NCBI GenBank assembly: GCA_944376605.1
Contig: CALWDE010000003.1
Span: 62,001-126,000 of the forward strand
Reading direction: 5' to 3'
Source of the DNA: an uncultured Bacilli bacterium
GTDB lineage: Bacteria > Bacillota_I > Bacilli_A > RFN20 > CAG-826
Length of the DNA stretch: 64,000 nt
Shown here: one piece after another, positions 1 to 64,000 of the stretch
Position numbering within the stretch: the stretch's first letter is position 1
Layout of the letters: the number at the start of each line of letters is the position of its first letter
The notes under the pieces: generated by a model
Databases searched by the model: none
Told to the model about the DNA's origin: nothing
Seen by the model: only the letters and a program-made list of their open reading frames with translations
Made by a program: the position numbers and the translations under genes

Positions 1-1742
1 TAAGAAGAGAAGATAATCTGACAGGCAGATGGCATTTCCGTGAGATGGAACGTTCAGAAAACGGGGTTTGGCGTCTCCGCTTAAAAGGGAATTACTCCTT
101 AGCGCGTTATTTATATGTTGTTACCAATAGCGAAGTTACTGCGGAGGCTATTGACCCTTACGCAAAAGCTTCCGGGCCAAACGGGGAATATTCGGTTGTT
201 TTAGATGTTAATCGCTGCGAAAAGATTGATGTTACTTTAAAAGCATCGGATGCTTTTAAAGAAAGCACAAAAGCGATTGTTTATGAAACTTCGCTGCGTG
301 ATTTAACTGTGAATAAAGATTCTGACATTTTCCATAAAGCCCAGTATTTAGGGATGTGTGAAGAAGGCAGAAAAAGCAAGGGAGGGAATCCTGCTGGCTT
401 AGATTATTTAGCAAGCTTAGGGATTAGCCATGTGCAAATTTTGCCTTTTTATGATTTCAGCACAATTGATGAACGTCACCCCTTAGCAAGTTATAACTGG
501 GGATATGATCCAAAGCAGTATTTTGTGCCAGAAGGCTCTTATTGCTCTGATGTAGAAAATCCACTTTCACGTATTAATGAATGCCGAAAAATGATTGCCG
601 CATTGCATCAAAAAGGGATGCGCGTGGTGATGGATGTTGTTTATAACCACGTTTATGAGTATCAACGTTCTTCCTTTGAAAAGATTGTTCCTAACTACTA
701 TTTCCGCAGAAAAAGAGACGGAAGAATGGCGAATACGTCTTATTGTGGGGATGATGTGGCTTCTGAACGAGTCATGGTAAGAAAACTCATTGTGGATTCT
801 TGCAAGCACTGGATTGATTTTTACGGGGTTAATGGTTTCCGTTTTGATTTAATGGGAATTTTAGATGTAGATACTTTGAAAGCCATTGAACGTTACGCAA
901 AAAGCAAAGATCCTTCCTTCCTTTTATACGGAGAAGGATGGAATATGGGGGGAGAAGTTTCTGTTCCTCTTTCTCATATGGGGAATGCTTCTCTTTTGCC
1001 CGGCTACGGCTTCTTCAATGATTATTTCCGCGAAACAGTGAAGAAATTTTTGGCATGCGACATGTCGATTAAAGATGCGCTTAAGTTTGTCTATATGGGA
1101 TCTTGCCATCCTTATAGCTATATTGGCCCTAAATTTTTAAGCGCGAGTCAAAGTGTCAATTATATTGAATGTCATGACGATAAAACCTTCTTTGACTGGC
1201 TAAGCGATGCAAGAGGCGATTTGAGCAGTGAAGAAAAATTCGATTTAGCAAAGCTTGGTGTCGCTTTTGTTTTACTTTCTTATGGTATGCCCTTTTTACA
1301 TATGGGGCAGGAGTTAGGCTTAACCAAGTTTGGCAGAGGCAATACTTACAATTCTCCTGATGTTTATAATCAAATGCCATATCGCATCCTCGACGAGAGA
1401 AAAAGCATGTACGATTATTGTCGTTCCCTCATCGCTTTCCGCAAAAGCATTCCTGCTTTCGCAGAAGAGAATCCAAACCAAATTGGACCAAAAGTGGAAT
1501 TTGAAGATATTGGCGCAGCACTTCATGTTCACTTATCAGGAGATGGGCTTGGGAAATGGGAGGAACTCGATTTCTTCTTTAATCCCGCAAGAGAATCTCT
1601 TTCTTACGAATTTAAGGAAGACAAGATTATGGTTCTTGGGAAAAACGGCGATGTATCCGCCCCAGAATTTAAAATTAGACGTTTACTTGTTGCAGGAGAG
1701 AGCTTAGCTGCGACAGGAAGAAAGAAGAAATCGAAGGAATAG
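1..1742 (+). CDS. pulA: Type I pullulanase (GH13), 5' end cut by the window
   Basis: Hydrolyses alpha-1,6 branches of pullulan, glycogen or starch limit dextrins. The frame is open to the left edge, and the residues before the first ATG (position 45) still read like pullulanase N-terminal sequence (HFRE then MERSENGVW), so the real start lies outside the window. GH13 motifs are in order: YNWGYDP near 496, the type I pullulanase signature; MDVVYNHV near 631 (region I); GFRFDLMGI near 834 with the catalytic Asp (region II); LYGEGW near 925 with the acid/base Glu (region III); ECHDDK near 1168 (region IV). No signal peptide can be judged because the N-terminus is missing. The C-terminus ends in a Lys-rich tail. 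Confidence 0.93.
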   Translation, partial: RREDNLTGRWHFREMERSENGVWRLRLKGNYSLARYLYVVTNSEVTAEAIDPYAKASGPNGEYSVVLDVNRCEKIDVTLKASDAFKESTKAIVYETSLRDLTVNKDSDIFHKAQYLGMCEEGRKSKGGNPAGLDYLASLGISHVQILPFYDFSTIDERHPLASYNWGYDPKQYFVPEGSYCSDVENPLSRINECRKMIAALHQKGMRVVMDVVYNHVYEYQRSSFEKIVPNYYFRRKRDGRMANTSYCGDDVASERVMVRKLIVDSCKHWIDFYGVNGFRFDLMGILDVDTLKAIERYAKSKDPSFLLYGEGWNMGGEVSVPLSHMGNASLLPGYGFFNDYFRETVKKFLACDMSIKDALKFVYMGSCHPYSYIGPKFLSASQSVNYIECHDDKTFFDWLSDARGDLSSEEKFDLAKLGVAFVLLSYGMPFLHMGQELGLTKFGRGNTYNSPDVYNQMPYRILDERKSMYDYCRSLIAFRKSIPAFAEENPNQIGPKVEFEDIGAALHVHLSGDGLGKWEELDFFFNPARESLSYEFKEDKIMVLGKNGDVSAPEFKIRRLLVAGESLAATGRKKKSKE

Positions 1743-1760
1743 GAGGAGTAAATCTCCTCC
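1742..1760 (+). other. Intercistronic RNA hairpin without U-tract
   Basis: GGAGGAG (1742-1748) pairs perfectly with CTCCTCC (1754-1760) across a TAAAT loop; the first G is the last base of the pulA stop codon. A purine-rich stretch follows instead of T residues, so an intrinsic terminator is unlikely. It may protect or process the mRNA between pulA and the small gene downstream. Confidence 0.5.
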
Positions 1761-1774
1761 AGAAAGGGGGAGAT

Positions 1775-2053
1775 ATGCTCTCTAGTATTTTTCTTACTGG
1801 CCGCTTAGGCGATGCGCTCGATGAACGGATCCGTTATGTTGAGGTAGACCGTATTATTCCGGGTCCTACTGGTACTTTTGCGACTGACCGCTTTCCTTGT
1901 CGCGGACTTTATGGTCCAAATGGGCGTTTTATGACCGCGCCAAAAGGGTCCTCTATTGTCATCAAAGGAAGACTAGAAATGGACGAGAAATATGGTCTTA
2001 TCATTGTTGCAGAATTAGATGAAATGATGCGAAAAGTTTCCAGTAAGGTATAA
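1775..2053 (+). CDS. Small protein of 92 residues with SSB-like OB-fold character
   Basis: Not a family I can name with certainty. An N-terminal FLTGRLGD and the C-terminal run GSSIVIKGRLEMDEKYGL resemble the beta-strands of single-stranded-DNA-binding OB folds, where a GRL strand and a KGS-hVxVxGRL strand are typical. It is shorter than SSB (over 150 residues) and lacks the acidic C-terminal tip that recruits partners. A strong SD (AAAGGGGG) precedes the ATG by six bases. It sits between pulA and plsC, and its stop codon lies inside the putative -10 box of plsC. Function is unknown; a PriB-like or minimal SSB-like role is inference only. Confidence 0.6.
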   Translation: MLSSIFLTGRLGDALDERIRYVEVDRIIPGPTGTFATDRFPCRGLYGPNGRFMTAPKGSSIVIKGRLEMDEKYGLIIVAELDEMMRKVSSKV

Positions 2054-2054
2054 T
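2049..2054 (+). promoter_or_regulatory. -10 box for leaderless plsC (TATAAT-N7-ATG)
   Basis: TATAAT at 2049-2054 is followed by GCCGCCC and an ATG at 2062. Transcription normally starts about 7 bases after the -10 box, so the RNA would begin at or next to the start codon. No SD precedes it. The same geometry occurs at five other genes here. Confidence 0.5.
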
Positions 2055-2061
2055 GCCGCCC

Positions 2062-2865
2062 ATGTGGAAATATATTCGTGTTGTTTTTCTCCTCTTACCC
2101 CATATTCTCTGGAATTGGCCCTTCTTTCTTGCTTATAAACGCCACCCAGAAAAGTATCCTTATCAGGAACGTTATGCGCGTGTAAGAAGGCTGGTTTTAC
2201 GTTTAATTCGGGCTTTTCATGTTGATTTTCATATTGAAAATAAAGAACTTTTTCTTTCCATGCAAAAGGAAAAGAACTCGTATCTTCTTGTCTCAGACCA
2301 TATGTCTTTATTAGACCCGGTATTTTTCATTTATCTTTCCGAGCGACCTATTAGCTTTGTCGCTAAAAAAGAAGTGAAAAAGTATCCTCTTATTGGAACT
2401 ATTTTGCAGGCGATAGACGGCTTATATTTAGATAGGGAAGATTTAAGAGGCTCTGTCGCGGTGATTCGTTCTTTAGAGAACAATCTAAAAAAAGACCAAT
2501 GGGATTATGGTATTTTCCCAGAGGGAACAAGAAGAAAAGAACCTCTTACTCCTTCTGTCTCTTTTCATCCAGGTTCCTTTAAAGCTGCTCTTCTTGCCGA
2601 GCGTCCCGTTCTTATGGTTGCTATGTACGGCACTTTCCGCGTTTTAAAGAAAGAAAGTTGGAACCGCTACCCAGTAGAAATTCGTTTCATTGAAAGGATT
2701 TCTACGAAAAAAGAAGATTTAGGTGAGAAAGGCACAGTAGAGATTGCTGCTTATTCAGAAGCGAAAATTCAAGAAAATCTCATTCGTTTCCAAAAAATGG
2801 ATCAAGAGTACGAAGAAAAGAAACTATATCGTTTAAGCTGGAAAGGCGGAAGTAAAGTCCGTTAG
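2062..2865 (+). CDS. plsC: 1-acyl-sn-glycerol-3-phosphate acyltransferase
   Basis: Membrane-associated enzyme that adds the second acyl chain to lysophosphatidic acid, giving phosphatidic acid. The family motifs are clear: HMSLLD (block I, HX4D) about residue 78 and FPEGTR (block III) about residue 155. The hydrophobic N-terminus (VVFLLLPHILWNWPFF) is a likely membrane segment. An ATG at 2053 is also in frame and would add three residues (MPP); I prefer 2062 because it is exactly 7 nt behind a perfect TATAAT and neither ATG has an SD. It is followed by a terminator shared with the convergent rsmF gene. PlsX and PlsY are not in the window. Confidence 0.87.
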   Translation: MWKYIRVVFLLLPHILWNWPFFLAYKRHPEKYPYQERYARVRRLVLRLIRAFHVDFHIENKELFLSMQKEKNSYLLVSDHMSLLDPVFFIYLSERPISFVAKKEVKKYPLIGTILQAIDGLYLDREDLRGSVAVIRSLENNLKKDQWDYGIFPEGTRRKEPLTPSVSFHPGSFKAALLAERPVLMVAMYGTFRVLKKESWNRYPVEIRFIERISTKKEDLGEKGTVEIAAYSEAKIQENLIRFQKMDQEYEEKKLYRLSWKGGSKVR

Positions 2866-2881
2866 GATCAATTGGTATAAT

Positions 2882-2914
2882 AAAAAAGGCTAGATAATCT
2901 CTAGCTTTTTCTTT
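2882..2914 (+). terminator. Intrinsic terminator between convergent plsC and rsmF
   Basis: GCTAGA (2889-2894) pairs with TCTAGC (2900-2905) over a TAATC loop, flanked by an A-run and a T-run (with one bulged G). The A/T flanks let it work in both directions. Confidence 0.75.
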
Positions 2915-4254
2915 TATGAGCGGAAGCGGTAAGCGATATCGAGTTCAGGCTTCCAGTTTGGGCGGCGTAATCCTTTGGGATAATGATTTTTGGCAATTCC
3001 TTTTGCTACTTTCACAAAACCAAGATTTAACCCCATGTAAGAGATAATCATGAAGTTATCCATACGGTTCATAGGGAAGGTTAATCCTTGAATGTAGGCG
3101 GCTGCTTCCTCATCACTTACAGGAATAGAATATTCACTCCCTAAATAAGCGGCGAGATGATGATCTGGAATATAAATATTGCTGCTTCTCATTTCGAGAA
3201 GTTTGACGCCATAACGAAGGATATTCATATGGGAGACATCAAAGTTTCTCTCTAACGAATAAAATTTATCTCGGTGGAACTCATTGCTTCTTCCTTCTAG
3301 GCCATAGTCTGTTATGAATTGACGATATTTGGAATAGGGAGGAAGAGGAATGACTTTTCTTTCACTAGCAAGTAGTTCTCCAGGCTTATGAATGAGAGCC
3401 ACAAACTGTCCTTCACCAGGGAAGCGGTGTGGGAAAAGATATACAGCCTCTTTGACATCACTTGGATGATAGAACATGTCATTTTCTGGTAAGGGTACAA
3501 ATTCGGCATCGCGGTGAGTCCTTTTAAACTCCAATAAAGTTCCTTCATTTTCTTCGTAAGAAAAGGAACAAGTGCTATAAACAATAGTTCCACCTGGCTT
3601 AAGCATTTCATAAGCGTAATGAAGAAGTTGAACTTGTTTGGCGTGATTTGCTAAAACTTTTCTTTCTGTCCAATCATCTAAAACGGCAGGATTTTTACGG
3701 AACATGGCCGAGCCTGAGCAAGGAGCATCTACTAAAATCTTATCGAAAACATTGGGATAAGATTCATGCGTGAAGGAAACATCGTTACTTGTTACCACCA
3801 TATTTCCTCTGCCCATCCGTTCGACATTTTGTGATAAGTCGTGAGCGCGAGGGAAGGAGACGTCATTGGCAATTAAACTGCCCTCATCATTCATGAAAAT
3901 AGAGCAAGCAAGAGACTTTCCGCCAGGTGCAGCACACATATCGTAGATGGTTTCGCCTGCTTTTGGGTTTAAGAAATAAACAGGCATCATTGCTGCAGCA
4001 TCTTCAATGGAATAACAGCCACAATCATAAAGAATGCTTTTCCCAAAACCGTATTCTTCTTTTTTATAAGAATAAGCACCAGGAACAAAAGGATGGGGGG
4101 TTACATTTGGAAAATGAGATACAAATTCATTTTCACTTAATTTCTTAGGATTAAGAATTAAGCAATGAGTAACTTCACCCTCTTCTACTTCCTTTCGAAG
4201 AGCGCTCACCTCCGCTTCCGGGAGATGGTTTAGAAGTGATGTCCATAAATCCAT
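2914..4254 (-). CDS. rsmF: RsmF/NSUN-type rRNA (cytosine-C5) methyltransferase
   Basis: SAM-dependent RNA m5C methyltransferase, 446 residues. The Rossmann motif DMCAAPGGKS, the DAPCSG motif with the first catalytic Cys, and YSTCSF with the second are all present. A C-terminal region of about 150 residues follows the catalytic domain, as in RsmF/YebU with its PUA-like tail. The longer open frame reaches 4410, but the first 52 residues overlap the divergent deoA gene and look like non-coding translation. I set the start at 4254, where a TATAAT lies exactly 7 nt upstream and no SD exists. It runs opposite to its neighbours. The precise rRNA target cannot be read from sequence. Confidence 0.85.
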   Translation of the reverse strand: MDLWTSLLNHLPEAEVSALRKEVEEGEVTHCLILNPKKLSENEFVSHFPNVTPHPFVPGAYSYKKEEYGFGKSILYDCGCYSIEDAAAMMPVYFLNPKAGETIYDMCAAPGGKSLACSIFMNDEGSLIANDVSFPRAHDLSQNVERMGRGNMVVTSNDVSFTHESYPNVFDKILVDAPCSGSAMFRKNPAVLDDWTERKVLANHAKQVQLLHYAYEMLKPGGTIVYSTCSFSYEENEGTLLEFKRTHRDAEFVPLPENDMFYHPSDVKEAVYLFPHRFPGEGQFVALIHKPGELLASERKVIPLPPYSKYRQFITDYGLEGRSNEFHRDKFYSLERNFDVSHMNILRYGVKLLEMRSSNIYIPDHHLAAYLGSEYSIPVSDEEAAAYIQGLTFPMNRMDNFMIISYMGLNLGFVKVAKGIAKNHYPKGLRRPNWKPELDIAYRFRS

Positions 4255-4261
4255 ACTTTGA

Positions 4262-4267
4262 ATTATA
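4262..4267 (-). promoter_or_regulatory. -10 box for leaderless rsmF (TATAAT-N7-ATG)
   Basis: On the minus strand TATAAT is followed by TCAAAGT and the ATG at 4254. A weak -35 (TTACAC-like) lies about 19 bases upstream, inside the palindrome at 4285-4297. Confidence 0.5.
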
Positions 4268-4284
4268 CTTGAAATATTCTTAAA

Positions 4285-4297
4285 TTGTGTAACACAA
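4285..4297. promoter_or_regulatory. Perfect 13-bp palindrome between divergent rsmF and deoA
   Basis: TTGTGT-A-ACACAA is an exact inverted repeat in the 58-bp divergent intergenic region. It overlaps the likely -35 region of rsmF and lies 15 bases before the deoA start, just upstream of its SD. It could be an operator; the protein that would bind it is not identifiable. Confidence 0.4.
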
Positions 4298-4312
4298 GAG
4301 GGGAGAAAACAT

Positions 4313-5614
4313 ATGAGAATGGTTGATCTAATTGAGAAAAAAAGAGATGGAGGCGTTTTAAGTGAAGAAGAAATCGCCTTTTTTGTGCAAGGCGTCACGG
4401 ATAATTCCATCCCTGATTATCAAATAAGTGCTTTCTTAATGGCGATTTTATTCCGCGGGATGAACACAGAAGAAACTGCGATTTTAACGGATAAAATGGA
4501 GCATAGTGGACAAACAATCGACCTTTCTTCTATTCATGGGGCAACCGTTGATAAACATTCTACAGGCGGAGTAGGAGATAAAACTTCTCTTGCGCTTGGT
4601 CCTCTTGTTGCTGCATGTGGGGCAAAACTAGCAAAAATGTCCGGGAAAGGACTTGGGCACACAGGAGGCACACTTGATAAATTAGAATCAATCCCCGGTT
4701 ATCAAATTCAAAGAAGCATTGAGCAGTTTATTCACCAAGTAAATGATATTGGTTTATCGATTATCGGACAGACGGCAGAAGTAGATCCTGCGGATAAGAA
4801 ACTTTATGCTTTGCGTGATGTGACTGGCACAGTGGAATCCATTCCTTTAATCGCCTCTTCTATTATGAGCAAAAAACTTGCCGCTGGTGCTCAGACCATT
4901 TTGCTTGATGTGAAATACGGGGCTGGCGCTTTTATGAAAGATCTTTCTTCCGCCCGTGAGCTTGCTAAAGTTATGGTTAATATTGGGAAACATCTCCATA
5001 AAGACACCAGAGCAATCTTAACAGGTATGGAGGAGCCTTTAGGCTTTGCTGTTGGGAACGCTTTAGAAGTAAAAGAAGCGATTGATGAATTAAAAGGGCA
5101 CGGGCCCAAAGACTTCCATGAATTAATCATTCGTGCAGGAGGTATTATGCTTTTACAGGCTAAGATTGTTTCTAGTGAAGAAGAGGGGGAAAGAAAGATT
5201 CAAGAAGCCATTGATAATGGAAGCGGATTAAGAAAGTTAATCGAGATGGTGGAAGCACAAGGAGGAGACGCTTCTTATATTGAAAATCCCTGCAAATTCC
5301 CTATATCGAAACGGATTATTGAGGTACACGCAGAGGAAAGCGGCTATGTGCATCATATTGATAGTTTAGCAATTGGCCTTACTGCTATGCGTCTTGGGGC
5401 AGGAAGAGCAACAATGAATGATGTCATTGATCACTCTGCAGGAATCCTTTTAGCAAAGAAGGTAGGAGACAAGGTAGAGAAAGGCGAACTTCTTTTCACA
5501 ATGTATACAAACAAAGACGAGATAGGCTCTGCGGTGGAAGATGCTTTAAAAGCCTATCAAATTCATGAGGAGAAGATAGTTGCTCCTTCTATTATTGCGG
5601 ATTATCTTTTCTAG
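4313..5614 (+). CDS. pdp: Pyrimidine-nucleoside phosphorylase
   Basis: Cleaves thymidine, deoxyuridine or uridine with phosphate, giving the free base and (deoxy)ribose-1-phosphate. The family signature SGKGLGHTGGTLDKLESI is present near residue 105, after the phosphate-binding KHSTGGVGDK near residue 82. Length (433) fits Bacillus-type Pdp rather than the slightly longer enterobacterial DeoA. AGGGGAG before the ATG is a good SD. Its product can be used by DeoC, encoded 36 kb away in this window. It is followed at once by dtd and mnmA, probably as one transcript. Confidence 0.93.
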   Translation: MRMVDLIEKKRDGGVLSEEEIAFFVQGVTDNSIPDYQISAFLMAILFRGMNTEETAILTDKMEHSGQTIDLSSIHGATVDKHSTGGVGDKTSLALGPLVAACGAKLAKMSGKGLGHTGGTLDKLESIPGYQIQRSIEQFIHQVNDIGLSIIGQTAEVDPADKKLYALRDVTGTVESIPLIASSIMSKKLAAGAQTILLDVKYGAGAFMKDLSSARELAKVMVNIGKHLHKDTRAILTGMEEPLGFAVGNALEVKEAIDELKGHGPKDFHELIIRAGGIMLLQAKIVSSEEEGERKIQEAIDNGSGLRKLIEMVEAQGGDASYIENPCKFPISKRIIEVHAEESGYVHHIDSLAIGLTAMRLGAGRATMNDVIDHSAGILLAKKVGDKVEKGELLFTMYTNKDEIGSAVEDALKAYQIHEEKIVAPSIIADYLF

Positions 5615-5615
5615 T

Positions 5616-6077
5616 ATGCGTATTGTTTTGTGCAGGGTAAAAGAAGCTTCGGTAAAAATCGAAGGAGAAATCGTTGGTGCGATAAAAGAAGGTTATTTAC
5701 TTCTTACTGGTTTTTCTATGTCTGATACGCCTTACTTATGTGAAAAAATGGCGGAAAAAATCCATAAACTCCGCATTTTTGAAGATGACAAAGGAAAAAC
5801 AAATCTTAGCATTGATGCCTACAAGGGTAATGTATTATCCATTAGTCAATTTACACTTTACGGGAGTGTAAAAGAAGGGAATCGCCCTAGTTTTATTGCA
5901 GCAAGAGAAGCTAAAAGCGCAAATGAACTTTATGAATATTTTAATGCTTGCCTAAGAAAGTATTTCCCTCATTTGCAAGTTGGCTCTTTTGGTGCCAATA
6001 TGCAGGTTTCTTCTATCAATGATGGACCATTTACCCTCATTTTAGATTCTGATGAGTTATTTAAGGAGGCAAAATGA
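5616..6077 (+). CDS. dtd: D-aminoacyl-tRNA deacylase
   Basis: Removes D-amino acids wrongly charged onto tRNA; cytoplasmic homodimer. The characteristic SQFTLYG motif and the late GPFT motif (NDGPFTLIL), which form the chirality-proofreading site, are both present; 153 residues is standard. The start at 5616 is two bases after the pdp stop and begins MRIVLCRVKEASV, matching the family N-terminus; an upstream in-frame codon would lengthen it inside pdp. No SD is visible. A weak TATCTT lies 7 nt upstream, but translational coupling to pdp is equally likely. Confidence 0.93.
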   Translation: MRIVLCRVKEASVKIEGEIVGAIKEGYLLLTGFSMSDTPYLCEKMAEKIHKLRIFEDDKGKTNLSIDAYKGNVLSISQFTLYGSVKEGNRPSFIAAREAKSANELYEYFNACLRKYFPHLQVGSFGANMQVSSINDGPFTLILDSDELFKEAK

Positions 6078-7207
6078 AAGTTCTACTTGGGTTCTCTGGT
6101 GGTGTAGATTCTTCTATTGCCGCCTATTTATTAAAAAAGCAAGGACACGAAGTTGTTGGTGCTTTTATGCGTAATTGGGACGCTATGCTCAATAATGATT
6201 ATCTAGGTAACCCTACCATAAGTGATTCCCAGTGTCCGCAAGAGAAGGATTATCAAGACGCCGTAGCCTTAGCAAAACGGCTAGACATCCCTTTGAAGCG
6301 AATCGATTTTGTAAAAGAGTATTGGGATGATGTCTTTCAAAACTTTTTAGAGGAATATAAAAGGGGAAGAACTCCTAATCCTGATGTTTTATGCAATAGC
6401 GAGATTAAGTTTGGTCCATTTTTGGCATATGCAAAAAAGAACGGTTTTGATGCAATCGCGATGGGGCATTATGCAAAAAAAGTTTTTTATGAAGGGCATT
6501 ATCATCTCGCGAAGCCAAAAGATTCTAATAAAGACCAAACGTATTTTCTTTGTAATTTAAAAGAAGAACAAATCGCTGCATGCTTCTTTCCTATGGAAGA
6601 TATTACAAAAGTTGAAGCAAGAGAACTTGCTCATGAATTAGGCTTAAAAGAATGTGAAAGCAAACATGGATCAACGGGTATTTGTTTTATTGGAGAAAGA
6701 AATTTCCGCCCCTTTTTAGAAAACTATTTGCCAGCTCAAAAAGGGAATATCATCGAAGGAGAAACAGGAAAGGTAATTGGAGAGCACGAGGGCGTGATGT
6801 TTTATACGCTTGGTCAAAGAAAAGGACTTGGGATTGGCGGTATTTCTGGCCATAGCGATGGAAGATGGTATGTCTATCGCAAGGACGTGCTCAAAAATGA
6901 ACTTCATGTTGCACAAGGAGAAGATGAATATCTTTTGCTTTCCGATGAGTCTCATTTAGAACAAGTGAACTGGGTAGGAGATAGAAAAAAGGAAGAGATT
7001 CCTTGCCAGGTGCGTTTCCGCTACCGCATGAAAGATGTTCCTTGTTCTATTCTTTTAGAAGAAGACGGCAAGGCTACACTCCACCATCAAAAGATGGCAA
7101 AGGCGGTTACTCCAGGTCAGTGGGCAGCTATTTATTCTTTAGATGGCGTCTTACTTGGAGGAGGAATTGTTGCTTCTTGTTACAGAAAGGGAGAATGCAT
7201 CTCGTAA
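6074..7207 (+). CDS. mnmA: tRNA-specific 2-thiouridylase MnmA
   Basis: Thiolates U34 of tRNA-Lys, -Glu and -Gln. The PP-loop GFSGGVDSS is at residues 5-13, the first catalytic Cys in NPDVLCN near residue 105 and the second in GSTGICFIG near residue 203; 377 residues is within the usual range. The start overlaps the dtd stop by four bases and has a good SD (AAGGAGG). The partner cysteine desulfurase is not in the window. Confidence 0.96.
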   Translation: MKVLLGFSGGVDSSIAAYLLKKQGHEVVGAFMRNWDAMLNNDYLGNPTISDSQCPQEKDYQDAVALAKRLDIPLKRIDFVKEYWDDVFQNFLEEYKRGRTPNPDVLCNSEIKFGPFLAYAKKNGFDAIAMGHYAKKVFYEGHYHLAKPKDSNKDQTYFLCNLKEEQIAACFFPMEDITKVEARELAHELGLKECESKHGSTGICFIGERNFRPFLENYLPAQKGNIIEGETGKVIGEHEGVMFYTLGQRKGLGIGGISGHSDGRWYVYRKDVLKNELHVAQGEDEYLLLSDESHLEQVNWVGDRKKEEIPCQVRFRYRMKDVPCSILLEEDGKATLHHQKMAKAVTPGQWAAIYSLDGVLLGGGIVASCYRKGECIS

Positions 7208-7250
7208 TATCTCTACAAAAAGCCATTCTTTTTTGTGATATTCTATAGTT

Positions 7251-8558
7251 ATGAGTAAAAAGAAAAAATCGATAAGTAAGAAGGGGAAACGCCTTCTTAC
7301 CTCTATAATTGCCTTCTTAATTGTCGCTGTTTTGGTAATTGCTGCTTATGCAATATACACTTTTGCGATTGAGCCAATGCTTCAAAGAGGAACTTCCTCC
7401 TCTTCTACGAGCGGCTCTTCCAGCAGTTCAAGCAGTCTAAACTCTTCTACAAGTTCGAGTAGCAGTAGTTCATCTAGCAATTTACCTGATACTTCTTCCT
7501 CTTCTAGTTCTAGCAATATAGAAGAGACCTATTCGCCTATTTCATTTCATTTTCTTGATTTAAATATTCAGTACACAGGCGACTGTACTTATATCAAAGC
7601 AGGAGATAATGACATTTTAATTGATGCAGGGGCGCGAAAAGCATCTGGTGAAGTCATTTGTAATTACCTAGATCAATATGTGGAAGATGGCAAATTGGAA
7701 TATGTAATAGCCACACATGCCCATCAAGATCATATTGCTGGATTTGTTGGAAGTTCTGATTCTTCTAAACCAAAAGGAAGAACTGGTGTTTTCTATAATT
7801 ATGAAGTAGAAACGTTAATTGATTTTCCTTTAAGCGATGCGACAACAGCGATTTATAGTGATTATCTAGAGGCTGTGAGCATGCTTGTTGGGGAAGGCAC
7901 AACTCATTACACTGCTTTAGATTGCGTCAAAGAACAAAATGGTGCGCAGAGGATTTATTCCTTAGGAGAGGGAGTCAGCATGGAGGTTCTTTATAACTTC
8001 TTTTATGACCATACCCGTAATGATTTCCGCGCCGAATATCCTGGAGTGAGCGGCAGTTTTAGTGAAGAAAACGATTATTCTGTATCACTTCTTTTCCGCC
8101 AAGGCGAGAAAGCAATGCTTTTTACAGGAGATAGTGAAGCATGGAGTGAACATTCTCTTGTTACAGAAAATGATTTACCAGAAAACGTTGTTCTTTATAA
8201 GGGTGGTCATCATGGCTCCTATACCGCAACCGGGGAAGAACTTCTTGCAGCGACAAGCCCGGATGCTATTGTCTTTGAATGTACGGCTGGAAATAGTGAG
8301 TTTGCAAGTGATCCTAATCACAGTTTTCCTGCGCAAGAAACAATTGACCGAATTGCCCCTTATACTGACCGCGTTTATGTGACACAAGTCGGCTCTTGGG
8401 AAGATAGAACTTATCACGCACCACTTAATGGCACTGTCATTGCCTCTTATGATTCAATGGGAAATGAAAATTTTGCATTCTCGAATAGTTCTGAAAAACT
8501 GAAGGATACATCTTGGTTTCAAGAGAATCGTACCACCCCTGAGGCGTGGCTTAGTTAG
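7251..8558 (+). CDS. Membrane-anchored extracellular ComEC-type metallo-beta-lactamase-fold hydrolase
   Basis: A Lys-rich N-terminus, one membrane segment (about residues 16-40) and a Ser-rich linker (about 48-95) place the C-terminal domain outside the cell. That domain has the metallo-beta-lactamase metal motifs: THAHQDH (HxHxDH), LLFTGDSE with the bridging Asp, and GGHHGS followed by DPNHSFP. The last two are typical of the ComEC C-terminal domain, and the true ComEC encoded at 16846 carries matching blocks. Hydrolysis of nucleic acid is plausible because two secreted nucleases follow, but it is inferred from context. There is no SD; GATATT, with an upstream TG, lies 8 nt before the ATG. 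Confidence 0.8.
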   Translation: MSKKKKSISKKGKRLLTSIIAFLIVAVLVIAAYAIYTFAIEPMLQRGTSSSSTSGSSSSSSSLNSSTSSSSSSSSSNLPDTSSSSSSSNIEETYSPISFHFLDLNIQYTGDCTYIKAGDNDILIDAGARKASGEVICNYLDQYVEDGKLEYVIATHAHQDHIAGFVGSSDSSKPKGRTGVFYNYEVETLIDFPLSDATTAIYSDYLEAVSMLVGEGTTHYTALDCVKEQNGAQRIYSLGEGVSMEVLYNFFYDHTRNDFRAEYPGVSGSFSEENDYSVSLLFRQGEKAMLFTGDSEAWSEHSLVTENDLPENVVLYKGGHHGSYTATGEELLAATSPDAIVFECTAGNSEFASDPNHSFPAQETIDRIAPYTDRVYVTQVGSWEDRTYHAPLNGTVIASYDSMGNENFAFSNSSEKLKDTSWFQENRTTPEAWLS

Positions 8559-8600
8559 TTGGTAATTGTTGCACGCTACCACAAGTGCCATAATGGCTTT

Positions 8601-10025
8601 ATGCAAAAAGGAAAAAAGATAGCTTTTGTTACCGCTCTTGCGGTCAGCGCCCTTACTCTTGGCGTGGTAGGGTTAACATTTACTCTCGATTCTTTAAGAA
8701 GTACTTATTACGGACGCGCTGCTGAACCTGCAGTTTATTGTGCTGACTTAACTTTTGGCACAAAACAATATACTGGTAGTACTGCCCCTTCGCTTGATTC
8801 GGTGGATTCCACAAATCTCACGCTTACTTCTCTAGATGTCGATCACTGTTATCATGAAAGTGGCGGAAACGCTTTGCGTATTGGAAGTAGTGGCAATGGT
8901 GGTTCTATTACGTTCCGCTTTTCTGAACCTCTTATTGTTACAAAAATCAAAGTACTTGGTTATACCTATAACACAGAATCTTCTACGATTTCAGTAAGTA
9001 ATGGTGTGAGCTCTGGAACTTTTTCTGTCTCTAGCGCCACCATTCCTGATATCAGTGATTCTTCTACTGATTCCGGTTATGTTGTCGAAGATTTAGACGG
9101 AGGGAACTTGACTCCTTCTAATTATTTAACTTTGTCGAATAACGGATCAAAACACCGTTTTAATCTTTGCAAAATTGTCTTCACGATTGGAGGCTATACG
9201 GGCGGAGATACAAGTAGTTCTTCGAGTTCCTCCTCTTCTTCCTCTTCTTCCTCATCTCATACGGGTGGAGGAGATATCTCACTTCCTGACTGGGACAAAG
9301 AGGTAGAAATTTATTATGAAGATGTGGATTGGTCTTTAACAGGAGTTGCTTTGCAGCGTTCTTTAAGCGAAACCATTAAGCAGCATACGCGCCTTACCTA
9401 TTCCGAGCTTTGGAGTGCTTTCTGGGAAACTGATGTAAGAGATGATGGTACTTTATGGGACATGTATAGCAACGTTGAGTGGAGAAATTCTGGCGGGCAA
9501 TGTGGGAATTACAAAGCAGAAGGGGACTGTTATAACCGCGAGCATAGCGTTCCGAAAAGCTGGTTTAATGACGCTTATCCTATGTACACAGATCTTCACC
9601 ATTTAGTGCCTACTGATGGGTATGTAAATAATCGAAGAGGAAATTATCCTTTCGGTGAGGTTGGGTCTGCTACCTATACCTCTCAAAACGGCTCTAAATT
9701 AGGCTCTTCTATAACTCCGGGTTATAGTGGAACCGTATTTGAACCCATTGATGAATATAAGGGTGACTTTGCCCGAATCTACTTCTATTTTGTGACGTGT
9801 TATTCTTCCCATACAAGCTGGGCAAGCGGTTCTGCGCAAAACATTACTCCTAATGCTCAATTAGGCTTAAATGAGTGGAGCAGAGCAATGTTCCTCAGAT
9901 GGGCGGAAGATGATCCTATTTCGCAGAAAGAAATTGATCGAAACAACGCTGTTTATGAAATTCAAGGAAACCGCAATCCTTTTGTGGACAATCCTGCCGC
10001 AGCGGAGGCGGTATTTAACGCATAA
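8601..10025 (+). CDS. Secreted endonuclease I family (EndA/NucM-like) DNase
   Basis: The HNH-like endonuclease I motifs are clear in the last third: NREHSVPKSWF, then TDLHHLVPTDGYVNNRRGNY with the catalytic and metal-binding residues. A signal peptide or N-terminal anchor (about residues 7-27) comes first. A Cys-containing beta-rich domain of unknown role (about 40-200) and a poly-Ser linker (about 210-230) separate it from the nuclease. The enzyme would cut DNA non-specifically outside the cell. I start at 8601 (MQKGKKIAF) rather than the TTG at 8559: CATAAT lies 6 nt upstream and TTGTTG 17 bp before that, and no SD is present. Confidence 0.88.
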   Translation: MQKGKKIAFVTALAVSALTLGVVGLTFTLDSLRSTYYGRAAEPAVYCADLTFGTKQYTGSTAPSLDSVDSTNLTLTSLDVDHCYHESGGNALRIGSSGNGGSITFRFSEPLIVTKIKVLGYTYNTESSTISVSNGVSSGTFSVSSATIPDISDSSTDSGYVVEDLDGGNLTPSNYLTLSNNGSKHRFNLCKIVFTIGGYTGGDTSSSSSSSSSSSSSSSHTGGGDISLPDWDKEVEIYYEDVDWSLTGVALQRSLSETIKQHTRLTYSELWSAFWETDVRDDGTLWDMYSNVEWRNSGGQCGNYKAEGDCYNREHSVPKSWFNDAYPMYTDLHHLVPTDGYVNNRRGNYPFGEVGSATYTSQNGSKLGSSITPGYSGTVFEPIDEYKGDFARIYFYFVTCYSSHTSWASGSAQNITPNAQLGLNEWSRAMFLRWAEDDPISQKEIDRNNAVYEIQGNRNPFVDNPAAAEAVFNA

Positions 10026-10801
10026 TGAATAAAAAATTCTTTTTTGGATTAGTTTTTGTCGCCCTCATTTCTTTATCTTCTTGCGATATTTTTGCGCGAG
10101 ATTCTTCCTTAAATTCTTCTGGTGATTCTTTTTCTACAAGTCAAACAGATTCTTCTCATCCTAATACATCAAGTGGTAATCCTTCCACTTCTACGTCTTT
10201 TCCTGTGGATGAATATCATGATCCTTACCGTATTTTGCCTCAACTTTCTAGTGATGGAGAAAGCGCTGATATTTATACGGTGAGCTGGAATGGAAGTAGT
10301 TATGTAGGGGAATATTTTGATACCTACTACATTGATGAAGTTTACGTAGATTATGAAGACGTCGCGCTTTATTACCTTGCTTTTGAGACTTTTCCTGTAA
10401 ATTATTTCCCAAATAATAACTATGGGAAAGAAGAAGCTATGAAGCAATATGGGGATGATGGAAGATTATGGAGTCAGTATCGAAAAGGTGATTACACTGG
10501 ACCAAATTCTTATACGGAATCTCTTGGTATCTTTAATAATTCTCGCGGCACATATTACGAATTAGACATTGACGCGGATGGTTATTACAGTGTTTATGAT
10601 AGGCGGAGAGCACGTCTTGTAATTGTGGAAGAAGGCATTACAGATTACGGCTTTATGCCTGTTGTTTATTACACAGACGATCATTACAGTACTTTTATTG
10701 AGTTCTATAATTATCCTGGTGGTTGGAGCGATACCTTTGGAGGAACTTCCCATTATGAACCAGAAAGAAGCCCTGCTTACACCGTCTCTTGGGGAATCTA
10801 A
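10025..10801 (+). CDS. Barnase-like secreted ribonuclease, lipoprotein
   Basis: The N-terminus is a lipoprotein signal peptide with lipobox LSSC (Cys about residue 20), then a Ser/Thr-rich spacer. The C-terminal half follows barnase in order: YGKEEAMKQYGDDGRLWSQ resembles barnase KDEARKLGW-SKGNL; YELDID resembles READIN and carries the likely catalytic Glu (E179); an Arg-rich RRRARLV follows; TDDHYSTF resembles TTDHYQTF and carries the likely catalytic His (H220). E-to-H spacing is about 41, against 29 in barnase, so there is an insertion. It starts on the last base of the DNase stop codon. No barstar-like inhibitor gene is seen nearby. The assignment is by eye and needs a structural check. 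Confidence 0.72.
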   Translation: MNKKFFFGLVFVALISLSSCDIFARDSSLNSSGDSFSTSQTDSSHPNTSSGNPSTSTSFPVDEYHDPYRILPQLSSDGESADIYTVSWNGSSYVGEYFDTYYIDEVYVDYEDVALYYLAFETFPVNYFPNNNYGKEEAMKQYGDDGRLWSQYRKGDYTGPNSYTESLGIFNNSRGTYYELDIDADGYYSVYDRRRARLVIVEEGITDYGFMPVVYYTDDHYSTFIEFYNYPGGWSDTFGGTSHYEPERSPAYTVSWGI

Positions 10802-12143
10802 TTTATATCGTCCTATTTGGCATTTATCTCCTTCCAAAGGCTGGATGAATGATCCAAACGGTTTTCATTACGCGAATGGGGAATTTGTTCTTTATTACCA
10901 GCATCATGACGCTTTAGAGGGAGATACTTTAATCGACTGGGCAAGAACAACTTCAAAAGATTTAATTACTTTTCATGACGAAGGAGCAAGTTTGCTTCCT
11001 AGCACGAGAGAAGAAGGAGTTGGTATCTCTCCTTTATGGGGAGGGTGTTGGAGTGGTTCCTCTTTTTATGAAAAAGGGGAAGAAGTGCTTTGTTATACAG
11101 CGACAAGTAAAGAAGGAGAAGTTTTAGCCTTTGCTAGGCGCAAAGATGGGCATTTCTTTTTGGACCGAAATATTCCTTTTGTTTACCCTCCTGTTCCTAT
11201 TCCAAAAGAGTATTTTCGTGATCCTTATTGCTTCTCTTACCAAGAGAAAAATTATTGTCTTGTAGGCGCTTCTAAAAATGGAGATGGTGTCATTTTGCTT
11301 TATGAAAGAGAAGGCACTACTCTTTGTTATATCGGTGAATTTTTTCGTTATTCGTCCGCAATAATGCTAGAGTGTCCAAGTGTTTTCTTTCTCGATAATC
11401 ATGCTTATCTAGTCTTTTCTCCTATCTTTAAAAAAGAAGAAAAAGAATGGGGACCACATCCCAGTTTTGGAATAAAAGGGAAAATAGAAGATGGACATTT
11501 TATTCCCTTAGGAGAAGTTTTCTCTTGGGACAAAGGGTATGACTTTTACGCTGCCTTGCCTTGTCAAAAGGGGAAAGAAGTGTATCTGATGGGTTGGGCG
11601 TCTTTGTGGGACAAGGATTTAGATAAAATTCCAAGCAAAAAAGAAGGTTTTATTGGGGTAATGGGGTTACCGCGCTATTTAAAAGAGAAAGAAGGCACTC
11701 TCTATCAAGAAATAAACCCTTCCTTTTATCAATATCTTAAAAAAGAAGGGGTTTTTAGAGGGGATTTTCTGAAGTTTTCTCATCAAAAAGCCTGCGTTTT
11801 TACTCTTTCTTTAACGGACACTTTTACGGGAAAACTTTTTGCTTCTGAGGGGGAATATTTTTCTCTTTCTTATGAGAAAGATAAGGGTTTATTTAAAATC
11901 GACGCGCATGAAAATCATTTTGAAAAAAATGGAGTTAATTTAACTTATTCTGGTTCTCGTCAAACTAGGGTAAAAGAAGGAGAAAAAATTACCATCGTTA
12001 TCGACCATTCTCTTGTGGAGATTATTTTTGGTGAAGGAAGAGAATGGATGACTTCTCTTTTCTACCCTTCTTGTGACAATTATCTTCATTTATTCGAAGG
12101 AAAAAATTTGTCTATAGAGGTTCATTCTTCTAAGAAAGAATAA
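10755..12143 (+). CDS. GH32 beta-fructosidase (sucrose/sucrose-6-phosphate hydrolase-like)
   Basis: Cytoplasmic glycoside hydrolase of family GH32 acting on sucrose, its phosphate or short fructans. All three signature motifs are present: WMNDPNG (nucleophile Asp) near residue 34, FRDPY near residue 153, and ECPSV (acid/base Glu) near residue 203. The open frame extends to 10623, but that extension is the barnase gene read in another frame; the ATG at 10755 has GGAGGA ten bases upstream and gives a normal N-terminus leading into YRPIWHLSP. The gene therefore overlaps the RNase gene by 47 bases. No signal peptide. No sugar transporter is adjacent, so the exact substrate is open. Confidence 0.9.
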   Translation: MNQKEALLTPSLGESNLYRPIWHLSPSKGWMNDPNGFHYANGEFVLYYQHHDALEGDTLIDWARTTSKDLITFHDEGASLLPSTREEGVGISPLWGGCWSGSSFYEKGEEVLCYTATSKEGEVLAFARRKDGHFFLDRNIPFVYPPVPIPKEYFRDPYCFSYQEKNYCLVGASKNGDGVILLYEREGTTLCYIGEFFRYSSAIMLECPSVFFLDNHAYLVFSPIFKKEEKEWGPHPSFGIKGKIEDGHFIPLGEVFSWDKGYDFYAALPCQKGKEVYLMGWASLWDKDLDKIPSKKEGFIGVMGLPRYLKEKEGTLYQEINPSFYQYLKKEGVFRGDFLKFSHQKACVFTLSLTDTFTGKLFASEGEYFSLSYEKDKGLFKIDAHENHFEKNGVNLTYSGSRQTRVKEGEKITIVIDHSLVEIIFGEGREWMTSLFYPSCDNYLHLFEGKNLSIEVHSSKKE

Positions 12144-12180
12144 AAGCCACATTTTTGTATCGTCTTCCTTTTTGAAGCGT

Positions 12181-12186
12181 TATACT
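12181..12186 (+). promoter_or_regulatory. -10 box of alaS leader
   Basis: TATACT at 12181-12186, a few bases before the T-box stem I, is the best -10 candidate. A -35 is not clear (TTGTAT lies 20 bp upstream). Confidence 0.4.
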
Positions 12187-12192
12187 TTCCGC

Positions 12193-12350
12193 GCCAAGAA
12201 GAAGCTAGTCATAGCGGGCCACCTTGGTGTATGCGGGTAATGCCGCCGTTGCTGGCGTTAACAGGTAAAATAAGAGCACCAATCTGGTGAAGAAGGATGG
12301 TACCGCGCATATTGCGTTCCTTCAGTGTGAAGTTTTCATGTATGAAGGAG
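12193..12350 (+). promoter_or_regulatory. T-box leader of alaS (tRNA-Ala sensing)
   Basis: The conserved T-box core GGTACCGCG is at 12299-12307, inside the antiterminator-type helix GAAGGA (12292-12297) with TCCTTC (12318-12323). An upstream structured region has a basal helix CGCCA/TGGCG (near 12193 and 12255); its 3' strand contains Ala codons GCC and GCT that could serve as specifier. The 3' arm TTCCTTCA (12317-12324) can alternatively pair with TGAAGGAG (12343-12350), which is the alaS SD. A short CTTCA-GTG-TGAAG hairpin with four T residues is the only terminator-like structure. Confidence 0.85.
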
Positions 12351-12355
12351 GAAAT

Positions 12356-14968
12356 ATGGAGAAATTAACGGGGAGAGAAATTCGTCGTCGCTGGATTGCT
12401 TTTTTTGAAAGTAAAGGACATCGTTATTTGCCTGGTGTTAGTCTGATTCCTCAAGGTGATAAATCTTTACTTTGGGTTAACGCTGGCGTTACTGGTCTTA
12501 AGAAATATTTTGATGGAAGTGAGATTCCTCCTTGCCGCAGAATTGTCAACGTTCAAAAATCCATTCGTACGAACGATATTGAAAACGTTGGGCATACGGC
12601 GCGTCACCACACTTTTTTTGAAATGCTAGGTAACTTCTCTATCGGAGATTATTTCCGTAAAGAAGTAATTGAGTGGGCTTATCAAATTTTAACTGACCCT
12701 GTGGAAGGATTCGGAATGGATCCCAATAAGCTTTACGTTACCTACAATCCTGCGGATGAAGAAGCTTATCTTTGCTGGCAAAAACAAGGAATTGCTAAGG
12801 ATCATTTAATCGCGTTAGAGGGTAATTTTTGGCAGATTGGGGAAGGCCCTTGCGGTCCAAATACCGAAGTATTTTATGATCGTGGGGAAAAATACGACAA
12901 AGAGCATAAAGGTGTCACTCTTTTAGAAAACGAAGAAGAAAACGATAGATATATAGAGATATGGGGCATCGTATTCAGCCAGTTTAATGCAGTAAATGGC
13001 GTAGAAAGAAAAGACTATAAAGAGCTTCCTAGTAAAAACATTGATACAGGTGCAGGATTAGAAAGAATTGCCTGTATATTGCAAGAAACTGAGACGAATT
13101 TTGAAACAGATTTATTCATGCCAATTATTCACGAGGTAGAAAAGGTGTCTGGCAAGAAATATGCGCCTGATACGTATTTACCATTCCGTGTGATTGCTGA
13201 TCATTCTCGTTGTCTTACTTTTGCTTTATCTGATGGTGCTACCTTTTCTAATGAAGGACGAGGCTATGTTTTGCGTAGATTAATTCGTAGAGCAATGCGT
13301 TATGGACGTAAACTCGGCTTAAATAGACCCTTTATGTATCAGTTGCTCGAAGTTACAGCAAAAGAATATGGTGATTTTTATCCAAATCTTTTGCAGGAGC
13401 TTCCACGCATTAAAGAAGAAACGAAACTGGAAGAAGAACGTTTTTTAAGAACGCTCGAAGCAGGGGAAGAAATGCTCGCCTCTTTACTAGAAAAACGGCA
13501 ATCTTTATCAGGGGAAACTATTTTTAAACTTTATGATACTTATGGTTTCCCTGCTTCTTTAACGGAAGAGATTGCTAAAGAAAAAGATATTCCTGTCGAT
13601 ATGACTGGCTTTTTGTCTTTGATGGAAAAGCAAAAAGAAAAAGCGAGAAAAGCACGTAGCGAGGTTGAAAGTTTTCATCGTCAAAGCGCTGATTTGCTTG
13701 CTTTTTCTACTCCATCTGAATTTTGTTATGACTGCTTGGAATTAGAATCTACTGTTACTGGAATTTTTAAAGATGGTGTACGAGTCTCCTCCTTAAATGA
13801 AGGAGAAGAAGGCGATGTAGCTTTCGCAAAAACTCCTTTTTATACAGAAATGGGCGGTCAAGTTTCTGATACAGGCACTATTCATAATGCGAATAGTAAA
13901 GGAAATGTTTTAACGATGAATTCCGCTCCGAGAGGACAAGGGCTTCACCATGTAAAAATGGTGGAAGGGAGTCTGCAGGAAGGAAACAAATATCTTTTAA
14001 GTGTCGATGCTATTCGCAGAAAGAGTATCGAACGTCATCATTCCGCTACACATATTCTTCATGCAGCTTTATCCGAAGTTCTCGGCGTCCATGTGGATCA
14101 AAAAGGCAGTTATGTTGGTCCAGATTATCTTCGTTTTGACTTTTCTTCCCCAAAAGCTCTTTCTTTAAAACAACTTCATGAAATTGAACTTCGCGTCAAT
14201 GAAATTGCCAATGGTAATCTTCCACAGAAAACGGAGATTATGACATTAGATGAGGCAAGAAATAGTGGCGCTGAGATGGAATTTGAAGGCAAATATGGCG
14301 ATAAAGTTAGAGTTGTTTCTTTTGGAGAATATAGCAAAGAGCTATGCGGTGGTACGCATGTTGCTTCTACCTCTGAACTGCTTCCTTTTGAAATTATTTC
14401 AGAAGAGGCGATTGGTTCTGGGGTGAGAAGAATTACTGCTATCTGCGGATTTAAAGCGTATTTATCCTTTGCTGCTTCGCGTTCTATTTTACTTGCTGCT
14501 GAAAGAAAAATTGGTGTTGCTGAAGAAGCGTTCACCGCTTATTTTGAAGGTTTGCTTCAAATGGTTCAGGAGCAAAAAAAGCAAATCAAGATGTTAGAAG
14601 AAAGGGAGCGTAGTAAGAAAGTAGAGTCGCTTAAAAATAAGGTAAGTGAGAAGAATGGCATTTCTTATCTATTTCTTTATGAAAAGGATTTATCACGCGA
14701 AGAGTTACTTGCTTTAGGTGACTCTTTAAAGAGCAATAAAACGGATTATCTTTTCTTTTTAGTGGGAGGAGAGACTGCTAACTATCCTGCTGTTGCTCTT
14801 GCCAAAGGAAAAGGAATTTTAATTGCCAAAGCGGGCGAACTCATGAAAGACGCTATTCAGAAATTTGGCGGAAAAGGTGGAGGAAAAGACGAAACTGCAG
14901 CAGGCGCAATTAGCTCAGTTGAGAACTTTAAGGAATTTAGCAAGAAGTGGGAGGATAAAATCCATTGA
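12356..14968 (+). CDS. alaS: Alanine-tRNA ligase
   Basis: Charges tRNA-Ala; 870 residues, the full bacterial length. Class II catalytic core at the N-terminus (IRTNDIENVGHTARHHTFFEMLGNFS), then the editing domain with HHSATHILHAAL and the distal metal ligands in CGGTH, then the C-Ala domain. The start at 12356 (MEKLTGREIRRRW) has a strong SD (GAAGGAGG); an in-frame ATG at 12287 lies inside the T-box and is rejected. The stop overlaps the TTG start of ruvX. Confidence 0.97.
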   Translation: MEKLTGREIRRRWIAFFESKGHRYLPGVSLIPQGDKSLLWVNAGVTGLKKYFDGSEIPPCRRIVNVQKSIRTNDIENVGHTARHHTFFEMLGNFSIGDYFRKEVIEWAYQILTDPVEGFGMDPNKLYVTYNPADEEAYLCWQKQGIAKDHLIALEGNFWQIGEGPCGPNTEVFYDRGEKYDKEHKGVTLLENEEENDRYIEIWGIVFSQFNAVNGVERKDYKELPSKNIDTGAGLERIACILQETETNFETDLFMPIIHEVEKVSGKKYAPDTYLPFRVIADHSRCLTFALSDGATFSNEGRGYVLRRLIRRAMRYGRKLGLNRPFMYQLLEVTAKEYGDFYPNLLQELPRIKEETKLEEERFLRTLEAGEEMLASLLEKRQSLSGETIFKLYDTYGFPASLTEEIAKEKDIPVDMTGFLSLMEKQKEKARKARSEVESFHRQSADLLAFSTPSEFCYDCLELESTVTGIFKDGVRVSSLNEGEEGDVAFAKTPFYTEMGGQVSDTGTIHNANSKGNVLTMNSAPRGQGLHHVKMVEGSLQEGNKYLLSVDAIRRKSIERHHSATHILHAALSEVLGVHVDQKGSYVGPDYLRFDFSSPKALSLKQLHEIELRVNEIANGNLPQKTEIMTLDEARNSGAEMEFEGKYGDKVRVVSFGEYSKELCGGTHVASTSELLPFEIISEEAIGSGVRRITAICGFKAYLSFAASRSILLAAERKIGVAEEAFTAYFEGLLQMVQEQKKQIKMLEERERSKKVESLKNKVSEKNGISYLFLYEKDLSREELLALGDSLKSNKTDYLFFLVGGETANYPAVALAKGKGILIAKAGELMKDAIQKFGGKGGGKDETAAGAISSVENFKEFSKKWEDKIH

Positions 14969-15399
14969 AACGCTATATCGGTTTAGATCTAGGGACTAGA
15001 ACTCTTGGCGTTGCCGTTAGTGATGTCATTGGTATTGTGCATCCTCGTCCCGAATTTCGTTTTGAAAAAAACTGCTATCGTCTTGCCATGCAACACGTTT
15101 TTTCTCTTCTTGATCAAGAACAAATTGAAGATATAGTGCTAGGAAATCCTCTCAATATGGATGGAAGCATTAGCGAAGGAAGTTTACGCAGCGAACGCTT
15201 CAAAAACGCTTTACTTATAGAAAGACCAAATTTACATATTTTCTTACAAGATGAGAGGTTAACGACTGTTGCTGCAGAAACAGAAATGATTCAATTTGGC
15301 TATTCTAGAAAACGGCGAAAATCCGTGATAGATAGTAGCGCAGCATGTATTATTTTAGAGGATTTTCTATCCTCTTTATCACGAAAGGAGAATTCATGA
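14965..15399 (+). CDS. yqgF: YqgF/RuvX family Holliday-junction-resolvase-like nuclease
   Basis: RNase H-fold protein linked to pre-16S rRNA 5' processing (YqgF) and described as a putative Holliday junction resolvase. The motifs GLDLGTRTLGVAVSD, DERLTTVAAE and DSSAACIILE give the acidic active site; 144 residues is standard. The start is TTG, overlapping the alaS stop (TTGA), with GGGAGGA as SD. The alaS-yqgF-yrzB order is typical of Firmicutes. Confidence 0.93.
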   Translation: MKRYIGLDLGTRTLGVAVSDVIGIVHPRPEFRFEKNCYRLAMQHVFSLLDQEQIEDIVLGNPLNMDGSISEGSLRSERFKNALLIERPNLHIFLQDERLTTVAAETEMIQFGYSRKRRKSVIDSSAACIILEDFLSSLSRKENS

Positions 15400-15659
15400 T
15401 TGAAGCAAAAGGGAATGACATGGTGATTACTAAAGAGGATGGGGAAGAAGAGGTTTGGAAGATTTACTTCTACTATGTAGAGGAAGAAACAGGTAAAACC
15501 TTTTATTTCCTTTATAAGGAAGAAGATCCTGATTCTTTAATTGTCATGGGATCAGAAGATGGGGTTAGCTTAGCAAGCGTAAGCGAAGAAGAAATGGCTC
15601 GCGCAGAAGAAGTTTTAGCCGCTTATGAAGAAGATCCACAAATTCAAGACGCGAAGTAA
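15396..15659 (+). CDS. DUF1292 family protein (YrzB-like)
   Basis: Short acidic cytoplasmic protein (87 residues), rich in Glu and aromatic residues (EEVWKIYFYYVEEETGKTFYF). Both sequence type and position, right after yqgF, match the DUF1292/YrzB family, whose function is unknown. The ATG overlaps the yqgF stop (ATGA) and has an AAAGGAG SD; the longer in-frame start at 15345 lies inside yqgF and is rejected. Confidence 0.82.
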   Translation: MIEAKGNDMVITKEDGEEEVWKIYFYYVEEETGKTFYFLYKEEDPDSLIVMGSEDGVSLASVSEEEMARAEEVLAAYEEDPQIQDAK

Positions 15660-15682
15660 TCACCAAACGTTTTAGAAACCGA

Positions 15683-15688
15683 TATAAT
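15683..15688 (+). promoter_or_regulatory. -10 box of greA
   Basis: TATAAT 25 bases before the greA ATG, with an SD (TTTAGGAG) in between: an ordinary leadered promoter. No good -35 is visible. Confidence 0.45.
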
Positions 15689-15713
15689 CGAAAAGGAATT
15701 TTTAGGAGAACAT

Positions 15714-16187
15714 ATGGCAGATAAAATGATTATTACCGAAGAAGGTAGAGAAAAGTTAAATCAAGAATACCGTTATTTAATTGATGTCGAGCGTCCAAGA
15801 GTGGTTGAGGCTTTAGCTGCCGCTCGTGCGCAAGGTGACTTAAGTGAAAATGCTGACTATGATGCAGCAAGAGCTCGTCAAGCGGAAGTGGAAGCAAGAA
15901 TTGCTGAGATTGAACACACTCTTTCTATTGCTGAATCCGCAAAAATTGGGACAAAGATTTCCATTGGATATAGTGTAACTTACCAAGAAGAAGCTACTGG
16001 TGAAAAATGCACGGTCGATATTGTTGGCACTGTTGAAGCTGATCCTATGGCAGAGCCTTCTCCCAAAATTAGTAATGAATGCCCTCTTGGAGCAAGCCTT
16101 GTTGGGCATGTAGCAGGTGATAAGGTTCTTGTGGAAAGCGATGAACCTTACTGGATTACGATTTTAGAAGCTTCCGTTCGTCGATAA
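15714..16187 (+). CDS. greA: Transcription elongation factor GreA
   Basis: Rescues backtracked RNA polymerase by stimulating transcript cleavage. An N-terminal coiled coil with the conserved LSENADYDAAR tip (acidic residues reaching the polymerase active site) is followed by a C-terminal FKBP-like domain ending in SPIG-related sequence (NECPLGASLVGHVAGD). 157 residues, standard. Single-gene transcript between its own promoter and a strong terminator. Confidence 0.96.
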   Translation: MADKMIITEEGREKLNQEYRYLIDVERPRVVEALAAARAQGDLSENADYDAARARQAEVEARIAEIEHTLSIAESAKIGTKISIGYSVTYQEEATGEKCTVDIVGTVEADPMAEPSPKISNECPLGASLVGHVAGDKVLVESDEPYWITILEASVRR

Positions 16188-16204
16188 TTCATTATTGAAA
16201 TAAG

Positions 16205-16235
16205 ATGACCACAATAAAGTGGTCATTTTTTATTT
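16205..16235 (+). terminator. Intrinsic terminator after greA
   Basis: ATGACCAC (16205-16212) and GTGGTCAT (16219-16226) form a perfect 8-bp stem with an AATAAA loop, followed by a T-rich tail. Confidence 0.93.
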
Positions 16236-16285
16236 TTAGGGCCTACTTGCTTTTTCACCCCTATATCTAAGTGAGGAGGTGAAAT

Positions 16286-16828
16286 ATGCTAAAAATCATC
16301 ATTGGAGTGGTTATTGTTACCATTATCGGACTTGTTGTTTTAGGTGCAGTAGAATCGAGCACAAATAACAACGCTCTTATGGGAAGTGGAAACCTTGTTG
16401 TAAATGATGGAGAAACTGTGCAAGTGTCCATTACGGGCGAGGTAAACCGTGAAGGTACTTATTTGATTGATTCTACTTCAACACTTGGTGATTTAATTCT
16501 TGCGGCTGGTTCTGCTACTGGGAATGCGGATATGAATGCCTACGATGTGAACTATGAGATTGGCACACGTTCTAGCTTTTATATCGCTCCTTTATATGAT
16601 CATAGCGATGTTTGTGCGACAGAGCCGATAGAAAAAGTTTGTATTAATACGGCGAGTAAAGAAGAGTTACGAGAAACCGTAAGTGCTTTTACAGAAACTG
16701 TAGCAGAGGCTATTGTGAATTATCGCCAGGAAAACGGCCTATTTGGTTGCATAGAAGAGCTTGATGATGTCAAAGGAATTGGACCTGCTACTTTTGAAAA
16801 GTGCAAAGACTTCGTAACTCTCCGTTAG
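16286..16828 (+). CDS. comEA: Competence protein ComEA (DNA receptor)
   Basis: Membrane-anchored DNA-binding receptor for transformation. One N-terminal membrane segment (about 3-24), an SLBB-type domain (VQVSITGEVNREGTYLI, about 50-70), then a helix-hairpin-helix pair (INTASKEELRE ... IEELDDVKGIGPATFEK) at the C-terminus that binds DNA backbone. Strong SD GAGGAGGTGA. Directly followed by comEC. The pilus and assembly genes needed for full competence are not in the window. Confidence 0.93.
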   Translation: MLKIIIGVVIVTIIGLVVLGAVESSTNNNALMGSGNLVVNDGETVQVSITGEVNREGTYLIDSTSTLGDLILAAGSATGNADMNAYDVNYEIGTRSSFYIAPLYDHSDVCATEPIEKVCINTASKEELRETVSAFTETVAEAIVNYRQENGLFGCIEELDDVKGIGPATFEKCKDFVTLR

Positions 16829-16845
16829 GAAGAGAGAAGGGGAAG

Positions 16846-18882
16846 ATGTCTTTTCTTCTCCAAGCCATTATCCCCTTCTTTCTCGCCTTCTTTTTTACTC
16901 TATTATCTGCTTCTTTATTTCCTTCATTCTCCTTTCTTTTCCCTTTGTTACTTCTGATAGGGGGTCTCTTTCTTTCTTGGAGAAAAGGAAAGAGAATCTT
17001 CCTCTATTTTCTTGCAGGAAGTCTATTAGGCATTATTCTCTTTCTTATTCCTCATCCTTCCTTATATGGAGAAAGGGAAGTAGTAGGTGTTGTTATTCGC
17101 GCGAAAGACAACTATTTTCTTCTCCAAAGCGGTTTATCTCGCATTTATGTATACGAAAAAGGTTCAACGCGAGAAGTTGGAGATATATTGTCCTTAAAGG
17201 GAACTTTTTCCTCTTTATCTTTTACGGAATATGAATCACGATTTTCTTTTCAAACTTATTTAGAAAATAAAAGAGTAGGAAGTGAATTTTCTGGAACGAT
17301 TTCCTCGATATTTTCTCTCCCATTTCGCTTTCGAGAGTGGGAAAAGATGGCACTAGATGGTGTCGGAGGAGATGCATCCTCTTTGCTTGATTCTTTGCTT
17401 TTTGATCGAAAAGATTACAAGGCAATTGGGATTATTACTTTTGAGGAAGCTGGGCTTTTATATTTACTAAGCGCATCTGGATTGCTCTACGGCACTTATT
17501 TAAAGTTTTTTGAGTGGTTACTTGGTCATTACTTATCCAAAAAAACTCTCATAATAACTCTTCTTATTCTTTCTTTTTTACCCCTTCCTCTTTTGCTTCA
17601 TAAAGTAGGGATTTGGCGGATTTTTCTTACTAGAGGCATACAGAGTATTCTCTTGCTTAAAGGAAAAGAAAAGATTTCTTCACTGCCTTTAACTTCCTTT
17701 CTTGGAACCATATTTCTTCTTTTTGATCACACCCTCGTTTTAGACCAAGGATTTTCATTAAGCTTCCTTCTTTCACTTTTTATGAGTCTATCTTCCTCTT
17801 TATTTTTACGTATTGCCCCCTTAAAAAGGAAAATAGCATCTTTCTGCCTCTTAATCTTTCTTGTATTTCCCACTTTTCCTCAAAATGGTAGCCTTTCTCT
17901 GCTTGCTCCTATTCGAACAACGCTATTTCTGCCTCTTATATTCCCATTTCTTATACTTGGAATAATAGGAATGTTTACGCCGCTATCCGGGATTTTGAAC
18001 TCTTATGCTTCTTTCTTAATGAATGCTGCAGCCTTTTGGAAGGAGATAGATGTTTCAATTCCGTTTATATATCCGGAAGAGGCGTTATTCGCTCATTTCT
18101 TTTTCTTAGCTATTTTGCTCCTGCTTCTTTCTATTGGATGGAAAGGTTGGAGCAAAGTGATATCCTGCTTCCTGATAACGCCTCTTCTTTTATTAAATCT
18201 TGTTCCTTCTTTTTCTTTCCTCACTGCCGAGGTTAGTTTTATTAATGTTGGCCAAGGGGATTCAATCTTGATTCGCGATGGAGAAATTTCCGTATTAATT
18301 GATACGGGTGGCGTTTCATCTTTTGACATTGCAGAAGAGTGTTTAATTCCGTTTTTTCAAAAAAGAGGGATTCATGACTTAGATTATGTTGTTATCACGC
18401 ACGGAGATAGTGATCATGATGGCGCTCTTCCTTCTCTTTATGATCATTTTGCTATAGGAAAAATACTTCGTGAGAAAGAGGATTTCCCTTTAAGTGTTGG
18501 TTCAATTCGCTTAGAAAATCTCAATACTTATTTATGGGAAGAGGAAAATGATAATTCTTTAGTCTTAAAATTAGATAATTTCCTTGGGAAAGATTTCCTT
18601 TTTATGGGCGATGCTACAACAAAAGTTGAAAGGAAATTACTTGATGAACAAGCAGATATAAGAAGAGATATTATAAAAGTTGGTCATCATGGGTCTCGTA
18701 CTTCTTCAAGTGATGAATTTCTCAAGGAAGTAGCGGCGGATACAGCAATCATTTCGTGCGGAAGAGGTAATGATTATGGTCATCCAGATGAAGAAGTGAT
18801 GGAACGTCTTAAAAATCTAGAGATAAATATTCGCCGGACTGATGACGAGGGGACAATCTCTTATTTCGGTTTTGCTTCGTAA
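16846..18882 (+). CDS. comEC: Competence DNA channel ComEC/Rec2
   Basis: Polytopic membrane protein thought to carry single-stranded DNA across the membrane. 678 residues: N-terminal membrane segments and an OB-like domain (REVGDILSLKGTFSS), the multi-TM competence domain in the middle, and a C-terminal metallo-beta-lactamase-like domain beginning FINVGQGDSILIRDG, with THGDSDHDG, LFMGDATTK and KVGHHGS. In the first metal motif the second His of HxHxDH is Asp (HGDSDH). The start at 16846 has an AAGGGGA SD; the frame's earlier start at 16801 lies inside comEA. Confidence 0.93.
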   Translation: MSFLLQAIIPFFLAFFFTLLSASLFPSFSFLFPLLLLIGGLFLSWRKGKRIFLYFLAGSLLGIILFLIPHPSLYGEREVVGVVIRAKDNYFLLQSGLSRIYVYEKGSTREVGDILSLKGTFSSLSFTEYESRFSFQTYLENKRVGSEFSGTISSIFSLPFRFREWEKMALDGVGGDASSLLDSLLFDRKDYKAIGIITFEEAGLLYLLSASGLLYGTYLKFFEWLLGHYLSKKTLIITLLILSFLPLPLLLHKVGIWRIFLTRGIQSILLLKGKEKISSLPLTSFLGTIFLLFDHTLVLDQGFSLSFLLSLFMSLSSSLFLRIAPLKRKIASFCLLIFLVFPTFPQNGSLSLLAPIRTTLFLPLIFPFLILGIIGMFTPLSGILNSYASFLMNAAAFWKEIDVSIPFIYPEEALFAHFFFLAILLLLLSIGWKGWSKVISCFLITPLLLLNLVPSFSFLTAEVSFINVGQGDSILIRDGEISVLIDTGGVSSFDIAEECLIPFFQKRGIHDLDYVVITHGDSDHDGALPSLYDHFAIGKILREKEDFPLSVGSIRLENLNTYLWEEENDNSLVLKLDNFLGKDFLFMGDATTKVERKLLDEQADIRRDIIKVGHHGSRTSSSDEFLKEVAADTAIISCGRGNDYGHPDEEVMERLKNLEINIRRTDDEGTISYFGFAS

Positions 18883-18888
18883 AGAGGT

Positions 18889-18894
18889 TATAAT
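18889..18894 (+). promoter_or_regulatory. -10 box for leaderless holA (TATAAT-N7-ATG)
   Basis: TATAAT, then AACGGAG, then ATG at 18902. The box lies just after the comEC stop. GGAG touches the ATG directly, too close for a normal SD. Confidence 0.5.
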
Positions 18895-18901
18895 AACGGA
18901 G

Positions 18902-19876
18902 ATGATAACAATTCTTTTTTCACCTCAATCTAAAATGGTAAAAAGCGCCCTATCTTCGCTTTTAAAGAAACTTCCGATTGAGAGGAATGCTTTTAATGAA
19001 GTGCACTTAGACATGGGCACAGAAACATTAATTAGTTTGGAATCGGAATGCTCTTACTTGCCTTTTGGAGAAGAAAGAAAAATCGTAGTCGCAGAGAATT
19101 TCCACTATTTATCAAGTGAAGAAAAAAGAAAAAAATATCTTAAAGGGGATGATGCTTCTCCTTTGCTAAACTATTTCAAACATCCAGATGAAGATATTGA
19201 ATTATATCTATTGGTATATTCTTCAAATTTGGATGAGAAATGTGATTTTTATCGAGCGTTAAAGGAAGGGAATGCCGTTTTTAAGAAAGTAAGTGAGTTT
19301 ACTGACCAAGAATGGGATGGGTATATGTTGCGATATTTTGAAAAAAGAGGAGTGCATATTACTCATGAGGCAAGAAGCGAATTGCTAAGACGAATTAAAG
19401 GGGACTATTCTTCCTTTTTAAACGAGGCGGCAAAGCTAATTCTCTATAGTGATGGGAATACCTTGCAAAAGGAGGATATTGAATTAATGGTAACTTCGCC
19501 ATTAGAAGATTCCTCTTTCGCTTTAACAGAGGCTCTATTTTCTGGAAAAATCGGAGAAAGTATCCAAATTTATCGCGACCTTCGCTTTCAAGGAAACGAG
19601 ACTATCGTACTAATTCATGCCCTCGCAACGCAGATGAGGGAACAATCTCTGGTAAATCACATTTATCAAAAAGGGATGAGTATTGATGATTGCGCGTCAA
19701 TTTTAAAAGTAAGTTATTGGCGGGCAAAAAGGCTGATGAATCGTGCAGAAAATTTGAATGAAGATCGTTTTGGAAAAGAAATTGTTCGCCTTTATGAATG
19801 TGAAAAGTCTATTATGACTGGCCTTCGAGATGCTGATAGCGCTTTTGAAACTTTCTTGTTGGGTTTTGCATGTTAA
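18902..19876 (+). CDS. holA: DNA polymerase III delta subunit
   Basis: Clamp-loader subunit that opens the beta sliding clamp. Sequence is divergent, as usual for HolA, but the layout fits: 324 residues, an AAA+-like N-terminal domain without a working Walker A, a helical domain with LLRRIKGDYSSFLNEAAKLILYS, and a C-terminal collar domain (ALATQMREQ ... RAENL). Position between comEC and rpsT is the Bacillus yqeN/holA position. Start 18902 is preferred over the in-frame 18842 inside comEC. Confidence 0.88.
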   Translation: MITILFSPQSKMVKSALSSLLKKLPIERNAFNEVHLDMGTETLISLESECSYLPFGEERKIVVAENFHYLSSEEKRKKYLKGDDASPLLNYFKHPDEDIELYLLVYSSNLDEKCDFYRALKEGNAVFKKVSEFTDQEWDGYMLRYFEKRGVHITHEARSELLRRIKGDYSSFLNEAAKLILYSDGNTLQKEDIELMVTSPLEDSSFALTEALFSGKIGESIQIYRDLRFQGNETIVLIHALATQMREQSLVNHIYQKGMSIDDCASILKVSYWRAKRLMNRAENLNEDRFGKEIVRLYECEKSIMTGLRDADSAFETFLLGFAC

Positions 19877-20328
19877 AGATTGTTGTTATATCGGATACAC
19901 ATTCCTATTTTGACCCCTTAAATGAGGTTTTAATGAAAGAGCCTTATGCGGATTATTATTTTCATTTAGGCGATATAGGTGGTAGCCAAAATAACATTGG
20001 GCCTTTCGCTGCAGTGAAAGGAAACTGTGATGCTTTTACTAGAGGCATACCTCTGTTCCGCGAAATAGAAACTCCTTTAGGAAAGATAAGACTGGAACAT
20101 AAACCGCTAACGAGGCGGGAATATGAAAAATTGTCCAATGAAGGATATATTGCCTTTTTACATGGTCATACCCATAAGAAAGAAAACACTTCATACGGGA
20201 ATTTACATGTTTTATGTCCTGGAAGTTGTTCCTTTCCAAGAGATGGAAGCGCCTCTTATCTTGTTATTAGAATAGATGAAAGATCAGAAACTCCCTTTCA
20301 AGCGGATTTTCATATTCTAACAATATAA
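19870..20328 (+). CDS. YfcE/MJ0936-type metallophosphoesterase
   Basis: Small calcineurin-like phosphodiesterase (152 residues). The five metal motifs are visible: SDTH, LGDIGG, VKGNCD, HGHTH, and a final CPGS. Members hydrolyse phosphodiesters such as bis-pNPP; the physiological substrate is not known. Overlaps the holA end by seven bases, so it is translated from the same message. An isolated inhibitory terminator/rpsT convergence follows. Confidence 0.88.
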   Translation: MLKIVVISDTHSYFDPLNEVLMKEPYADYYFHLGDIGGSQNNIGPFAAVKGNCDAFTRGIPLFREIETPLGKIRLEHKPLTRREYEKLSNEGYIAFLHGHTHKKENTSYGNLHVLCPGSCSFPRDGSASYLVIRIDERSETPFQADFHILTI

Positions 20329-20329
20329 A

Positions 20330-20354
20330 AAAGTAGGGAAGCACTCCCTACTTT
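20330..20354 (-). terminator. Intrinsic terminator after rpsT (usable from both sides)
   Basis: AAAGTAGGGA and TCCCTACTTT form a perfect 10-bp stem with an AGCAC loop. The minus-strand transcript continues into six T residues, so it mainly serves rpsT; on the plus strand the T-run is short but could end the phosphodiesterase transcript. Confidence 0.88.
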
Positions 20355-20382
20355 AGAAAGAATCAGGATAATGAAGTGGAAA

Positions 20383-20646
20383 TTACTTCATTTCGGCGAC
20401 TAGTTTTTCTAGCCGTGCTTTTTGATGGTTCATCTTCTCTTTGCTATAAATTCCGCTTTGTGCAGCTTTATCACAAAGAGCAACAGCGGCGCGAAGCGCT
20501 TTAACAGCGTCTTCTTTCACTCCACCTGCAACCACAGTTTCAACATGCTTAATTGCAGTGCGAACTTCACGGCGAGCAGCACTATTGATTTCACCTTGAC
20601 GGGTGTTTAGGGCAGCACGCTTAATTTGTTTCTTAATGTTAGGCAT
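20383..20646 (-). CDS. rpsT: 30S ribosomal protein S20
   Basis: Binds 16S rRNA early in 30S assembly. 87 residues, Ala/Lys-rich helical protein starting MPNIKKQIKRA with the family pattern NSAARREVRTAIK and IYSKEKMNHQKARLEKLV. AAGGAAG precedes the ATG. It is encoded against the surrounding genes, as rpsT often is between holA and lepA in Firmicutes. Confidence 0.96.
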   Translation of the reverse strand: MPNIKKQIKRAALNTRQGEINSAARREVRTAIKHVETVVAGGVKEDAVKALRAAVALCDKAAQSGIYSKEKMNHQKARLEKLVAEMK

Positions 20647-20683
20647 AATTTTTATACTTCCTTATCACTTTTTTGCGGGATAA

Positions 20684-20712
20684 ATGATACTCTTTCTAAC
20701 TTTATTCGGCAA
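20684..20712 (-). promoter_or_regulatory. rpsT promoter
   Basis: On the minus strand TTGCCG (20707-20712) is followed after exactly 17 bp by TATCAT (20684-20689); the leader then holds an AAGGAAG SD before rpsT. Confidence 0.6.
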
Positions 20713-20727
20713 TATAAGTTACTTTTA

Positions 20728-22701
20728 TTACCTTTGATCTAGAAGACGCAGGATAAGAAGAGCAAATCCGTTCACAGTCCCTACTTTTCCATATTCTTCT
20801 TGAGGAATCTCAATATGGAATTCCTCATCTAAATCCGCAACCATGGAAACATAGGACATTGAGTCACCACCTAAATCTGTATTCCATATTGCATCATCCT
20901 TAATTTGCGAGAGAGGAAGCGATAAATTTGAGGCAAACGCTTTACGGACTAAGTTAAGTACTTGTTCCACTTTGCTCTTGTCATAACCTTCAAAAGATAC
21001 GTCTACAGCAGTCTGTGCGCGATGCTTTTTATCAAAATATAAGAAAGAATCAGGAGAATTGATGTATTCCTCTTTAACTTGGCCTCGCTTTACCTTCATA
21101 GAATTCGCTAAAGGCAATGCTTTTGGATAAATAGCAAACTCGCTTACTTTTCGTGAACCTACGAGCTTGTTATTCACATTTTGAAGTTCTTCACCTAGTT
21201 TTTTGAGTGCATCTCCTTCTAGTTGCTCAGCAAGTTCTACAACAAGAACAATATTTTCCTTATGGCCATTACTGACACCAAAAGCTACAGAGTTGCGAAT
21301 ATAAGTTACATCTTTGAAGTAATTCTCAATTTCATCAGGGTAAACGTTTTCTCCGTCGTTATCGATAATAACGTCTTTTAATCTACCACGGATATAGTAT
21401 CTACTATCAATTTCTTCAGCGACATCACCTGTTGCAAAGAAGGAGTCGCGGTCGAAGTCTTCTCTCACTCCTCCAATAATAGAGCCAATATGCATGGAAG
21501 CACATTTCACATAGAGTTCACCGTTTTTTAACTGATAGGTGACTCCGTGAAATGGTTTTCCAATCGACCCAAGCAAGCGGTCTTCTACGCGGGGAGAAAG
21601 TTCAACAGAAGTGACACCGATTTCAGTCATTCCGTACCCGTTATAAAGCGGATATCCAAGCCCATTAATCAGATGCAGTGTGTCACGTGAGATATATCCT
21701 CCTCCTGTAATGCAGTAGATTGGGGAAGTTCCTAATATCTTGTTTTTTACAATATTTTGGAAGATTTTATTGGCAGCAATTCCAGCCTCCTTCTTTGAGA
21801 TTTCGTGGCAATTGTATGCCACCATTTTCTCAAGTAACTTCTGCATTTTTTCATTTTTCATTGCAAAAGTTCTATTAACGGTCTGGGCAACTCCATCCCA
21901 TAAAAGCGGCACACTATAAACGTGGTCACATTTGCCCTTTTTAATAGCGTATAAAAGGTCCTTTGTGGCATTGCTGGAAGGATAAACTAAAGTCTTTCCT
22001 AGTGTGGTATACCATAAGAAAACTGCGACAAAGCCGAAGATATGATGGAAAGGAATCATTGCAAAATTGCGAAGTTCTCCGTCATAAATAATGTCCACAG
22101 TTGAATGAGGAATATCATAGGCAGAGTTCACTTGGCCAACGATAGCTTTTCCATCATATACCATGACTTTTGCCGCGCCTGTTGTGCCAGAAGAGCAGAA
22201 CATCACGTGGTTACCCCAAACTTTAGGTTCTACTTTTTCGCTTTTTTTAAGGTCAAGCAAACGGTAAGAAGGAATGGAGTAGGGCTCTGCTTCATTGCTT
22301 ATAATTGCTCCAGCTTTTGTTTGCTGTAAAAGATTTTCTGTATTCTCTTTAGGAAGTCTTGCATCTAGAAGCAAAACATCATGCCCGCTCATCAAAATGG
22401 CATAAAAAAGGGCTGGCCATTCCGGAGAATTTCGATATTTTAGAGCAATAGGGGAAGAGGAAGAGATGGAACCAAATAGGTTACACATGCGGGATCCTAA
22501 TTCTTCTGCTTGTATGAAAAAATCTTTATAACGTTGAGATTTTAATTTCCCGTCTTCATCAAAATAAATAGCACATTTTTGACGTGAATAGTGTTTTTTC
22601 AAAAATTGATAGAGTGCTTGAAATGTACAAGAAGAGGATGAGAGTTCATCAAGCAACTCTTGAACGTATTTGAGAGTGCGTTTTTGTAGCTTTGTATTCA
22701 T
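20728..22701 (-). CDS. AMP-dependent acyl ligase fused to a C-terminal acyl carrier protein domain
   Basis: ANL-superfamily adenylating enzyme, 657 residues. The P-loop-like CSSGTTGAAKVM, the YNGYGMTEIG motif and YIRGRLKDVIIDNDGENVYP (hinge and final adenylation motifs) are all present. The last 75 residues look like an acyl carrier protein with LGGDSMSYVSM, whose Ser would carry phosphopantetheine. It probably activates a carboxylic or fatty acid and loads it onto its own carrier; substrate and acceptor are unknown. Start 22701 (MNTKLQKRT) has an AAGGAG SD; the frame extends to 22809, but that part covers the intergenic promoters. Transcribed away from fmt. Confidence 0.87.
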   Translation of the reverse strand: MNTKLQKRTLKYVQELLDELSSSSCTFQALYQFLKKHYSRQKCAIYFDEDGKLKSQRYKDFFIQAEELGSRMCNLFGSISSSSPIALKYRNSPEWPALFYAILMSGHDVLLLDARLPKENTENLLQQTKAGAIISNEAEPYSIPSYRLLDLKKSEKVEPKVWGNHVMFCSSGTTGAAKVMVYDGKAIVGQVNSAYDIPHSTVDIIYDGELRNFAMIPFHHIFGFVAVFLWYTTLGKTLVYPSSNATKDLLYAIKKGKCDHVYSVPLLWDGVAQTVNRTFAMKNEKMQKLLEKMVAYNCHEISKKEAGIAANKIFQNIVKNKILGTSPIYCITGGGYISRDTLHLINGLGYPLYNGYGMTEIGVTSVELSPRVEDRLLGSIGKPFHGVTYQLKNGELYVKCASMHIGSIIGGVREDFDRDSFFATGDVAEEIDSRYYIRGRLKDVIIDNDGENVYPDEIENYFKDVTYIRNSVAFGVSNGHKENIVLVVELAEQLEGDALKKLGEELQNVNNKLVGSRKVSEFAIYPKALPLANSMKVKRGQVKEEYINSPDSFLYFDKKHRAQTAVDVSFEGYDKSKVEQVLNLVRKAFASNLSLPLSQIKDDAIWNTDLGGDSMSYVSMVADLDEEFHIEIPQEEYGKVGTVNGFALLILRLLDQR

Positions 22702-22725
22702 GGATACTCCTTGTAAACCGGAGGG

Positions 22726-22731
22726 ATTATA
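22726..22731 (-). promoter_or_regulatory. -10 box of the acyl ligase gene
   Basis: TATAAT on the minus strand, 24 bases before the start, with an AAGGAG SD between: a leadered promoter. No convincing -35. Confidence 0.45.
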
Positions 22732-22766
22732 CCTTTCTCTTGTGCTTAAAGAGAAACAAGGACTTG

Positions 22767-22772
22767 TATAAT
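22767..22772 (+). promoter_or_regulatory. -10 box of fmt
   Basis: TATAAT 27 bases before the fmt ATG with AAAAGGAG between. It is back-to-back with the acyl ligase promoter in a 98-bp divergent region. Confidence 0.45.
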
Positions 22773-22799
22773 GTTGATAGAGAAAAAGGAGAATGGCAA

Positions 22800-23747
22800 A
22801 TGGACGCAAAAAAATATCGGATGCTTTATATGGGAACTCCTTCGATGTCTGCTGGACTTTTGAAATATTTATTAGAATCGAACTGGAATGTAATTGGTGT
22901 GGTAACTAATCCAGATAAACCCCAGGGAAGAAAGCAAATTTTAACTCCTTCTCCTGTGAAAGAGGTTGCTTTAGAACACAATATTCCTGTTTATCAGCCA
23001 ATAAAAATTCGTAAGGATTATGAATGGGCAAAAGATTTAAATATCGATGTAATCTTGACGTTTGCGTATGGGCAAATTGTTCCAGAAGCATTTCTCCAAT
23101 ACGCTCGTCTTGGAGCATATAACGTTCATGGATCTCTTCTTCCTGCTTACCGCGGTGCAGCCCCTGTTCAAAGAGCCATTATGAACGGCGATAGCGAACT
23201 CGGAGTAACCTTAATGAAAATGGTGAAGGAGATGGATGCTGGTGAGATGTATGGAAAAGAAAGTTTTTCTCTCCCTTCAACTGCAAATTGCGGAGATGCT
23301 TTTGAATTATTAAAGGAAGCTGGTATTCGTTTGGTAGAGAAATATTTACCTCCTGTTCTTTTAGCAAAAGAAGAAGGGGTAGAAATAGGGGTTCCACAAG
23401 ATACCTCTCTAGTCACAATTGCCTCAAAAATATCTCCAGAAGAAGAACACCTTCCTTTGCATTTATCTGTAAAAGATACTTTAAACTACATTCGGGCGCT
23501 TGCTCCAGAACCAGGTGCATATCTTTTTTTCCGTAGTAATAAATTGAAAATCTATGAAGCAAAAGAAGTAAAAGAAGCTTTCTCTCTCCCTGCAGGGAGC
23601 CTTATTTCCTATCAAAAAAATCTTGTACTCGTGTTAGAAAAAGGTGCAATTTCTCTTACCAAAGTGCAACTAGCAGGTAAAAAAGAAATGGATGGAAAGA
23701 GCTTTTTAAATGGCGCTAGGTTGCAAGAAGGGGAAATGGCAGATTAA
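22800..23747 (+). CDS. fmt: Methionyl-tRNA formyltransferase
   Basis: Formylates initiator Met-tRNA with 10-formyl-THF. The hallmark HGSLLPAYRGAAPVQRAI with the catalytic Asn/His region is present, preceded by MGTPSMSAG; 315 residues is the normal length. Start at 22800 is set by the AAAGGAG SD; the open frame upstream to 22692 overlaps the divergent promoters. The usual def/priA neighbours are absent; a helicase gene follows after two bases. Confidence 0.95.
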   Translation: MDAKKYRMLYMGTPSMSAGLLKYLLESNWNVIGVVTNPDKPQGRKQILTPSPVKEVALEHNIPVYQPIKIRKDYEWAKDLNIDVILTFAYGQIVPEAFLQYARLGAYNVHGSLLPAYRGAAPVQRAIMNGDSELGVTLMKMVKEMDAGEMYGKESFSLPSTANCGDAFELLKEAGIRLVEKYLPPVLLAKEEGVEIGVPQDTSLVTIASKISPEEEHLPLHLSVKDTLNYIRALAPEPGAYLFFRSNKLKIYEAKEVKEAFSLPAGSLISYQKNLVLVLEKGAISLTKVQLAGKKEMDGKSFLNGARLQEGEMAD

Positions 23748-23749
23748 CC

Positions 23750-26098
23750 ATGCAAAAACTCACTCTTTCCGTTCATGATCTCGTTGATTTCTTATTGCGA
23801 GAGGGCGATATCGACTCACGAGTCTATAACTTAGAAACGATGCAGAAAGGCAGTGAATTTCATCGTCTTTTTCAAAGTTCTAAAGGCAAAGAGTATTTAT
23901 CTGAATATCCTTTGGAAAGTCAGTTTGTTGTTGATGATGTTGAAGTTACTTTAGAGGGTAGAGCGGATGGAATTTGTCCTAAAGAAGAGTGTCCGGTAAT
24001 AGAAGAGATTAAAACAACTGTCATGGATTTATATGAATTCCATGAGTCGCAAAAGGAATGGCATTTAGGACAAGCGCGCTGCTACGCGCTTATGTACTTA
24101 AGGCAAGAAGGCAAAAAGAAAGCAGAAATTCGCCTTCGTTATATTGACCAAAAAGATTTTAAACATACTTGGTGCTACAGCATTGAAGAAACGATTGAAG
24201 AGTTAGAAAAAGAAATAACAAATCTTATTCATCGATATTTAGATTTCATGAAGAGTTATTTTCTGCATATCAAAGAGCGGAATGCTTCTCTCAAATCTCT
24301 TCCTTTTCCTTATTCACATTTCCGAAAAGGTCAGCATGAAATGGCTAAGTATGTTTATAAGGTAAGCCAAAAAGGAGGTCTTTTCTTTGTGGAAGCTCCT
24401 ACAGGGATTGGGAAGACTATTTCCGCTCTTTATCCTGCTTTAAAAGGTTTTTCCAAGAAAGAGGAAGGAAAAATCTTTTATCTCACAGCAAAAACTTCTG
24501 GAGGTGATGCCGCAGAGGACGCTTTGGCTTTACTAAGAGAAAAAGGGGCAATCTTGCGCTCTTCTCGCTTATTGGCCAAAGAAAAAATGTGCGCAAAATT
24601 AGGCGCAGCATGTAATCCTGTTGAATGTCCTTTTGCGAAAGGATATTACGGAAAAATGCGACGTATTCTTCAAGAAAGTATGAAAGAAAACGTTCATTTT
24701 TCGGAAGAGAAAGTAAAAGAATTAGCAAATCATTACGAAACTTGTCCATTTGAGCTTAGTTTAGATTTATCTCTTTTATCGGATGTTATTGTTTGTGATT
24801 ACAACTATGTTTTTGATCCTTTTGCCCACTTGCAAAGGTATTTTGAAGAAGATAAAGAAGCCAAAAAACATTTTTTACTTATTGATGAGGCGCATAACTT
24901 AATTGAACGTGGAAGAGAATCTTACAGTGCTATTTTGGATAAGCGGCAATGTTCTGAAGCTTTATCGCGAGCAAAAGGTGAAGAACATTTAACTGCATAT
25001 TCTCGCGCTATTCGTGCTTTATCGCGGGCAATAAATGAAATACATAAGGAACTTGATGAGCCGCATTTGCTTGAAGAAGAACCAAGAAAAATTCTTCGCG
25101 CAGTCGAAAGAATTGACCAAGAAAATCAAGCTTACCAAAAGCAAGAAGATGTCCCTCCTTTACCTAAAGAAATCAAAGAATTGAGCCGAGAAACGCATAG
25201 ATTTAAGCGCCTTTACGAAGATTATTCTCAATACCAAGTCCTTTATTACGATGAGCAAGAAAAACGTTCATTTTTAAAACTATATTGCCCTGATCCTTCT
25301 TATATGCTGCGAAAAGACTTAAAAAGAGTTTTTGGTGCAGTGCTTTTCTCAGGAACCTTATCTCCTATCTCTTATTACATGGATTCATTAGCAGGGGAAG
25401 AAGAACCACATTTGCTTCTTCCTTCTCCTTTTCCTTCTCAAAACTGTCAAATCATTTTGGCTCCAAAACTTTCTCTTCGCTATAAAGATAGAGAAAAAAC
25501 AAAAAGTGAAGTTGCTTTGTATTTAAAATATTTTGTTGCGGCAAAGCCTGGGAATTATCTTTTGTTTATGCCTTCTTTTGCCTATCTAGATTCCATTAAA
25601 GAACAATTAGATTTTTGTGATGCGGAAGTTGTTATTCAGTCGCGCGGCATGAAAGAGAAAGAAAAGGAAGAATTTCTTGCTTTATTTCAAAAGACAGAAG
25701 AGGGAACAAGAGTGGGGCTTGCTGTTCTTGGTGGTTCTTTATCAGAAGGAATTGATTTATTAGGAGATCGATTAATTGGAGTTGCAATCGTCGGAATTGG
25801 CTTACCAATGGTTACTTTTGAAAGGGAACTACTACGTTCCCACTTTGAAGAAACAATTCATGAAGGTTTTAACTATGCTTATCGTTTTCCTGGTATGAAT
25901 AAAGTGATGCAGGCGCTAGGACGATTGATTCGTAGCGAAAAGGATAGTGGTGCAGTTCTTCTTATAGATGACCGATATATGAGTGAAGATTATCGTTCTT
26001 TGCTCTCTAGAACCCATCCTGACTATTCTATTGCAACGAAACCGAGCGATATTTCCTCTATCCTCGAAGTCTTTTACGCGAAACTTGCTAAGGGATAG
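23750..26098 (+). CDS. XPD/DinG-type DNA helicase with N-terminal PD-(D/E)XK (Cas4-like) nuclease domain
   Basis: Superfamily 2 helicase of 782 residues. Residues about 60-110 contain GRADGI and, ten residues on, EEIKTT, the Asp and E-x-K of a PD-(D/E)XK nuclease. The helicase has Walker A EAPTGIGKT near 216, the DEAH box LLIDEAHNL near 378, and a final MQALGRLIRSEKD arginine-finger motif. Four Cys (C281, two in AACNPVEC, one in YETCPF) lie where XPD/DinG proteins hold a 4Fe-4S cluster. It likely acts in repair of DNA or R-loop structures. It starts two bases after the fmt stop and is probably cotranscribed with it. Confidence 0.87.
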   Translation: MQKLTLSVHDLVDFLLREGDIDSRVYNLETMQKGSEFHRLFQSSKGKEYLSEYPLESQFVVDDVEVTLEGRADGICPKEECPVIEEIKTTVMDLYEFHESQKEWHLGQARCYALMYLRQEGKKKAEIRLRYIDQKDFKHTWCYSIEETIEELEKEITNLIHRYLDFMKSYFLHIKERNASLKSLPFPYSHFRKGQHEMAKYVYKVSQKGGLFFVEAPTGIGKTISALYPALKGFSKKEEGKIFYLTAKTSGGDAAEDALALLREKGAILRSSRLLAKEKMCAKLGAACNPVECPFAKGYYGKMRRILQESMKENVHFSEEKVKELANHYETCPFELSLDLSLLSDVIVCDYNYVFDPFAHLQRYFEEDKEAKKHFLLIDEAHNLIERGRESYSAILDKRQCSEALSRAKGEEHLTAYSRAIRALSRAINEIHKELDEPHLLEEEPRKILRAVERIDQENQAYQKQEDVPPLPKEIKELSRETHRFKRLYEDYSQYQVLYYDEQEKRSFLKLYCPDPSYMLRKDLKRVFGAVLFSGTLSPISYYMDSLAGEEEPHLLLPSPFPSQNCQIILAPKLSLRYKDREKTKSEVALYLKYFVAAKPGNYLLFMPSFAYLDSIKEQLDFCDAEVVIQSRGMKEKEKEEFLALFQKTEEGTRVGLAVLGGSLSEGIDLLGDRLIGVAIVGIGLPMVTFERELLRSHFEETIHEGFNYAYRFPGMNKVMQALGRLIRSEKDSGAVLLIDDRYMSEDYRSLLSRTHPDYSIATKPSDISSILEVFYAKLAKG

Positions 26099-26100
26099 CG

Positions 26101-26106
26101 TATAAT
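26101..26106 (+). promoter_or_regulatory. -10 box for leaderless lepA (TATAAT-N7-ATG)
   Basis: TATAAT, then CCGCGCG, then ATG at 26114. The 7-nt spacer has no SD-like purine run at all, which makes this one of the cleanest cases. Confidence 0.55.
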
Positions 26107-26113
26107 CCGCGCG

Positions 26114-27928
26114 ATGGCTTTTGATAGAAAACACATACGTAACTTCTCGGTTATTGCTCATATTGATCACGGAAAGAGCACATTATGCGACCGAATCTTA
26201 GAAAAAACCGGCGCTGTCGATAAAAGACAACTTCGAGCGCAAATGCTTGATGAAATGGATTTAGAAAGAGAAAGAGGCATTACCATTAAACTCAATGCTG
26301 TCTCTGTATCTTATAAAAATCACGACGGCGAAGAGTTTTTAATTAATTTGATTGATACCCCAGGGCACGTCGACTTCTCTTATGAGGTATCTCGCTCTTT
26401 AGCAGCTTGCGAAGGCGCGCTTCTTGTTGTGGATGCTACTCAGGGAGTAGAAGCACAAACTTTAGCAAATGTTTATTTAGCGATTGATAACGACTTAATG
26501 GTCATTCCTGTGATTAACAAAATTGACTTACCATCCGCTGATATTAATCGTGCTAAAAAAGAAATAGTGGAGCGGATTGGTTTAACAGTAGAAGATTGTT
26601 GCTTAGTTTCTGCTAAAACTGGCCAAGGAATCGAGGAAATGTTAGAAAAAGCAGTAGAATTAATTCCTCCTCCTGAAGGTAATCCAGAAGCTCCACTACA
26701 AGCGCTCATTTTTGATAGTCATTATGATTCTTATCGCGGGGTAGTAGTTTTAATTCGCGTAAAAAACGGGCGCGTTCGTATCGGCGATGAAATCTATTTG
26801 ATGGCAGCAGGAAAAAAGTATGTGGTGAATGAATTAGGAATTCGCACACCGAAAGAAATTCCTACTGAGTCTTTAGAAGCCGGAGAAGTTGGCTATTTAG
26901 CTGCGACCATTAAAGATATAAAGGATGTTACTCCTGGGGATACCATTACTTTAGCTAGTCATCCCGCATCAACGCCTTTACCAGGATATCGAAAGATTAA
27001 TCCGATGGTCTATTGCGGCTTATATCCAGTAGATTCTAGAAAATATCCTGATCTAAAAGATGCTTTAGAAAAACTTTCTTTAAATGATTCTTCTCTTCTT
27101 TTTGAACCAGAGAGTTCTGAGGCTCTAGGGTTTGGATTCCGAGCAGGATTTTTAGGGCTTTTGCACATGGATGTTGTGCAAGAACGCCTTGAGAGAGAAT
27201 ACGGGCTCGACTTAATTTTAACTGCTCCAAGTGTTCGTTATCAGTGTGATTTAACAGATGGCACCACAGTATATTTTGATAATCCTTGTGCTATGCCAGC
27301 TTCAACAAAAGTAAAGCGGGTATTAGAACCTTACGTGAAGGCTTCAATTATGACGCCTGGAGAATATGTCGGCGCTGTTATGGAACTTTGTCAAAATAGA
27401 CGAGGAATTTATCAAGATTTAATCTACTTTGACGATACAAGGCAGGTAGTTAAATATCTATTGCCTTTAAGTGAGATTATCTATAACTTTTTCGATCGTC
27501 TAAAATCATTAAGCAAAGGATACGCTTCTTTAGATTATGAGGTGGATGGTTACCGTGAGAGTGATTTGGTAAAAATGGATATTTTGCTTAATGGCAAGCC
27601 TATCGATGCATTAAGTTCTATCGTCTATCGACCAGATGCCTTTTATAAAGGAAATTTAATTGTCCGAAAGCTAAAAGATATCATCCCGCGTCAACTTTTC
27701 GAAGTTCCCGTTCAAGCCGCTATTGGTGGAAAGGTGATTGCTCGAGCAGATATTAAAAGTGTTCGTAAAGATGTTTTAGCCAAGTGCTATGGAGGAGATA
27801 TCTCTCGTAAAAAGAAACTTCTTGAAAAACAAAAAGAAGGAAAGAAGCGAATGAAAGAAATTGGTTCTGTTGAGGTTCCACAAGAGGCATTTATGGCCGT
27901 TTTGTCTCTCGAAGATGGCCAAGAATGA
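26114..27928 (+). CDS. lepA: Elongation factor 4 (LepA)
   Basis: Translational GTPase affecting ribosome translocation and 30S biogenesis. G1 [10 protein letters not shown]2 RGITIK, G3 DTPGHVDF and G4 NKIDLP are all present, followed by EF-G-like domains and the LepA-specific C-terminus; 604 residues is standard. The stop is TGA. Transcript appears to start at the ATG. Confidence 0.97.
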
Positions 27929-27947
27929 GAAAAAAGTTTTGTAAGCG

Positions 27948-27975
27948 GTTGCAAGAAATTGATTACGCGCGATAA
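27948..27975 (+). promoter_or_regulatory. Promoter of the membrane-protein gene at 28005
   Basis: TTGCAA (27948-27953), 16-bp spacer, GATAAT (27970-27975). The start codon is 30 bases downstream, behind GCGAGG. Confidence 0.55.
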
Positions 27976-28004
27976 TACAATCCAGAAAAGCGAGGTAGTT
28001 TAAC

Positions 28005-28748
28005 ATGGAAAAACCGACCGTGACAGCAAGGAAACCCATGGACGGAGAGGAATTATCCAATTTTAAGAGGGGAGAAAGAATCACTCTTATTTTTTGGATT
28101 ATCTTTGGCGTTTTGTCTTTAGTCTTTGTTTGTCTTTATTTTGCCTTTATTACAGATAAAGGGTTTTTGAGCGTTGTCATTCCTGAATGGAATTTAGGTT
28201 CATCATCTGTTTTCACCCAAGCGGATGGTTTTGACTGGAATTCTACGATGGCAGGAACTTACAGCTTCTCTCTTCTTGATTTAGTTTTTGGAAGCGCAGC
28301 ATTTTCTCCTGTAGGAAAATATGTTCAACAATACGCAAACGGCACCAGCGATACTCTTTCTATTACCTACTCTATTAGTAACACTCAGATGGTTTCTGCC
28401 AGTTTCTATCTCCAAATTGCCAGTGTTGCACTTCTTGTTTTAGCACTAATTGGCGGTGTTATTGCATACTTCAGTAAGAAGAAATTATCGGTTATTCCAG
28501 TTGGCTTTGGACTTGCCTCTATTGGCATTGGAATGATGAGCTTTGGCTATTTACTTGTTGGTGCTACTTCGATTGTTGCTGGACCAACCTCACCAATTCA
28601 GCCCGATGTGAATTATGGTTCTGTCTATGCCTATCAAATGATCTTTATGATTGTCTTCTTTATTTTTGCTGCTATCTTCTGCGCAATTGCTCCTTATGTC
28701 ATTGATCACAGAGCTTCCGCTCTCTATGACATGAATAACCAGAAATAA
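28005..28748 (+). CDS. Four-TM membrane protein of unknown function
   Basis: 247 residues not matching any family I recognise. A charged cytoplasmic N-terminus (about 1-25) is followed by TM1 (about 27-49), a polar extracellular loop of about 75 residues (SVVIPEWNLGSS to SYSISNTQM), then three membrane helices (about 128-150, 157-180, 205-230) and a short charged tail. It has its own promoter and a strong terminator, so it is a single-gene transcript between lepA and the pseudo-Fic gene. Confidence 0.8.
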   Translation: MEKPTVTARKPMDGEELSNFKRGERITLIFWIIFGVLSLVFVCLYFAFITDKGFLSVVIPEWNLGSSSVFTQADGFDWNSTMAGTYSFSLLDLVFGSAAFSPVGKYVQQYANGTSDTLSITYSISNTQMVSASFYLQIASVALLVLALIGGVIAYFSKKKLSVIPVGFGLASIGIGMMSFGYLLVGATSIVAGPTSPIQPDVNYGSVYAYQMIFMIVFFIFAAIFCAIAPYVIDHRASALYDMNNQK

Positions 28749-28773
28749 ATTCCGCTTCTTCTCTTTTAAAATC

Positions 28774-28804
28774 AAGCACTTAGTGGCCGCTAAGTGCTTT
28801 TCTT
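28774..28804 (+). terminator. Intrinsic terminator after the four-TM protein gene
   Basis: AAGCACTTAG and CTAAGTGCTT form a 10-bp stem around TGGCCG, followed by a T-rich tail. The remaining 120 bases up to the next gene are AT-rich and hold its promoter. Confidence 0.93.
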
Positions 28805-28911
28805 TTATGAAAAAAGAAGATAACGCCGAATTTTCCCCATCTGCAGGGGACTTTTTAAAATTTTTAAAAAATAATTTAGTAGATTTTTAGTGCTTTTTTA
28901 TCGCTTATTCA

Positions 28912-28917
28912 TATAAT
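28912..28917 (+). promoter_or_regulatory. -10 box for leaderless pseudo-Fic gene (TATAAT-N7-ATG)
   Basis: TATAAT, then GAAAAGT, then ATG at 28925. An in-frame ATG at 28916 overlaps the box itself and would lie upstream of the predicted transcript start. Confidence 0.55.
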
Positions 28918-28924
28918 GAAAAGT

Positions 28925-30427
28925 ATGGAAAAGCATGAAGCAATTGTATATCGAGTAACCGATGATACTTATTTAACAGAAACGCTTTTTAATCGCGAAT
29001 ATCGGATGCTTGGTTCTGCTGCTATTTGGCAAAGCGTTCTTTCTTATCGAAAAGAATATCAAGTTGCTTTTAAGCCTTTGCAAACCCTAAATAAATTTGA
29101 TTTTTTCTACACAGGAACGGACGCAATATTAAAAAAGATTAATATATTTGAAAATTTTTTACGTCACTATATCGAATGCTTTGATTACCAAGGCGGGAAG
29201 AAATTAGAAAAAGTGATTCATGCTGGTTTGTTACCATGTTTAGCAGGCATTAATGAACTAGAAAGCTGTGAAATGAGTACACTTACCTTGAAGGCAGTGC
29301 TCAATCATACTTATCGCAATAATGAAACATTTCATGAGCCAGTTCTTCACTATCATTCTTTCTTATTAGAGCAGTATCATCGCGATGATTCTTCTTTACC
29401 AAACGATGATTTTCTTGGTGAAGCATTGAGTGCTTTAGAAGGAACGGAAGAGTTAACCTCTTTTTACCGCTTAAAAGACTTTAGTCCAAATTTGTCTAAA
29501 GTGTGGAAAGTACAGACAAATCCTGATTATGCCTATTGTCCATATGAACGGATTGAAAGTTCTGTTAATTCCTTGTGGGATGCATTAACAACAAACCTAA
29601 ACATCCCAATTACAATCCGTACTCTTGCTACTCTCTTCTATTTGGACTGGATTCAACCATTTGATGAATATAACTCTTCTATTGCTGTTCTTGCTGCAAA
29701 AAGAGTATTAGCAGGGGAACTTGGGCCTGGTGCATATCTCATACCATTAGAAGCTTTCCTTGTAGAACTTCATAAGCCAGAATTTGACTTCCTTTTAAAA
29801 GAGGTTCGCCGCTCAGGGGATTTGACTTATCTTCTTGATGCTTTTATGGTCAAGATGCGTTCTTGCTTTGCTGATTTTGAAAATATCGAGAAAACCATTG
29901 AAAAAGAAATCAGAGAAGACGAACGTGCTGAACTTTATCACCAAGATGAGGTTAAAGTTGAGGATGAACCTGTTGAAGAGATATCCGAAGAAATTCCTGA
30001 AGTTCAGGAGGAAGTATCTCTTTCGGAAAAAAGCGAGGTAGAAGAAGCTCCTACTATTTCCGTTAAAGTTGAGGCGAAGAAAGAACCTTCTAAAACAACC
30101 ATTTTGTCTTCTCCTCAGCTAGCACAAGAAAATGAAAATTCTGTCTTATCTTCTTTTGCTCCCTCAAAAATGAGCGAAAAGGAGGCAAAAGAATACGCGC
30201 AGTATTTGTTAGAAACTGATCCAAATTTATCGCGTAAGCAGGCGAATTTCTTAGCAACGCATCTTATACCGGGCCGTTTCTATACGATTCAGCAATTTAA
30301 ACGTTTTGCACGCTGCTCGTATGAGACAGCGAGGACGTCCATGGATAAATTAGCGGCATCTGGTTACTATACAAAAAGCCAAATTAAAAATAAATTTATC
30401 TATACCCCTGTGGTGAAAGGAAAGTAA
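28925..30427 (+). CDS. Fic-like protein with degenerate active site and C-terminal winged-helix
   Basis: 500 residues. The region LATLFYLDWIQPFDEYNSSIAVLAAKRVL (split here: LATLFYLDW, then IQPFDEYNSS about 243-252) has the layout of a Fic core, but the HPFxDGNGR loop reads QPFDEYNSS: the catalytic His is Gln and the terminal Gly and Arg are both Ser, so AMP transfer is not expected. A Glu/Val/Pro-rich linker (about 325-400) follows. The C-terminal 70 residues (FYTIQQFKRFARCSYETART, MDKLAASGYY) look like a winged helix-turn-helix. The protein may be a DNA-binding regulator built from a Fic scaffold. Start at 28925 follows from the -10 spacing. Confidence 0.65.
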   Translation: MEKHEAIVYRVTDDTYLTETLFNREYRMLGSAAIWQSVLSYRKEYQVAFKPLQTLNKFDFFYTGTDAILKKINIFENFLRHYIECFDYQGGKKLEKVIHAGLLPCLAGINELESCEMSTLTLKAVLNHTYRNNETFHEPVLHYHSFLLEQYHRDDSSLPNDDFLGEALSALEGTEELTSFYRLKDFSPNLSKVWKVQTNPDYAYCPYERIESSVNSLWDALTTNLNIPITIRTLATLFYLDWIQPFDEYNSSIAVLAAKRVLAGELGPGAYLIPLEAFLVELHKPEFDFLLKEVRRSGDLTYLLDAFMVKMRSCFADFENIEKTIEKEIREDERAELYHQDEVKVEDEPVEEISEEIPEVQEEVSLSEKSEVEEAPTISVKVEAKKEPSKTTILSSPQLAQENENSVLSSFAPSKMSEKEAKEYAQYLLETDPNLSRKQANFLATHLIPGRFYTIQQFKRFARCSYETARTSMDKLAASGYYTKSQIKNKFIYTPVVKGK

Positions 30428-30430
30428 ATT

Positions 30431-30841
30431 ATGATTTCTCCCTTATTATTAGACGATTTCTGGAGTAATCCTGGAATTATTTTACTTCTTATTCTCGTGT
30501 GCTTTGGCCTTGTTGCTTTGCTTGTGTTCCTTTTAAGAAAATATGTTCCTTTTTTCAAAAGTGATGAAAAAGTGAAAACTCCAGAAGAAATTGCGAAAGA
30601 AGAAGTTGATCGCTTGGTTGAAGAAATTGATGAAGAAGGTCAAAAAGCGATTGAAGAGGCGGAAGAAAGAAGAAAAGAAGAACAACTTGGTATTTCTCGC
30701 GAGGATGATTCTTTAGAGCGCGCCTTAAGCGATGTAGATGATGAAGAAACCTCAAAAGCTATGGCAGCTTACCGGGAAGAGCATCCTGAAGAAGAAGCAG
30801 AAGCGCAAAAGAAAACCGAGGAAAAAGACCAAAACGAATGA
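30431..30841 (+). CDS. Single-pass membrane protein with acidic coiled-coil tail
   Basis: 136 residues: one membrane helix (about 14-36), then a highly charged Glu/Lys/Asp-rich segment (about 45-136) predicted to be helical. Topology would put the acidic tail in the cytoplasm. I do not recognise a family. It lies three bases after the pseudo-Fic stop and overlaps the hemW start by four bases (ATGA), so the three genes form one transcription unit. Confidence 0.75.
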   Translation: MISPLLLDDFWSNPGIILLLILVCFGLVALLVFLLRKYVPFFKSDEKVKTPEEIAKEEVDRLVEEIDEEGQKAIEEAEERRKEEQLGISREDDSLERALSDVDDEETSKAMAAYREEHPEEEAEAQKKTEEKDQNE

Positions 30842-31953
30842 AGATTCCCTCTTTATACGTTCACATTCCTTTTTGTTCTTCTATTTGTTATTACTGTGAT
30901 TTTCCTAAAGTTATTTATCAAAAGAAGTGGGTTTCTTCCTATTTTGACGCGTTAAAGAAAGAACTCGCTTCTTTTTCCTTAGAGAGCCCTTTATTTGAAA
31001 CTATTTATGTTGGGGGAGGAACTCCCTCTTCTTTATCGTTAGATGAATTAGAAGAACTTCTTTCTTTCCTAAAACCTTTTTTATTAAAAGGCGGGGAGTG
31101 GAGCATAGAATGTAACCCTGAATCTTTTGATAAAAAGAAAGCGGGCCTTATGTTCTCTTATGGGGTAAATCGACTTTCTTTTGGAGTTCAGTCTGCTAAT
31201 GATTCAGTTTTAAAGAAGCTAGGAAGAAGGCACTGCTATCTTGATGCTGTTAATGCAGTAAAAAGCGCAAAAGAGGCAGGTTTTACTAATATTTCTCTCG
31301 ATCTTATATATGGTTTACCCCTAGAAAGTGAGAAGGAGGTGGAAAACGATTTACTTGCTCTTTTGCAATTAAATCCGGCACAAATTTCCGCTTATTCTTT
31401 AATTATTGAAGAGGGTACTCGTTTTGCTTATCAAAAAATGAAAGAGGCGGATCAAGACCTTTTAGCGAAGCAGTATGAAAGGATTTGTGTTCTTTGCGAG
31501 CAAAATGGTTACAACCGTTATGAAATAAGCTCTTTTGCCAGAAAAGGATATGAATGCCGTCATAATCTTACTTATTGGCATGATGAATCTTATTTAGGCA
31601 TTGGTCTTGGCGCGGCAGGTAATTTAGAAGAAAGACGTTATGTGAATTCGCGTTCTCTCAGCGAATATCTTCGTCAAGAAGGACGAAAATGGGAAACTAT
31701 GCCAACTTTAAAAGACAAATTAGAATGCTACTTCTTAACGAATTTACGTTTATCCGATGGTTTTTCTCTAGAGGATTTCCTAAGAAGATTCTCTTTTTCT
31801 TTCCTCGACTATTTTAAGGAAGAAACAGATAAATTAAGGCAAAACGGCCTCCTAATGGTAGAAAAAGGAAGAGTACATGCCTCTTCTAAAGGACTATATC
31901 TACTAGATACCATTTTAATGACACTATTTTGTGCGAAGGTGATGGAAGAGTAG
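30838..31953 (+). CDS. hemW: Radical SAM heme chaperone HemW
   Basis: Formerly called oxygen-independent coproporphyrinogen oxidase-like. It has the radical SAM cluster motif CSSICYYC at residues 12-19 (CxxxCxxC), VGGGTPSSL for SAM binding and the HemW-type Tyr/Arg-rich core. HemW binds and transfers heme rather than making it; no heme synthesis genes are in the window. Its place between lepA and hrcA is the Bacillus position. Start overlaps the preceding stop. Confidence 0.92.
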   Translation: MKIPSLYVHIPFCSSICYYCDFPKVIYQKKWVSSYFDALKKELASFSLESPLFETIYVGGGTPSSLSLDELEELLSFLKPFLLKGGEWSIECNPESFDKKKAGLMFSYGVNRLSFGVQSANDSVLKKLGRRHCYLDAVNAVKSAKEAGFTNISLDLIYGLPLESEKEVENDLLALLQLNPAQISAYSLIIEEGTRFAYQKMKEADQDLLAKQYERICVLCEQNGYNRYEISSFARKGYECRHNLTYWHDESYLGIGLGAAGNLEERRYVNSRSLSEYLRQEGRKWETMPTLKDKLECYFLTNLRLSDGFSLEDFLRRFSFSFLDYFKEETDKLRQNGLLMVEKGRVHASSKGLYLLDTILMTLFCAKVMEE

Positions 31954-31987
31954 AAGAGGACGGTTCCTTCTCCTTTTTTATGAAACT

Positions 31988-32014
31988 TTGGCAGTTAGTT
32001 GTTGACTCTGCTAA
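31988..32014 (+). promoter_or_regulatory. Upstream CIRCE-like HrcA operator overlapping the -35 box
   Basis: TTGGCAGTT, nine bases, CTCTGCTAA. The half-site/spacer geometry (9-9-9) is that of CIRCE (TTAGCACTC-N9-GAGTGCTAA) but the halves are diverged: six of nine positions are complementary. The right half covers the end of the -35 TTGACT. Confidence 0.55.
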
Positions 32015-32029
32015 ATACCTCTCTATAAT
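32002..32029 (+). promoter_or_regulatory. Promoter of the hrcA-grpE-dnaK-dnaJ operon
   Basis: TTGACT (32002-32007), 16-bp spacer, TATAAT (32024-32029). It is flanked on both sides by CIRCE-like operators, so HrcA could block both polymerase binding and clearance. Confidence 0.8.
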
Positions 32030-32034
32030 CACCC

Positions 32035-32061
32035 TTGGCAGTCGAGATATTGGATTGCCAA
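32035..32061 (+). promoter_or_regulatory. Downstream CIRCE-like HrcA operator in the leader
   Basis: TTGGCAGTC, GAGATATTG, GATTGCCAA: a 9-9-9 inverted repeat with eight of nine positions complementary. It lies at about +1 and ends against the hrcA SD (AAAGGAG). It differs from the standard CIRCE by G for A and GT for CT within the half-site. Confidence 0.8.
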
Positions 32062-32071
32062 AGGAGTAGAC

Positions 32072-33127
32072 ATGACTCGTCGAGACGAAATATTAAAACT
32101 AATCGTTGAACATTTCATTAAGACAGCAAAACCTGTCTCTAGTAAAACGCTTCAAGAGGAATATAACCTCGATGTTTCTACTGCGACCATTCGTAATGAA
32201 ATGAACGCATTAGAAAAGGACGGTCTTTTAGAAAAAGATTTTGCCTCGTCTGGACGCGCTCCCAGTTCTGCCGGATATCGCTATTACATTGATAATTTGC
32301 GCAATGGCGAAGTGGATGGTGGCGCCAAGCATGCCTTACAAGTACTCCTTTCAAACAAGACGAAATCCGTAGAAGAAGTCTTACGTGAATCCTGCCAAAT
32401 TCTTTCCAGCATGACTTCTCTTGCCTCTGTTGTTTTAGGCAAGAAAGTTACAGAGGAAACTTTAGCTTCCATGAGCATTGTTCCTTTAAACGGACATAGC
32501 GCATCTGCTATTTTTGTAACCTCACAGGGCTATGTGGAAAACAAAACCTTCTTAATTGATGAGTCACTGAAAGTGGAAGATGTTGTTCGCGGAGTGAAAT
32601 TGCTTAATGAACGCTTAGCAGGAACTCCTATTTCTCAAATTTGTGAGAAGATGGAGTCATTACGCCCCATTCTCCATGAATATATGGTGGGACAAGAAAT
32701 CATATATGACGCAATTCTTGGTGCATTCGCCCGCTTTGCAACCGAACGTATGGCATCGTATGGGAAAGAAGAACTCTTAAGTCAACCTGAATTCCAAAAT
32801 GATGCGCAAAAAGTTCGGGAAATCCTTGCTCTTCTCGATGATCCAGAGCGTCTGAAAAAGGCTCTTGCAAGTGGAGAAAGCTCCGATGGAGTTAGCGTGC
32901 GAATCTCTCGAAAAGAAGACGGAAATCCAGATGTTGCCATTATCTCTGCGGAAGTGAATCTTCCTGGAGATGCGGATGCAGCCCTAACACTAGTTGGGCC
33001 TACAAGAATGGACTATGGAAAGGCCGTTAGCACCTTAAAGTATTTCGCCGATGCCCTCGACCGCTATTTCAAAGGCGGCGAGAAAGGAAAGGAGGAGGAC
33101 GATGAAACTCGGAAAAAAGGACAATAA
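32072..33127 (+). CDS. hrcA: Heat-inducible transcription repressor HrcA
   Basis: Represses class I heat-shock genes by binding CIRCE and depends on GroESL for activity. Winged helix at the N-terminus (PVSSKTLQEEYNLDVSTATIRNEM, key residues in the SxTIRNEM recognition helix), followed by GRAPSSAGYRYYID and the GAF-like dimerisation region; 351 residues is standard. First gene of the heat-shock operon; it overlaps grpE by 26 bases. Confidence 0.95.
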   Translation: MTRRDEILKLIVEHFIKTAKPVSSKTLQEEYNLDVSTATIRNEMNALEKDGLLEKDFASSGRAPSSAGYRYYIDNLRNGEVDGGAKHALQVLLSNKTKSVEEVLRESCQILSSMTSLASVVLGKKVTEETLASMSIVPLNGHSASAIFVTSQGYVENKTFLIDESLKVEDVVRGVKLLNERLAGTPISQICEKMESLRPILHEYMVGQEIIYDAILGAFARFATERMASYGKEELLSQPEFQNDAQKVREILALLDDPERLKKALASGESSDGVSVRISRKEDGNPDVAIISAEVNLPGDADAALTLVGPTRMDYGKAVSTLKYFADALDRYFKGGEKGKEEDDETRKKGQ

Positions 33128-33668
33128 AGAACTTCCTGAAGAAAAAGAGGAAACTGCGGAAGAAAAAGCAGAACCCTCATGTGAAGAAAAACTAAAGGAA
33201 GCAAATGCCGAAATTGAAAAGTGGAAAAATCTCTACTACATGAGCTATGCCGATACACAAAACTTACGAAAATCTCTTGAAGAAGATCACCGTGAGGCTG
33301 TTAGGTATCGAGCGAGCGGATTCCTTGAGAAGTTAATTCCGCCTCTTGATTGTCTCTACATTGCTTTGCAAGGAGAGACGCAAAGTGAAGAAGCAAAGAA
33401 TTACCGTCAAGGATTCCAGTTTATCTACAATCAACTGGAAGAAGCACTTCTCTCAGAAGGAGTAAGTTATGTGGAGCCAAAAGCAGGCGACACCTTCGAC
33501 CCTCACACCATGGAAGCAATTGAAACGGTGGAAAGTGAGGATACAGAAGGAAAAGTGGTAGAGTGCAAAAGCAAAGGTTACCTTCTTCACGACCGTTTAA
33601 TTCGTGCGGCAAGAGTAACTGTTAGCGTAAAAAAAGAAAAAAAGGAAGAAGAAAAGTTAGATGCGTAA
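33102..33668 (+). CDS. grpE: Nucleotide exchange factor GrpE
   Basis: Co-chaperone that releases ADP from DnaK. Acidic Lys/Glu-rich N-terminus, long coiled coil (EEKLKEANAEIEKWKNLYYM), then the beta domain with the signature around FDPHTMEAIETVE and GYLLHDRLIRAARVTV. 188 residues. The start at 33102 has a strong SD (AAGGAGGAGG) inside the end of hrcA; the frame extends to 33051 without an SD. Confidence 0.95.
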   Translation: MKLGKKDNKELPEEKEETAEEKAEPSCEEKLKEANAEIEKWKNLYYMSYADTQNLRKSLEEDHREAVRYRASGFLEKLIPPLDCLYIALQGETQSEEAKNYRQGFQFIYNQLEEALLSEGVSYVEPKAGDTFDPHTMEAIETVESEDTEGKVVECKSKGYLLHDRLIRAARVTVSVKKEKKEEEKLDA

Positions 33669-33676
33669 AAGCGCAT
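33661..33676 (+). other. Short hairpin between grpE and dnaK
   Basis: ATGCG and CGCAT can pair across a TAAAAG loop, just before the AAAGGAG SD of dnaK. Only five base pairs, so possibly chance; it could be an mRNA processing or stability element. Confidence 0.25.
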
Positions 33677-33693
33677 GAAAGGAGAATATAGTT

Positions 33694-35526
33694 ATGGCAA
33701 AGGAAATTATTGTTGGTATTGATCTTGGAACGACGAACTCCGTCATTTCTTATATGCAAAGCGATGGAAAGGTGAAAGTAATTCCTAACCCAGAAGGAAC
33801 TATGACCACACCTTCTATTGTTGCTTTTAAGGCGACAGGAGAAGAAATCGTCGGTAATTCCGCAAAAAGACAAATGATTACAAATCCTGATACGGTGCGT
33901 AGTGCAAAAAGAAAAATTGGAACCTCGGAAAAGTTCCATATTGCTTGTTTAAATAAGGACTTCACTCCGCAAGAGATTTCCGCAAAGGTTCTCTCTTATA
34001 TGAAGTCTTATGCAGAAAAATCGATTGGACAACCTGTTAAAAAAGCTGTTGTTACTGTTCCTGCTTATTTTAACGATGCGCAGCGTCAAGCGACAAAAGA
34101 TGCCGGTACCATTGCTGGCTTAGAAGTTGTGCGTATTATTAACGAACCTACTGCTTCTTGTTTAGCATATGGATTAGATAGTAATAAGAGTGAAAAGGTT
34201 CTTGTCTTTGACCTTGGTGGTGGAACCTTAGATGTTTCAATTCTTGATATTGGTGATGGCACTTTCCAAGTACTTTCCACTTCTGGTGATACTCATCTTG
34301 GTGGCGATGACTGGGATCTTGTGGTTGCTAACTGGATTCGCAGCGAAATTCATACGCAGTTTGGTGTTGATTTAACCGATAAAATGGCGGAACAACGTTT
34401 CATTGATGCGGCAGAAAAGGCAAAAATTGAGCTCTCTAGCAACTTAACCACAACCATTAGTTTGCCTTTCATTGGTATGAGCAAAAATGGTCCTATCAAC
34501 TATGAAGGAACTTTAACCAGAGCAAAATTCCAAGATTTAACAAGAAATTTATTGGAACGCTGCAAAGCTCCTATGGAAAAGGCGATGCAAGATGCTGGTC
34601 TTACTTATGCAGATCTTGGTGATGTGTTAATGATTGGTGGCTCTATCCGTATGCCTGCTGTCCAGGAAATGGTAAAAAGCATAACAGGGCATAACCTTAA
34701 TATGTCAGTTAACCCAGATGAAGCGGTTTCTATGGGTGCTGCTATTCAAGGCGCTATTATTGCAGGCGATGTGAAAGATGTTGTCTTACTTGATGTAACT
34801 CCTCTTTCTCTTGGTATTGAAACTCTTGGAAAGGTGATGACCGTTTTAATTCCAAGAAATACAACGATTCCTACCACAAAGAGCCAAATTTTCTCGACTG
34901 CACAAGACAATCAACCTGCGGTTGACATTATGGTTTATCAAGGAGAACGTCCTATTGCCAGTGATAACAAACTCTTAGGCAACTTCTCTTTAAGCGGAAT
35001 TCGTCCTGCTAGAAGAGGAACCCCAAGAATTGAAGTTACCTTCTCTATTGACGTTAACGGCATTGTCAAAGTCTCAGCAAAAGATCTCGATACACAAAAG
35101 TCGCAAGATATTACTATTTCTGGATCGAATGGCTTATCGCAATCGGATATTGACCGTATGATCAAAGAGGCAGAAGAAAACCGCGCTGCAGACGAGAAGA
35201 GAAAGAGCGACATTGAAATCAAGAATAAAGCACAAACTTATATCGACGATATCAATCAAGCTCTTGTCGAACATGGTGATAGTTTAACGGAAGAGCAAAA
35301 GACACAATTAACTTCTCTTCGTGATGAAGCACAAGGTGCTCTTCAAAGTGAAAACATCGATAAATTAAGAGAAATTGTGGGTCGTTTAGAAGAGGCGGCA
35401 AGCATGGCTGCCCAGGCGCAAAATAACACCTCTAGCGCTAGTGGCAGCGATACTTCTAACACTTCTAATGGCAATAGTTCTGATGGTCCTATTGATGCGG
35501 ACTTTACAGACGGTTCCAACAACTAA
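33694..35526 (+). CDS. dnaK: Chaperone DnaK (Hsp70)
   Basis: ATP-driven folding chaperone. Nucleotide-binding domain signatures [10 protein letters not shown] (about 7-16), [12 protein letters not shown] (about 171) and [14 protein letters not shown] (about 310) are present, followed by the substrate-binding domain and lid; the protein ends in a Ser/Gly/Asn-rich tail ([13 protein letters not shown]). 610 residues, standard for Gram-positives. Good SD (AAAGGAG). Confidence 0.98.
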
Positions 35527-35536
35527 TTCATCTTTT

Positions 35537-35570
35537 GAGAGGGGCTCTATTTGGGCCCCTACTCTTTTTT
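35537..35570 (+). terminator. Intra-operon terminator/attenuator between dnaK and dnaJ
   Basis: GAG-AGGGGC pairs with GCCCCT-A-CTC around a T-rich loop, followed by six T residues and then directly by the dnaJ SD (GAAAGGAGGG). It should end a share of transcripts after dnaK, giving more DnaK than DnaJ. Confidence 0.82.
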
Positions 35571-35586
35571 GAAAGGAGGGACGAAT

Positions 35587-36726
35587 ATGGCAGAAAAGCG
35601 CGATTACTACGAAGTATTAGGGATTTCTAAAAATGCCACAAAGGACGAAATTCGTAGTGCTTATCGTAAATTAGCAAAACAATATCATCCTGATATTAAT
35701 AAGTCTCCTGACGCCCCAAAGAAATTTGAAGAAGTCCAAGAGGCGTACGATGTTCTCAGCGATGAAAACAAAAGAGCACAGTATGACCGCTTTGGCATGG
35801 CAGCTTTTAGCCAAGGCACTTCAACGGGTGGAGCAGGAAATCCTTTCCAAAATGGTGGATTTGGTGGTTTTAGCACAGAAGGTTTTGGGGGAATGGATTT
35901 TGGCGATCTTTTTAGCCAAATGTTTGGTGGAGGATCTCGCCGCTCACAAAGCACTGCTCCGCGAAAAGGAAATGACCGCTTAGTCCGTGTCCAAATTAGT
36001 TTTATGGACGCGATTCGCGGTAGAAAAATTGAGTTAAATAATGTGGATGTAGAACGGGCATGTTCGCATTGTCATGGAACGGGAGCTGAGTCTCCTAATG
36101 CTTATCAAACTTGCCCGGATTGCCATGGCTCAGGACGCGTCTTACGCCAGCAGCAAACTCTTTTTGGGGTGATGCAGACAGAAAGCGTCTGTCCACGCTG
36201 TAAAGGAAAAGGAAAAATTGTTACAGAAGCTTGCCACACTTGTGGAGGTGCTGGTTATCAAAAAGAGCGTACTACGCTTACTGTGACAATACCTGCTGGT
36301 ATTAGCAGTGGTCGTCAGTTAAAGATTTCTGGCTATGGAGAAAGAGGCGTTCATGGTGGTCCAAATGGTGATTTATATGTTGAAGTCATTGTAAAAAGCG
36401 ATCCCAATTTTGAAAGAGAAGGCAACGACATTCATATCAAAGCCACAGTTGGAATGGCCGAATGTGCTCTTGGCACAGAAATTGTGGTCAAGACTGTTTA
36501 TGGCGAAGAATCTGTAACTATTCCTGCTGGTACTCAGCCGGGAGCGATCTTAAAGCTCAAAGGCAAAGGAGTGAAAGATTCTGCAGGAAGAGCAGGGGAT
36601 GAGTATGTTCATTTATCGATAGAAATCCCCAAGAAACTAAACGAAAGACAAAAAGAACTTCTTCAGGAGTTTATAGCAGAAGGAAAATCTTCGCGTTGGA
36701 GTTCTTTCTTAAATCGCAAAAAATAG
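35587..36726 (+). CDS. dnaJ: Chaperone DnaJ (Hsp40, type I)
   Basis: Stimulates the DnaK ATPase and delivers substrate. J-domain at the N-terminus with HPD (YHPDINK, about residue 36), Gly/Phe-rich region (about 78-120), four CxxCxGxG zinc repeats (CSHCHGTG, CPDCHGSG, CPRCKGKG, CHTCGGAG), then the two beta-barrel substrate domains. 379 residues. Start 35587 is placed 7 bases after AAAGGAGGG; the longer frame from 35551 lies inside the terminator. Confidence 0.97.
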   Translation: MAEKRDYYEVLGISKNATKDEIRSAYRKLAKQYHPDINKSPDAPKKFEEVQEAYDVLSDENKRAQYDRFGMAAFSQGTSTGGAGNPFQNGGFGGFSTEGFGGMDFGDLFSQMFGGGSRRSQSTAPRKGNDRLVRVQISFMDAIRGRKIELNNVDVERACSHCHGTGAESPNAYQTCPDCHGSGRVLRQQQTLFGVMQTESVCPRCKGKGKIVTEACHTCGGAGYQKERTTLTVTIPAGISSGRQLKISGYGERGVHGGPNGDLYVEVIVKSDPNFEREGNDIHIKATVGMAECALGTEIVVKTVYGEESVTIPAGTQPGAILKLKGKGVKDSAGRAGDEYVHLSIEIPKKLNERQKELLQEFIAEGKSSRWSSFLNRKK

Positions 36727-36746
36727 GAGGCTTGCCTCCTTTTTTC
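36725..36746 (+). terminator. Intrinsic terminator after dnaJ
   Basis: AGGAGG and CCTCCT pair around CTTG, overlapping the dnaJ stop codon, and run into seven T residues. The Bacillus-type prmA gene that usually follows dnaJ is absent. Confidence 0.83.
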
Positions 36747-36791
36747 TCTTCTTTTTTGTTGGTGTGGTAAAGTATATTTAGAGGCAAAAAT

Positions 36792-37259
36792 ATGATGAAA
36801 AAAGAATTTATGGCTGCTGCCATTGAAGAAGCAAGAAAAGGAATCCATAACGGCCATGGCGGTCCTTTTGGAGCGGTGATTGTCAAAGAAAATCAAATTG
36901 TAGGTAGAGGACATAACGAGGTGATTCATAACCAAGACCCTACTTGCCACGGAGAGATGATGGCTATTCATGATGCCTGTAAAAATCTTGGCACTTTTGA
37001 TTTAAATGGCTGTGAGCTTTATACGACAGGTTATCCCTGCCCCATGTGTTTTGGTGCGATTTTATGGGCAAATATTGCGCATGTTTACTATGGTTGTAAT
37101 GTCATAGATACCGAAGAAAAGATTGGTTTCCGTGATAATGCTTTCTATGAGATGCTTGATGACGACAAGAAAATGAAGGCTTTTTGCGAAGAATTATCAC
37201 GAGAAGAATGTTTAGCTCTTTATGAGGAGTACGCCAAAATTGGCGGGGAGAAATATTAA
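36792..37259 (+). CDS. guaD: Guanine deaminase (cytidine-deaminase fold)
   Basis: Converts guanine to xanthine and ammonia. Zinc and catalytic motif CHGEMMAI (His ligand and catalytic Glu, about residue 56) and PCPMCFGAI (two Cys ligands, about 83) are present; the C-terminal end contributes a domain-swapped segment in the Bacillus enzyme, and the length (155) agrees. The absence of tRNA-binding features argues against TadA, though the wider deaminase family cannot be excluded. TATATT lies about 20 bases upstream. It fills, with the next gene, the place of prmA in the cluster. Confidence 0.85.
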   Translation: MMKKEFMAAAIEEARKGIHNGHGGPFGAVIVKENQIVGRGHNEVIHNQDPTCHGEMMAIHDACKNLGTFDLNGCELYTTGYPCPMCFGAILWANIAHVYYGCNVIDTEEKIGFRDNAFYEMLDDDKKMKAFCEELSREECLALYEEYAKIGGEKY

Positions 37260-37260
37260 G

Positions 37261-37698
37261 ATGCCTCGTTGTAGAGAGTGTGGTAGAGAAATCACACGTT
37301 TTGACCGTGATATTTGTCCATATTGTGGGACTCCATCTCCAATTGAAGAAAATTATCAAACAGAAGATATGACTTCCTTCTTTTCCAAAGTAGATGGGAA
37401 TGTGGAAGATTTAAAAAAGGCCAAAAGAAAAAGAATTTACGTCTTATTTCTCTTTCTTCTTGGCTTTGCGGGCGCCGATTATTTTTATTTAGGATTTTGG
37501 AAAAAAGGCACGATATGCGCGGTCATTTCTTTTCTTTTATTTGCTCTATTTTCTGTCTGCTTTTATTTTATTCCTGGCGTCGAGTTTCTTTCTATTTTGA
37601 TCGGCTTTTTGCTCATATTGCTCCTTTCTTTTATTCGCGGCTTTTTGGCATTAAGAAAGGAAACATTTGACGTAACAGGAGAGACGTTAATTGAATGA
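37261..37698 (+). CDS. Zinc-ribbon and TM2-domain membrane protein
   Basis: 145 residues: an N-terminal zinc ribbon (CRECG at 4-8, CPYCG at about 21-25), a charged segment, then two hydrophobic stretches with the TM2 pattern (LFLLGFAGADYFYLGFWKKG followed by a membrane helix). Function of TM2 proteins of this kind is unknown. The start at 37261 gives MPRCRECG; the frame extends to 37222 inside guaD. Overlaps the rsmE start by four bases. Confidence 0.78.
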   Translation: MPRCRECGREITRFDRDICPYCGTPSPIEENYQTEDMTSFFSKVDGNVEDLKKAKRKRIYVLFLFLLGFAGADYFYLGFWKKGTICAVISFLLFALFSVCFYFIPGVEFLSILIGFLLILLLSFIRGFLALRKETFDVTGETLIE

Positions 37699-38423
37699 AA
37701 TCTTCTTATCCTATCTATCAAGAGGGAAACTCTCTTTATTTATCTAGAGAAGATACCCATCATCTTTTTCATGTTTTAAGGGCAGAAGATGGGGAAGCTA
37801 TGATGGCGTATTTTGAAAATAAAAAATACGCTGTAATTACGAAGTCTCGTCCTTCTCCACATTTAGAAATTGTGCAGGATCTTGGGGAAATTTCTTTGCC
37901 TTTTCCTAATCTAACGCTTCATTTTGCCCTTTTAAAATCAGGAAATGATGAACTGGTGATTGAAAAAGGAACTGAGCTTGGTGCTTATCAATTTGCTCCC
38001 TTTATTTCTGAAAGAACAGTAATTCGCATTAGGGAGACAAAAGATAAGGAAAAGAAAGTGAATAAATTCTTTTTAAGAGCAAAAGAGGCCGCTATGCAGT
38101 GCGGCTCAAATTATTTGCCGTCCATCTTACCTATTTCAAGCTTTGAAGATAGTCTTTCTTCCGCCAAAGGAACCATTTTATTTTTTGATGAAAAAGAAGC
38201 TTCATCCCCTTCTTGTTATCATGAATTATTTCAAAAAATCCATGGCAATTTAGATTTATTTATTGGTCCAGAAGGAGGATATTCCGAAAAAGAGAGGGAT
38301 TTTGCCAAGAAAAATAATGCTATCTTCTTACCTTTATCTAGGAGAATATTACGAGCAGAAACTGCTTCTATTAGCGCAATTGCCATATTAAACTTTCTTA
38401 AAGAGGAGGGGATATGGCACTAA
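37695..38423 (+). CDS. rsmE: 16S rRNA (uracil-1498-N3)-methyltransferase RsmE
   Basis: SPOUT-class enzyme methylating U1498 of 16S rRNA. The knot motifs LFIGPEGGYSEKE (about 193) and LRAETASISAI (about 221), which bind SAM, are present, with an N-terminal PUA-like region (THHLFHVLRA). 242 residues. It follows dnaJ in most Firmicutes, here with guaD and the TM2 gene inserted. Confidence 0.94.
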   Translation: MKSSYPIYQEGNSLYLSREDTHHLFHVLRAEDGEAMMAYFENKKYAVITKSRPSPHLEIVQDLGEISLPFPNLTLHFALLKSGNDELVIEKGTELGAYQFAPFISERTVIRIRETKDKEKKVNKFFLRAKEAAMQCGSNYLPSILPISSFEDSLSSAKGTILFFDEKEASSPSCYHELFQKIHGNLDLFIGPEGGYSEKERDFAKKNNAIFLPLSRRILRAETASISAIAILNFLKEEGIWH

Positions 38424-39220
38424 ATATTTATGATTTTTTAGAAGAGAGAAAAAGACAAAACAGTTTCTCGAGAGGGAGCGAAGCTACTTTTTTTAGTGAA
38501 AACTCTTATTTACTTAGTGCCCATGAACCCTTTCGCCTCTATTTACATCCCCTTACTCCTTTTGATATTTGCCGCAGCAATATCCTTATACGGGCCCTAG
38601 TCAACAAAAGAGTGATTGAACGTCTTTATTTATCAAGAGCTAGAGTAGCGGAAAAAGAAGGCGCTTTATCGGTAGAAGAGTTTATGGAAGAGGCGATGGG
38701 AGATTTGCCTTATTTTTCCTATGACAAAGAGAAAATTTTTGTCCCGTTCTTTTCAAGAGCGCTCAACCGCATTTACGCCACCGACTTTTTTAAGATGGAA
38801 GTGGCGCCTTATCGCCGTCTTTTGCGCGATTTTGACTCGGTTATTATGGACCCATTTGATTATTGGGGAGCAGCCTTATTTGATAGTTACTTTACGCGCC
38901 TAGTCAAAGTAAAAGAGCATGAAGGTAGCCTTGCAATGTATGATTATGACGCGGAACGGCTTTACTTTATAACTCCGCAAGGACGCTTAGAAAATTCTCT
39001 TGCCTTTTTTGATAAAGATTTAAGAAATCCTGGCAAAACTCACCTCATGGTTCGTATTGAGAAAGTTGCAAATGCCTATTTTATGAATGATCAAGACGCT
39101 TTTTACGCTTCTTTGCTTTCTGAAAGACTTGTTTCGCGAGAGAGTTTAATGCGTTATCGAAAAAAGAGATTAAAACTTGATTTACCTGCTCCAAGTTTAA
39201 TTGAGGAAAAAGAGCGATGA
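38414..39220 (+). CDS. Conserved-position protein of unknown function
   Basis: 268 residues, no family recognised. Soluble, rich in Phe/Tyr/Arg, no signal peptide or membrane helix. It has repeated aromatic-acidic patterns such as FDSVIMDPFDYWGAALFDSYF and several FFSRAL/YFITPQ stretches, suggesting a compact alpha/beta fold. Starts inside the last bases of rsmE with a strong SD (AGAGGAGGGG) and overlaps mtaB by four bases, so it is translated with two RNA-modification enzymes. A link with RNA or ribosome modification is only context. Confidence 0.78.
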   Translation: MALNIYDFLEERKRQNSFSRGSEATFFSENSYLLSAHEPFRLYLHPLTPFDICRSNILIRALVNKRVIERLYLSRARVAEKEGALSVEEFMEEAMGDLPYFSYDKEKIFVPFFSRALNRIYATDFFKMEVAPYRRLLRDFDSVIMDPFDYWGAALFDSYFTRLVKVKEHEGSLAMYDYDAERLYFITPQGRLENSLAFFDKDLRNPGKTHLMVRIEKVANAYFMNDQDAFYASLLSERLVSRESLMRYRKKRLKLDLPAPSLIEEKER

Positions 39221-40488
39221 AAATATATGTTCATTCTTTAGGATGTAAGACAAATGAATACGAAACTTCTGCTTTGCTATCGGCAGCAAAAAAACAGGGG
39301 ATTGCGGAAACAAAAGCGATAGAAGAAGCAGACTATATTATTTTAAACACCTGCGCGGTAACTTCTCTTTCTGAGAAAAAGTCGCGGCAAGCTTATCACC
39401 GCTTTCGCCGCTTATCTCCGCGTGCAAAAATTTTGGTTATGGGATGCGCGGCGGAAAAATGCCCTGAAGCTTTTTTGGATGCTGATGTTTTACTTGGCAC
39501 TACTTGCCGCGATAAAGCTCTTTCTAAGTTACTTTCTTTAAAAGAAGGGGAACATTACGCTTATCCAAAAGCCCCTTTTGCGCCACGCTGCTATGAAGAG
39601 CTTGGAGAAGCTCGCTTATTAGAAGGAGCAAGAGCAACGCTTAAAATACAAGATGGTTGCTCGAATTTTTGCTCCTATTGTCTCATCCCTTTTTTAAGGG
39701 GAACCCCGCGCTCACGTAATCTAGAAAGCGTAATAGAGGAAGCTAAAAGTCTTACTAATCACGGGGTAAAAGAGCTTGTTTTAACTGGCACACATATTGG
39801 TTTTTATGGCCATGACCTAGAAGAAGGGACAGATTTAGCCTATCTCTGCAAAAAGATTTTAGAGGCTTGCCCTTCTTTATTGCGCTTACGTCTTGGCTCT
39901 TTAGAGGAAAGCGAATTAAGTGACGACTTACTTGCTTTATTTGGAAAAGAGAAGCGCTTAGCACATCATCTTCATATCCCTCTTCAAAGCGGCTCTGCTT
40001 CTACGTTAAAAAGAATGCGCCGAAAATATACTCCAGAAGAGTTTTTCTATCACGTTTCTCGCTTAAAAGAAGTTTTACCTTCTATTGCTTTAACAACGGA
40101 TGTGATTGTTGGTTTTCCAGATGAAAGCGAAGAAGAATTTGCAGAAACTCTATCTTTTGTTCAGAAAGTTGGCTTTGCAAGAATTCATGTTTTTCCTTAT
40201 AGCAAAAGAGAAGAAACACTTGCTTCTTCTTTCGTAGATCTTCCTTCTGAAGTTAAAAAGGAGCGCGTAAAGCGTCTTATGAAGTTATCTTCGCAGTTAG
40301 AGGATGCCTATATAGCAAAGAGAATTGGACAAAAAGAATTTTTGCTTGTAGAAGAGGTGAAAGACGGCATTGCCAAAGGACACACTTCCTCCTACTTAAA
40401 AATTGCCCTTCCTACCTTGCAGTTAAAAAGCGGCGATATAGTGGAAATTACCATAGAAAAATCAATTGTCGAAAAGTACGATTCATAA
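39217..40488 (+). CDS. mtaB: tRNA t6A37 methylthiotransferase MtaB
   Basis: Radical SAM enzyme making ms2t6A37 in tRNAs for ANN codons. N-terminal MTTase domain with its three cluster Cys (LGCKTNEYET, NTCAVT, GCAAE), radical SAM motif CSNFCSYC near residue 150, and a C-terminal TRAM-like domain (EFLLVEEVKDGIAKGHTSSY). 423 residues. Its usual neighbour rpsU is 14 kb away here. Confidence 0.94.
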   Translation: MKIYVHSLGCKTNEYETSALLSAAKKQGIAETKAIEEADYIILNTCAVTSLSEKKSRQAYHRFRRLSPRAKILVMGCAAEKCPEAFLDADVLLGTTCRDKALSKLLSLKEGEHYAYPKAPFAPRCYEELGEARLLEGARATLKIQDGCSNFCSYCLIPFLRGTPRSRNLESVIEEAKSLTNHGVKELVLTGTHIGFYGHDLEEGTDLAYLCKKILEACPSLLRLRLGSLEESELSDDLLALFGKEKRLAHHLHIPLQSGSASTLKRMRRKYTPEEFFYHVSRLKEVLPSIALTTDVIVGFPDESEEEFAETLSFVQKVGFARIHVFPYSKREETLASSFVDLPSEVKKERVKRLMKLSSQLEDAYIAKRIGQKEFLLVEEVKDGIAKGHTSSYLKIALPTLQLKSGDIVEITIEKSIVEKYDS

Positions 40489-40540
40489 AAGATAGCACCG
40501 AAGGAATTTTGCTCATATTTTTACATTGTCTAAACTAGTC

Positions 40541-40568
40541 TTGCATCTTTATTTTCTCTTTTTATAAT
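40541..40568 (+). promoter_or_regulatory. rpmF promoter
   Basis: TTGCAT (40541-40546), 16-bp spacer, TATAAT (40563-40568), with an AAAAGGAG SD between it and the start codon. Confidence 0.75.
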
Positions 40569-40595
40569 TGCCGAGCACAAAAAGGAGAAATACGT

Positions 40596-40784
40596 ATGGC
40601 AGTACCTCAAAGGAGAACCAGTAAGACCGCAAAAAGATTACGCCGCGGCCATTACAAATTAGAATCAGTTGCTTTAGTTGCTTGCCCACATTGTGGAGCG
40701 TTAGTTCGCCCTCACCATGTCTGCAAAGAATGTGGTTATTACAAGGGCAAAGATATCCTTCACTTAAAGAAAGAAGAAGAATAA
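40596..40784 (+). CDS. rpmF: 50S ribosomal protein L32
   Basis: Small subunit-interface protein, 62 residues. Starts [17 protein letters not shown], typical of L32, and carries the zinc ribbon CPHCG ... CKECG (C+ form with four Cys). Own promoter and terminator. Confidence 0.97.
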
Positions 40785-40792
40785 GCAAGAAG

Positions 40793-40814
40793 AACGCGCT
40801 TCGGCGCGTTTTTT
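40793..40814 (+). terminator. Intrinsic terminator after rpmF
   Basis: AACGCGC and GCGCGTT form a 7-bp stem closed by a TTCG tetraloop, followed by T residues. Confidence 0.95.
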
Positions 40815-40872
40815 CTTTCCTCTTTCTTTCCTAAATCCGTGTATGATTAGTTATACAATTAGGAGCCATATT

Positions 40873-41547
40873 ATGAGATTTAGCAAATACTTCGATCATA
40901 CTAATTTAAAAGCAGATGCCGAATTAAAAGATATTACCAAACTTTGTTATGAAGCGATGCGTTATCAATTCATGAGTGTTTGTGTAAATCCTTTCTATGT
41001 GCCAGTTGCTAGACGATTACTTCAAAAAAGTGATGTAAAAGTGTGCACGGTTGTAGGTTTTCCTTTAGGCCAAGTTACTCCTCGTCAAAAAGCGAGAGAA
41101 GCTGCTGAAAGTGTTCTTGCTGGCGCTGACGAAATTGATATGGTGCAGAATATTGCAATGGCCCATGAAGGGGAATGGAAATTTATTGAGGCTGAAATTC
41201 GCAAAGTAAAAGAAGCAATCGAAGATGTTGCGCAAGGAAAAGAAATTGTACTCAAAGTCATTTTAGAAACTTGTTATTTAGACCGAAAAGAGATTATTCA
41301 AAGCTGTCTTGCTGCTAAAAGAGCAGGGGCTGATTTTGTAAAAACATCAACAGGATACGGAAAAGATGGAGCAAAAGCCAAAGATGTTCTTTTAATGCGA
41401 AATACGGTAGGGAACAGTATGGGAGTAAAAGCCAGTGGCGGCATTCATACATTAGATGATGCCTACCGGATGATTGATTCTGGTGCTAACCGCATTGGTG
41501 CTTCCGCTTCTGTTGCAATCATGGAAGAACTTTTAGCATCTCGATAA
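40873..41547 (+). CDS. deoC: Deoxyribose-phosphate aldolase
   Basis: Splits 2-deoxyribose-5-phosphate into glyceraldehyde-3-phosphate and acetaldehyde. The class I aldolase Lys residues are in VLKVILET (about residue 134) and VKASGGI (about 184), with the conserved DHTNLKADA start and GADEIDMVQNIA. 224 residues. The start at 40873 has TTAGGAG nine bases upstream; the frame to 40843 overlaps a TATGAT -10 candidate. Works downstream of Pdp (4313) after a phosphopentomutase not seen here. Confidence 0.94.
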   Translation: MRFSKYFDHTNLKADAELKDITKLCYEAMRYQFMSVCVNPFYVPVARRLLQKSDVKVCTVVGFPLGQVTPRQKAREAAESVLAGADEIDMVQNIAMAHEGEWKFIEAEIRKVKEAIEDVAQGKEIVLKVILETCYLDRKEIIQSCLAAKRAGADFVKTSTGYGKDGAKAKDVLLMRNTVGNSMGVKASGGIHTLDDAYRMIDSGANRIGASASVAIMEELLASR

Positions 41548-42560
41548 TGAAAGTATTAATTTATTTCGAAGGACAAGAAACAATATCGCGCTCCGGAATT
41601 GGCCGCGCGATGGCTCATCAATTAAAGGCTTTGTCTCTTGCTGGCGTAGAAACGTGTATTTCTCCAAAAGAGGGAGGTTTTGATATTGCCCATATCAATA
41701 CCTATTGGGGAAAAAGCCATCTGCTTCTTCATAAGATGAAGAAAGAAAATATTCCAGTGATTGTGCATGGTCATAGCACGTATGAAGATTTTCAAAATAG
41801 TTTTCGGTGCTGGAAGCTCATCTATCCTTTTTATCGCTATGCAATTCGCAGCATGTATGAAAAGGCTGATTATGTAATTTCTCCGACCCCTTACGCTGCT
41901 TCTTTGATTCGAAAACACGGTTGGAACGAACATGTTTGTGCCATTTCTAATGGCATTTCTTTAGAAGAATATGCGCCCGATCAAGCAAAAATAGATGCCT
42001 TCCGGGAAGAGTTTCATCTAAAAAATGACGAAAAATATGTCATTGGAGTTGGTTTCCCTTTTGTACGCAAAGGTATTCTCGATTTTATTGAAGTAGGGCG
42101 TGCTATGCCTGAGCTTTCCTTTTATTGGTTTGGCTCTTTACAAAAGATTTTAACGGAACAAAAAGTGCTTTCTGCCATGAAAAAAGCGCCTAAAAACGTT
42201 CATTTCCCAGGATATGTCAAAGGGGATTTAATTAAAGGTGCTTATCAAGGTGCCTTGGCGACTTTATTCCCTACGTACGAGGAAACAGAAGGCATTGTCG
42301 CTCTAGAAGCATTAGCATCTCATTCTCCTCTTATTGTTCGTCCTATTGGTGTATTTGAGGGCTGGTTAGAAAAGGGAAAGAACTGTTATATGGGGAACTC
42401 TGTTTCAGAATTTGTGTCTATCTTAAAGGAGTTAGAACAAAAGGGTCCTTCTTCTGACATTTTAGAAGAGGGCTGGCGCGTAGCAGAGGAGCGTTCCTTA
42501 TTCCGCGTAGGAGAAAAATTAAAACTCGTTTACGAATCTTTATTAAAAGAAAAGCATTAG
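41547..42560 (+). CDS. GT4-family glycosyltransferase (glycolipid-type)
   Basis: GT-B fold retaining glycosyltransferase, 337 residues. The donor-binding E-x7-E motif is seen as EETEGIVALEAL near residue 250, and GVGFPFVRKG near residue 168 starts the C-terminal domain. Overall layout (GHSTYEDFQNSF, then PTPYAASLIRKHG) resembles diacylglycerol glucosyl- or galactosyltransferases of Firmicutes, so a membrane glycolipid product is likely but not proven. Start overlaps the last base of the deoC stop. Confidence 0.86.
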   Translation: MKVLIYFEGQETISRSGIGRAMAHQLKALSLAGVETCISPKEGGFDIAHINTYWGKSHLLLHKMKKENIPVIVHGHSTYEDFQNSFRCWKLIYPFYRYAIRSMYEKADYVISPTPYAASLIRKHGWNEHVCAISNGISLEEYAPDQAKIDAFREEFHLKNDEKYVIGVGFPFVRKGILDFIEVGRAMPELSFYWFGSLQKILTEQKVLSAMKKAPKNVHFPGYVKGDLIKGAYQGALATLFPTYEETEGIVALEALASHSPLIVRPIGVFEGWLEKGKNCYMGNSVSEFVSILKELEQKGPSSDILEEGWRVAEERSLFRVGEKLKLVYESLLKEKH

Positions 42561-42564
42561 AACT

Positions 42565-43521
42565 TTATTTTTCTATTTCTCGCCATTTTTTCTCGATTAG
42601 AAGTAGTTCTTTATTTTGCGTCCCTAAAAGAGGCTTTTTTTGAAAAAGCAGATGGATAAGCGGCTTTAAGGAAGCAAAATATTCCTTACTTCCTCCTAGT
42701 TTTTTATCTCGCTTTTTATCATATAAAAGAGAAAGAATGATTCTATTTTTATGAGCAAAGAAACTCTTTAAGGGAATAACTGCTCCTTCTTTTTCAAAAG
42801 TAAGACGCACAGCAAGAAGGGCAAGAATGTGACGATAAGTTCTTTTTTGAAAATGAGAAGACTCCGTTAAAGATCCTTTCCTTAAGCGATATAAGACAAG
42901 CGGATTTTTAATGGTAACAAGTTTATCTATCTTTAAAAAAGAGGAAGCAATGACGGGGATATCTTCGAAACAGTCATTAATATCGTCAAAAACATAGCGG
43001 TTTTGCAGGAATAAATCTTTTTTCATAAGCTTACCCCACATAAAGGAACGAAGAGAAATGTCCGCAAAAAGGGCATTAAAAATTTGCTTTTGGGAGGTAT
43101 AGGTAGCATTTTTACCAAAGAGATAAGGTTTTTTCTTTCCTTCTATATAGCGCGCATAGGAACAGGAGACTACAGAAGAGTTTTCTGCGATTAGAGTTTG
43201 CATGAGCACTTCTAAAGCATTTTCTTCTAAAGCGTCATCTCCATCTAAAAAGAGAACATAATCGCCCTTGGCAAAAGGTAATAAGGCTTCTCTTCCTTTT
43301 GCTAAAGAAGTTCTTTCTAAGGCGTAATGCGCTTCTAGAGAGGGGTATTTTTCTTTTACTTTCTCCACTACCGTTTTGGTTTCGTCGAGCGAGGCAGATA
43401 CATGACAAAGCACTTCAAAAGAGAAAGTTGTTTTTTGTTTTAAAGCGCTCAGTAAACACTCCTCAATATCTTCTTGATTGTTGTAAGTGACAACCAAAAT
43501 GCTAATTAAGGGTCGAGACAT
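42565..43521 (-). CDS. GT2-family glycosyltransferase
   Basis: GT-A fold inverting glycosyltransferase, 318 residues. N-terminal ISILVVTYNNQEDIEECLLS and the metal-binding LFLDGDDALEENALE (DxD-type) near residue 94 are clear. The second half is charged (several Lys-rich helices) without membrane segments. Likely acts on a cell-surface polysaccharide or teichoic-acid-like chain; target unknown. Convergent with the GT4 gene, four bases between stops, no terminator visible. No SD; TAAAAT lies 6 nt before the ATG, so this too may be leaderless. Confidence 0.85.
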   Translation of the reverse strand: MSRPLISILVVTYNNQEDIEECLLSALKQKTTFSFEVLCHVSASLDETKTVVEKVKEKYPSLEAHYALERTSLAKGREALLPFAKGDYVLFLDGDDALEENALEVLMQTLIAENSSVVSCSYARYIEGKKKPYLFGKNATYTSQKQIFNALFADISLRSFMWGKLMKKDLFLQNRYVFDDINDCFEDIPVIASSFLKIDKLVTIKNPLVLYRLRKGSLTESSHFQKRTYRHILALLAVRLTFEKEGAVIPLKSFFAHKNRIILSLLYDKKRDKKLGGSKEYFASLKPLIHLLFQKKPLLGTQNKELLLIEKKWREIEK

Positions 43522-43639
43522 ATCTAAATTTTAAAAGAATTGAGAATTTTTTTCTAGTTCACCCTATTCCTATAAGGAATAAAAATTCATAGCACTCAAA
43601 GTTAAAAACAACTAACTAAATTTTTACCGATTTACTTGG

Positions 43640-43667
43640 TTGACAACAAAATGAAAGCGTTTACTAT
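43640..43667 (+). promoter_or_regulatory. Promoter of the LacI-xylose operon
   Basis: TTGACA (43640-43645), 16-bp spacer, TACTAT (43662-43667). This sits in the 193-bp region between divergent gene starts. Confidence 0.65.
43652..43665 (+). promoter_or_regulatory. cre/LacI-type operator within the promoter
   Basis: TGAAAGCGTTTACT matches the catabolite-responsive element consensus TGWAANCGNTNWCA at all but the last position. It covers the spacer and part of the -10 box, a position for repression. It could bind CcpA or the LacI-family protein encoded next. Confidence 0.6.
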
Positions 43668-43670
43668 ATC

Positions 43671-43705
43671 GGTGTGCACGAGCACAGAGTTAGCGTGCCC
43701 GCACC
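43671..43705 (+). other. Structured 5' leader before the LacI gene
   Basis: GGTG-T-GCACG can pair with CGTGC-CCG-CACC around a 13-base loop, forming a GC-rich hairpin just after the transcript start and 10 bases before the ATG. The gene has no SD (only GAAAG), so the leader may limit repressor translation. Confidence 0.4.
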
Positions 43706-43714
43706 CACTGAAAG

Positions 43715-44737
43715 ATGAATCAAAGAATAACGATTGAACGTATTGCTGAATTAGCAAACACTTCACGCGGTACAGTAGACCGTGTTCTTAATAACCGCGG
43801 AAGGGTTGCTCCTGAGGTGGAGAAACGGATTCGTCAAGTGGTGGAAGAAACCGGTTACCGGGCGAATGCTTCTGCGCGCGCTACTGCTTTAAGTGGAAAG
43901 ACCTTCGAGATTGGTGTCATCCTTGGAAGCAAGGCAAATAACTTCTTCGATTTAGTGCAAAACGGAATGGAGGCGGCAGCAAGCCGTCTTGAAGGTAGCA
44001 ATTTGGTATTCCTCTACCGCAGTGTTTCTTTATTTGATGAAGATGATGTTCTCAAAGCGATTGGAGAGTTCAAAGAAAGAAACGTTTCTGCGTTAGTGAT
44101 CAGTGCTATTTTTACGCCAAGTATTCAATGTGCTCTATCCGACTATAAGGGAAAAATCGTTGCGATATCACTTGATTTACCCATTAAGAAATTATGCTAT
44201 GTGGGTCCTGATTATTCGAATTCTGGTGCGTTAGCGGCAAATGTTCTTTCTTTAATGTTTGGCGATAGAAAAGGAAATGTCTTAGCGATTGCAGGTTCCT
44301 TAAGACACCCAGGACAAAAAGAAAGAATGAAGAGCTTTGAAGCCAAACTTCCTTCTACTCTTACCATCACAGATATTGTGGAAAATTTAGATAACGATGA
44401 AGTTTCAGAACGTGTGGTGAAAGAAGCATGTTTAAAAGAAGTGCCTGACGCAGTTTATTTTTGCGGAGCTGGGGTAGAAGGGGGATTAAGAGCGTTAAAA
44501 GAAATGTCCTTATCTCCAGTCATTGTTGCTACCGACTTAAGTGACGGGGTAGTGGAAGGACTACATGATGGCTCTGTTGCTGCAGCAATTACTCAGCACG
44601 CCTATACCCAGGGAGTAAGAGTGGTGGAAATTGTTCATGATGCTCTTATTGCTAGGCGCCCTGTACCAAGCAAAAAAGTGCTTGATAACGGGATATTACT
44701 TAAGGAATCGATTATATCTCATAAAACGAACAATTAA
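43715..44737 (+). CDS. LacI-family transcriptional regulator (likely local sugar repressor)
   Basis: N-terminal LacI helix-turn-helix (ITIERIAELANTSRGTVDRVLNNRGRV split as IAELANTSRGTVDRVLN, residues 9-25) followed by a periplasmic-binding-protein-like effector domain (about 65-330). First gene of the xylose operon, in the same direction as its targets, so autoregulation is likely. The effector could be a xylose-related sugar. 340 residues. Confidence 0.9.
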   Translation: MNQRITIERIAELANTSRGTVDRVLNNRGRVAPEVEKRIRQVVEETGYRANASARATALSGKTFEIGVILGSKANNFFDLVQNGMEAAASRLEGSNLVFLYRSVSLFDEDDVLKAIGEFKERNVSALVISAIFTPSIQCALSDYKGKIVAISLDLPIKKLCYVGPDYSNSGALAANVLSLMFGDRKGNVLAIAGSLRHPGQKERMKSFEAKLPSTLTITDIVENLDNDEVSERVVKEACLKEVPDAVYFCGAGVEGGLRALKEMSLSPVIVATDLSDGVVEGLHDGSVAAAITQHAYTQGVRVVEIVHDALIARRPVPSKKVLDNGILLKESIISHKTNN

Positions 44738-44750
44738 GGAGGATTGAATT

Positions 44751-45746
44751 ATGGGAAAAAGACTCGTTACACTCGTGACCTGCCAATGGTCCGACCTCGA
44801 CTTTGAAACCTTATGCGAAACAGCGCATAAGATGGGCTATGACGGCCTTGAACTTGCTCTTTGGGGAAATGCTTTCGACCTTGATAAGGCTTATGAAGAC
44901 GATTCCTACCTTGAATGGATCAAGAAAACACTGAAAAAGAACAATTTGATTTTATCTGCATTAGCGACCCACATTATTGGCCAATGTGTATGCGACCTTC
45001 CAGATCCTCGTCTTGATAATTTTGCTCCTGCTCGCCTTGCTGGTAAGCCAGAAGAAATTAAAGCATGGGCGATTGAAAGCATGAAGAAGGCTGCTGTCAT
45101 TGCTAAGAAACTGGGTGTTAAAGTTATTTCTGGTTTCACAGGCAGTCCCATTTGGCGCTATCTTTATAGCTTCCCTCAAACACCAGAAAGTATGGTGGAA
45201 GAAGGCTTTAAGATTGTGCATGACACTTGGAAGCCCATCATGGATGTTTTCGAAGAAAACGGCATTAAGTTTGCTTTAGAAGTGCATCCTGGTGAAATTG
45301 CCTTTGACTATTACACTGCGAAACGCCTACTTGAAGTGATGGCGGATTGCCCTGCTTTCGGTCTTAACTTCGACCCATCTCACCTTCTTTGGCAAGGAGT
45401 TACTCCTCATATCTTCCTCGAAGACTTTATCGACAAGATTTATAACGTCCATATGAAGGATGCTGCTGTTACCTTAAACGGCAGAACTGGTTTACTTGGC
45501 TCTCATATTGATTTTGGCAGCTTACAAAGAGGATGGAACTTCCGCTCTTTAGGACACGGACAAGTCAATTTCGAAGAAATTATTCGTGTCTTAAATGCTT
45601 ATAACAATCACTGCGCTTTAGCGGTGGAATGGGAAGACTCTGGAATGGAGAGAATTTCCGGTGCAACGGAAGCATGCGCCTTTGTTCGTAAAGTTGATTT
45701 TGAACCAAGCGATGTCAAATTTGACGATGCCATCGCCAATAAATAA
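44751..45746 (+). CDS. TIM-barrel sugar (phosphate) isomerase/epimerase-like protein
   Basis: AP-endonuclease-2-type TIM barrel, 331 residues. Metal ligands appear as EVHPGE (about residue 180), NFDPSHLLWQG (about 205), HMKD (about 236) and VEWED near the C-terminus. Proteins of this family include hydroxypyruvate isomerases, inosose dehydratases/isomerases (IolE/IolI) and 3-oxo-glycoside lyases. The reaction cannot be told from sequence alone; its pairing with the next gene suggests a shared oxidised-sugar substrate. SD AAGGAGG. Confidence 0.85.
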   Translation: MGKRLVTLVTCQWSDLDFETLCETAHKMGYDGLELALWGNAFDLDKAYEDDSYLEWIKKTLKKNNLILSALATHIIGQCVCDLPDPRLDNFAPARLAGKPEEIKAWAIESMKKAAVIAKKLGVKVISGFTGSPIWRYLYSFPQTPESMVEEGFKIVHDTWKPIMDVFEENGIKFALEVHPGEIAFDYYTAKRLLEVMADCPAFGLNFDPSHLLWQGVTPHIFLEDFIDKIYNVHMKDAAVTLNGRTGLLGSHIDFGSLQRGWNFRSLGHGQVNFEEIIRVLNAYNNHCALAVEWEDSGMERISGATEACAFVRKVDFEPSDVKFDDAIANK

Positions 45747-45758
45747 GAAGGAGAATTC

Positions 45759-46919
45759 ATGGCTAAAAGAGAACAGCTAAGATACGGAATGGTGGGAGGC
45801 GATTTAAAAGCCTTCATCGGAGAAGTTCACCGTAAAGCCATTGGTTTTGACACAAGAGCAAAACTAGTAGCTGGCAGCTTCTCAGTAGATCCAAAACTCG
45901 CCGAAGAAACTGCCATTGCTTATGGAGTTGCTCCTGAGCGTCGCTATAACGACTACAAAGAAATGGCCGAAAAAGAAAGCCAAAGGGAAGATGGAATCGA
46001 TTGGGTAAGCATTTGCACACCTAACTTCCTCCATTATTCCATTGCAAAATGCTTCTTAGAGCATGGCATTAATGTTGTCTGTGAAAAGCCGCTTTGCTTT
46101 ACCACCGCTGAGGCAGAAGAGCTTGTTGCTCTTGCCAAAAAGAAAGACCTCGTCTTTGCGATTACTTACACTTATACCGGTTACACGATGGTAAAAGTGG
46201 CGCGTGAGATGATCCAAAAGGGTGAAATCGGGAAAGTTGTGGCAATCAACGTGGAATATGCCCAAGACTGGTTAGTGAATTCTTTAGATCCTGCCAATCA
46301 AAAAGCGACAACTTTATCCGTCTGGCGCAGTGATCCAAAATATAGTGGTATCAGCAACTGCATTGGCGATATTGGCACCCATGCAGAAAACATTGTCCAT
46401 TATTTAACAGGTTTTGATATTAAGCGTCTTGTTTGCACAACCGACACCTACGGCATGGCTTTAGATCTTAATGCGAACATGATTTTAGAGTATGAAAACG
46501 GGGTAAAAGCCGGTTTCTGGTGCTCACAGGTTGCTTGTTCTCATCTAAATGGTCTTGTTGTCCGCGTTTATGGCGACAAAGGATCCATTATTTGGAGACA
46601 AGAACATCCAGACTACTTAGAAGTAACAAAGGCAAATGGGCCTACAGAGACTTGGGCAAGAGGCGCAGGATATTCGAAGGAATATGCGGCAGGAAATCTT
46701 TCTCGCTTACCCGTTGGTCATCCAGAAGGACTTATTGTTGCCTTTGCCAACATCTACCGTAACGTCATCACCACTATCTTAAAGAAGGTGAATGGCGAAA
46801 CGCCAACTGCTGAGGATTTAGATTTCCAAAATGCAGAAAATGGCTTAGATGGAGTACGTTTTATCCACAAAGCCATCGAGTCGGCCAAAGAAGGAAAATG
46901 GGTCGACTATAAAGATTAG
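45759..46919 (+). CDS. Gfo/Idh/MocA-family NAD(P)-dependent sugar oxidoreductase
   Basis: Cytoplasmic dehydrogenase, 386 residues. N-terminal Rossmann part (YGMVGGDLKAFIGEVH, a variant of GxGxxA), the family EKP motif in NVVCEKPLCF (about residue 109) with its catalytic Lys, and GDIGTHAENIVHYLTG (about 206) with the catalytic Asp/His. Likely oxidises a ring hydroxyl of a sugar or cyclitol. Thirteen bases after the isomerase and followed by the transporter genes, so it belongs to the uptake-and-catabolism operon. Confidence 0.9.
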   Translation: MAKREQLRYGMVGGDLKAFIGEVHRKAIGFDTRAKLVAGSFSVDPKLAEETAIAYGVAPERRYNDYKEMAEKESQREDGIDWVSICTPNFLHYSIAKCFLEHGINVVCEKPLCFTTAEAEELVALAKKKDLVFAITYTYTGYTMVKVAREMIQKGEIGKVVAINVEYAQDWLVNSLDPANQKATTLSVWRSDPKYSGISNCIGDIGTHAENIVHYLTGFDIKRLVCTTDTYGMALDLNANMILEYENGVKAGFWCSQVACSHLNGLVVRVYGDKGSIIWRQEHPDYLEVTKANGPTETWARGAGYSKEYAAGNLSRLPVGHPEGLIVAFANIYRNVITTILKKVNGETPTAEDLDFQNAENGLDGVRFIHKAIESAKEGKWVDYKD

Positions 46920-46923
46920 GAAT

Positions 46924-46943
46924 CAAGGGTCGACTTTCCCTTG
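46924..46943 (+). other. Intercistronic hairpin before the binding-protein gene
   Basis: CAAGGG and CCCTTG pair around TCGACTTT, with no T-run after. It may stabilise the 5' end of a processed message for the highly expressed binding protein. Confidence 0.4.
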
Positions 46944-46981
46944 TGATAGAAACATACCAGATAAGGAGGTAAAACATTTCT

Positions 46982-48073
46982 ATGAAAAAAACAGTCATTC
47001 TTACAGCAGCTCTCGCTTTAGTGGGAACTGTTGCTGCTACAGGCCTTACGAGCTGTGGTGGTGGCGGACAAGGTGGACAAAAGGTACTTGAGGTACTCGT
47101 ACAATCTGCTGACCATGGTTGGACTGGCGCCGTCGCTAAAGAAGCTAATGCCTATGTTGCTGAGCTCAAAAAAGATGGCACTCTCGACTACGACATCCGT
47201 GTTGTAACATCCAATGATGCCAACGCTCAAATTGGTTATGTTAACGACCTTGTCACACGTAAGGACAGTTTAGCTGGTGTTGTCATTCTTCCTATTGATA
47301 ACACTGTTGAACCTGCTTTGAACACCCTTGTTCAAAACGATGTTCCGTTCGTTCAATTTGACCGTGTTGTCCATAACGATGTCATCGATGCTGCTGGAAG
47401 CAGTAAGGTTGGCAACGTCTTAGGTGATAACCATGGTATTGGTTATGAGACTGCAAGAATCTTTGTGGAAGCTGGACTTAAAAAGACCGATAAGATTCTT
47501 GTTATGCCTGGTGACCAAAGCTCTGTTCCTGTTCTCCGTAACCAAGGTTTTGAAGACTACCTTGTAGAAGAAGCAGGCTGGACTGCAACAGAAGTTGACA
47601 CCGCGATTTATAGCACTGACGTTACTTACTGGAGCCGTGATACATCCATGACTCTCTTCAACAACTTTGTCACTTCTCATACTGCTGAACTCAGTGAATA
47701 TAAATGGATTTTCACTCATGACTCTGAAATCAGCTTGGGAATTCTCCAAGCCCTTAATCAAAGCACCATGAGTCAAGAAGGAAAAGATTGGTACAAGAAC
47801 ACAGTCATTAAGGTTGGCTCTTCTTCTGGTCTTGAAGAAATGTATAAGGTTATTCGTGGTGATCACGCTAACCAAACTGCTTATGATGCACTTCTTGGTG
47901 GAGAAGCAGGAAGAGAAAAACTCTTCGATGTCACCTATGATCCTGGAATGATTACTACCGCAATCGATACCATGATGGATTACATTGCTGATGGAACCAC
48001 TCTTAGCGAAGATAAGGTCATCCCAGTCTCTGTTATTGACACCTCTAACGTTGATGACGTTGTTGGTTTCTAA
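46982..48073 (+). CDS. Sugar ABC transporter substrate-binding lipoprotein
   Basis: RbsB/XylF-type periplasmic-binding-fold lipoprotein, 363 residues. Signal peptide ends in the lipobox LTSC (Cys about residue 25) followed by a Gly-rich linker. The fold starts LEVLVQSADHGWTGAV, with GVVILPIDNTVEPAL and VPFVQFDRV typical of cluster B sugar-binding proteins; many Asp and aromatic residues line the expected pocket. Xylose or a related monosaccharide is the likely ligand from xylA and xylB downstream. AAGGAGG lies 12 bases before the ATG. Confidence 0.91.
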   Translation: MKKTVILTAALALVGTVAATGLTSCGGGGQGGQKVLEVLVQSADHGWTGAVAKEANAYVAELKKDGTLDYDIRVVTSNDANAQIGYVNDLVTRKDSLAGVVILPIDNTVEPALNTLVQNDVPFVQFDRVVHNDVIDAAGSSKVGNVLGDNHGIGYETARIFVEAGLKKTDKILVMPGDQSSVPVLRNQGFEDYLVEEAGWTATEVDTAIYSTDVTYWSRDTSMTLFNNFVTSHTAELSEYKWIFTHDSEISLGILQALNQSTMSQEGKDWYKNTVIKVGSSSGLEEMYKVIRGDHANQTAYDALLGGEAGREKLFDVTYDPGMITTAIDTMMDYIADGTTLSEDKVIPVSVIDTSNVDDVVGF

Positions 48074-48099
48074 TTAATCACTAGATTACGACATCTATC

Positions 48100-48121
48100 A
48101 GGGGAGGGGTAACCCTCCCCT
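48100..48121 (+). other. Strong intercistronic hairpin with GUAA tetraloop, no U-tract
   Basis: AGGGGAGGG and CCCTCCCCT pair perfectly (9 bp) around GTAA, a GNRA tetraloop. ATAAGG follows, so it is not a classical terminator. The position between the binding-protein gene and the ATPase gene is where mRNA-stabilising hairpins raise binding-protein levels in many ABC operons. Confidence 0.75.
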
Positions 48122-48142
48122 ATAAGGAAGAGAGGAGCTTCG

Positions 48143-49663
48143 ATGGACTATATTTTAAAGATGGAAGGTATTTCTAAATCCTTCTTTGGTGTTGAAGTTC
48201 TTCACCATGTGCATCTACATGTGGCAAGAGGAACCGTACACGCGCTCCTAGGGGAAAATGGCGCTGGGAAGAGCACGTTAATGAACATTCTCGGCGGTGT
48301 TTACACGAAAGATACGGGTAGTGTAGTTTTTGATGGCGAAACTTTAGAGGATATCACCATTAAAAAGGCAGAAGCGGCAGGGATCGCTTTTGTTCATCAG
48401 GAACTCAACTTTTTTAACACATTACCAGTTTATGAAAACATCTTCATTGGTAGAGAGTTAAAAAATAAATTTGGAATCTTAGATAAACCCAGGATGATTG
48501 AGGAATGTGAGCAGCTTTTTCATAGTTTAGGTGTTCATATCAATCCTCGCGCTCAGGTGAGTGAGTTACCCACCGGAGAAAAACAAATTATTCAAATCGT
48601 TAGAGCGATTCATTTAAAAGCAAAGTTATTTATTTTAGATGAGCCCACAACCGCATTATCAAATGCGGAAATTGAACACTTGTTCACTTTAATTCGACGT
48701 TTAAAAGATGAGGGTGCAACCTTTATCTTTATTTCACATAAAATGCCTGAAATCTTCGCTATTTGCGACGATTTTACAGTATTACGAAATGGTTCTTTAA
48801 TAAGCGAAGGACATATTAAAAACGCAAATCCTCTTGATATCACTCGTGATATTGCAGGAAAGAGCTTAGAGAATAGCAATGTTTATCAGCCAAGAGAACT
48901 TGGGAAAATTGTTCTAGAAGTTTCTCATCTCACTGGGCTAGGTTTTGAAGATATTTCTTTCAAAGCAAGAAAAGGTGAGATTATTGGCCTTACTGGTTTA
49001 CAAGGGGCAGGTTCTTCTGAATTATTGCAGACTTTATTTGGTGTTAACCGTGCTTTAGAAGGCACTGTTACTGTTCAGGGGAAAGAATTAAAAACTGGAT
49101 CGATAAAAAGAGCGATGGAAGCAGGAATTGGAATGATTCCTTCCAACCGTAAGGAGAATTCGGTTATTCCTCTTATGTCGCTTCTTGAGAATGAGTATAT
49201 TTCGGAACATCAATTAAGTTTCAAACATCAATACATCTCTTACGGTAAAGAGAAGAATAAATTCGAAAAAATTAAGGGAGATATGAAGATTAAATGCAAT
49301 TCTCCTGATGATTTGATTGTCTCTTTGTCGGGTGGAAACCAGCAAAAGGTTATCGTAGGACGCTGGCTTAACACGGATTGCGATATTTTGTTAATGGATA
49401 ATCCTACACAAGGTATTGACGTAGGTGCCAAAGAAGAAATTTATCAGTTGATGTTACGTCTAGCTTCTATAGGGAAAACGATTATCTTTAACACCCTAGA
49501 AATTGCGGAATTACAAAAAACTGCAGACGTCGTTTATGTTTTCTACCATGGAAAAATGGTTGCAGAATTGCCTCATGAAGACATTAACGAAGAAAATGTA
49601 ATGATGCACGCGACACAAGCAGTGCAAGTTTTAAAAGAAGGAGGATCGGAAAATGATCTTTAA
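48143..49663 (+). CDS. Sugar ABC transporter ATP-binding protein (RbsA/XylG type)
   Basis: Two nucleotide-binding domains in one chain, 506 residues. The first has Walker A GENGAGKST (about 38) and Walker B LFILDEPTTALS; its signature motif is LPTGEKQ. The second has a degenerate Walker A (GLQGAGSSEL), signature LSGGNQQKV (about 394) and DNPTQGIDVGAK, the usual RbsA asymmetry. Overlaps the permease start by 11 bases, whose SD (GGAGGA) lies inside this gene. Confidence 0.94.
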   Translation: MDYILKMEGISKSFFGVEVLHHVHLHVARGTVHALLGENGAGKSTLMNILGGVYTKDTGSVVFDGETLEDITIKKAEAAGIAFVHQELNFFNTLPVYENIFIGRELKNKFGILDKPRMIEECEQLFHSLGVHINPRAQVSELPTGEKQIIQIVRAIHLKAKLFILDEPTTALSNAEIEHLFTLIRRLKDEGATFIFISHKMPEIFAICDDFTVLRNGSLISEGHIKNANPLDITRDIAGKSLENSNVYQPRELGKIVLEVSHLTGLGFEDISFKARKGEIIGLTGLQGAGSSELLQTLFGVNRALEGTVTVQGKELKTGSIKRAMEAGIGMIPSNRKENSVIPLMSLLENEYISEHQLSFKHQYISYGKEKNKFEKIKGDMKIKCNSPDDLIVSLSGGNQQKVIVGRWLNTDCDILLMDNPTQGIDVGAKEEIYQLMLRLASIGKTIIFNTLEIAELQKTADVVYVFYHGKMVAELPHEDINEENVMMHATQAVQVLKEGGSENDL

Positions 49664-51356
49664 CCGTAAAACATCAGCAGGTCCAGGCCCTCGTGGTGCT
49701 TCCCTAACTTGGCAAGACGCTCCACGTTTACTTGGACTTTCTTGGAAGAACTTTAGCTTCCTCTACATTTTCCTTGGCATCTTCATTATTTACGCCATTG
49801 TAAACCCTTATTTAACTTGGGGTAGCACAATCAACGTTTTAACACAGAGTGTAGTTTGGTGCGTGATGGGCCTTGGCATGGGACTTATTATCATTACCGG
49901 TGATATTGATTTGTCGGTTGGCTCGAACATGGCCTTCTCTGGCGGATTATCCATTTTGATTTATCAGATGATTGTTGGTAAAAATCAAGCGATGGCCCCG
50001 TGGGGAACTCTTGTCATTTTGCTGCTTACTGTTACCATCAGCGCCGCGATTGGTTTCTTAAATGGCTTCATGGTTGGTAAACTAAAAATGCCAGCATTCA
50101 TCGCTACTTTAGGCACCATGTTAATCTTCCGCTCTTTAGGAAAATATACAAGGAATCAGACTCTTGGTTTAGTTTCTACTGGGGAAGCGGCTGGCTTTAT
50201 TTATAGCCTTGGTTCGCATAGCTCTGGCTGGTTAATGTATGACATTGGAAACTATAATTTTGACGGAATATTCCCTGTCATGGGTATCTTATGCATCATC
50301 ATTGTTGCGCTTGCTTGGTTCTTCTCTAAATACACAAAGATGGGCAGAAGGTTCTACGCGATTGGCTCGAATCCTCAAGCTGCCCAACTTGCTGGTATTA
50401 ATGTTGGTTGGAACCGCGTCTTAGTATTCACCATTGCTGGCGCTTTAGTTGGCCTTGCTTCCTTCTTCTTTATTGCCTATTCTGGTTCGATTGACTCGAA
50501 TGCTTCTGGTACTAGCTATGAGTTATATACCATTGCTTCTTGTATTATCGGCGGAATTTCGATGACGGGCGGAAAAGGGAACCTTGTTGGAGTTCTCTTT
50601 GGAGCAATGTCCTTCACTCTTATTGATAAGATTATTGCTGCAGTTGGTTTAGATCCCTTAATCAACGACACCATCAAAGGCGCGATTCTTCTTATTGCTG
50701 TCATTCTTCAGCTACTAAAACTTGATAGCGTCAAAGCGATGATACGCAATGTGCAAAATGCAAATTACATTTCTCGTTCTGCTTGTGAAACCTTCTTAAA
50801 AGAACTTTTACCAGAAGAATATAACAAGTTAGAAGAAAGCAAGAGCGAACTTGCTGCTGCAAAAGCAGACTATAAAGAAAAAGAAGAAGCTTCTTTAGAC
50901 AAAGTTTATGCAGCAAAGTGGATGATTGGTGTTTCCTTAGAAGATTTAAAGAAGGTCGAGGATAAGGAAGCTGAAATTGCACTTTTGAAAGAAACTGTGA
51001 ATAAACAGATTGAAGATTTAAAGAAGAGCGAAGATCCTTCTAGTAAAGAAGAAATTGCAAAATTAAAGGCTGATTTGCAGGAAAAATGCAAATCTCTCCA
51101 TGCAGAATTAACTGCTTTAAAAGAGCAGGCAAGAAGCAAGGGAGAAGAACTTGCTCCTGCACAAAAGGCCACCTATGAAGAAGCTAAGAAAGAACTTGAA
51201 GCTTTGCGCGCTTCTTGGAAGGAAGAAAACACTTCACTCAAAGCGAAGTTAAAAGAAGCCAAAGAGAATCTTGCTACGGCAAGCGAACCTCATAAGGCTG
51301 AAATTGCCGAAGTGAAGAAGAATAACAGTGTCTGGAAAAATCTAACAAAGCATTAA
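49653..51356 (+). CDS. Sugar ABC transporter permease (RbsC/XylH type) with long C-terminal coiled coil
   Basis: 567 residues, about 220 more than RbsC. Residues about 1-355 are a normal permease: multiple membrane helices, GDIDLSVGSNMAFSGG, LGTMLIFRSLGKY and the NPQAAQLAGINV loop that contacts the ATPase. Residues about 360-567 are a highly charged Lys/Glu/Ala-rich heptad region (ELAAAKADYKEKEEASLDKV, EKCKSLHAELTALKEQARSK), predicted to be a cytoplasmic coiled coil. No frameshift or separate start explains the extension; it is continuous with the permease. Its role is unknown. Confidence 0.9.
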   Translation: MIFNRKTSAGPGPRGASLTWQDAPRLLGLSWKNFSFLYIFLGIFIIYAIVNPYLTWGSTINVLTQSVVWCVMGLGMGLIIITGDIDLSVGSNMAFSGGLSILIYQMIVGKNQAMAPWGTLVILLLTVTISAAIGFLNGFMVGKLKMPAFIATLGTMLIFRSLGKYTRNQTLGLVSTGEAAGFIYSLGSHSSGWLMYDIGNYNFDGIFPVMGILCIIIVALAWFFSKYTKMGRRFYAIGSNPQAAQLAGINVGWNRVLVFTIAGALVGLASFFFIAYSGSIDSNASGTSYELYTIASCIIGGISMTGGKGNLVGVLFGAMSFTLIDKIIAAVGLDPLINDTIKGAILLIAVILQLLKLDSVKAMIRNVQNANYISRSACETFLKELLPEEYNKLEESKSELAAAKADYKEKEEASLDKVYAAKWMIGVSLEDLKKVEDKEAEIALLKETVNKQIEDLKKSEDPSSKEEIAKLKADLQEKCKSLHAELTALKEQARSKGEELAPAQKATYEEAKKELEALRASWKEENTSLKAKLKEAKENLATASEPHKAEIAEVKKNNSVWKNLTKH

Positions 51357-51377
51357 TATACAAGAAAGGAATATGCC

Positions 51378-52691
51378 ATGAAAAAGTATTCGGAAGTTGC
51401 AAAAGTCCCATATTTGGGCCCTGAAAGCAAAGAACCATTTGCCTTCAAGTACTACAACCCTGACGAGGTTATTGCTGGGAAAAAGATGAGAGAACATCTT
51501 AAATTCGCCTTATCTTACTGGCATACCCTTGGCTATTGTGGAACGGATATGTTTGGTGGAGATACCGAAGAGAAAAACTTTGGTGAGACCGAACCAATGG
51601 CCATCTATCGAGCAAAGGCAGATGTTGCCTTTGAACTTATGGAAAAACTTTCCATTGATTATTACTGCTTCCATGACGCTGATATTGCTCCTACGGGAAA
51701 GACAATGAAAGAAACCATCGATAACTTCAATACGATGGTGGATTATCTTGAAAAGAAGCAAAAAGAAACCGGTAAGAAAGTGCTTTGGGTCACAGCAAAT
51801 AACTTTGGTGATAAGCGCTTTATGGCTGGTGCTGCAACTTCACCAGATAGTGCAGCATTCTGCTGGGCGGCAGCGAAAGTAAAAGCTTGTATTGACGCTG
51901 ATATTCGTTTAGGCGGAACAGGGTATGTATTCTGGGGCGGAAGAGAAGGCTATGACACGCTCATTAATACTGATGTTGCTCTTGAACTTGATAATCTTGC
52001 TCGTTTCTTAACGATGGCAAGAGATTATGCAAGAGCGCACGGCTATAAAGGGGACTTCTATATTGAGCCAAAACCCAAAGAGCCCACCAAGCATCAATAT
52101 GACTTTGATGCTGCTACCTGCTGCAATTTCTTAAGAGAGCACAATTTACTTGGTGACTTTAAACTGAATATTGAAGCAAATCACGCTACTTTAGCAGGAC
52201 ATACCTTCCAGCATGAGCTTCGCATGGCTAGAGTGAATGGAGCCTTTGGTTCCATTGACGCGAATCAAGGGGATCCAATGCTTGGCTGGGATACAGACCA
52301 GTTCCCAACTAATGTCTACGACACCACACTTGCTATGTATGAGGTGCTCAAAGAAGGCGGCTTTACCACAGGCGGACTAAATTTTGACGCGAAAACTCGC
52401 CGTCAATCCAACACTATGGAAGATATCTTACTAGCTTATATTGCTGGTATGGATAGCTTTGCTCTTGGACTTCGTTTAGCCTTAAAGATGATTGAAGATG
52501 GTAGAATCGATGACTTTATCAAAGAGCGTTATCACTCTTATGAAGAAGGCATCGGGAAGAGAATCGTGGAAGGGAAAGCCACTTTAGAAGAGTGCGCAGA
52601 ACACGCCTTATCGCATCCTGATTTTGCTGTTGCTTCTGGACGTCAAGAATACTTAGAGAGTGTTCTTAACGAAATCATGTTTGGTAAATAA
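51378..52691 (+). CDS. xylA: Xylose isomerase
   Basis: Interconverts D-xylose and D-xylulose; TIM barrel with two divalent metals. Signatures include [10 protein letters not shown] (catalytic His/Asp), [27 protein letters not shown] (Lys/Glu metal region), [18 protein letters not shown] and [20 protein letters not shown]. 437 residues fits the longer class II enzymes. SD AAAGGA. Two bases before xylB. Confidence 0.97.
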
Positions 52692-52693
52692 AT

Positions 52694-54148
52694 ATGAAAT
52701 ATACCATCGGCATCGATCTTGGCACGAGTGCCTTAAAAGCGACTCTTGCCGATGAAAAAGGGCACCTTCTCTCTTCGGAGAGGGTGTCCTATCGTTCCTA
52801 TTCTCCCAAACAAAACTGGAGCGAACAGCAACCAGGTGACTGGGAAGGGGCGATGAATTTAGCTTTAAAGAAACTTACAAAAAAAGCAGATGGACCAATT
52901 AGTGCTTTAAGCTTTTCTGGCCAAATGCATGGACTTGTTCTTTTAGATAAGCAAGATAGAGTCTTACGTCCTGCCATTCTCTGGAATGACTCAAGAGTGA
53001 CAGAAGAAGTTGATTATTTAAATCATGTAGTCGGGGAAAAAGTTCTCTTAGAAGAGACAGGTAATATCGCTTTATGCGGATTTACTGCCCCTAAAATTCT
53101 TTGGGTCAAAAAACATGAAGAGGACATCTTTCAAAAGATTGCCAAAATCATGTTGCCGAAAGACTATCTTGCCTACCGTTTAACTGGTGTTCATGCTTCT
53201 GATGTCAGTGATTTGTCCGGCACGCTTTTATTTGATGTAGAGCATCGCTGCTACTCGAAAAAGATGCTTGAAATCTGCTCTATTCGAGAAGAACAACTTC
53301 CTGCTATTCATGAAAGTAGCGACGTAGTTGGCTTTGTTACTCATGAGATGTCTTTAATTACTGGCTTACCAGAAACTTGTAAAGTGGTAATTGGTGGTGG
53401 AGACCAGGCTGTTGGCGCGGTAGGGACTGCTACACTAAAAGAAGGGGATCTCTTCCTTTCTCTTGGTACTTCTGGCGTTGTTTTTGCTCCTCGCGATCAT
53501 TTCTCGAAAGACGAGATGGGCCGTATTCATAGTTTCCGTCACGCTAATGGGAAATTCCTTTTAATGGGTTGCACGTTAAGCTGCACGGCTAGTTTAAATT
53601 GGTGGGTGAATATTTTAGGTTCTGATTTAGGAACAGTAATTGAGAAAGTAGACGAAAATTCACCTATTGATCCTAATTTGCTTTTCTTACCTTACTTAGT
53701 AGGTGAACGTTCTCCTATTAATGACCCCTCTGCTACAGGAATTTTCTATGGCTTAAATGCTTCGCATACCCAAGAAGATCTCACTAGAGCAGTTTTAGAA
53801 GGCGTTGCTTTCTCTCTATATGACGTTTACTCCTATATGAAAGAGCTAGGTGTCAAGCAAGAGGCGGCAAAGCTAATTGGTGGGGGATCGAACAATCCCT
53901 TGTGGTGCCAAATTTTAGCAGATGTCTTCTCTTTAAGAATGGATGTTATCCAAACATCAGATGGGGCTGCTCTTGGCGCCATTGCCTTAGCGATGGTTGG
54001 AAACGGTGACTATCCCAATGTAGAGGAAGCTACCTCTTCTTTGGTAAAAGTCGTGAAGTCTTACTTCCCTAAAGAAGAAAATACAAAAATATACCGGGAA
54101 AAGTTTGCAAAATATCGTGAACTTTACCGCAAAACCAAAGGCCTCTAG
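52694..54148 (+). CDS. xylB: Xylulokinase
   Basis: FGGY-family kinase making D-xylulose-5-phosphate. N-terminal phosphate loop YTIGIDLGTSALKAT, GQMHGLVLLD with the substrate-binding residues, LSLGTSGVVFAP and the late IGGGSNNPLWCQILADVF ATP-binding motif. 484 residues. No SD: coupled to xylA, whose stop is two bases away. Last gene of the operon, followed by two hairpins. Confidence 0.95.
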   Translation: MKYTIGIDLGTSALKATLADEKGHLLSSERVSYRSYSPKQNWSEQQPGDWEGAMNLALKKLTKKADGPISALSFSGQMHGLVLLDKQDRVLRPAILWNDSRVTEEVDYLNHVVGEKVLLEETGNIALCGFTAPKILWVKKHEEDIFQKIAKIMLPKDYLAYRLTGVHASDVSDLSGTLLFDVEHRCYSKKMLEICSIREEQLPAIHESSDVVGFVTHEMSLITGLPETCKVVIGGGDQAVGAVGTATLKEGDLFLSLGTSGVVFAPRDHFSKDEMGRIHSFRHANGKFLLMGCTLSCTASLNWWVNILGSDLGTVIEKVDENSPIDPNLLFLPYLVGERSPINDPSATGIFYGLNASHTQEDLTRAVLEGVAFSLYDVYSYMKELGVKQEAAKLIGGGSNNPLWCQILADVFSLRMDVIQTSDGAALGAIALAMVGNGDYPNVEEATSSLVKVVKSYFPKEENTKIYREKFAKYRELYRKTKGL

Positions 54149-54164
54149 GAGGCGTTCCTCCTTT
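54147..54164 (+). terminator. First hairpin after xylB
   Basis: AGGAGG and CCTCCT pair around CGTT, overlapping the xylB stop; only three T residues follow. Weak alone; the stronger terminator comes next. Confidence 0.5.
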
Positions 54165-54169
54165 CCGGG

Positions 54170-54204
54170 AGCCGGGCTGCTACCTCTCAGCTCGGCTTTT
54201 TCTT
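54170..54204 (+). terminator. Main intrinsic terminator of the xylose operon
   Basis: AGCCG-G-GCTG pairs with CAGC-T-CGGCT (a G-U in the middle) around CTACCTCT, followed by a long T-rich tail. Confidence 0.92.
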
Positions 54205-54280
54205 TTTCTAAAGATTTTATCTTCCTTTTCTTTTCTCTTGCGCGTATATTAACAAGGCTTGCAGGAAGGAGGTGAACCTC

Positions 54281-54457
54281 ATGGCGATTAAAGTGGTCAT
54301 CCGTCAGGATGAAGGTGTAGAAGAAGGCATTCGTCGTTTCAAAAGAGCGGTGAATAAGTCTGGCGTCGTAATGGAAATGAGAAAGCGTGAGTTTTATCTC
54401 AAAACTGCCTTACGTCGTAAACAAAAGAGCGAAATGGCTCGTCGTAAAAAGTGGTAA
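54281..54457 (+). CDS. rpsU: 30S ribosomal protein S21
   Basis: 58-residue basic ribosomal protein. Starts MAIKVVIRQDEGVEEGIRRF and ends in a Lys/Arg-rich tail, all typical. The perfect SD AAGGAGGTGA precedes the ATG by five bases; an in-frame GTG at 54272 lies inside it and is rejected. TATATT at 54245-54250 is the likely -10. Separate transcript with its own terminator. Confidence 0.96.
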   Translation: MAIKVVIRQDEGVEEGIRRFKRAVNKSGVVMEMRKREFYLKTALRRKQKSEMARRKKW

Positions 54458-54477
54458 TTTACCTTTTCTTACAAAAT

Positions 54478-54502
54478 AGCGCTGAACTTCAGCGCTTTTT
54501 TC
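54478..54502 (+). terminator. Intrinsic terminator after rpsU
   Basis: AGCGCTGA and TCAGCGCT form an 8-bp stem with an ACT loop, followed by six T residues. Confidence 0.93.
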
Positions 54503-54545
54503 ATATCTAAAGGGCCATAAAGAAAAGAAATCACTATATCTAGGT

Positions 54546-55730
54546 ATGGATAGTGAAATTTATCAAGCAAAGAATGATACTTGTGGTTACAGTGCATTAA
54601 GAACTTTCTTAATAGAGTTAACGCATCAAAAAGGGTGGCGTTATTTACCTCGTCTTCATGATGGGGCAATGGATTTAAGAGAGCTTTCAACTTTAGCAAG
54701 TGATGCTGGCGTTACTTTAGCGTGGAAAAGAGCAAACTACGCAAATGCCATTTATGAGGCGAAACGTTTCCCCATCTTATTACTATTAAATGAAGGGAAG
54801 CAGGGACATTTAGTTACCTTATTAAAAAAGAAAAAGAATATGTTTCTTATTGCGGATCCTAAAAACGGAAAAGAGTGGATTTCCGGCGCATTACTGCAGG
54901 AAAAATGGACTTTAATATTTGGAGAAGGAAAGATAGAAAAGAAAGAAACTCCGCCTAAGAAGAAGCGGCTTATTGACCCATTTGCTTTGCCGCTTCTACT
55001 AGCCTTTTTGTTTTTAGAGCTGGTGTTTTTCTTTCTTGGAATCTCTTTTTTACAAGAAGATCCAAGATTGTTATATGCGATTATCTTTCTCACACTTGGT
55101 GTTATCTTTTTTGCAGTGAGAGAAGGTAGTTCTTTTTACTTTATGCACCAATTTGAAGAGAAACATTTATCGCTTATTGCAAAAGGAAGCAAGGCAGATG
55201 ATTACCTTCTCTTTCAAAAGGCAAAAAGTACCTTTCTATTTTCTCCATCTTCTGCGTTTGCTTCTTTGCTTATTGCCCTCACTTTATATGTCTATCTTGC
55301 TTTATGGGGAGTTGGTTATGCTTTAGCGGGTGCCTTGCTCATTCTTCTTGAAGTACTTTATTGCCCTTTATTTGCTACTTTAAAAAAGGAAGAAAGGCGT
55401 TTAGAGAGGAGAGAAGCCCTTCTTTTATCACGTCCTTTTGAGAGAAAATTCGCGAGAAAAATTGGAAGAGAAGGGGAAAAACTTGCTTTAAAGATGCGCG
55501 TTGTGGATTTAATTACTTATCTGCCTTTGTTTTTACTTTCTTTCTTAGCGTTATACCAAAGTGAAACATCTTCTTTTTATGCTTATATTACTGCCTTTTT
55601 AGCCTTATTCCTTTTTGAAAAAAGTTTGCGTCCTGCTTTGCACTATCCTTTAGGTAAAAAAGAAAGGCGGAAAATAGAGGACGCTTTCTTTGAACGCTTT
55701 CTCTCGCTATCTGAGCCAAACCAAGTGTAA
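54546..55730 (+). CDS. C39-type peptidase fused to a six-TM domain, no ATPase
   Basis: 394 residues. The first 130 form a C39 Cys peptidase domain: catalytic Cys13 in NDTCGYSA, His88 in KQGHLV and Asp104 in IADPKNG. The H-D spacing of 16 equals that in bacteriocin-exporter peptidases. After a Lys-rich linker come about six membrane helices (within about 143-380) in the pairing expected for an ABC exporter transmembrane domain. The nucleotide-binding domain is absent and none is encoded next to it. It could cleave and release leader peptides without ATP-driven export, or pair with a distant ATPase. There is no SD; a poor -10 (TATATC) is nearby. Confidence 0.77.
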   Translation: MDSEIYQAKNDTCGYSALRTFLIELTHQKGWRYLPRLHDGAMDLRELSTLASDAGVTLAWKRANYANAIYEAKRFPILLLLNEGKQGHLVTLLKKKKNMFLIADPKNGKEWISGALLQEKWTLIFGEGKIEKKETPPKKKRLIDPFALPLLLAFLFLELVFFFLGISFLQEDPRLLYAIIFLTLGVIFFAVREGSSFYFMHQFEEKHLSLIAKGSKADDYLLFQKAKSTFLFSPSSAFASLLIALTLYVYLALWGVGYALAGALLILLEVLYCPLFATLKKEERRLERREALLLSRPFERKFARKIGREGEKLALKMRVVDLITYLPLFLLSFLALYQSETSSFYAYITAFLALFLFEKSLRPALHYPLGKKERRKIEDAFFERFLSLSEPNQV

Positions 55731-55733
55731 AAT
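55728..55733 (+). promoter_or_regulatory. -10 box for leaderless ybeY (TAAAAT-N7-ATG)
   Basis: TAAAAT, preceded by TG, then ATGGTTG, then ATG at 55741. It overlaps the stop codon of the C39 gene. No SD. Confidence 0.45.
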
Positions 55734-55740
55734 ATGGTTG

Positions 55741-56214
55741 ATGGAAATTGATTTTTCTTCGTATATTGATACGAAATATGATGCTTTAGAGGCTCGCTAT
55801 AAAAAAATTGCAGAAGAAGCTTTTTCAAGGCTCTCTGTACCGGATGATTACGAAGTTGACGTTACTCTTGTAGATGAGAAGACCATTCAAGAAATGAATC
55901 GTAATTATCGGGGAGTTGACCGCGTTACTGACGTGATTTCTTTTGCTTATAATGAAGGAGAAGACCCTGTATCTGCCTTTTATGCGCCTGGGATGACCCG
56001 AATATTGGGAGAAATTTATATTTGTGTTCCTCGCGCAATTAGCCAGGCAGAAGAAATTGGAAATAGTCTAGGAAGAGAGCTTTGCTTCCTTTTTACGCAC
56101 GGGTTATTACATCTGCTTGGTTATGATCATATGAATGAAGAAGAGGCTAAAGTGATGTTTTCTTTGCAAGAAGAAATCTTAAATGTACTAGGAGGGGACT
56201 ATGGAACCTATTGA
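55741..56214 (+). CDS. ybeY: Endoribonuclease YbeY (rRNA maturation)
   Basis: Zinc metalloprotein needed for 16S rRNA 3' end maturation and ribosome quality control. The signature THGLLHLLGYDHM with three His ligands is near residue 120, after VTDVISFAYNE. 157 residues. Start 55741 (MEIDFSSYID) is preferred over the frame's earlier start inside the C39 gene because of the -10 spacing. phoH and dgkA, which usually flank it, are missing. It overlaps cdd by 14 bases. Confidence 0.94.
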   Translation: MEIDFSSYIDTKYDALEARYKKIAEEAFSRLSVPDDYEVDVTLVDEKTIQEMNRNYRGVDRVTDVISFAYNEGEDPVSAFYAPGMTRILGEIYICVPRAISQAEEIGNSLGRELCFLFTHGLLHLLGYDHMNEEEAKVMFSLQEEILNVLGGDYGTY

Positions 56215-56602
56215 ATTACTAGAAAAGGCAAAACAGGCGCGTGCGCTTTCTTATTCTCCTTATAGCCATTTTGCTGTTGGCGCCGCTATTTTATGCAAAG
56301 ATGGCAGTGTCTATTTAGGGGCTAATATAGAGAACGCTAGTTATCCTTTATGTATGTGCGCGGAACGTAATGCTTTATATCACGCCTATATGGAAGGAAA
56401 AAAGAAAGAAGATTTTGTTGCCTTAGCTATTGTTGCGGATAGTCCGCGCCCAGTTAGTCCATGCGGAGCATGTCGGCAAGTTCTCTCGGAATTATTTCCG
56501 CAAAAAGCCCCTATTTATTTAGGTAATTTAGCAGGAGAAAAGGAAGAAACGAACATTGAAACTCTTCTTCCTTACGCTTTTATGGACGAGGATATGAAAT
56601 GA
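56201..56602 (+). CDS. cdd: Cytidine deaminase
   Basis: Deaminates cytidine and deoxycytidine to uridine forms for salvage. Zinc/catalytic motifs CAERNAL (Cys ligand and catalytic Glu) and PCGACRQVL are present; 133 residues is the tetrameric Bacillus type. SD TAGGAGG inside ybeY. Overlaps era by four bases. Confidence 0.96.
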   Translation: MEPIELLEKAKQARALSYSPYSHFAVGAAILCKDGSVYLGANIENASYPLCMCAERNALYHAYMEGKKKEDFVALAIVADSPRPVSPCGACRQVLSELFPQKAPIYLGNLAGEKEETNIETLLPYAFMDEDMK

Positions 56603-57489
56603 AAGTTGGTACGGTTGCGATTTTAGGTTTGCCAAATGCCGGGAAAAGCACTTTTTTAAATGCTTTATTATCCAAAAAAGTGTCCATTGTGACTCCTAAA
56701 GCCCAAACAACAAGAGACGATATTATTGGCATTTATGAAGATTCTAGTTCACAAATTGCCTTTATTGACACTCCTGGTCTCATCAAGGGCAGCAATGTTT
56801 TGGAAAAAGAGATGATGCGCAAGGCAAGAAGAGCGCTTTCTGGGATTGACTGCCTCTTATTTATTATTGATGTTCATGAAAAAATCGAAGAGGCGTATGC
56901 TGCTTTTTCCCATATTAAAACGGACGCTCCGATTTTAATTTTACTCAATAAAATTGATTTAATGCGTGCTCCAGAAATGGAAAAGAAAAAAGAAGAGGTA
57001 GCAAAATTATTTGCCCCTCATCCTTTCTTAGAATTAAGCGCAAAAAATAATTTTGGTTTAAAAGAAGCTAGAGATTGGGTTACCTCACATCTTCCAGAAG
57101 GAGAACCTTTTTACGATGAAGGAACCCTCACTGACAAGGATATTCCTTTCTTTATTCAAGAATGCGTTAGAGAAAAGCTTCTTCGCTATTTAAGAAATGA
57201 AGTACCGCATCAATGTGCTGTCGCTGTGGAGCATTTATTGGAAGATGATAAAAATGTGTCTGCTAAAGTAAGAATTTTTGTGGACCGAGATTCTCAAAAA
57301 GGGATTTTGATAGGTAAAAACGGCAGCATGATTGAAAAAATTCGTAATAGCGCCGAGCATGAGTTATCTTCTCGCCTCAATAAATATGTTTCATTACATT
57401 TATTTGTGCAGGTGTCTCCTAAGTGGCGTGATGATCCGCGTATTTTGGGAAAATTAGGTTATGTCAGAGGGAAAGGAAATAAGGACTAA
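56599..57489 (+). CDS. era: GTPase Era
   Basis: Ribosome-assembly GTPase that binds the 3' end of 16S rRNA. G1 GLPNAGKST (about 10-18), G3 DTPGLI, G4 NKIDLM, then a C-terminal KH domain with GILIGKNGSMIEKI (about 233). 296 residues. Same order (ybeY-cdd-era-recO) as in Bacillus. recO starts inside its last 29 bases. Confidence 0.97.
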   Translation: MKVGTVAILGLPNAGKSTFLNALLSKKVSIVTPKAQTTRDDIIGIYEDSSSQIAFIDTPGLIKGSNVLEKEMMRKARRALSGIDCLLFIIDVHEKIEEAYAAFSHIKTDAPILILLNKIDLMRAPEMEKKKEEVAKLFAPHPFLELSAKNNFGLKEARDWVTSHLPEGEPFYDEGTLTDKDIPFFIQECVREKLLRYLRNEVPHQCAVAVEHLLEDDKNVSAKVRIFVDRDSQKGILIGKNGSMIEKIRNSAEHELSSRLNKYVSLHLFVQVSPKWRDDPRILGKLGYVRGKGNKD

Positions 57490-58192
57490 AGGATTCCTTT
57501 TAAAAAGTGTTCCGTATCACGAGACTTCTTCGATAGCAACAATCTTAACAGAAGACGGTTTTCTAAGTTTTCGTGCTTCTGGTGTCTATAAAAAGAATAG
57601 TCATTATCTGCCTCTTTTTAATCTTATGGCGGAGAGTTATTTTTTGCTCAAAGAAGGAAAGGGTGATTATCTCCTTTTTAAAGAAGGAGAACTGCTTTCT
57701 TTTCCTAAAGGCAATCTAGAAACGCTACTTGCCTATTCTTTTTTAGGAGAAATTACTTGGAGCAGTGCGAAGGGGATAGATGGGAAAGAGCTTTATCCTT
57801 ATTTAGCGCTTGCGACAAAATTTTTAAAAGAAGGAAAAGATCCTCTTTCTATCGTAACAAGTTATTTAGCGATATGTTTGCGTCTTATGGGCTATGGCCT
57901 TACGGTAGATCACTGCGTCCTCTGCGGAAAAGAAAAAGGGATTGTAGGGGTGTCTTTTGAAGAAGGCGGCTTTATTTGCCACGATGAGAAAAGAGAAGGG
58001 GCGCATTATGGCAAAACATATTGTCAAGTTGCCTACTTCACTTTTAAGGTGGATAAAAGTACATGGACTGGCCAAAATTTACCTCGCGAAGACACTCTTC
58101 TTTATTTTAAAGACCTCACCTCTTACTACACGGAACAATTAGGAAAGAAAATTGAGGGTTTATCGATGTTTTTTGACGTATTGAAAGGCTAG
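57461..58192 (+). CDS. recO: DNA repair protein RecO
   Basis: Loads RecA onto SSB-coated DNA together with RecR. N-terminal OB fold (RTKGFLLKSVPYHETSSIATILTEDGFLSF) and a C-terminal helical domain with the Cys-rich zinc site CVLCGKEK ... CH. 243 residues. No good SD; coupled to era by overlap. Confidence 0.93.
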   Translation: MSEGKEIRTKGFLLKSVPYHETSSIATILTEDGFLSFRASGVYKKNSHYLPLFNLMAESYFLLKEGKGDYLLFKEGELLSFPKGNLETLLAYSFLGEITWSSAKGIDGKELYPYLALATKFLKEGKDPLSIVTSYLAICLRLMGYGLTVDHCVLCGKEKGIVGVSFEEGGFICHDEKREGAHYGKTYCQVAYFTFKVDKSTWTGQNLPREDTLLYFKDLTSYYTEQLGKKIEGLSMFFDVLKG

Positions 58193-58210
58193 TTGACACG
58201 AGATAAGGGG

Positions 58211-58239
58211 TTGACAAAAATGCCTAAAAATACGATACT
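58211..58239 (+). promoter_or_regulatory. glyS promoter
   Basis: TTGACA (58211-58216), 17-bp spacer, GATACT (58234-58239). A second TTGACA lies 18 bases upstream at 58193 but has no matching -10. The leader (58240-58286) holds a small ATGGG/CCCAT hairpin and no T-box core. Confidence 0.75.
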
Positions 58240-58286
58240 TTCCGTGTATGGGCTTTTTTAACCCATCCTTAAAAAGGAGGACGAAC

Positions 58287-59666
58287 GTGAGCAATAAGTT
58301 CGACTTCAATCTAATCCAAACTCATCTTATCACAAGTGGGTTTGTTTATCCCGGTTCAGAGATTTATGGAGGGCTTGCCAATTCTTGGGATTATGGTCCT
58401 CTGGGAGCGGAATTAAAAAGAAATATCCGCGATGCATGGTGGAAAAGATTCGTCCAAATGTCGGAGCATAATGTTGGAATTGATGCCTCGATTTTGATGA
58501 ATCCTAAAGTATGGGAGGCGACTGGACACGTCTCTACTTTTAACGATCCTATGGTTGACTGCAAGCACTGTAAGGCTCGTCATCGCGCTGATGAATTAAT
58601 CAAAGGACAATTTCCTAATGCGGATGTGGAAGGAATGACTTTTGAAGATATGGATCATTTCATTCATGAAAATAATGTGGAATGTCCAAACTGTCATAGT
58701 CATGATTTTACCCCGATTCGTAAGTTCAATATGATGTTTAAAACTCATATTGGCGTGACAGAAGATGCAAGCAGTGTCTGCTATTTACGTCCAGAAACCG
58801 CACAAGGTGTATTTGTAAACTTTAAAAGCGTACAAAGAAGTACCCGCCGCAAACTTCCTTTTGGTATTTGTAATGCAGGGAAGAGCTTCCGTAATGAAAT
58901 TACTCCAGGAAACTTCACTTTCCGTACGCGAGAGTTTGAACAGCTTGAAATGGAATTTTTCTGCAAGCCAGGAACTGATTTAGAGTGGTTTCAGTATTGG
59001 AAAGAATATTGCTTAAAGTTTATTGAGTCACTTGGCTGCAAGCCAGAAAATCTCCGTTTCCGCGATCATGAAGCGCAAGAGTTAGCTTTCTATTCTCGTG
59101 CTACAACAGATGTGGAATACGATTTCCCAACTCTTGGCTGGGGAGAAATTTTAGGTGTCGCTGATAGAACTGATTATGACTTAAAGCGTCATCAACAATA
59201 CTCTGGAGAAGATTTGACCTATTTTGATAGCGAAACAAACGAACGCTATTTGCCATATGTCATTGAACCTTCCATGGGTTTAGACCGCTTGATGTTAATG
59301 GTCATGATGGATAGCTACGATGAGGAAGAGTTAGAAGGCGGAGATAAGAGAATTGTGATGCATCTTGCTCCGTTCCTTGCTCCTTATAAAGTTGCCATTC
59401 TTCCTTTATCCAAAAAGTTAAGCGAAAAGGCGGAAGAAGTGTTCCGCATTTTAGCCCCTCACTTTTCTACCACAATGGATGTAACAGGTTCGATAGGGAA
59501 GAGGTACCGCAGACAGGATGAGATTGGTACTCCTTATTGTGTCACGGTCGATTTTGACTCTTTAGAAGATCAATCTGTAACAGTTCGTGATCGTGACAAC
59601 ATGAAACAAGTACGCTTGCCGATTACGGAACTTGTGACTTATTTCAAAGTAAAGTGCTTCTATTAA
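58287..59666 (+). CDS. glyS: Glycine-tRNA ligase, single-chain (alpha2) type
   Basis: Class II synthetase charging tRNA-Gly, 459 residues; the archaeal/eukaryotic-like form also found in Bacilli/Mollicutes. [15 protein letters not shown] (about 180), [25 protein letters not shown] region (motif 2) and [12 protein letters not shown] (motif 3) are present, with an anticodon-binding C-terminus. The start codon is GTG at 58287, seven bases after AAAGGAGG; the ATG at 58248 belongs to the leader. Confidence 0.95.
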
Positions 59667-59720
59667 CTAGTAGTAAATTAGTAGTTATTTAGTTAACTAC
59701 TGGCGTTTATTTTCTAGTTA
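59667..59720 (+). repeat. Cluster of short TAGT repeats with an 8-bp inverted repeat between glyS and dnaG
   Basis: AGTAGTTA (59680-59687) and TAACTACT (59694-59701) are exact inverted repeats with a 6-base spacer. Related units (ACTAGTAGTA, TTAGTAGTTA, TCTAGTTATT) surround them. Could be an operator or a weak terminator. Confidence 0.45.
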
Positions 59721-59742
59721 TTATCAAAAGAAAGGGGAAAAC

Positions 59743-61611
59743 ATGGCAATAAATGATGATTTAGTAAAAAGTGTTCTTGATCATGCTGATATTGTGCATG
59801 TGATTTCTTCCTATGGCCTTTCTTTAATAAAAAAAGGCAATAATTATGTTGCCCTTTGTCCCTTTCATAATGACAAGCATCCTTCTATGTATGTAAACCC
59901 CGAAAAAAGGATTTTTAAGTGCTTTAGTTGCGGGATGGGAGGAAATGCAATTTCTTTTGTTTCGCAGTATGAGCATGTATCTTTTCAAGAGGCGATAAAG
60001 AAGGTTGCAGATTTGTCTGGTTATACCGATCCTCGTCTTTCTCGTTTAGCAAAAGAAGAAGAGAAAGAAGATGAAGAAACGCTATCCTTCCGCCATGCGA
60101 TTGAAGATTTAGGAAAGTACTACCGTTATAGTCTCGATATTGATGAAGGAAAGGATGCGATTGCCTACTTAAATCAAAGAGGACTTGATGAAAACATCCG
60201 GGAACGTTATTCCATCGGTTATTCTCCTTTAGACGGGATAAAAACGATTCAATATCTTCAAGCAAAAGGACATTCCCTGCATGCAATATCCGGTATTGGC
60301 GTAGCAAGTCAACTTGGCGCTAATATGCATGATTTGAATGCAGGCAGAGTCATGTTCTCTTTAAAAGATAAAGATGGAAGGCTTATTGGCTTTTCCGCGC
60401 GGAGATTCCGCAATGAGGAAGGGCCAAAATACATCAATACTTCTGAGACAAAGCTTTTCCATAAGAGTGAAGTTTTATATGGCTATCATCTTGCGAAAGA
60501 AACTGCAAGAAAAGACGGATATCTCTATGTCTTAGAAGGCTTTATGGATGTCATTGCTCTTTATAAAGCAGGCATTACTTCTGCTGTTGCCCTTATGGGG
60601 ACTGCTTTGACAAAGGAACATATCGCTTTATTTCGCGCTTTGGGTGTTGAAATACGGATGTGTTTGGATGGAGATAAACCAGGGCAAGACGGCATGATGA
60701 AAGCTGCCACATTTCTTCAAAAAGAAGGAATACCAGCCCGCTTTGTACATCACAGTAATGATCTTCGTGATCCTGATGACATACTTCAAAAAGAAGGAAA
60801 AGACGGACTATATGCTTGGGTAAACACTCTTTTAGATCCTATGGAGTTCCAACTTGCTTATTTCCGTGATTTTGGCGGTTTAAATACCTTAGAAAAACGG
60901 CAAAAAGCGGTTCAATATTTTCTTCCTTATCTTGCAAGTTTGCCCTCTGGAATTGCTAGAGAAGATGCTCTAGTGACCTTAGCGCAAGCTACGGGATTTG
61001 AAGCATCTGCCATCCGCCAATTGCTCTCAACAAAAAGAGAAGAAAAGAGGGAACAAGAAAAAGAATTTTCTGCTCCTTTTATTCGCGGAAAAAGCAGAGA
61101 AGAAATTTCTTCTTTGCCTAGAAGAGAAAGAAAACTCGCGAACATTGAACGAGAAATTCTCACTTATATGGTGCTAAATCGCGAAGCAATTGATTGGTAT
61201 CAACGTTATATTGGCGCCTTTGTGATTCCTATCTATCAAGATTTAGCAAATTACTTACTGGAATACTCTTCTCGTCATCAAGATTCGGTAGATCTTGCCT
61301 TACTAACATCAACGATAGAAGAAGGAGAAAAGGGCCGAGGAAAAAGTGAAAAAGAAAAACAAACTTTATTAAAACTACTTCTCGAACTTGGGGAAGAACA
61401 CTCTTACCCTCCTTATGGAGAGGAAGAGCTAACTGTCTTAAAAAGTCGCCATGATCAAGAAAGAAAACAGTTCTTCGATGGCGCAAAGGTGCGAAATGCT
61501 GTTGTAACCGAACCCATATCGGTTTCGACAAGTATTTTAGGAAAATATGCCACTGAGAAACGCTCTTCTTGGCAGAAAACAAAAAAGAAAAAAGAAGAAG
61601 ATATCGAATAA
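59743..61611 (+). CDS. dnaG: DNA primase
   Basis: Makes RNA primers for replication. N-terminal zinc-binding domain ([11 protein letters not shown] ... CFSCGMGG, Cys/His ligands at about 40-65), the TOPRIM core with [13 protein letters not shown] and [11 protein letters not shown] (about 265-320), and a helicase-binding C-terminal region. 622 residues. SD AAAGGGG. Directly followed by rpoD, the classic macromolecular-synthesis order (here with rpsU moved upstream). Confidence 0.97.
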
Positions 61612-61625
61612 AAGAGGGAAAAATT

Positions 61626-62966
61626 ATGGCAAGCAAAAAGAAAAACACTGAAACCAAAGAACAAAAAGTCTTACGAAAAGCAGTGCAGGCTGCTTTAGCG
61701 GAAGAAGGACTTGAGGAAGGAAATGAAGTAACTTCTCTTACAAAAATTAAAGAGAACCTTTTAAAGAAGGGAAAAGAACAAGGATATCTTCTTCAAGATG
61801 AAGTCATGGACGCTTTCCATCAATATGATTTAGGAGAAGAAGACGTCGATGATTTAATGGACTACTTCCACGAAAATGGAGTAGAGCTGCGCGGTGAAGA
61901 CGATGACTTTGCCGAGGAAGAGGTCGAAGATTTAGAGCCAGACGGAATGAGCGAAGACCAACTTCGCGCGGATGAGGCGGCAGCATTAGAAGACGAAATT
62001 GACGCGGAAGCAGAAAACGATTCTGCCAAAGATGTAGACGAAGCGAATTTAGATGATTTTGGTAGATATCAATCGGGCGAGGTAAAAATTAACGATTCCG
62101 TCCGTATGTATTTAAAAGAAATCGGAAAATACAATCTTTTAAAGCCAGCAGAAGAAACCGCTCTTGCGCAAAAGGTTGCTGCAGGAGATAAAGAAGCAAA
62201 AGATCAGCTCATTCAGGCTAATTTACGTCTTGTGATTTCCATTGCCAAACATTATCAAAATCGCTGCAAAGCGATGCACTTACTTGATTTAATTCAAGAA
62301 GGTAATTTAGGCTTAATGAAAGCGGTAGAGAAATTCGATTGGCAAAAGGGTTTTAAATTCTCTACTTATGCAACTTGGTGGATTCGCCAGGCGATTACTA
62401 GAGCAATTGCTGACCAAGAGAGAACAATCCGTATTCCTGTGCACATGGTGGAAACCATTAACAAGATGACACGTGTCCAGCGACAACTGATTCAGGAACT
62501 TGGACGTGAGCCTTCTCCAGAAGAGATTTCTGCTAAGCTCGATGGAGCTTTATCGCCAGAAAAGATTCGGGAAATTCAAAGAATTGCTATGGATCCCATG
62601 TCTCTTGATGATCCGATGGGAGAAGAAGGCGATAGCCACCGTGGAGACTTTATTGAAGATAAAGAAGACCAAAGTCCAGAAGAGTACACCACAAAAGCCC
62701 TCTTAAGAGAACGTCTTTATGAAATTATGCAGGATTTAACCGACCGTGAACAAAAAGTACTCATTTTACGTTATGGTCTTAATGATAATCGTCCAAGAAC
62801 GTTAGAAGAGGTTGGTAAAGAATTTAACGTTACGCGTGAAAGAATTCGACAAATTGAAGCAAAAGCAATTAAAAAGCTTCGTCATCCAACACGTGCTAAG
62901 CAACTTGGTGATTATAAAGACACCATCTTTACTTCTGGCCCAGAGCCAACCAAAAAATCGGATTAA
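61626..62966 (+). CDS. rpoD: RNA polymerase primary sigma factor
   Basis: Housekeeping sigma-70, 446 residues. Region 1.1-like acidic N-terminus (about 1-145), region 1.2/2 with [26 protein letters not shown] and [13 protein letters not shown] (-10 recognition), region 3, and region 4 with [30 protein letters not shown] as two motifs (-35 recognition). Start 61626 (MASKKKNTE) has AGAGGGA as SD; the frame to 61569 overlaps dnaG. Confidence 0.97.
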
Positions 62967-62990
62967 AGGAGGCGCAAGCCTTCTTTTTCT
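62966..62990 (+). terminator. Terminator after rpoD with GCAA tetraloop
   Basis: AAGGAGGC and GCCTTCTT pair over 8 bp (one G-U) around GCAA, followed by a T/C-rich tail. Confidence 0.75.
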
Positions 62991-63001
62991 CTTTTCTCAT
63001 T

Positions 63002-63697
63002 ATGTTATCTTTCCGTTTACAAGCTTTAGTTGATTTATATCCTTCTTCTGCGCCAACTTTTGCGGATATTGGTAGCGATCACGCTTATTTGCCGCTGGCC
63101 TTATTCCGTGAGAAAAAAGCAGAACGGGGTTTTTGCGTGGAAAATAAGCTTGGACCTTATCAAAGGAGTAAAAAAGCGATTGAAGAATCTATTTATTCTT
63201 CTTGTTGCACGCTTTATTTCGGTGATGGATTAAAACCCCTTCAAGAAAAAGTAGATGTTTTGATTTTAGCGGGGATGGGTGGGAAGTTAATCCGTTCGAT
63301 ATTAGAAAAAGAAAAGGAGAAACTCTTGCAAATTCCCTATCTTTTACTCGATATTCACGGGGAGGAGGCTGCTTTATTTCCCTTTTTAGGAGAAATGTGC
63401 TTTTTTCCCAAAGAAGAAAAGGCTCTTTATGAAAGAGGGATTTACTATCATCCACTTCTATTAGAAAAAGGAAGTTCTCCTTACCAATATTCGGAAGAAG
63501 ATATTCTTTTTAATCCTTTAAACCGGTTTCAAAAAGAAGAAGCATGGAAATTGATGATGAAGAAAAAAATATCTTCGCTTACGCATTTATTAGAAGGTGA
63601 TTTACCAAGCCCTATCAAAGAAAAATATAAAAACGAAAAAAAGAAATGGGAGGCGGCAATTGATGAAAACGAGAGCTTTGTTACGAAAACTCGCTAA
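63002..63697 (+). CDS. trmK: tRNA (adenine22-N1)-methyltransferase TrmK
   Basis: SAM-dependent enzyme modifying A22 of tRNAs. Starts LSFRLQALVDLYP then FADIGSDHAYLPLAL (SAM-binding motif with the TrmK-typical SDHAYLP), and LILAGMGGKLI in the position of motif IV. 231 residues. No SD is seen. The rpoD-trmK-nif3 order matches Bacillus (sigA-cccA-yqfN-yqfO). It overlaps the next gene by 35 bases. Confidence 0.92.
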   Translation: MLSFRLQALVDLYPSSAPTFADIGSDHAYLPLALFREKKAERGFCVENKLGPYQRSKKAIEESIYSSCCTLYFGDGLKPLQEKVDVLILAGMGGKLIRSILEKEKEKLLQIPYLLLDIHGEEAALFPFLGEMCFFPKEEKALYERGIYYHPLLLEKGSSPYQYSEEDILFNPLNRFQKEEAWKLMMKKKISSLTHLLEGDLPSPIKEKYKNEKKKWEAAIDENESFVTKTR

Positions 63698-64000
63698 TTA
63701 CTACCCTCAGCGTCTTTGGGAAAGTTGGGATTATGGGGGATTTATGGCAGGGAAAGGCAAAGAGGAAGTGAAGCGAATTTTCCTTTGTCTTGATCTAGAT
63801 GAAATCTCTTTTCAAGAGGCTAAAAAATATTCTCCTGATATTATTTTGACGCATCACCCTTTCTTTTTTGGCCCGAAAAGAAAAATCTTAAAAGAAGATC
63901 CTCTCAAAGCAAAACTGAATGCAGAAATTGAAGCCTCTTCTATTGCTGTTTACTCCTATCACACTAATTTTGATGCTTCCCCATACGGGATGAATGAAAT
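63663..64000 (+). CDS. Nif3-like dinuclear metal-binding protein, 3' end cut by the window
   Basis: NIF3/YqfO family start: LLRKLANYYPQRLWESWD, then the metal motif ILTHHPFFFG (two His) and YSYHTNFD (His and Asp ligands). The frame is open to position 64000, so the C-terminal part is outside. ATG at 63663 has GGGAGGC seven to eight bases upstream, inside trmK. Family function is uncertain; GTP cyclohydrolase I type 2 annotations are common but weakly supported. Confidence 0.88.
   Translation, partial: MKTRALLRKLANYYPQRLWESWDYGGFMAGKGKEEVKRIFLCLDLDEISFQEAKKYSPDIILTHHPFFFGPKRKILKEDPLKAKLNAEIEASSIAVYSYHTNFDASPYGMNE

Follow-up and report, generated by a model that had tools for sequence, protein, structure and literature searches.

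Leaderless initiation is already known from streptococci, Mycoplasma, Actinobacteria and Deinococcus, and the novelty of the case described here is modest. In the streptococci S. pyogenes, S. agalactiae and S. pneumoniae, 8.6–9% of the mRNAs are reported as leaderless from dRNA-seq mapping, and 81% of the S. pyogenes leaderless set is also leaderless in S. agalactiae (PMC6431027). Like the genome studied here, these are Bacilli with Shine–Dalgarno (SD) use as well; unlike theirs, the present set is predicted from sequence, belongs to another lineage, and is counted per gene (about 8%) and not per mRNA. Zheng et al. 2011 described TA-led genes, whose start codon follows a −10-like signal at a distance of about 12 bp; of 209 Firmicutes genomes, 56 had them, at a mean of 4.2% of genes (range 2.4–16.6), and they were concentrated in Lactobacillales and Mycoplasma (PMC3160421). 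The present genome is predicted to share this arrangement at about 8% of genes: its box would put the transcription start site (TSS) on the start codon, with most of these genes having no SD for the predicted transcript; its lineage is not named in the text of PMC3160421 available to us. In Mycoplasma gallisepticum, the spacer mapped between TATAAT promoters and the TSS is 6 nt long, rarely 5 or 7, nine transcripts appear leaderless, and the mode of the 5′ UTR length is near 15 nt (PMC4245973). The box spacing found here fits that spacer, and against those nine transcripts stand 28 predicted candidate genes in a sampled third of the genome. Finally, GeneMarkS-2 (Lomsadze et al. 2018, via PMC9581028) predicts mixed SD and leaderless initiation, as is also predicted here, for 21.6% of bacterial species and uses the leaderless class to place start codons, the bacterial clade named in the available text being Actinobacteria (PMC9581028).

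The window, that is, the whole 64-kb stretch of DNA analysed, holds six genes which a first-pass annotation had described as having TATAAT or TAAAAT, 7 nt and then ATG. All six sites read as described, with TATAAT in five and TAAAAT in ybeY, as do the hexamers and spacings of three near variants, and the names plsC, rsmF, holA, lepA and ybeY are upheld by Pfam domains:

2049..2054, + strand: −10 box TATAAT, 7 nt before the plsC ATG at 2062, overlapping the upstream ORF's stop codon (ORF end 2053)
2062..2865, + strand: plsC-like acyltransferase gene, predicted leaderless (PF01553; same start picked by the upstream-blind caller)
4262..4267, − strand: −10 box TATAAT, 7 nt before the rsmF ATG at 4254
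2914..4254, − strand: rsmF (16S rRNA methyltransferase), predicted leaderless (PF01189, PF13636)
7237..7242, + strand: weak −10-like GATATT, 8 nt before the ATG at 7251 of the MBL-fold gene
8589..8594, + strand: −10-like CATAAT, 6 nt before the ATG at 8601 of the endonuclease I gene (Endonuclease_1)
18889..18894, + strand: −10 box TATAAT, 7 nt before the holA ATG at 18902
18902..19876, + strand: holA (DNA polymerase III delta), predicted leaderless (PF06144/PF21694)
26101..26106, + strand: −10 box TATAAT, 7 nt before the lepA ATG at 26114
26114..27928, + strand: lepA, predicted leaderless in its own species (LepA domains, Pfam)
28912..28917, + strand: −10 box TATAAT, 7 nt before the ATG at 28925
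28925..30427, + strand: ORF 28925, 500 aa, first labelled "pseudo-Fic", predicted leaderless
43528..43533, − strand: −10-like TAAAAT, 6 nt before the ATG at 43521 of the GT2 gene
55728..55733, + strand: −10 box TAAAAT, immediately preceded by TG, 7 nt before the ybeY ATG at 55741, overlapping the upstream gene's stop codon (gene end 55730)
55741..56214, + strand: ybeY, predicted leaderless (PF02130)

For ORF 28925 there was no Pfam or NCBIfam match, and a PDB search gave only two hits, with E values of 0.18 and 0.21. The description of all six genes as lacking an SD needs qualifying: AAGG-type tetramers do occur at plsC and lepA, yet upstream of the −10 box and hence outside the predicted mRNA. 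As had been proposed, the starts differ from longest-ORF calls in five of the six genes (2053, 4410, 18842, 28916 and 55690; the lepA start is the same). Since longest-ORF calls over-extend these five, start codons in this genome are best called with a leaderless-aware gene finder. For holA, the upstream-blind caller picked 18935, and the orthologs favour 18902.

Box spacing was counted in an upstream-blind gene call covering 418 kb of the 1.18-Mb genome, 354 kb of it outside the window (340 called genes, of which 11 with no closed upstream stop or less than 80 nt of upstream sequence were left out, as was the stretch L099, all N). A box was defined as TATAAT with at most one mismatch, 6, 7 or 8 nt before ATG, and genes without an SD core of 4 were labelled SD-less, a lax cut-off that 46% of internal ATGs pass. 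Such a box precedes 28 of the 88 SD-less ATG genes (29 hits; background 0.68 per position), and 23 of 72 when only sequence outside the window is counted; the SD genes have no peak (10 hits in 219 genes vs 8 expected). The 29 cases fall at 6 nt (16), 7 nt (10) and 8 nt (3), and the proposed rule of exactly 7 nt was thus too strict and was given up for a spacing of 6–8 nt with the mode at 6. The genome-wide enrichment that the proposal called for is nevertheless present, in the SD-less genes of both this genome and its genus. A motif-free count gave TATAAT (10) and TAAAAT (7) as the top two hexamers 6–8 nt before SD-less genes, against 4 and 3 in 4928 places further upstream. Among the 39 genes of this genome that have a box, 29 show no SD core of 4, an association that is partly mechanical.

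Ordinary SD initiation is also in use, in agreement with the mixed genome first suggested: the 16S 3′ end reads GGATCACCTCCTTTCT, the anti-SD is intact, and an SD core of at least 5 is found before 50% of ATG starts and before 11% of internal ATGs. A search for full-length S1 (TIGR00717) gave two matches, both below the cut-off; 12 of 14 control genomes also fail to reach it, so that this result carries little weight. At 6–8 nt, the box was found at none of 27 TTG genes of this genome and its genus, compared with 74 of the 546 genes that start with ATG or GTG (p = 0.04), the bias to be expected of transcripts that begin with a purine; in other families, one of 12 TTG genes had a box. A TTGACA-like −35 element gave no peak in this genome's set of 29 cases and a slight excess at spacer lengths of 15 and 17 (4 and 3) in 23 cases from the rest of the genus, and TG one base before the box was seen in 8/29 and 1/23 cases, respectively.

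The same peak is found in other species of the genus, where 19 of 67 SD-less ATG genes have a box at 6–8 nt (background 0.76), beside a second, smaller peak at 14 nt (6 hits). Five control groups of other Firmicutes, to which 36 of the 75 loci L006–L080 were assigned, gave 3 of 79 when pooled. Loci L001–L005 (6 hits among 20 ATG genes without an SD) were not treated as independent; judging by their equal lengths, L001/L104 and L002/L116 apparently hold the same contigs. Without gene calling, 25 genus genomes pooled give 458, 384 and 194 TATAAT-to-ATG pairs at spacings of 6, 7 and 10, spacing 7 exceeding spacing 10 in 24 of them, whereas 16 genomes from other families of the order show no enrichment (798, 1129 and 1147).

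Individual genes were followed through orthologs, leaving out matches that started after residue 40, covered less than 40% or had no start codon (retained: from the 20 genus lepA stretches, holA 15, ORF 28925 15 and lepA 20; rsmF, 18 from 20 genus loci; ybeY, all 22). For holA, the box is present in 15/15 (exact in 14), and for rsmF, an exact TATAAT lies 5–9 nt before the start in 17/18 and at 10 nt in the remaining one. ORF 28925 has a box (at most one mismatch, 5–9 nt) in 13/15. Before ybeY, TANNNT lies 6–9 nt from the start in 21/22, only 5 of them within one mismatch of TATAAT. The SD cut-off of 4 is also passed by 3/15 holA, 8/18 rsmF, 14/22 ybeY and 7/15 ORF 28925 orthologs. By comparison, greA and a comEA-like gene have no box in any of 10 and 11 orthologs, respectively, and an SD in all. 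Across these sets, holA, rsmF and ORF 28925 largely keep the leaderless-type arrangement across species, and lepA varies.

From the box, its spacing, its conservation in several genes, its position at unit starts, the lack of a peak in SD genes and the intact anti-SD, all directly observed, we infer where transcription and translation begin. The best reading, with a probability of roughly 0.87, is that sigma-70-type −10 promoters set the start of transcription on the AUG in a genome that also has ordinary SD genes. RNA polymerase would start at the A of the AUG, or 1–2 nt away, when the −10 box lies 6–8 nt before the start codon; the 5′-terminal AUG of the predicted mRNA would be recognised directly by ribosomes carrying initiator tRNA, and ordinary SD initiation would serve most of the cell's remaining genes. 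About one gene in twelve (about 8%) should be leaderless in this genome. With it, the bacteria for which a sizeable leaderless gene set is predicted would gain an uncultured lineage that, going by the relatives of its LepA, probably belongs with the Bacilli.

That TATAAT had arisen by chance in an A+T-rich genome and been selected by eye has next to no probability left. It could draw on the 354 kb outside the window, where exact TATAAT at 7 nt from any ATG shows no significant excess (5 vs 3.5, p = 0.27); this any-ATG profile, blurred by codon phase and internal ATGs, was dropped as the main test. Over the whole genome, however, TATAAT-N7-ATG occurs 24 times against 6 for the reversed pattern and a mean of 6.8 at the other 18 spacings (Poisson p about 2e-7; 6e-5 without the window). 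Spacings 0–18 total 146, and 145 for the reversed pattern, so that the signal is a concentration at 6–7 nt and not more TATAAT near ATG overall. TATAAT is in addition rarer than base composition predicts (148 vs about 607 in 354 kb), and the conservation across many species led us to reject chance. Very improbable, too, is a role for the A/T-rich hexamer in translation, as part of an mRNA leader comparable to the A-rich or Kozak-like ones in Bacteroidota, and not as a promoter. SD-less genes do have A/T-rich upstream sequence, and SD lack is tied to the box no more than to other all-A/T hexamers there (28/38 vs 10/15, p = 0.74; other genus species 19/30 vs 2/7, p = 0.20), because the box occupies the SD position. 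The signal, however, consists of the −10 hexamer as such, confined to a narrow range of spacings, and not of general A-richness, and it prefers the starts of transcription units.

A somewhat stronger contender, still unlikely, takes the boxes as real promoters and has the genes read either from short SD-less leaders, with the TSS off by several nt, or mainly by read-through from upstream operon promoters. plsC, lepA, holA and ybeY do lie closely behind co-directional genes, where read-through could occur; an opposite-strand upstream neighbour, behind which it is unlikely, is nevertheless found at 16 of 28 leaderless-type genes compared with 40 of the 232 that have an SD (Fisher p about 1e-5). 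Short leaders are what lepA would predict in most of the genus, where an exact TATAAT 13–16 nt before the ATG in 13 of 20 other orthologs implies a leader of about 6–9 nt. Overall, though, the SD-less genes peak at 6–8 nt, the 14-nt peak being smaller and seen in other species of the genus, and in holA and rsmF the box and the ATG are conserved together, which favours transcription starting at the AUG.

For lepA itself, the box is present in 6 of the 20 other genus orthologs, and 11 of the 13 with the more distant TATAAT were labelled as lacking an SD (L104 was labelled SD, and L115 "other"). In a tree built without L120, which was too short, the leaderless type appears in two clades with good support plus one further genome, and the short-leader type in most others of the genus. 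None of 15 genomes from other families has a box near the lepA start; 14 were labelled SD-led and one, L129, "other". More tentatively, leaderless initiation may be a conserved property of particular genes in this genus, with lepA having switched mode in stages, apparently via small shifts of one TATAAT relative to the ATG; a joint response of the conserved genes to the state of the ribosome or of IF2/IF3 would then be conceivable. If so, lepA would be a natural series, and a tractable case, for how a gene changes its initiation mode.

Separately, we have observed a 16-bp intergenic motif clustered around a probable replication terminus, which may be worth more than the leaderless finding.

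From the sequence, it is clear that the six genes singled out in the first-pass annotation, plsC (ATG at 2062, + strand), rsmF (4254, −), holA (18902, +), lepA (26114, +), ORF 28925 (28925–30427, +) and ybeY (55741, +), all carry TATAAT or TAAAAT, then 7 nt, then ATG, exactly as claimed, and its three near variants of box and spacing are likewise correct. It read the six as lacking a Shine–Dalgarno site and proposed that their mRNAs are leaderless, next to other genes led by such a site. The starts so defined do differ from longest-ORF calls, in five of the six genes. Pfam bears out five of the six gene names, the exception being ORF 28925, called a pseudo-Fic gene, for which no family matched. 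Its 500-aa product matches nothing in Pfam or NCBIfam, and no PDB hit is convincing.

The source genome (1,183,876 bases, 15 contigs, 96.6% complete), in which the window spans C3:62001–126000, was analysed with a gene caller written here, which chooses starts from coding potential and the type of start codon and ignores upstream signals. Over 418 kb, made up of the window plus 18 stretches that could be read (stretch L099, C12:40001–60000, is N throughout), it returned 329 genes with upstream sequence, 94 of them missing a Shine–Dalgarno (SD) core of 4 nt and 88 of these 94 starting with ATG. TATAAT (⩽1 mismatch) lies 6–8 nt before the start in 28 of the 88 SD-less ATG genes, and in 23 of 72 when the window is left out. 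The enrichment proposed for a spacing of 7 nt is therefore present but not confined to 7, as the 29 matches fall 15, 10 and 4 at 6, 7 and 8 nt, over a background of 0.68 per position. The excess comes to ~26–27 genes, or ~8% of the 329, and 19 of 126 likely transcription-unit starts (opposite-strand neighbour or gap >100 nt) are of this leaderless type. When all hexamers were ranked at 6–8 nt, TATAAT and TAAAAT came out on top. SD genes, in contrast, show no box peak there (10 matches in 219 genes, 8 expected), and the 16S anti-SD is intact, in agreement with the suggestion that the genome mixes both modes. A missing SD alone is weak evidence, since genes with the box are not SD-less more often than genes carrying a different all-A/T hexamer at this position, and a core of 4 precedes 46% of internal ATGs.

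Counted over the source genome, TATAAT-N7-ATG has 24 matches against 6 for the reversed pattern, and the two patterns are alike when spacings 0 to 18 are summed (146 and 145), so that the signal is a concentration at particular spacing. The 24 matches compare with a mean of 6.8 for the other 18 spacings (Poisson p ~2e-7; 6e-5 with the window left out); 20 matches occur at spacing 6 and 7 at spacing 10. Plain counting at spacing 7 gave no significant excess in the 354 kb sampled beyond the window (5 versus 3.5). TATAAT itself occurs 148 times on both strands of those 354 kb, versus ~607 predicted by base composition, a scarcity consistent with selection against stray promoters.

The arrangement is shared within the genus. 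In 25 genomes, the source included, matches total 458 at spacing 6, 384 at 7 and 194 at 10, with 7 exceeding 10 in 24 genomes (by a small margin in a few) and 6 exceeding 10 in 23. All 15 holA genes from other species of the genus keep the box (protein identity 32–61%), as do 17 of 18 for rsmF (54–79%) and 13 of 15 orthologs of ORF 28925. For ybeY, 21 of 22 genus orthologs have TANNNT, often preceded by TGTG, only 5 being within one mismatch of TATAAT. For greA (15714) and a comEA-like gene (16286), an SD is found in 10/10 and 11/11 genus orthologs, and the box in none. The closest named LepA relatives (70–78% identity) are MAGs labelled Erysipelotrichaceae, Bacilli, Firmicutes or bacterium.

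In 16 genomes from other families of the order, spacings 6 and 7 are not above 10 (798 and 1129 versus 1147); the higher A+T of these families (29% GC in the sample) raises the TATAAT-ATG background. Their orthologs with the box (rsmF 4/9, holA 1/3), together with a box in 8 of 42 SD-less ATG genes (9 matches; background 0.82 per position), hint that leaderless genes extend beyond the genus. In five other Firmicutes groups (36 of 75 loci used), the figure is 3 of 79.

The lepA gene is more variable, with a box at 5–9 nt in 6 of 20 genus orthologs and in 0 of 15 from other families. Exact TATAAT lies instead 13–16 nt before the ATG in 13 of the 20 (L103–L114 and L120), for which a leader of ~6–9 nt is predicted. 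These are mostly without SD, and many have ATT or TTT directly 5′ of the ATG. In the LepA tree, rows labelled leaderless fall into two clades with good support (source genome, G011 and G018; G019, G002 and G012) plus a lone genome, G004; the label needs three changes, two of them forced by well-supported branches.

Mapped transcription starts in Mycoplasma gallisepticum, as described in PMC4245973, follow the −10 box after a spacer of 6 (rarely 5 or 7) nt; a box 6–8 nt before the AUG would thus put the RNA start on or beside its A. The ribosome might then recognise the 5′-terminal AUG directly, by analogy with other bacteria in which such recognition is known (PMC6431027 and PMC10783764). A box at 6–8 nt precedes 0 of 27 TTG genes versus 74 of 546 ATG and GTG genes (source plus genus, p = 0.04), and 1 of 12 TTG genes in other families. 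No clear −35 consensus is visible upstream of the boxes; TG one base 5′ of the box occurs in 8 of 29 source-genome and 1 of 23 genus cases.

Of the 209 Firmicutes genomes surveyed by Zheng et al. 2011, 56 had such genes, mainly those of Lactobacillales and Mycoplasma (PMC3160421), and 8.6–9% of streptococcal mRNAs are given as leaderless, largely common to several species (PMC6431027). We found no report for the present lineage in the open-access literature on leaderless genes, and its leaderless-type genes are an added case of an arrangement already known elsewhere.

A 16-base non-palindromic motif, TTAGTAGTTTTTTAGT, occurs with one change upstream of ORF 28925. The 15 genus orthologs of this ORF lie within the lepA stretches (30–47% identity), most being preceded by both the motif and a leaderless-type promoter; the motif (⩽1 change) is present at 12 of the 15. 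Copies of this type are:

Window 28876–28891, + strand, motif copy
Window 59678–59693, + strand, motif copy
Source genome, C3:90876, 121678, 136440, 145467, 203024, 209314 and 211112, seven motif copies in all, those of the window included

Six of the seven source-genome copies have ⩽1 mismatch and one has 2, the latter being weak because the reversed control, empty at one mismatch, reaches 4 matches at two. All seven lie inside 120 kb of contig C3 (clustering ~1e-5 by simulation), a region where GC skew and gene strand switch as at a replication terminus, which it probably is. Within one mismatch, the motif is found in 22 of 25 genus genomes, at one to six copies each (52 in total versus 4 for the reversed control), and all 31 copies listed from the source and other genomes sit between called genes. 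The motif is a candidate terminus-domain site or operator.

What the first reader, a model, noticed from the sequence alone, without database searches (positions are those of the whole stretch)
54546..55730. C39 peptidase on an exporter-like TM domain with no ATPase
Cys13-His88-Asp104 has the exact 16-residue H-D spacing of peptidase-containing ABC transporters, followed by six TM helices, but the chain ends before any nucleotide-binding domain. It sits in the ribosome/RNA cluster between rpsU and ybeY, where phoH is often found, not near a bacteriocin gene. It may be a new type of membrane leader peptidase.
Basis: partly seen in the sequence, partly recalled or inferred. Interest (0 to 1): 0.62.

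Follow-up and report, generated by a model that had tools for sequence, protein, structure and literature searches.

The report
Exporter that lost its ATP motor
A gut bacterium carries what was once an ATP-driven, peptide-cutting export pump; an entire order of related bacteria has discarded the motor but kept the cutting enzyme's active site, at the same spot beside ribosome genes where mycoplasmas keep the complete pump, which suggests that the cutting, not the pumping, is the job that matters there.

Summary
54546-55730 (+) encodes 394 aa: a C39 peptidase domain (Cys13, His88, Asp104, 16-residue H-D spacing) plus a six-helix domain and no nucleotide-binding domain (NBD). A confident model (pLDDT 91) superposes on the transporter PCAT1 end to end (Z 22.8).

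It is not a truncation artefact. Nearly every genome searched in the order has it in NBD-less form, mostly as rpsU-X-ybeY-cdd-era. Outside the order, 13 of 13 PCATs checked from Mycoplasma-type (TGA=Trp) families and one further Bacilli family sit just upstream of ybeY as complete ~680-aa transporters, one of them in NCBI's Mbov_0121 family; JCVI-syn3A gene 0401, function unknown, appears to be the same kind. Inside the order the gene shrinks stepwise down to a bare C39 domain, while the catalytic residues stay. The coupling helices that dock onto NBDs are gone from the model; the genome has no unassigned exporter NBD and only this one C39 protein.

Best explanation: an ATP-independent, membrane-anchored C39 endopeptidase derived from a PCAT. 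Substrate unknown; no double-glycine leader was found. New variant of a known kind. It makes the function of the mycoplasma orthologues testable, because the ATPase proved dispensable and the active site did not.

The parts
54546..55730 (+). Whole gene X: C39 peptidase + six-helix exporter-like domain, no NBD (394 aa)
   Evidence: ORF and translation; full-length homologues of the same size across the order; model matches PCAT1 over its whole length
54546..54938 (+). C39 peptidase domain, residues 1-131, cytosolic by homology
   Evidence: Pfam PF03412 E 5.1e-9; VIA-align to ComA peptidase 3k8u Z 16.3, 2.2 A over 128 residues
54564..54566 (+). Gln7, equivalent of the proposed oxyanion-hole Gln, six residues before Cys13
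   Evidence: Kept in 78 of 81 NBD-less rows that cover the column
54582..54584 (+). Cys13, catalytic nucleophile
   Evidence: Invariant in A1, 83 of 83
54807..54809 (+). His88, catalytic base
   Evidence: Invariant in A1, 84 of 84
54855..54857 (+). Asp104, third member of the triad
   Evidence: Invariant in A1, 82 of 84
54984..55703 (+). Six-helix domain: TM1 54984-55052, TM2 55059-55175, TM3 55194-55304, TM4 55311-55430, TM5 55443-55550, TM6 55575-55703
   Evidence: DSSP on the AlphaFold model, pLDDT about 80-97 over the helices; ABC exporters MsbA, TM287/288, TmrAB, TAP match residues ~141-392 at Z 12-14
55176..55193 (+). Shortened cytosolic turn TM2-TM3 (residues 211-216): no coupling helix 1
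   Evidence: 6 residues and no helix here; 12 residues with helix 249-254 in the modelled full-length relative
55431..55442 (+). Shortened cytosolic turn TM4-TM5 (residues 296-299): no coupling helix 2
   Evidence: 4 residues here; 10 residues with helix 349-354, and TM5 of 53 instead of 36 residues, in the full-length relative; profile alignment puts the largest deletion (about 28 residues) here
54281..54457 (+). rpsU (bS21), conserved upstream neighbour
   Evidence: Translation; same order of genes in most f1 loci tested
55741..56214 (+). ybeY (16S rRNA-maturation RNase), conserved downstream neighbour
56201..58192 (+). cdd (56201-56602), era (56599-57489), recO (57461-58192), rest of the conserved operon

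Best explanation
The gene is an ATPase-less descendant of the peptidase-containing ABC transporter (PCAT) that Mycoplasma-type bacteria (Mbov_0121 family) and another Bacilli family keep at the same chromosomal place, upstream of ybeY. It works as a membrane-anchored C39 cysteine endopeptidase: Cys13-His88-Asp104 cuts a cytosolic or membrane-presented substrate, and the six-helix domain, probably a dimer as in its ancestor, is kept as anchor and docking chamber and not as an ATP-driven pump. In PCAT1 the ATP-bound, NBD-dimerised state pulls the peptidase domains off the core, which prevents uncoupled cleavage; with no NBD this brake cannot operate, so the peptidase would be constantly available. 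Shown here: domain content, fold, kept active site, purifying selection on both domains, synteny with full PCATs, loss of coupling helices, no unassigned exporter NBD in the genome. Inferred: that it cleaves, that it dimerises, that it does not transport, and the substrate.
For: Fold: PCAT1 over model 1-394, Z 22.8, 387 aligned. Full PCATs immediately upstream of ybeY in 13 of 13 loci from f20, f11, f22, f29, with Cys/His/Asp and Walker A, signature and Walker B residues invariant; 0 of 12 PCATs from other families or second copies lie next to ybeY. L093 passes the Mbov_0121 equivalog cut-off (509 against 500 bits) and 19 of 22 NBD-less members match that same model, far more than any other. 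Profile-profile match of NBD-less family to these PCATs: E 1.2e-30, probability 99.9. Domain erosion with triad retention: NBD-less with longer membrane domain in f8, short form in f1/f3/f5, C39-only 130-176 aa in f2 and f4, most of them directly before ybeY. Purifying selection, dN/dS 0.03-0.25, on both domains. Coupling helices absent from the model. One C39 gene in the genome; the eight exporter-type NBDs most like a PCAT NBD are exactly the eight already fused to ABC_membrane domains. Regulation in PCAT1: PMC8794836.
Against: No substrate found: TIGR01847 rings in 0 of 41 genomes (a 15-residue model, weak) and no convincing leader in the window. Proteolysis is inferred from sequence only. 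A residual transport role without ATP, or the use of a distant NBD, is not excluded. The C39 tree (128 columns) makes the NBD-less proteins one group (99/98) but does not resolve whether the ybeY-locus PCATs are their closest kin, so orthology rests on synteny and profile matches. One member has Phe and one Glu in place of the Asp.
Confidence: 0.7

Rival explanations
1. It is a split exporter: an NBD encoded elsewhere assembles with this membrane domain, and it works as an ordinary PCAT.
For: Exporters with separate NBD chains exist in general; ABC NBDs are plentiful in the genome (29 matches).
Against: All eight exporter-type NBDs are already fused to their own membrane domains. Both coupling helices and much of the cytosolic helix extensions are missing in the model. 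No NBD gene sits at the locus in any of the order's genomes examined; even C39-only forms exist at the locus.
Confidence: 0.07
2. It is a dedicated double-glycine leader peptidase whose cut peptides are exported by another transporter, for example one of the four exporter pairs in the genome; that is, ordinary bacteriocin or signal-peptide maturation with the pump moved to another gene.
For: C39 peptidases known to date mostly cut double-glycine leaders; four pairs of ABC half-exporters are present; stand-alone C39 enzymes such as FapD exist and 5 of 22 members match that model weakly.
Against: No leader family match in 41 genomes; single-copy near-universal presence in an operon with ybeY and era is unlike bacteriocin genes; the same puzzle stands for mycoplasmas (PMC6609329 citing Dirix 2004).
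Confidence: 0.15
3. The active site is a relic and the protein serves as a channel, scaffold or lipid/peptide flippase by its membrane domain.
For: The membrane domain is under purifying selection as strong as the peptidase; in a few members Gln7 or Asp104 is lost.
Against: Cys and His are kept in every covered row and Asp in 82 of 84; in f2 and f4 it is the membrane domain that is lost and the C39 domain that stays.
Confidence: 0.06
4. It imports lipoyl-peptides or lipoyl-lysine and transfers lipoate by transamidation, as tentatively put into the JCVI-syn3A metabolic model for gene 0401.
For: Proposed in PMC6609329 to explain lipoylation without lipoyl transferases.
Against: Proposed there only to close a gap in the model; ATP-driven import is impossible for the NBD-less form; exporter fold; no link to pdh genes at the locus.
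Confidence: 0.02

Closest known systems
Mbov_0121 family peptidase domain-containing ABC transporter (NCBIfam NF045998); JCVI-syn3A gene 0401
   Same: C39 domain with the same triad, exporter-type membrane domain, same place upstream of ybeY(-cdd)-era in the mycoplasma-type loci tested, and the best-matching named family for 19 of 22 members.
   Different: Those keep a fused NBD with intact Walker A, signature and Walker B residues and long cytosolic helix extensions; the window protein scores 41.8 bits against a family cut-off of 500. That 0401 itself lies at this locus was not checked in sequence; the paper's numbering (0405 is glycyl-tRNA synthetase) agrees with it.
PCAT1 of Clostridium thermocellum (Acetivibrio) and other AMS/PCAT bacteriocin exporters (TIGR01193, TIGR03796)
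   Same: Whole-chain fold match (Z 22.8), peptidase N-terminal to six helices, Cys/His/Asp and Gln.
   Different: No NBD, no coupling helices, about 70 residues shorter over the matching part, no cognate peptide gene nearby.
Stand-alone C39 peptidases (FapD, FilB, LahT150 as an isolated domain)
   Same: C39 enzyme that needs no ATPase to cut (LahT150 is active alone in vitro).
   Different: Here the C39 domain is fused to an ABC-exporter membrane domain; FapD and FilB belong to amyloid or pilus systems, of which nothing was seen at this locus.
HlyB-type exporters with a C39-like domain
   Same: C39-like domain on an ABC exporter.
   Different: The mirror image: HlyB lost the catalytic Cys and kept the ATPase; this family lost the ATPase and kept the Cys (HlyB statement from general knowledge).

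Membership tests
Peptidase family C39 (PF03412) | C39 fold and sequence | tested here: met
   36.5 bits over a cut-off of 22; all 22 members match; structural Z 16.3 to ComA peptidase
Peptidase family C39 (PF03412) | Catalytic Cys-His-Asp with preceding Gln | tested here: met
Peptidase family C39 (PF03412) | Cleavage after a double-glycine type leader | not testable with these tools
   No assay; no candidate leader found
Peptidase-containing ABC transporter (PCAT) | ABC-exporter (type IV) six-helix membrane domain | tested here: met
   by sequence alone PF00664 does not match
Peptidase-containing ABC transporter (PCAT) | Nucleotide-binding domain fused at the C terminus | tested here: not met
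   Chain ends after TM6; no ABC_tran match in the window protein or among the 22 members
Peptidase-containing ABC transporter (PCAT) | Coupling helices that dock onto NBDs | tested here: not met
   Helices 249-254 and 349-354 of the modelled PCAT L097 have no counterpart; predicted models only
Mbov_0121 family (NF045998) | Score above the curated equivalog cut-off | tested here: not met
   41.8 against 500 bits; the model includes an NBD, so an NBD-less orthologue could hardly pass
Mbov_0121 family (NF045998) | Location upstream of ybeY | tested here: met
   Same neighbour in mycoplasma-type loci L092, L093, L098, L111-L113 and in the window
Stand-alone C39 processing peptidase (FapD type) | C39 without exporter membrane domain, in an amyloid or pilus gene cluster | tested here: not met
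   Six-helix domain present; neighbours are rpsU, ybeY, cdd, era

The most novel reading that the evidence does not exclude
The ybeY-locus C39 protein is a housekeeping protease of this order and of Mycoplasma-type bacteria, with a conserved non-bacteriocin substrate, perhaps tied to translation or membrane protein quality; the ABC transporter that carries it in mycoplasmas (including the minimal cell JCVI-syn3A) was repeatedly dispensable, so proteolysis and not export is the function under selection.
Probability: 0.35. Interest if true: 0.78.

Novelty: new variant of a known kind. Interest (0 to 1): 0.6.

Why it matters
PCATs are treated as machines in which cutting is coupled to ATP-driven export. 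Here a whole order keeps the cutting active site and the exporter-shaped membrane domain but has no ATPase, and some families keep the C39 domain alone. Because full-length relatives at the same locus occur in mycoplasmas, apparently including gene 0401 of JCVI-syn3A whose substrate has not been found, this natural deletion series says which part to study first: the C39 active site. It also gives a family in which leader-peptidase chemistry on an exporter scaffold can be studied without nucleotide control.

Tried and rejected
Hidden or frameshifted NBD next to the gene: rejected, ybeY starts 10 bases after the stop codon, and no NBD lies at the locus in relatives. NBD-like ORF between X and ybeY in G064 (L072:5264-6412): no ABC_tran match, profile comparison E 0.038, probability 1.4, and no such gene in 17 other genomes of that genus; not accepted as an NBD. 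Double-glycine leaders: TIGR01847 in 41 genomes found none, with only Lactococcus lactis ringing among the controls; a motif scan of the window gave 6 hits against 3 in the reversed sequence, none convincing. Apparent absences in some genomes: in G170, G037, G044, G051 and G056 a divergent or shortened copy was in fact upstream of ybeY; in G119, G128, G168 ybeY itself was not found, so a gap in assembly or search is likely. A C39-only tree could not place the ybeY-locus PCATs. Naming the organism: two scans of genome contigs gave only uncultured Firmicutes/Bacilli MAG titles for the nearest relatives. No held paper was found that describes an NBD-less PCAT; the held library is partial.

Full report
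Observation. The window holds an ORF at 54546-55730 (+), 394 aa, between rpsU (54281-54457) and ybeY (55741-56214), in the gene order rpsU-X-ybeY-cdd-era-recO-glyS-dnaG. Pfam finds Peptidase_C39 at residues 5-122 (E 5.1e-9) and nothing else above cut-off. The only NCBIfam match is the Mbov_0121 PCAT family, far below its cut-off (41.8 against 500 bits).

Fold. A model built from 22 relatives has mean pLDDT 91.4: a C39 domain (1-131) and six long helices. PCAT1 is the best match over the entire chain (Foldseek E 7.6e-12; VIA-align Z 22.8, 387 residues, model 1-394 on PCAT1 9-471). Other ABC exporters match the helical part alone at Z 12-14. So the membrane domain is an ABC-exporter fold although PF00664 does not see it by sequence.

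Distribution. Homologues of about 390-450 aa without NBD occur in 34 of 37 genomes of the genus at hand and matches were found in 224 of 245 genomes sampled from the order. Several of the rest do have the gene in divergent or shortened form. In the genus, ybeY lies right behind it in 31 of 33 loci, and the arrangement holds in most loci of families f1, f3 and f5. It is not a pseudogene: dN/dS is 0.03-0.25 for close pairs, in both domains, and Cys/His/Asp are kept in 83/83, 84/84 and 82/84 covered rows.

Origin. Outside the order the search finds full PCATs of about 650-750 aa. Two kinds separate by location. In f20 (seven genomes) and in families that read TGA as Trp (f11, f22, f29; six genomes) the PCAT sits immediately upstream of ybeY, with cdd, era or recO following in nearly all. 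The twelve other PCATs fetched (f14, f17, f18, f21, f28 and second copies in f1) do not. The ybeY-locus PCATs have invariant C39 triad and invariant NBD motifs; one of them passes the Mbov_0121 cut-off (509 bits). The NBD-less family aligns to them by profile with E 1.2e-30, and 19 of 22 members match the Mbov_0121 model. The C39 tree puts the NBD-less proteins on one side of a branch (99/98), in accord with one loss of the NBD, but is too short to show their nearest PCAT.

A deletion series made by evolution. Within the order the gene occurs as an NBD-less protein with a longer membrane domain in f8 (445-447 aa, one of them two genes from ybeY), as the short NBD-less form in f1, f3 and f5, and as a C39 domain with little or nothing behind it in f2 (171-176 aa, three genomes, all directly before ybeY) and f4 (132 and 157 aa directly before ybeY; 131 aa elsewhere in a third). 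Reading these short proteins, Cys, His and Asp are recognisable in each. Thus ATPase, and in places the membrane domain, were lost while the active site stayed.

No hidden motor. The window's genome has eight ABC_membrane proteins, all with fused NBD; a search with a PCAT NBD ranks exactly those eight first. Later matches belong to other ABC classes by size. The genome has one C39 protein, this one. In a model of the full-length relative L097 (mean pLDDT 80.7, so less sure) TM2 and TM5 have 48 and 53 residues and two short coupling helices (249-254, 349-354); in the window protein TM2 and TM5 have 39 and 36 residues and the turns are 6 and 4 residues without helix. The parts that would touch an NBD are therefore missing.

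Mechanism proposed. In PCAT1 the NBD-dimerised state releases the peptidase domains from the core, which prevents uncoupled cleavage (PMC8794836). Without NBDs this control is absent; the most economical reading is a constitutive, membrane-anchored C39 endopeptidase, the helices acting as anchor and substrate chamber. Shown: anatomy, fold, conservation, synteny, absence of a partner NBD among exporter types. Inferred: activity, dimer, substrate, lack of transport.

Substrate. None identified. The double-glycine model TIGR01847 rings in none of 41 genomes, and a motif scan of the window is at background. The same gap is on record for mycoplasmas: in JCVI-syn3A gene 0401 is annotated as a sublancin-type C39 transporter with no candidate peptide, and was tentatively modelled as a lipoyl-peptide importer (PMC6609329). 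The numbering in that paper (0405 = glycyl-tRNA synthetase) fits the same locus; I did not read that genome.

Verdict. A new variant of a known kind: an ATPase-less PCAT, probably a protease only. Its value lies in pointing to proteolysis as the selected function of an unexplained, widely kept mycoplasma gene.

Noticed in passing
L189:4484-5374, L190:2790-3659, L193:2065-2934, L208:461-1363: A single ORF of about 290-300 aa matches both ybeY and cdd: an apparent fusion of the YbeY RNase with cytidine deaminase in family f5 and in genus g32 of f1.
   Followed up: no
L096:4145-5839 (G410, family f17): A PCAT-like protein whose NBD has decayed: no ABC_tran match, signature and Walker B eroded and Walker A not aligned, yet the remnant still aligns to PCAT NBDs (E 2.3e-5). 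An independent, half-way loss of the ATPase.
   Followed up: partly
L072:5264-6412 (G064): Extra 383-aa ORF between gene X and ybeY, with a faint P-loop-like stretch and C-terminal membrane helices; not seen in 17 other genomes of that genus.
   Followed up: partly
L172 / L191 (G040, family f5): NBD-less copy in which the catalytic Asp is replaced by Phe (VYFPEKG) while Cys and His stay.
   Followed up: no
L094, L095 (G070, G065, genus g24) and L179 (G074): Some genomes of the order carry in addition a normal ~725-aa PCAT elsewhere, so the NBD-less copy is not simply their bacteriocin exporter.
   Followed up: partly
window 49653-51356: Sugar-type ABC permease followed in the same ORF by about 190 residues of Lys/Glu/Ala-rich, coiled-coil-like sequence, beside xylose isomerase and xylulokinase genes.
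   Followed up: no
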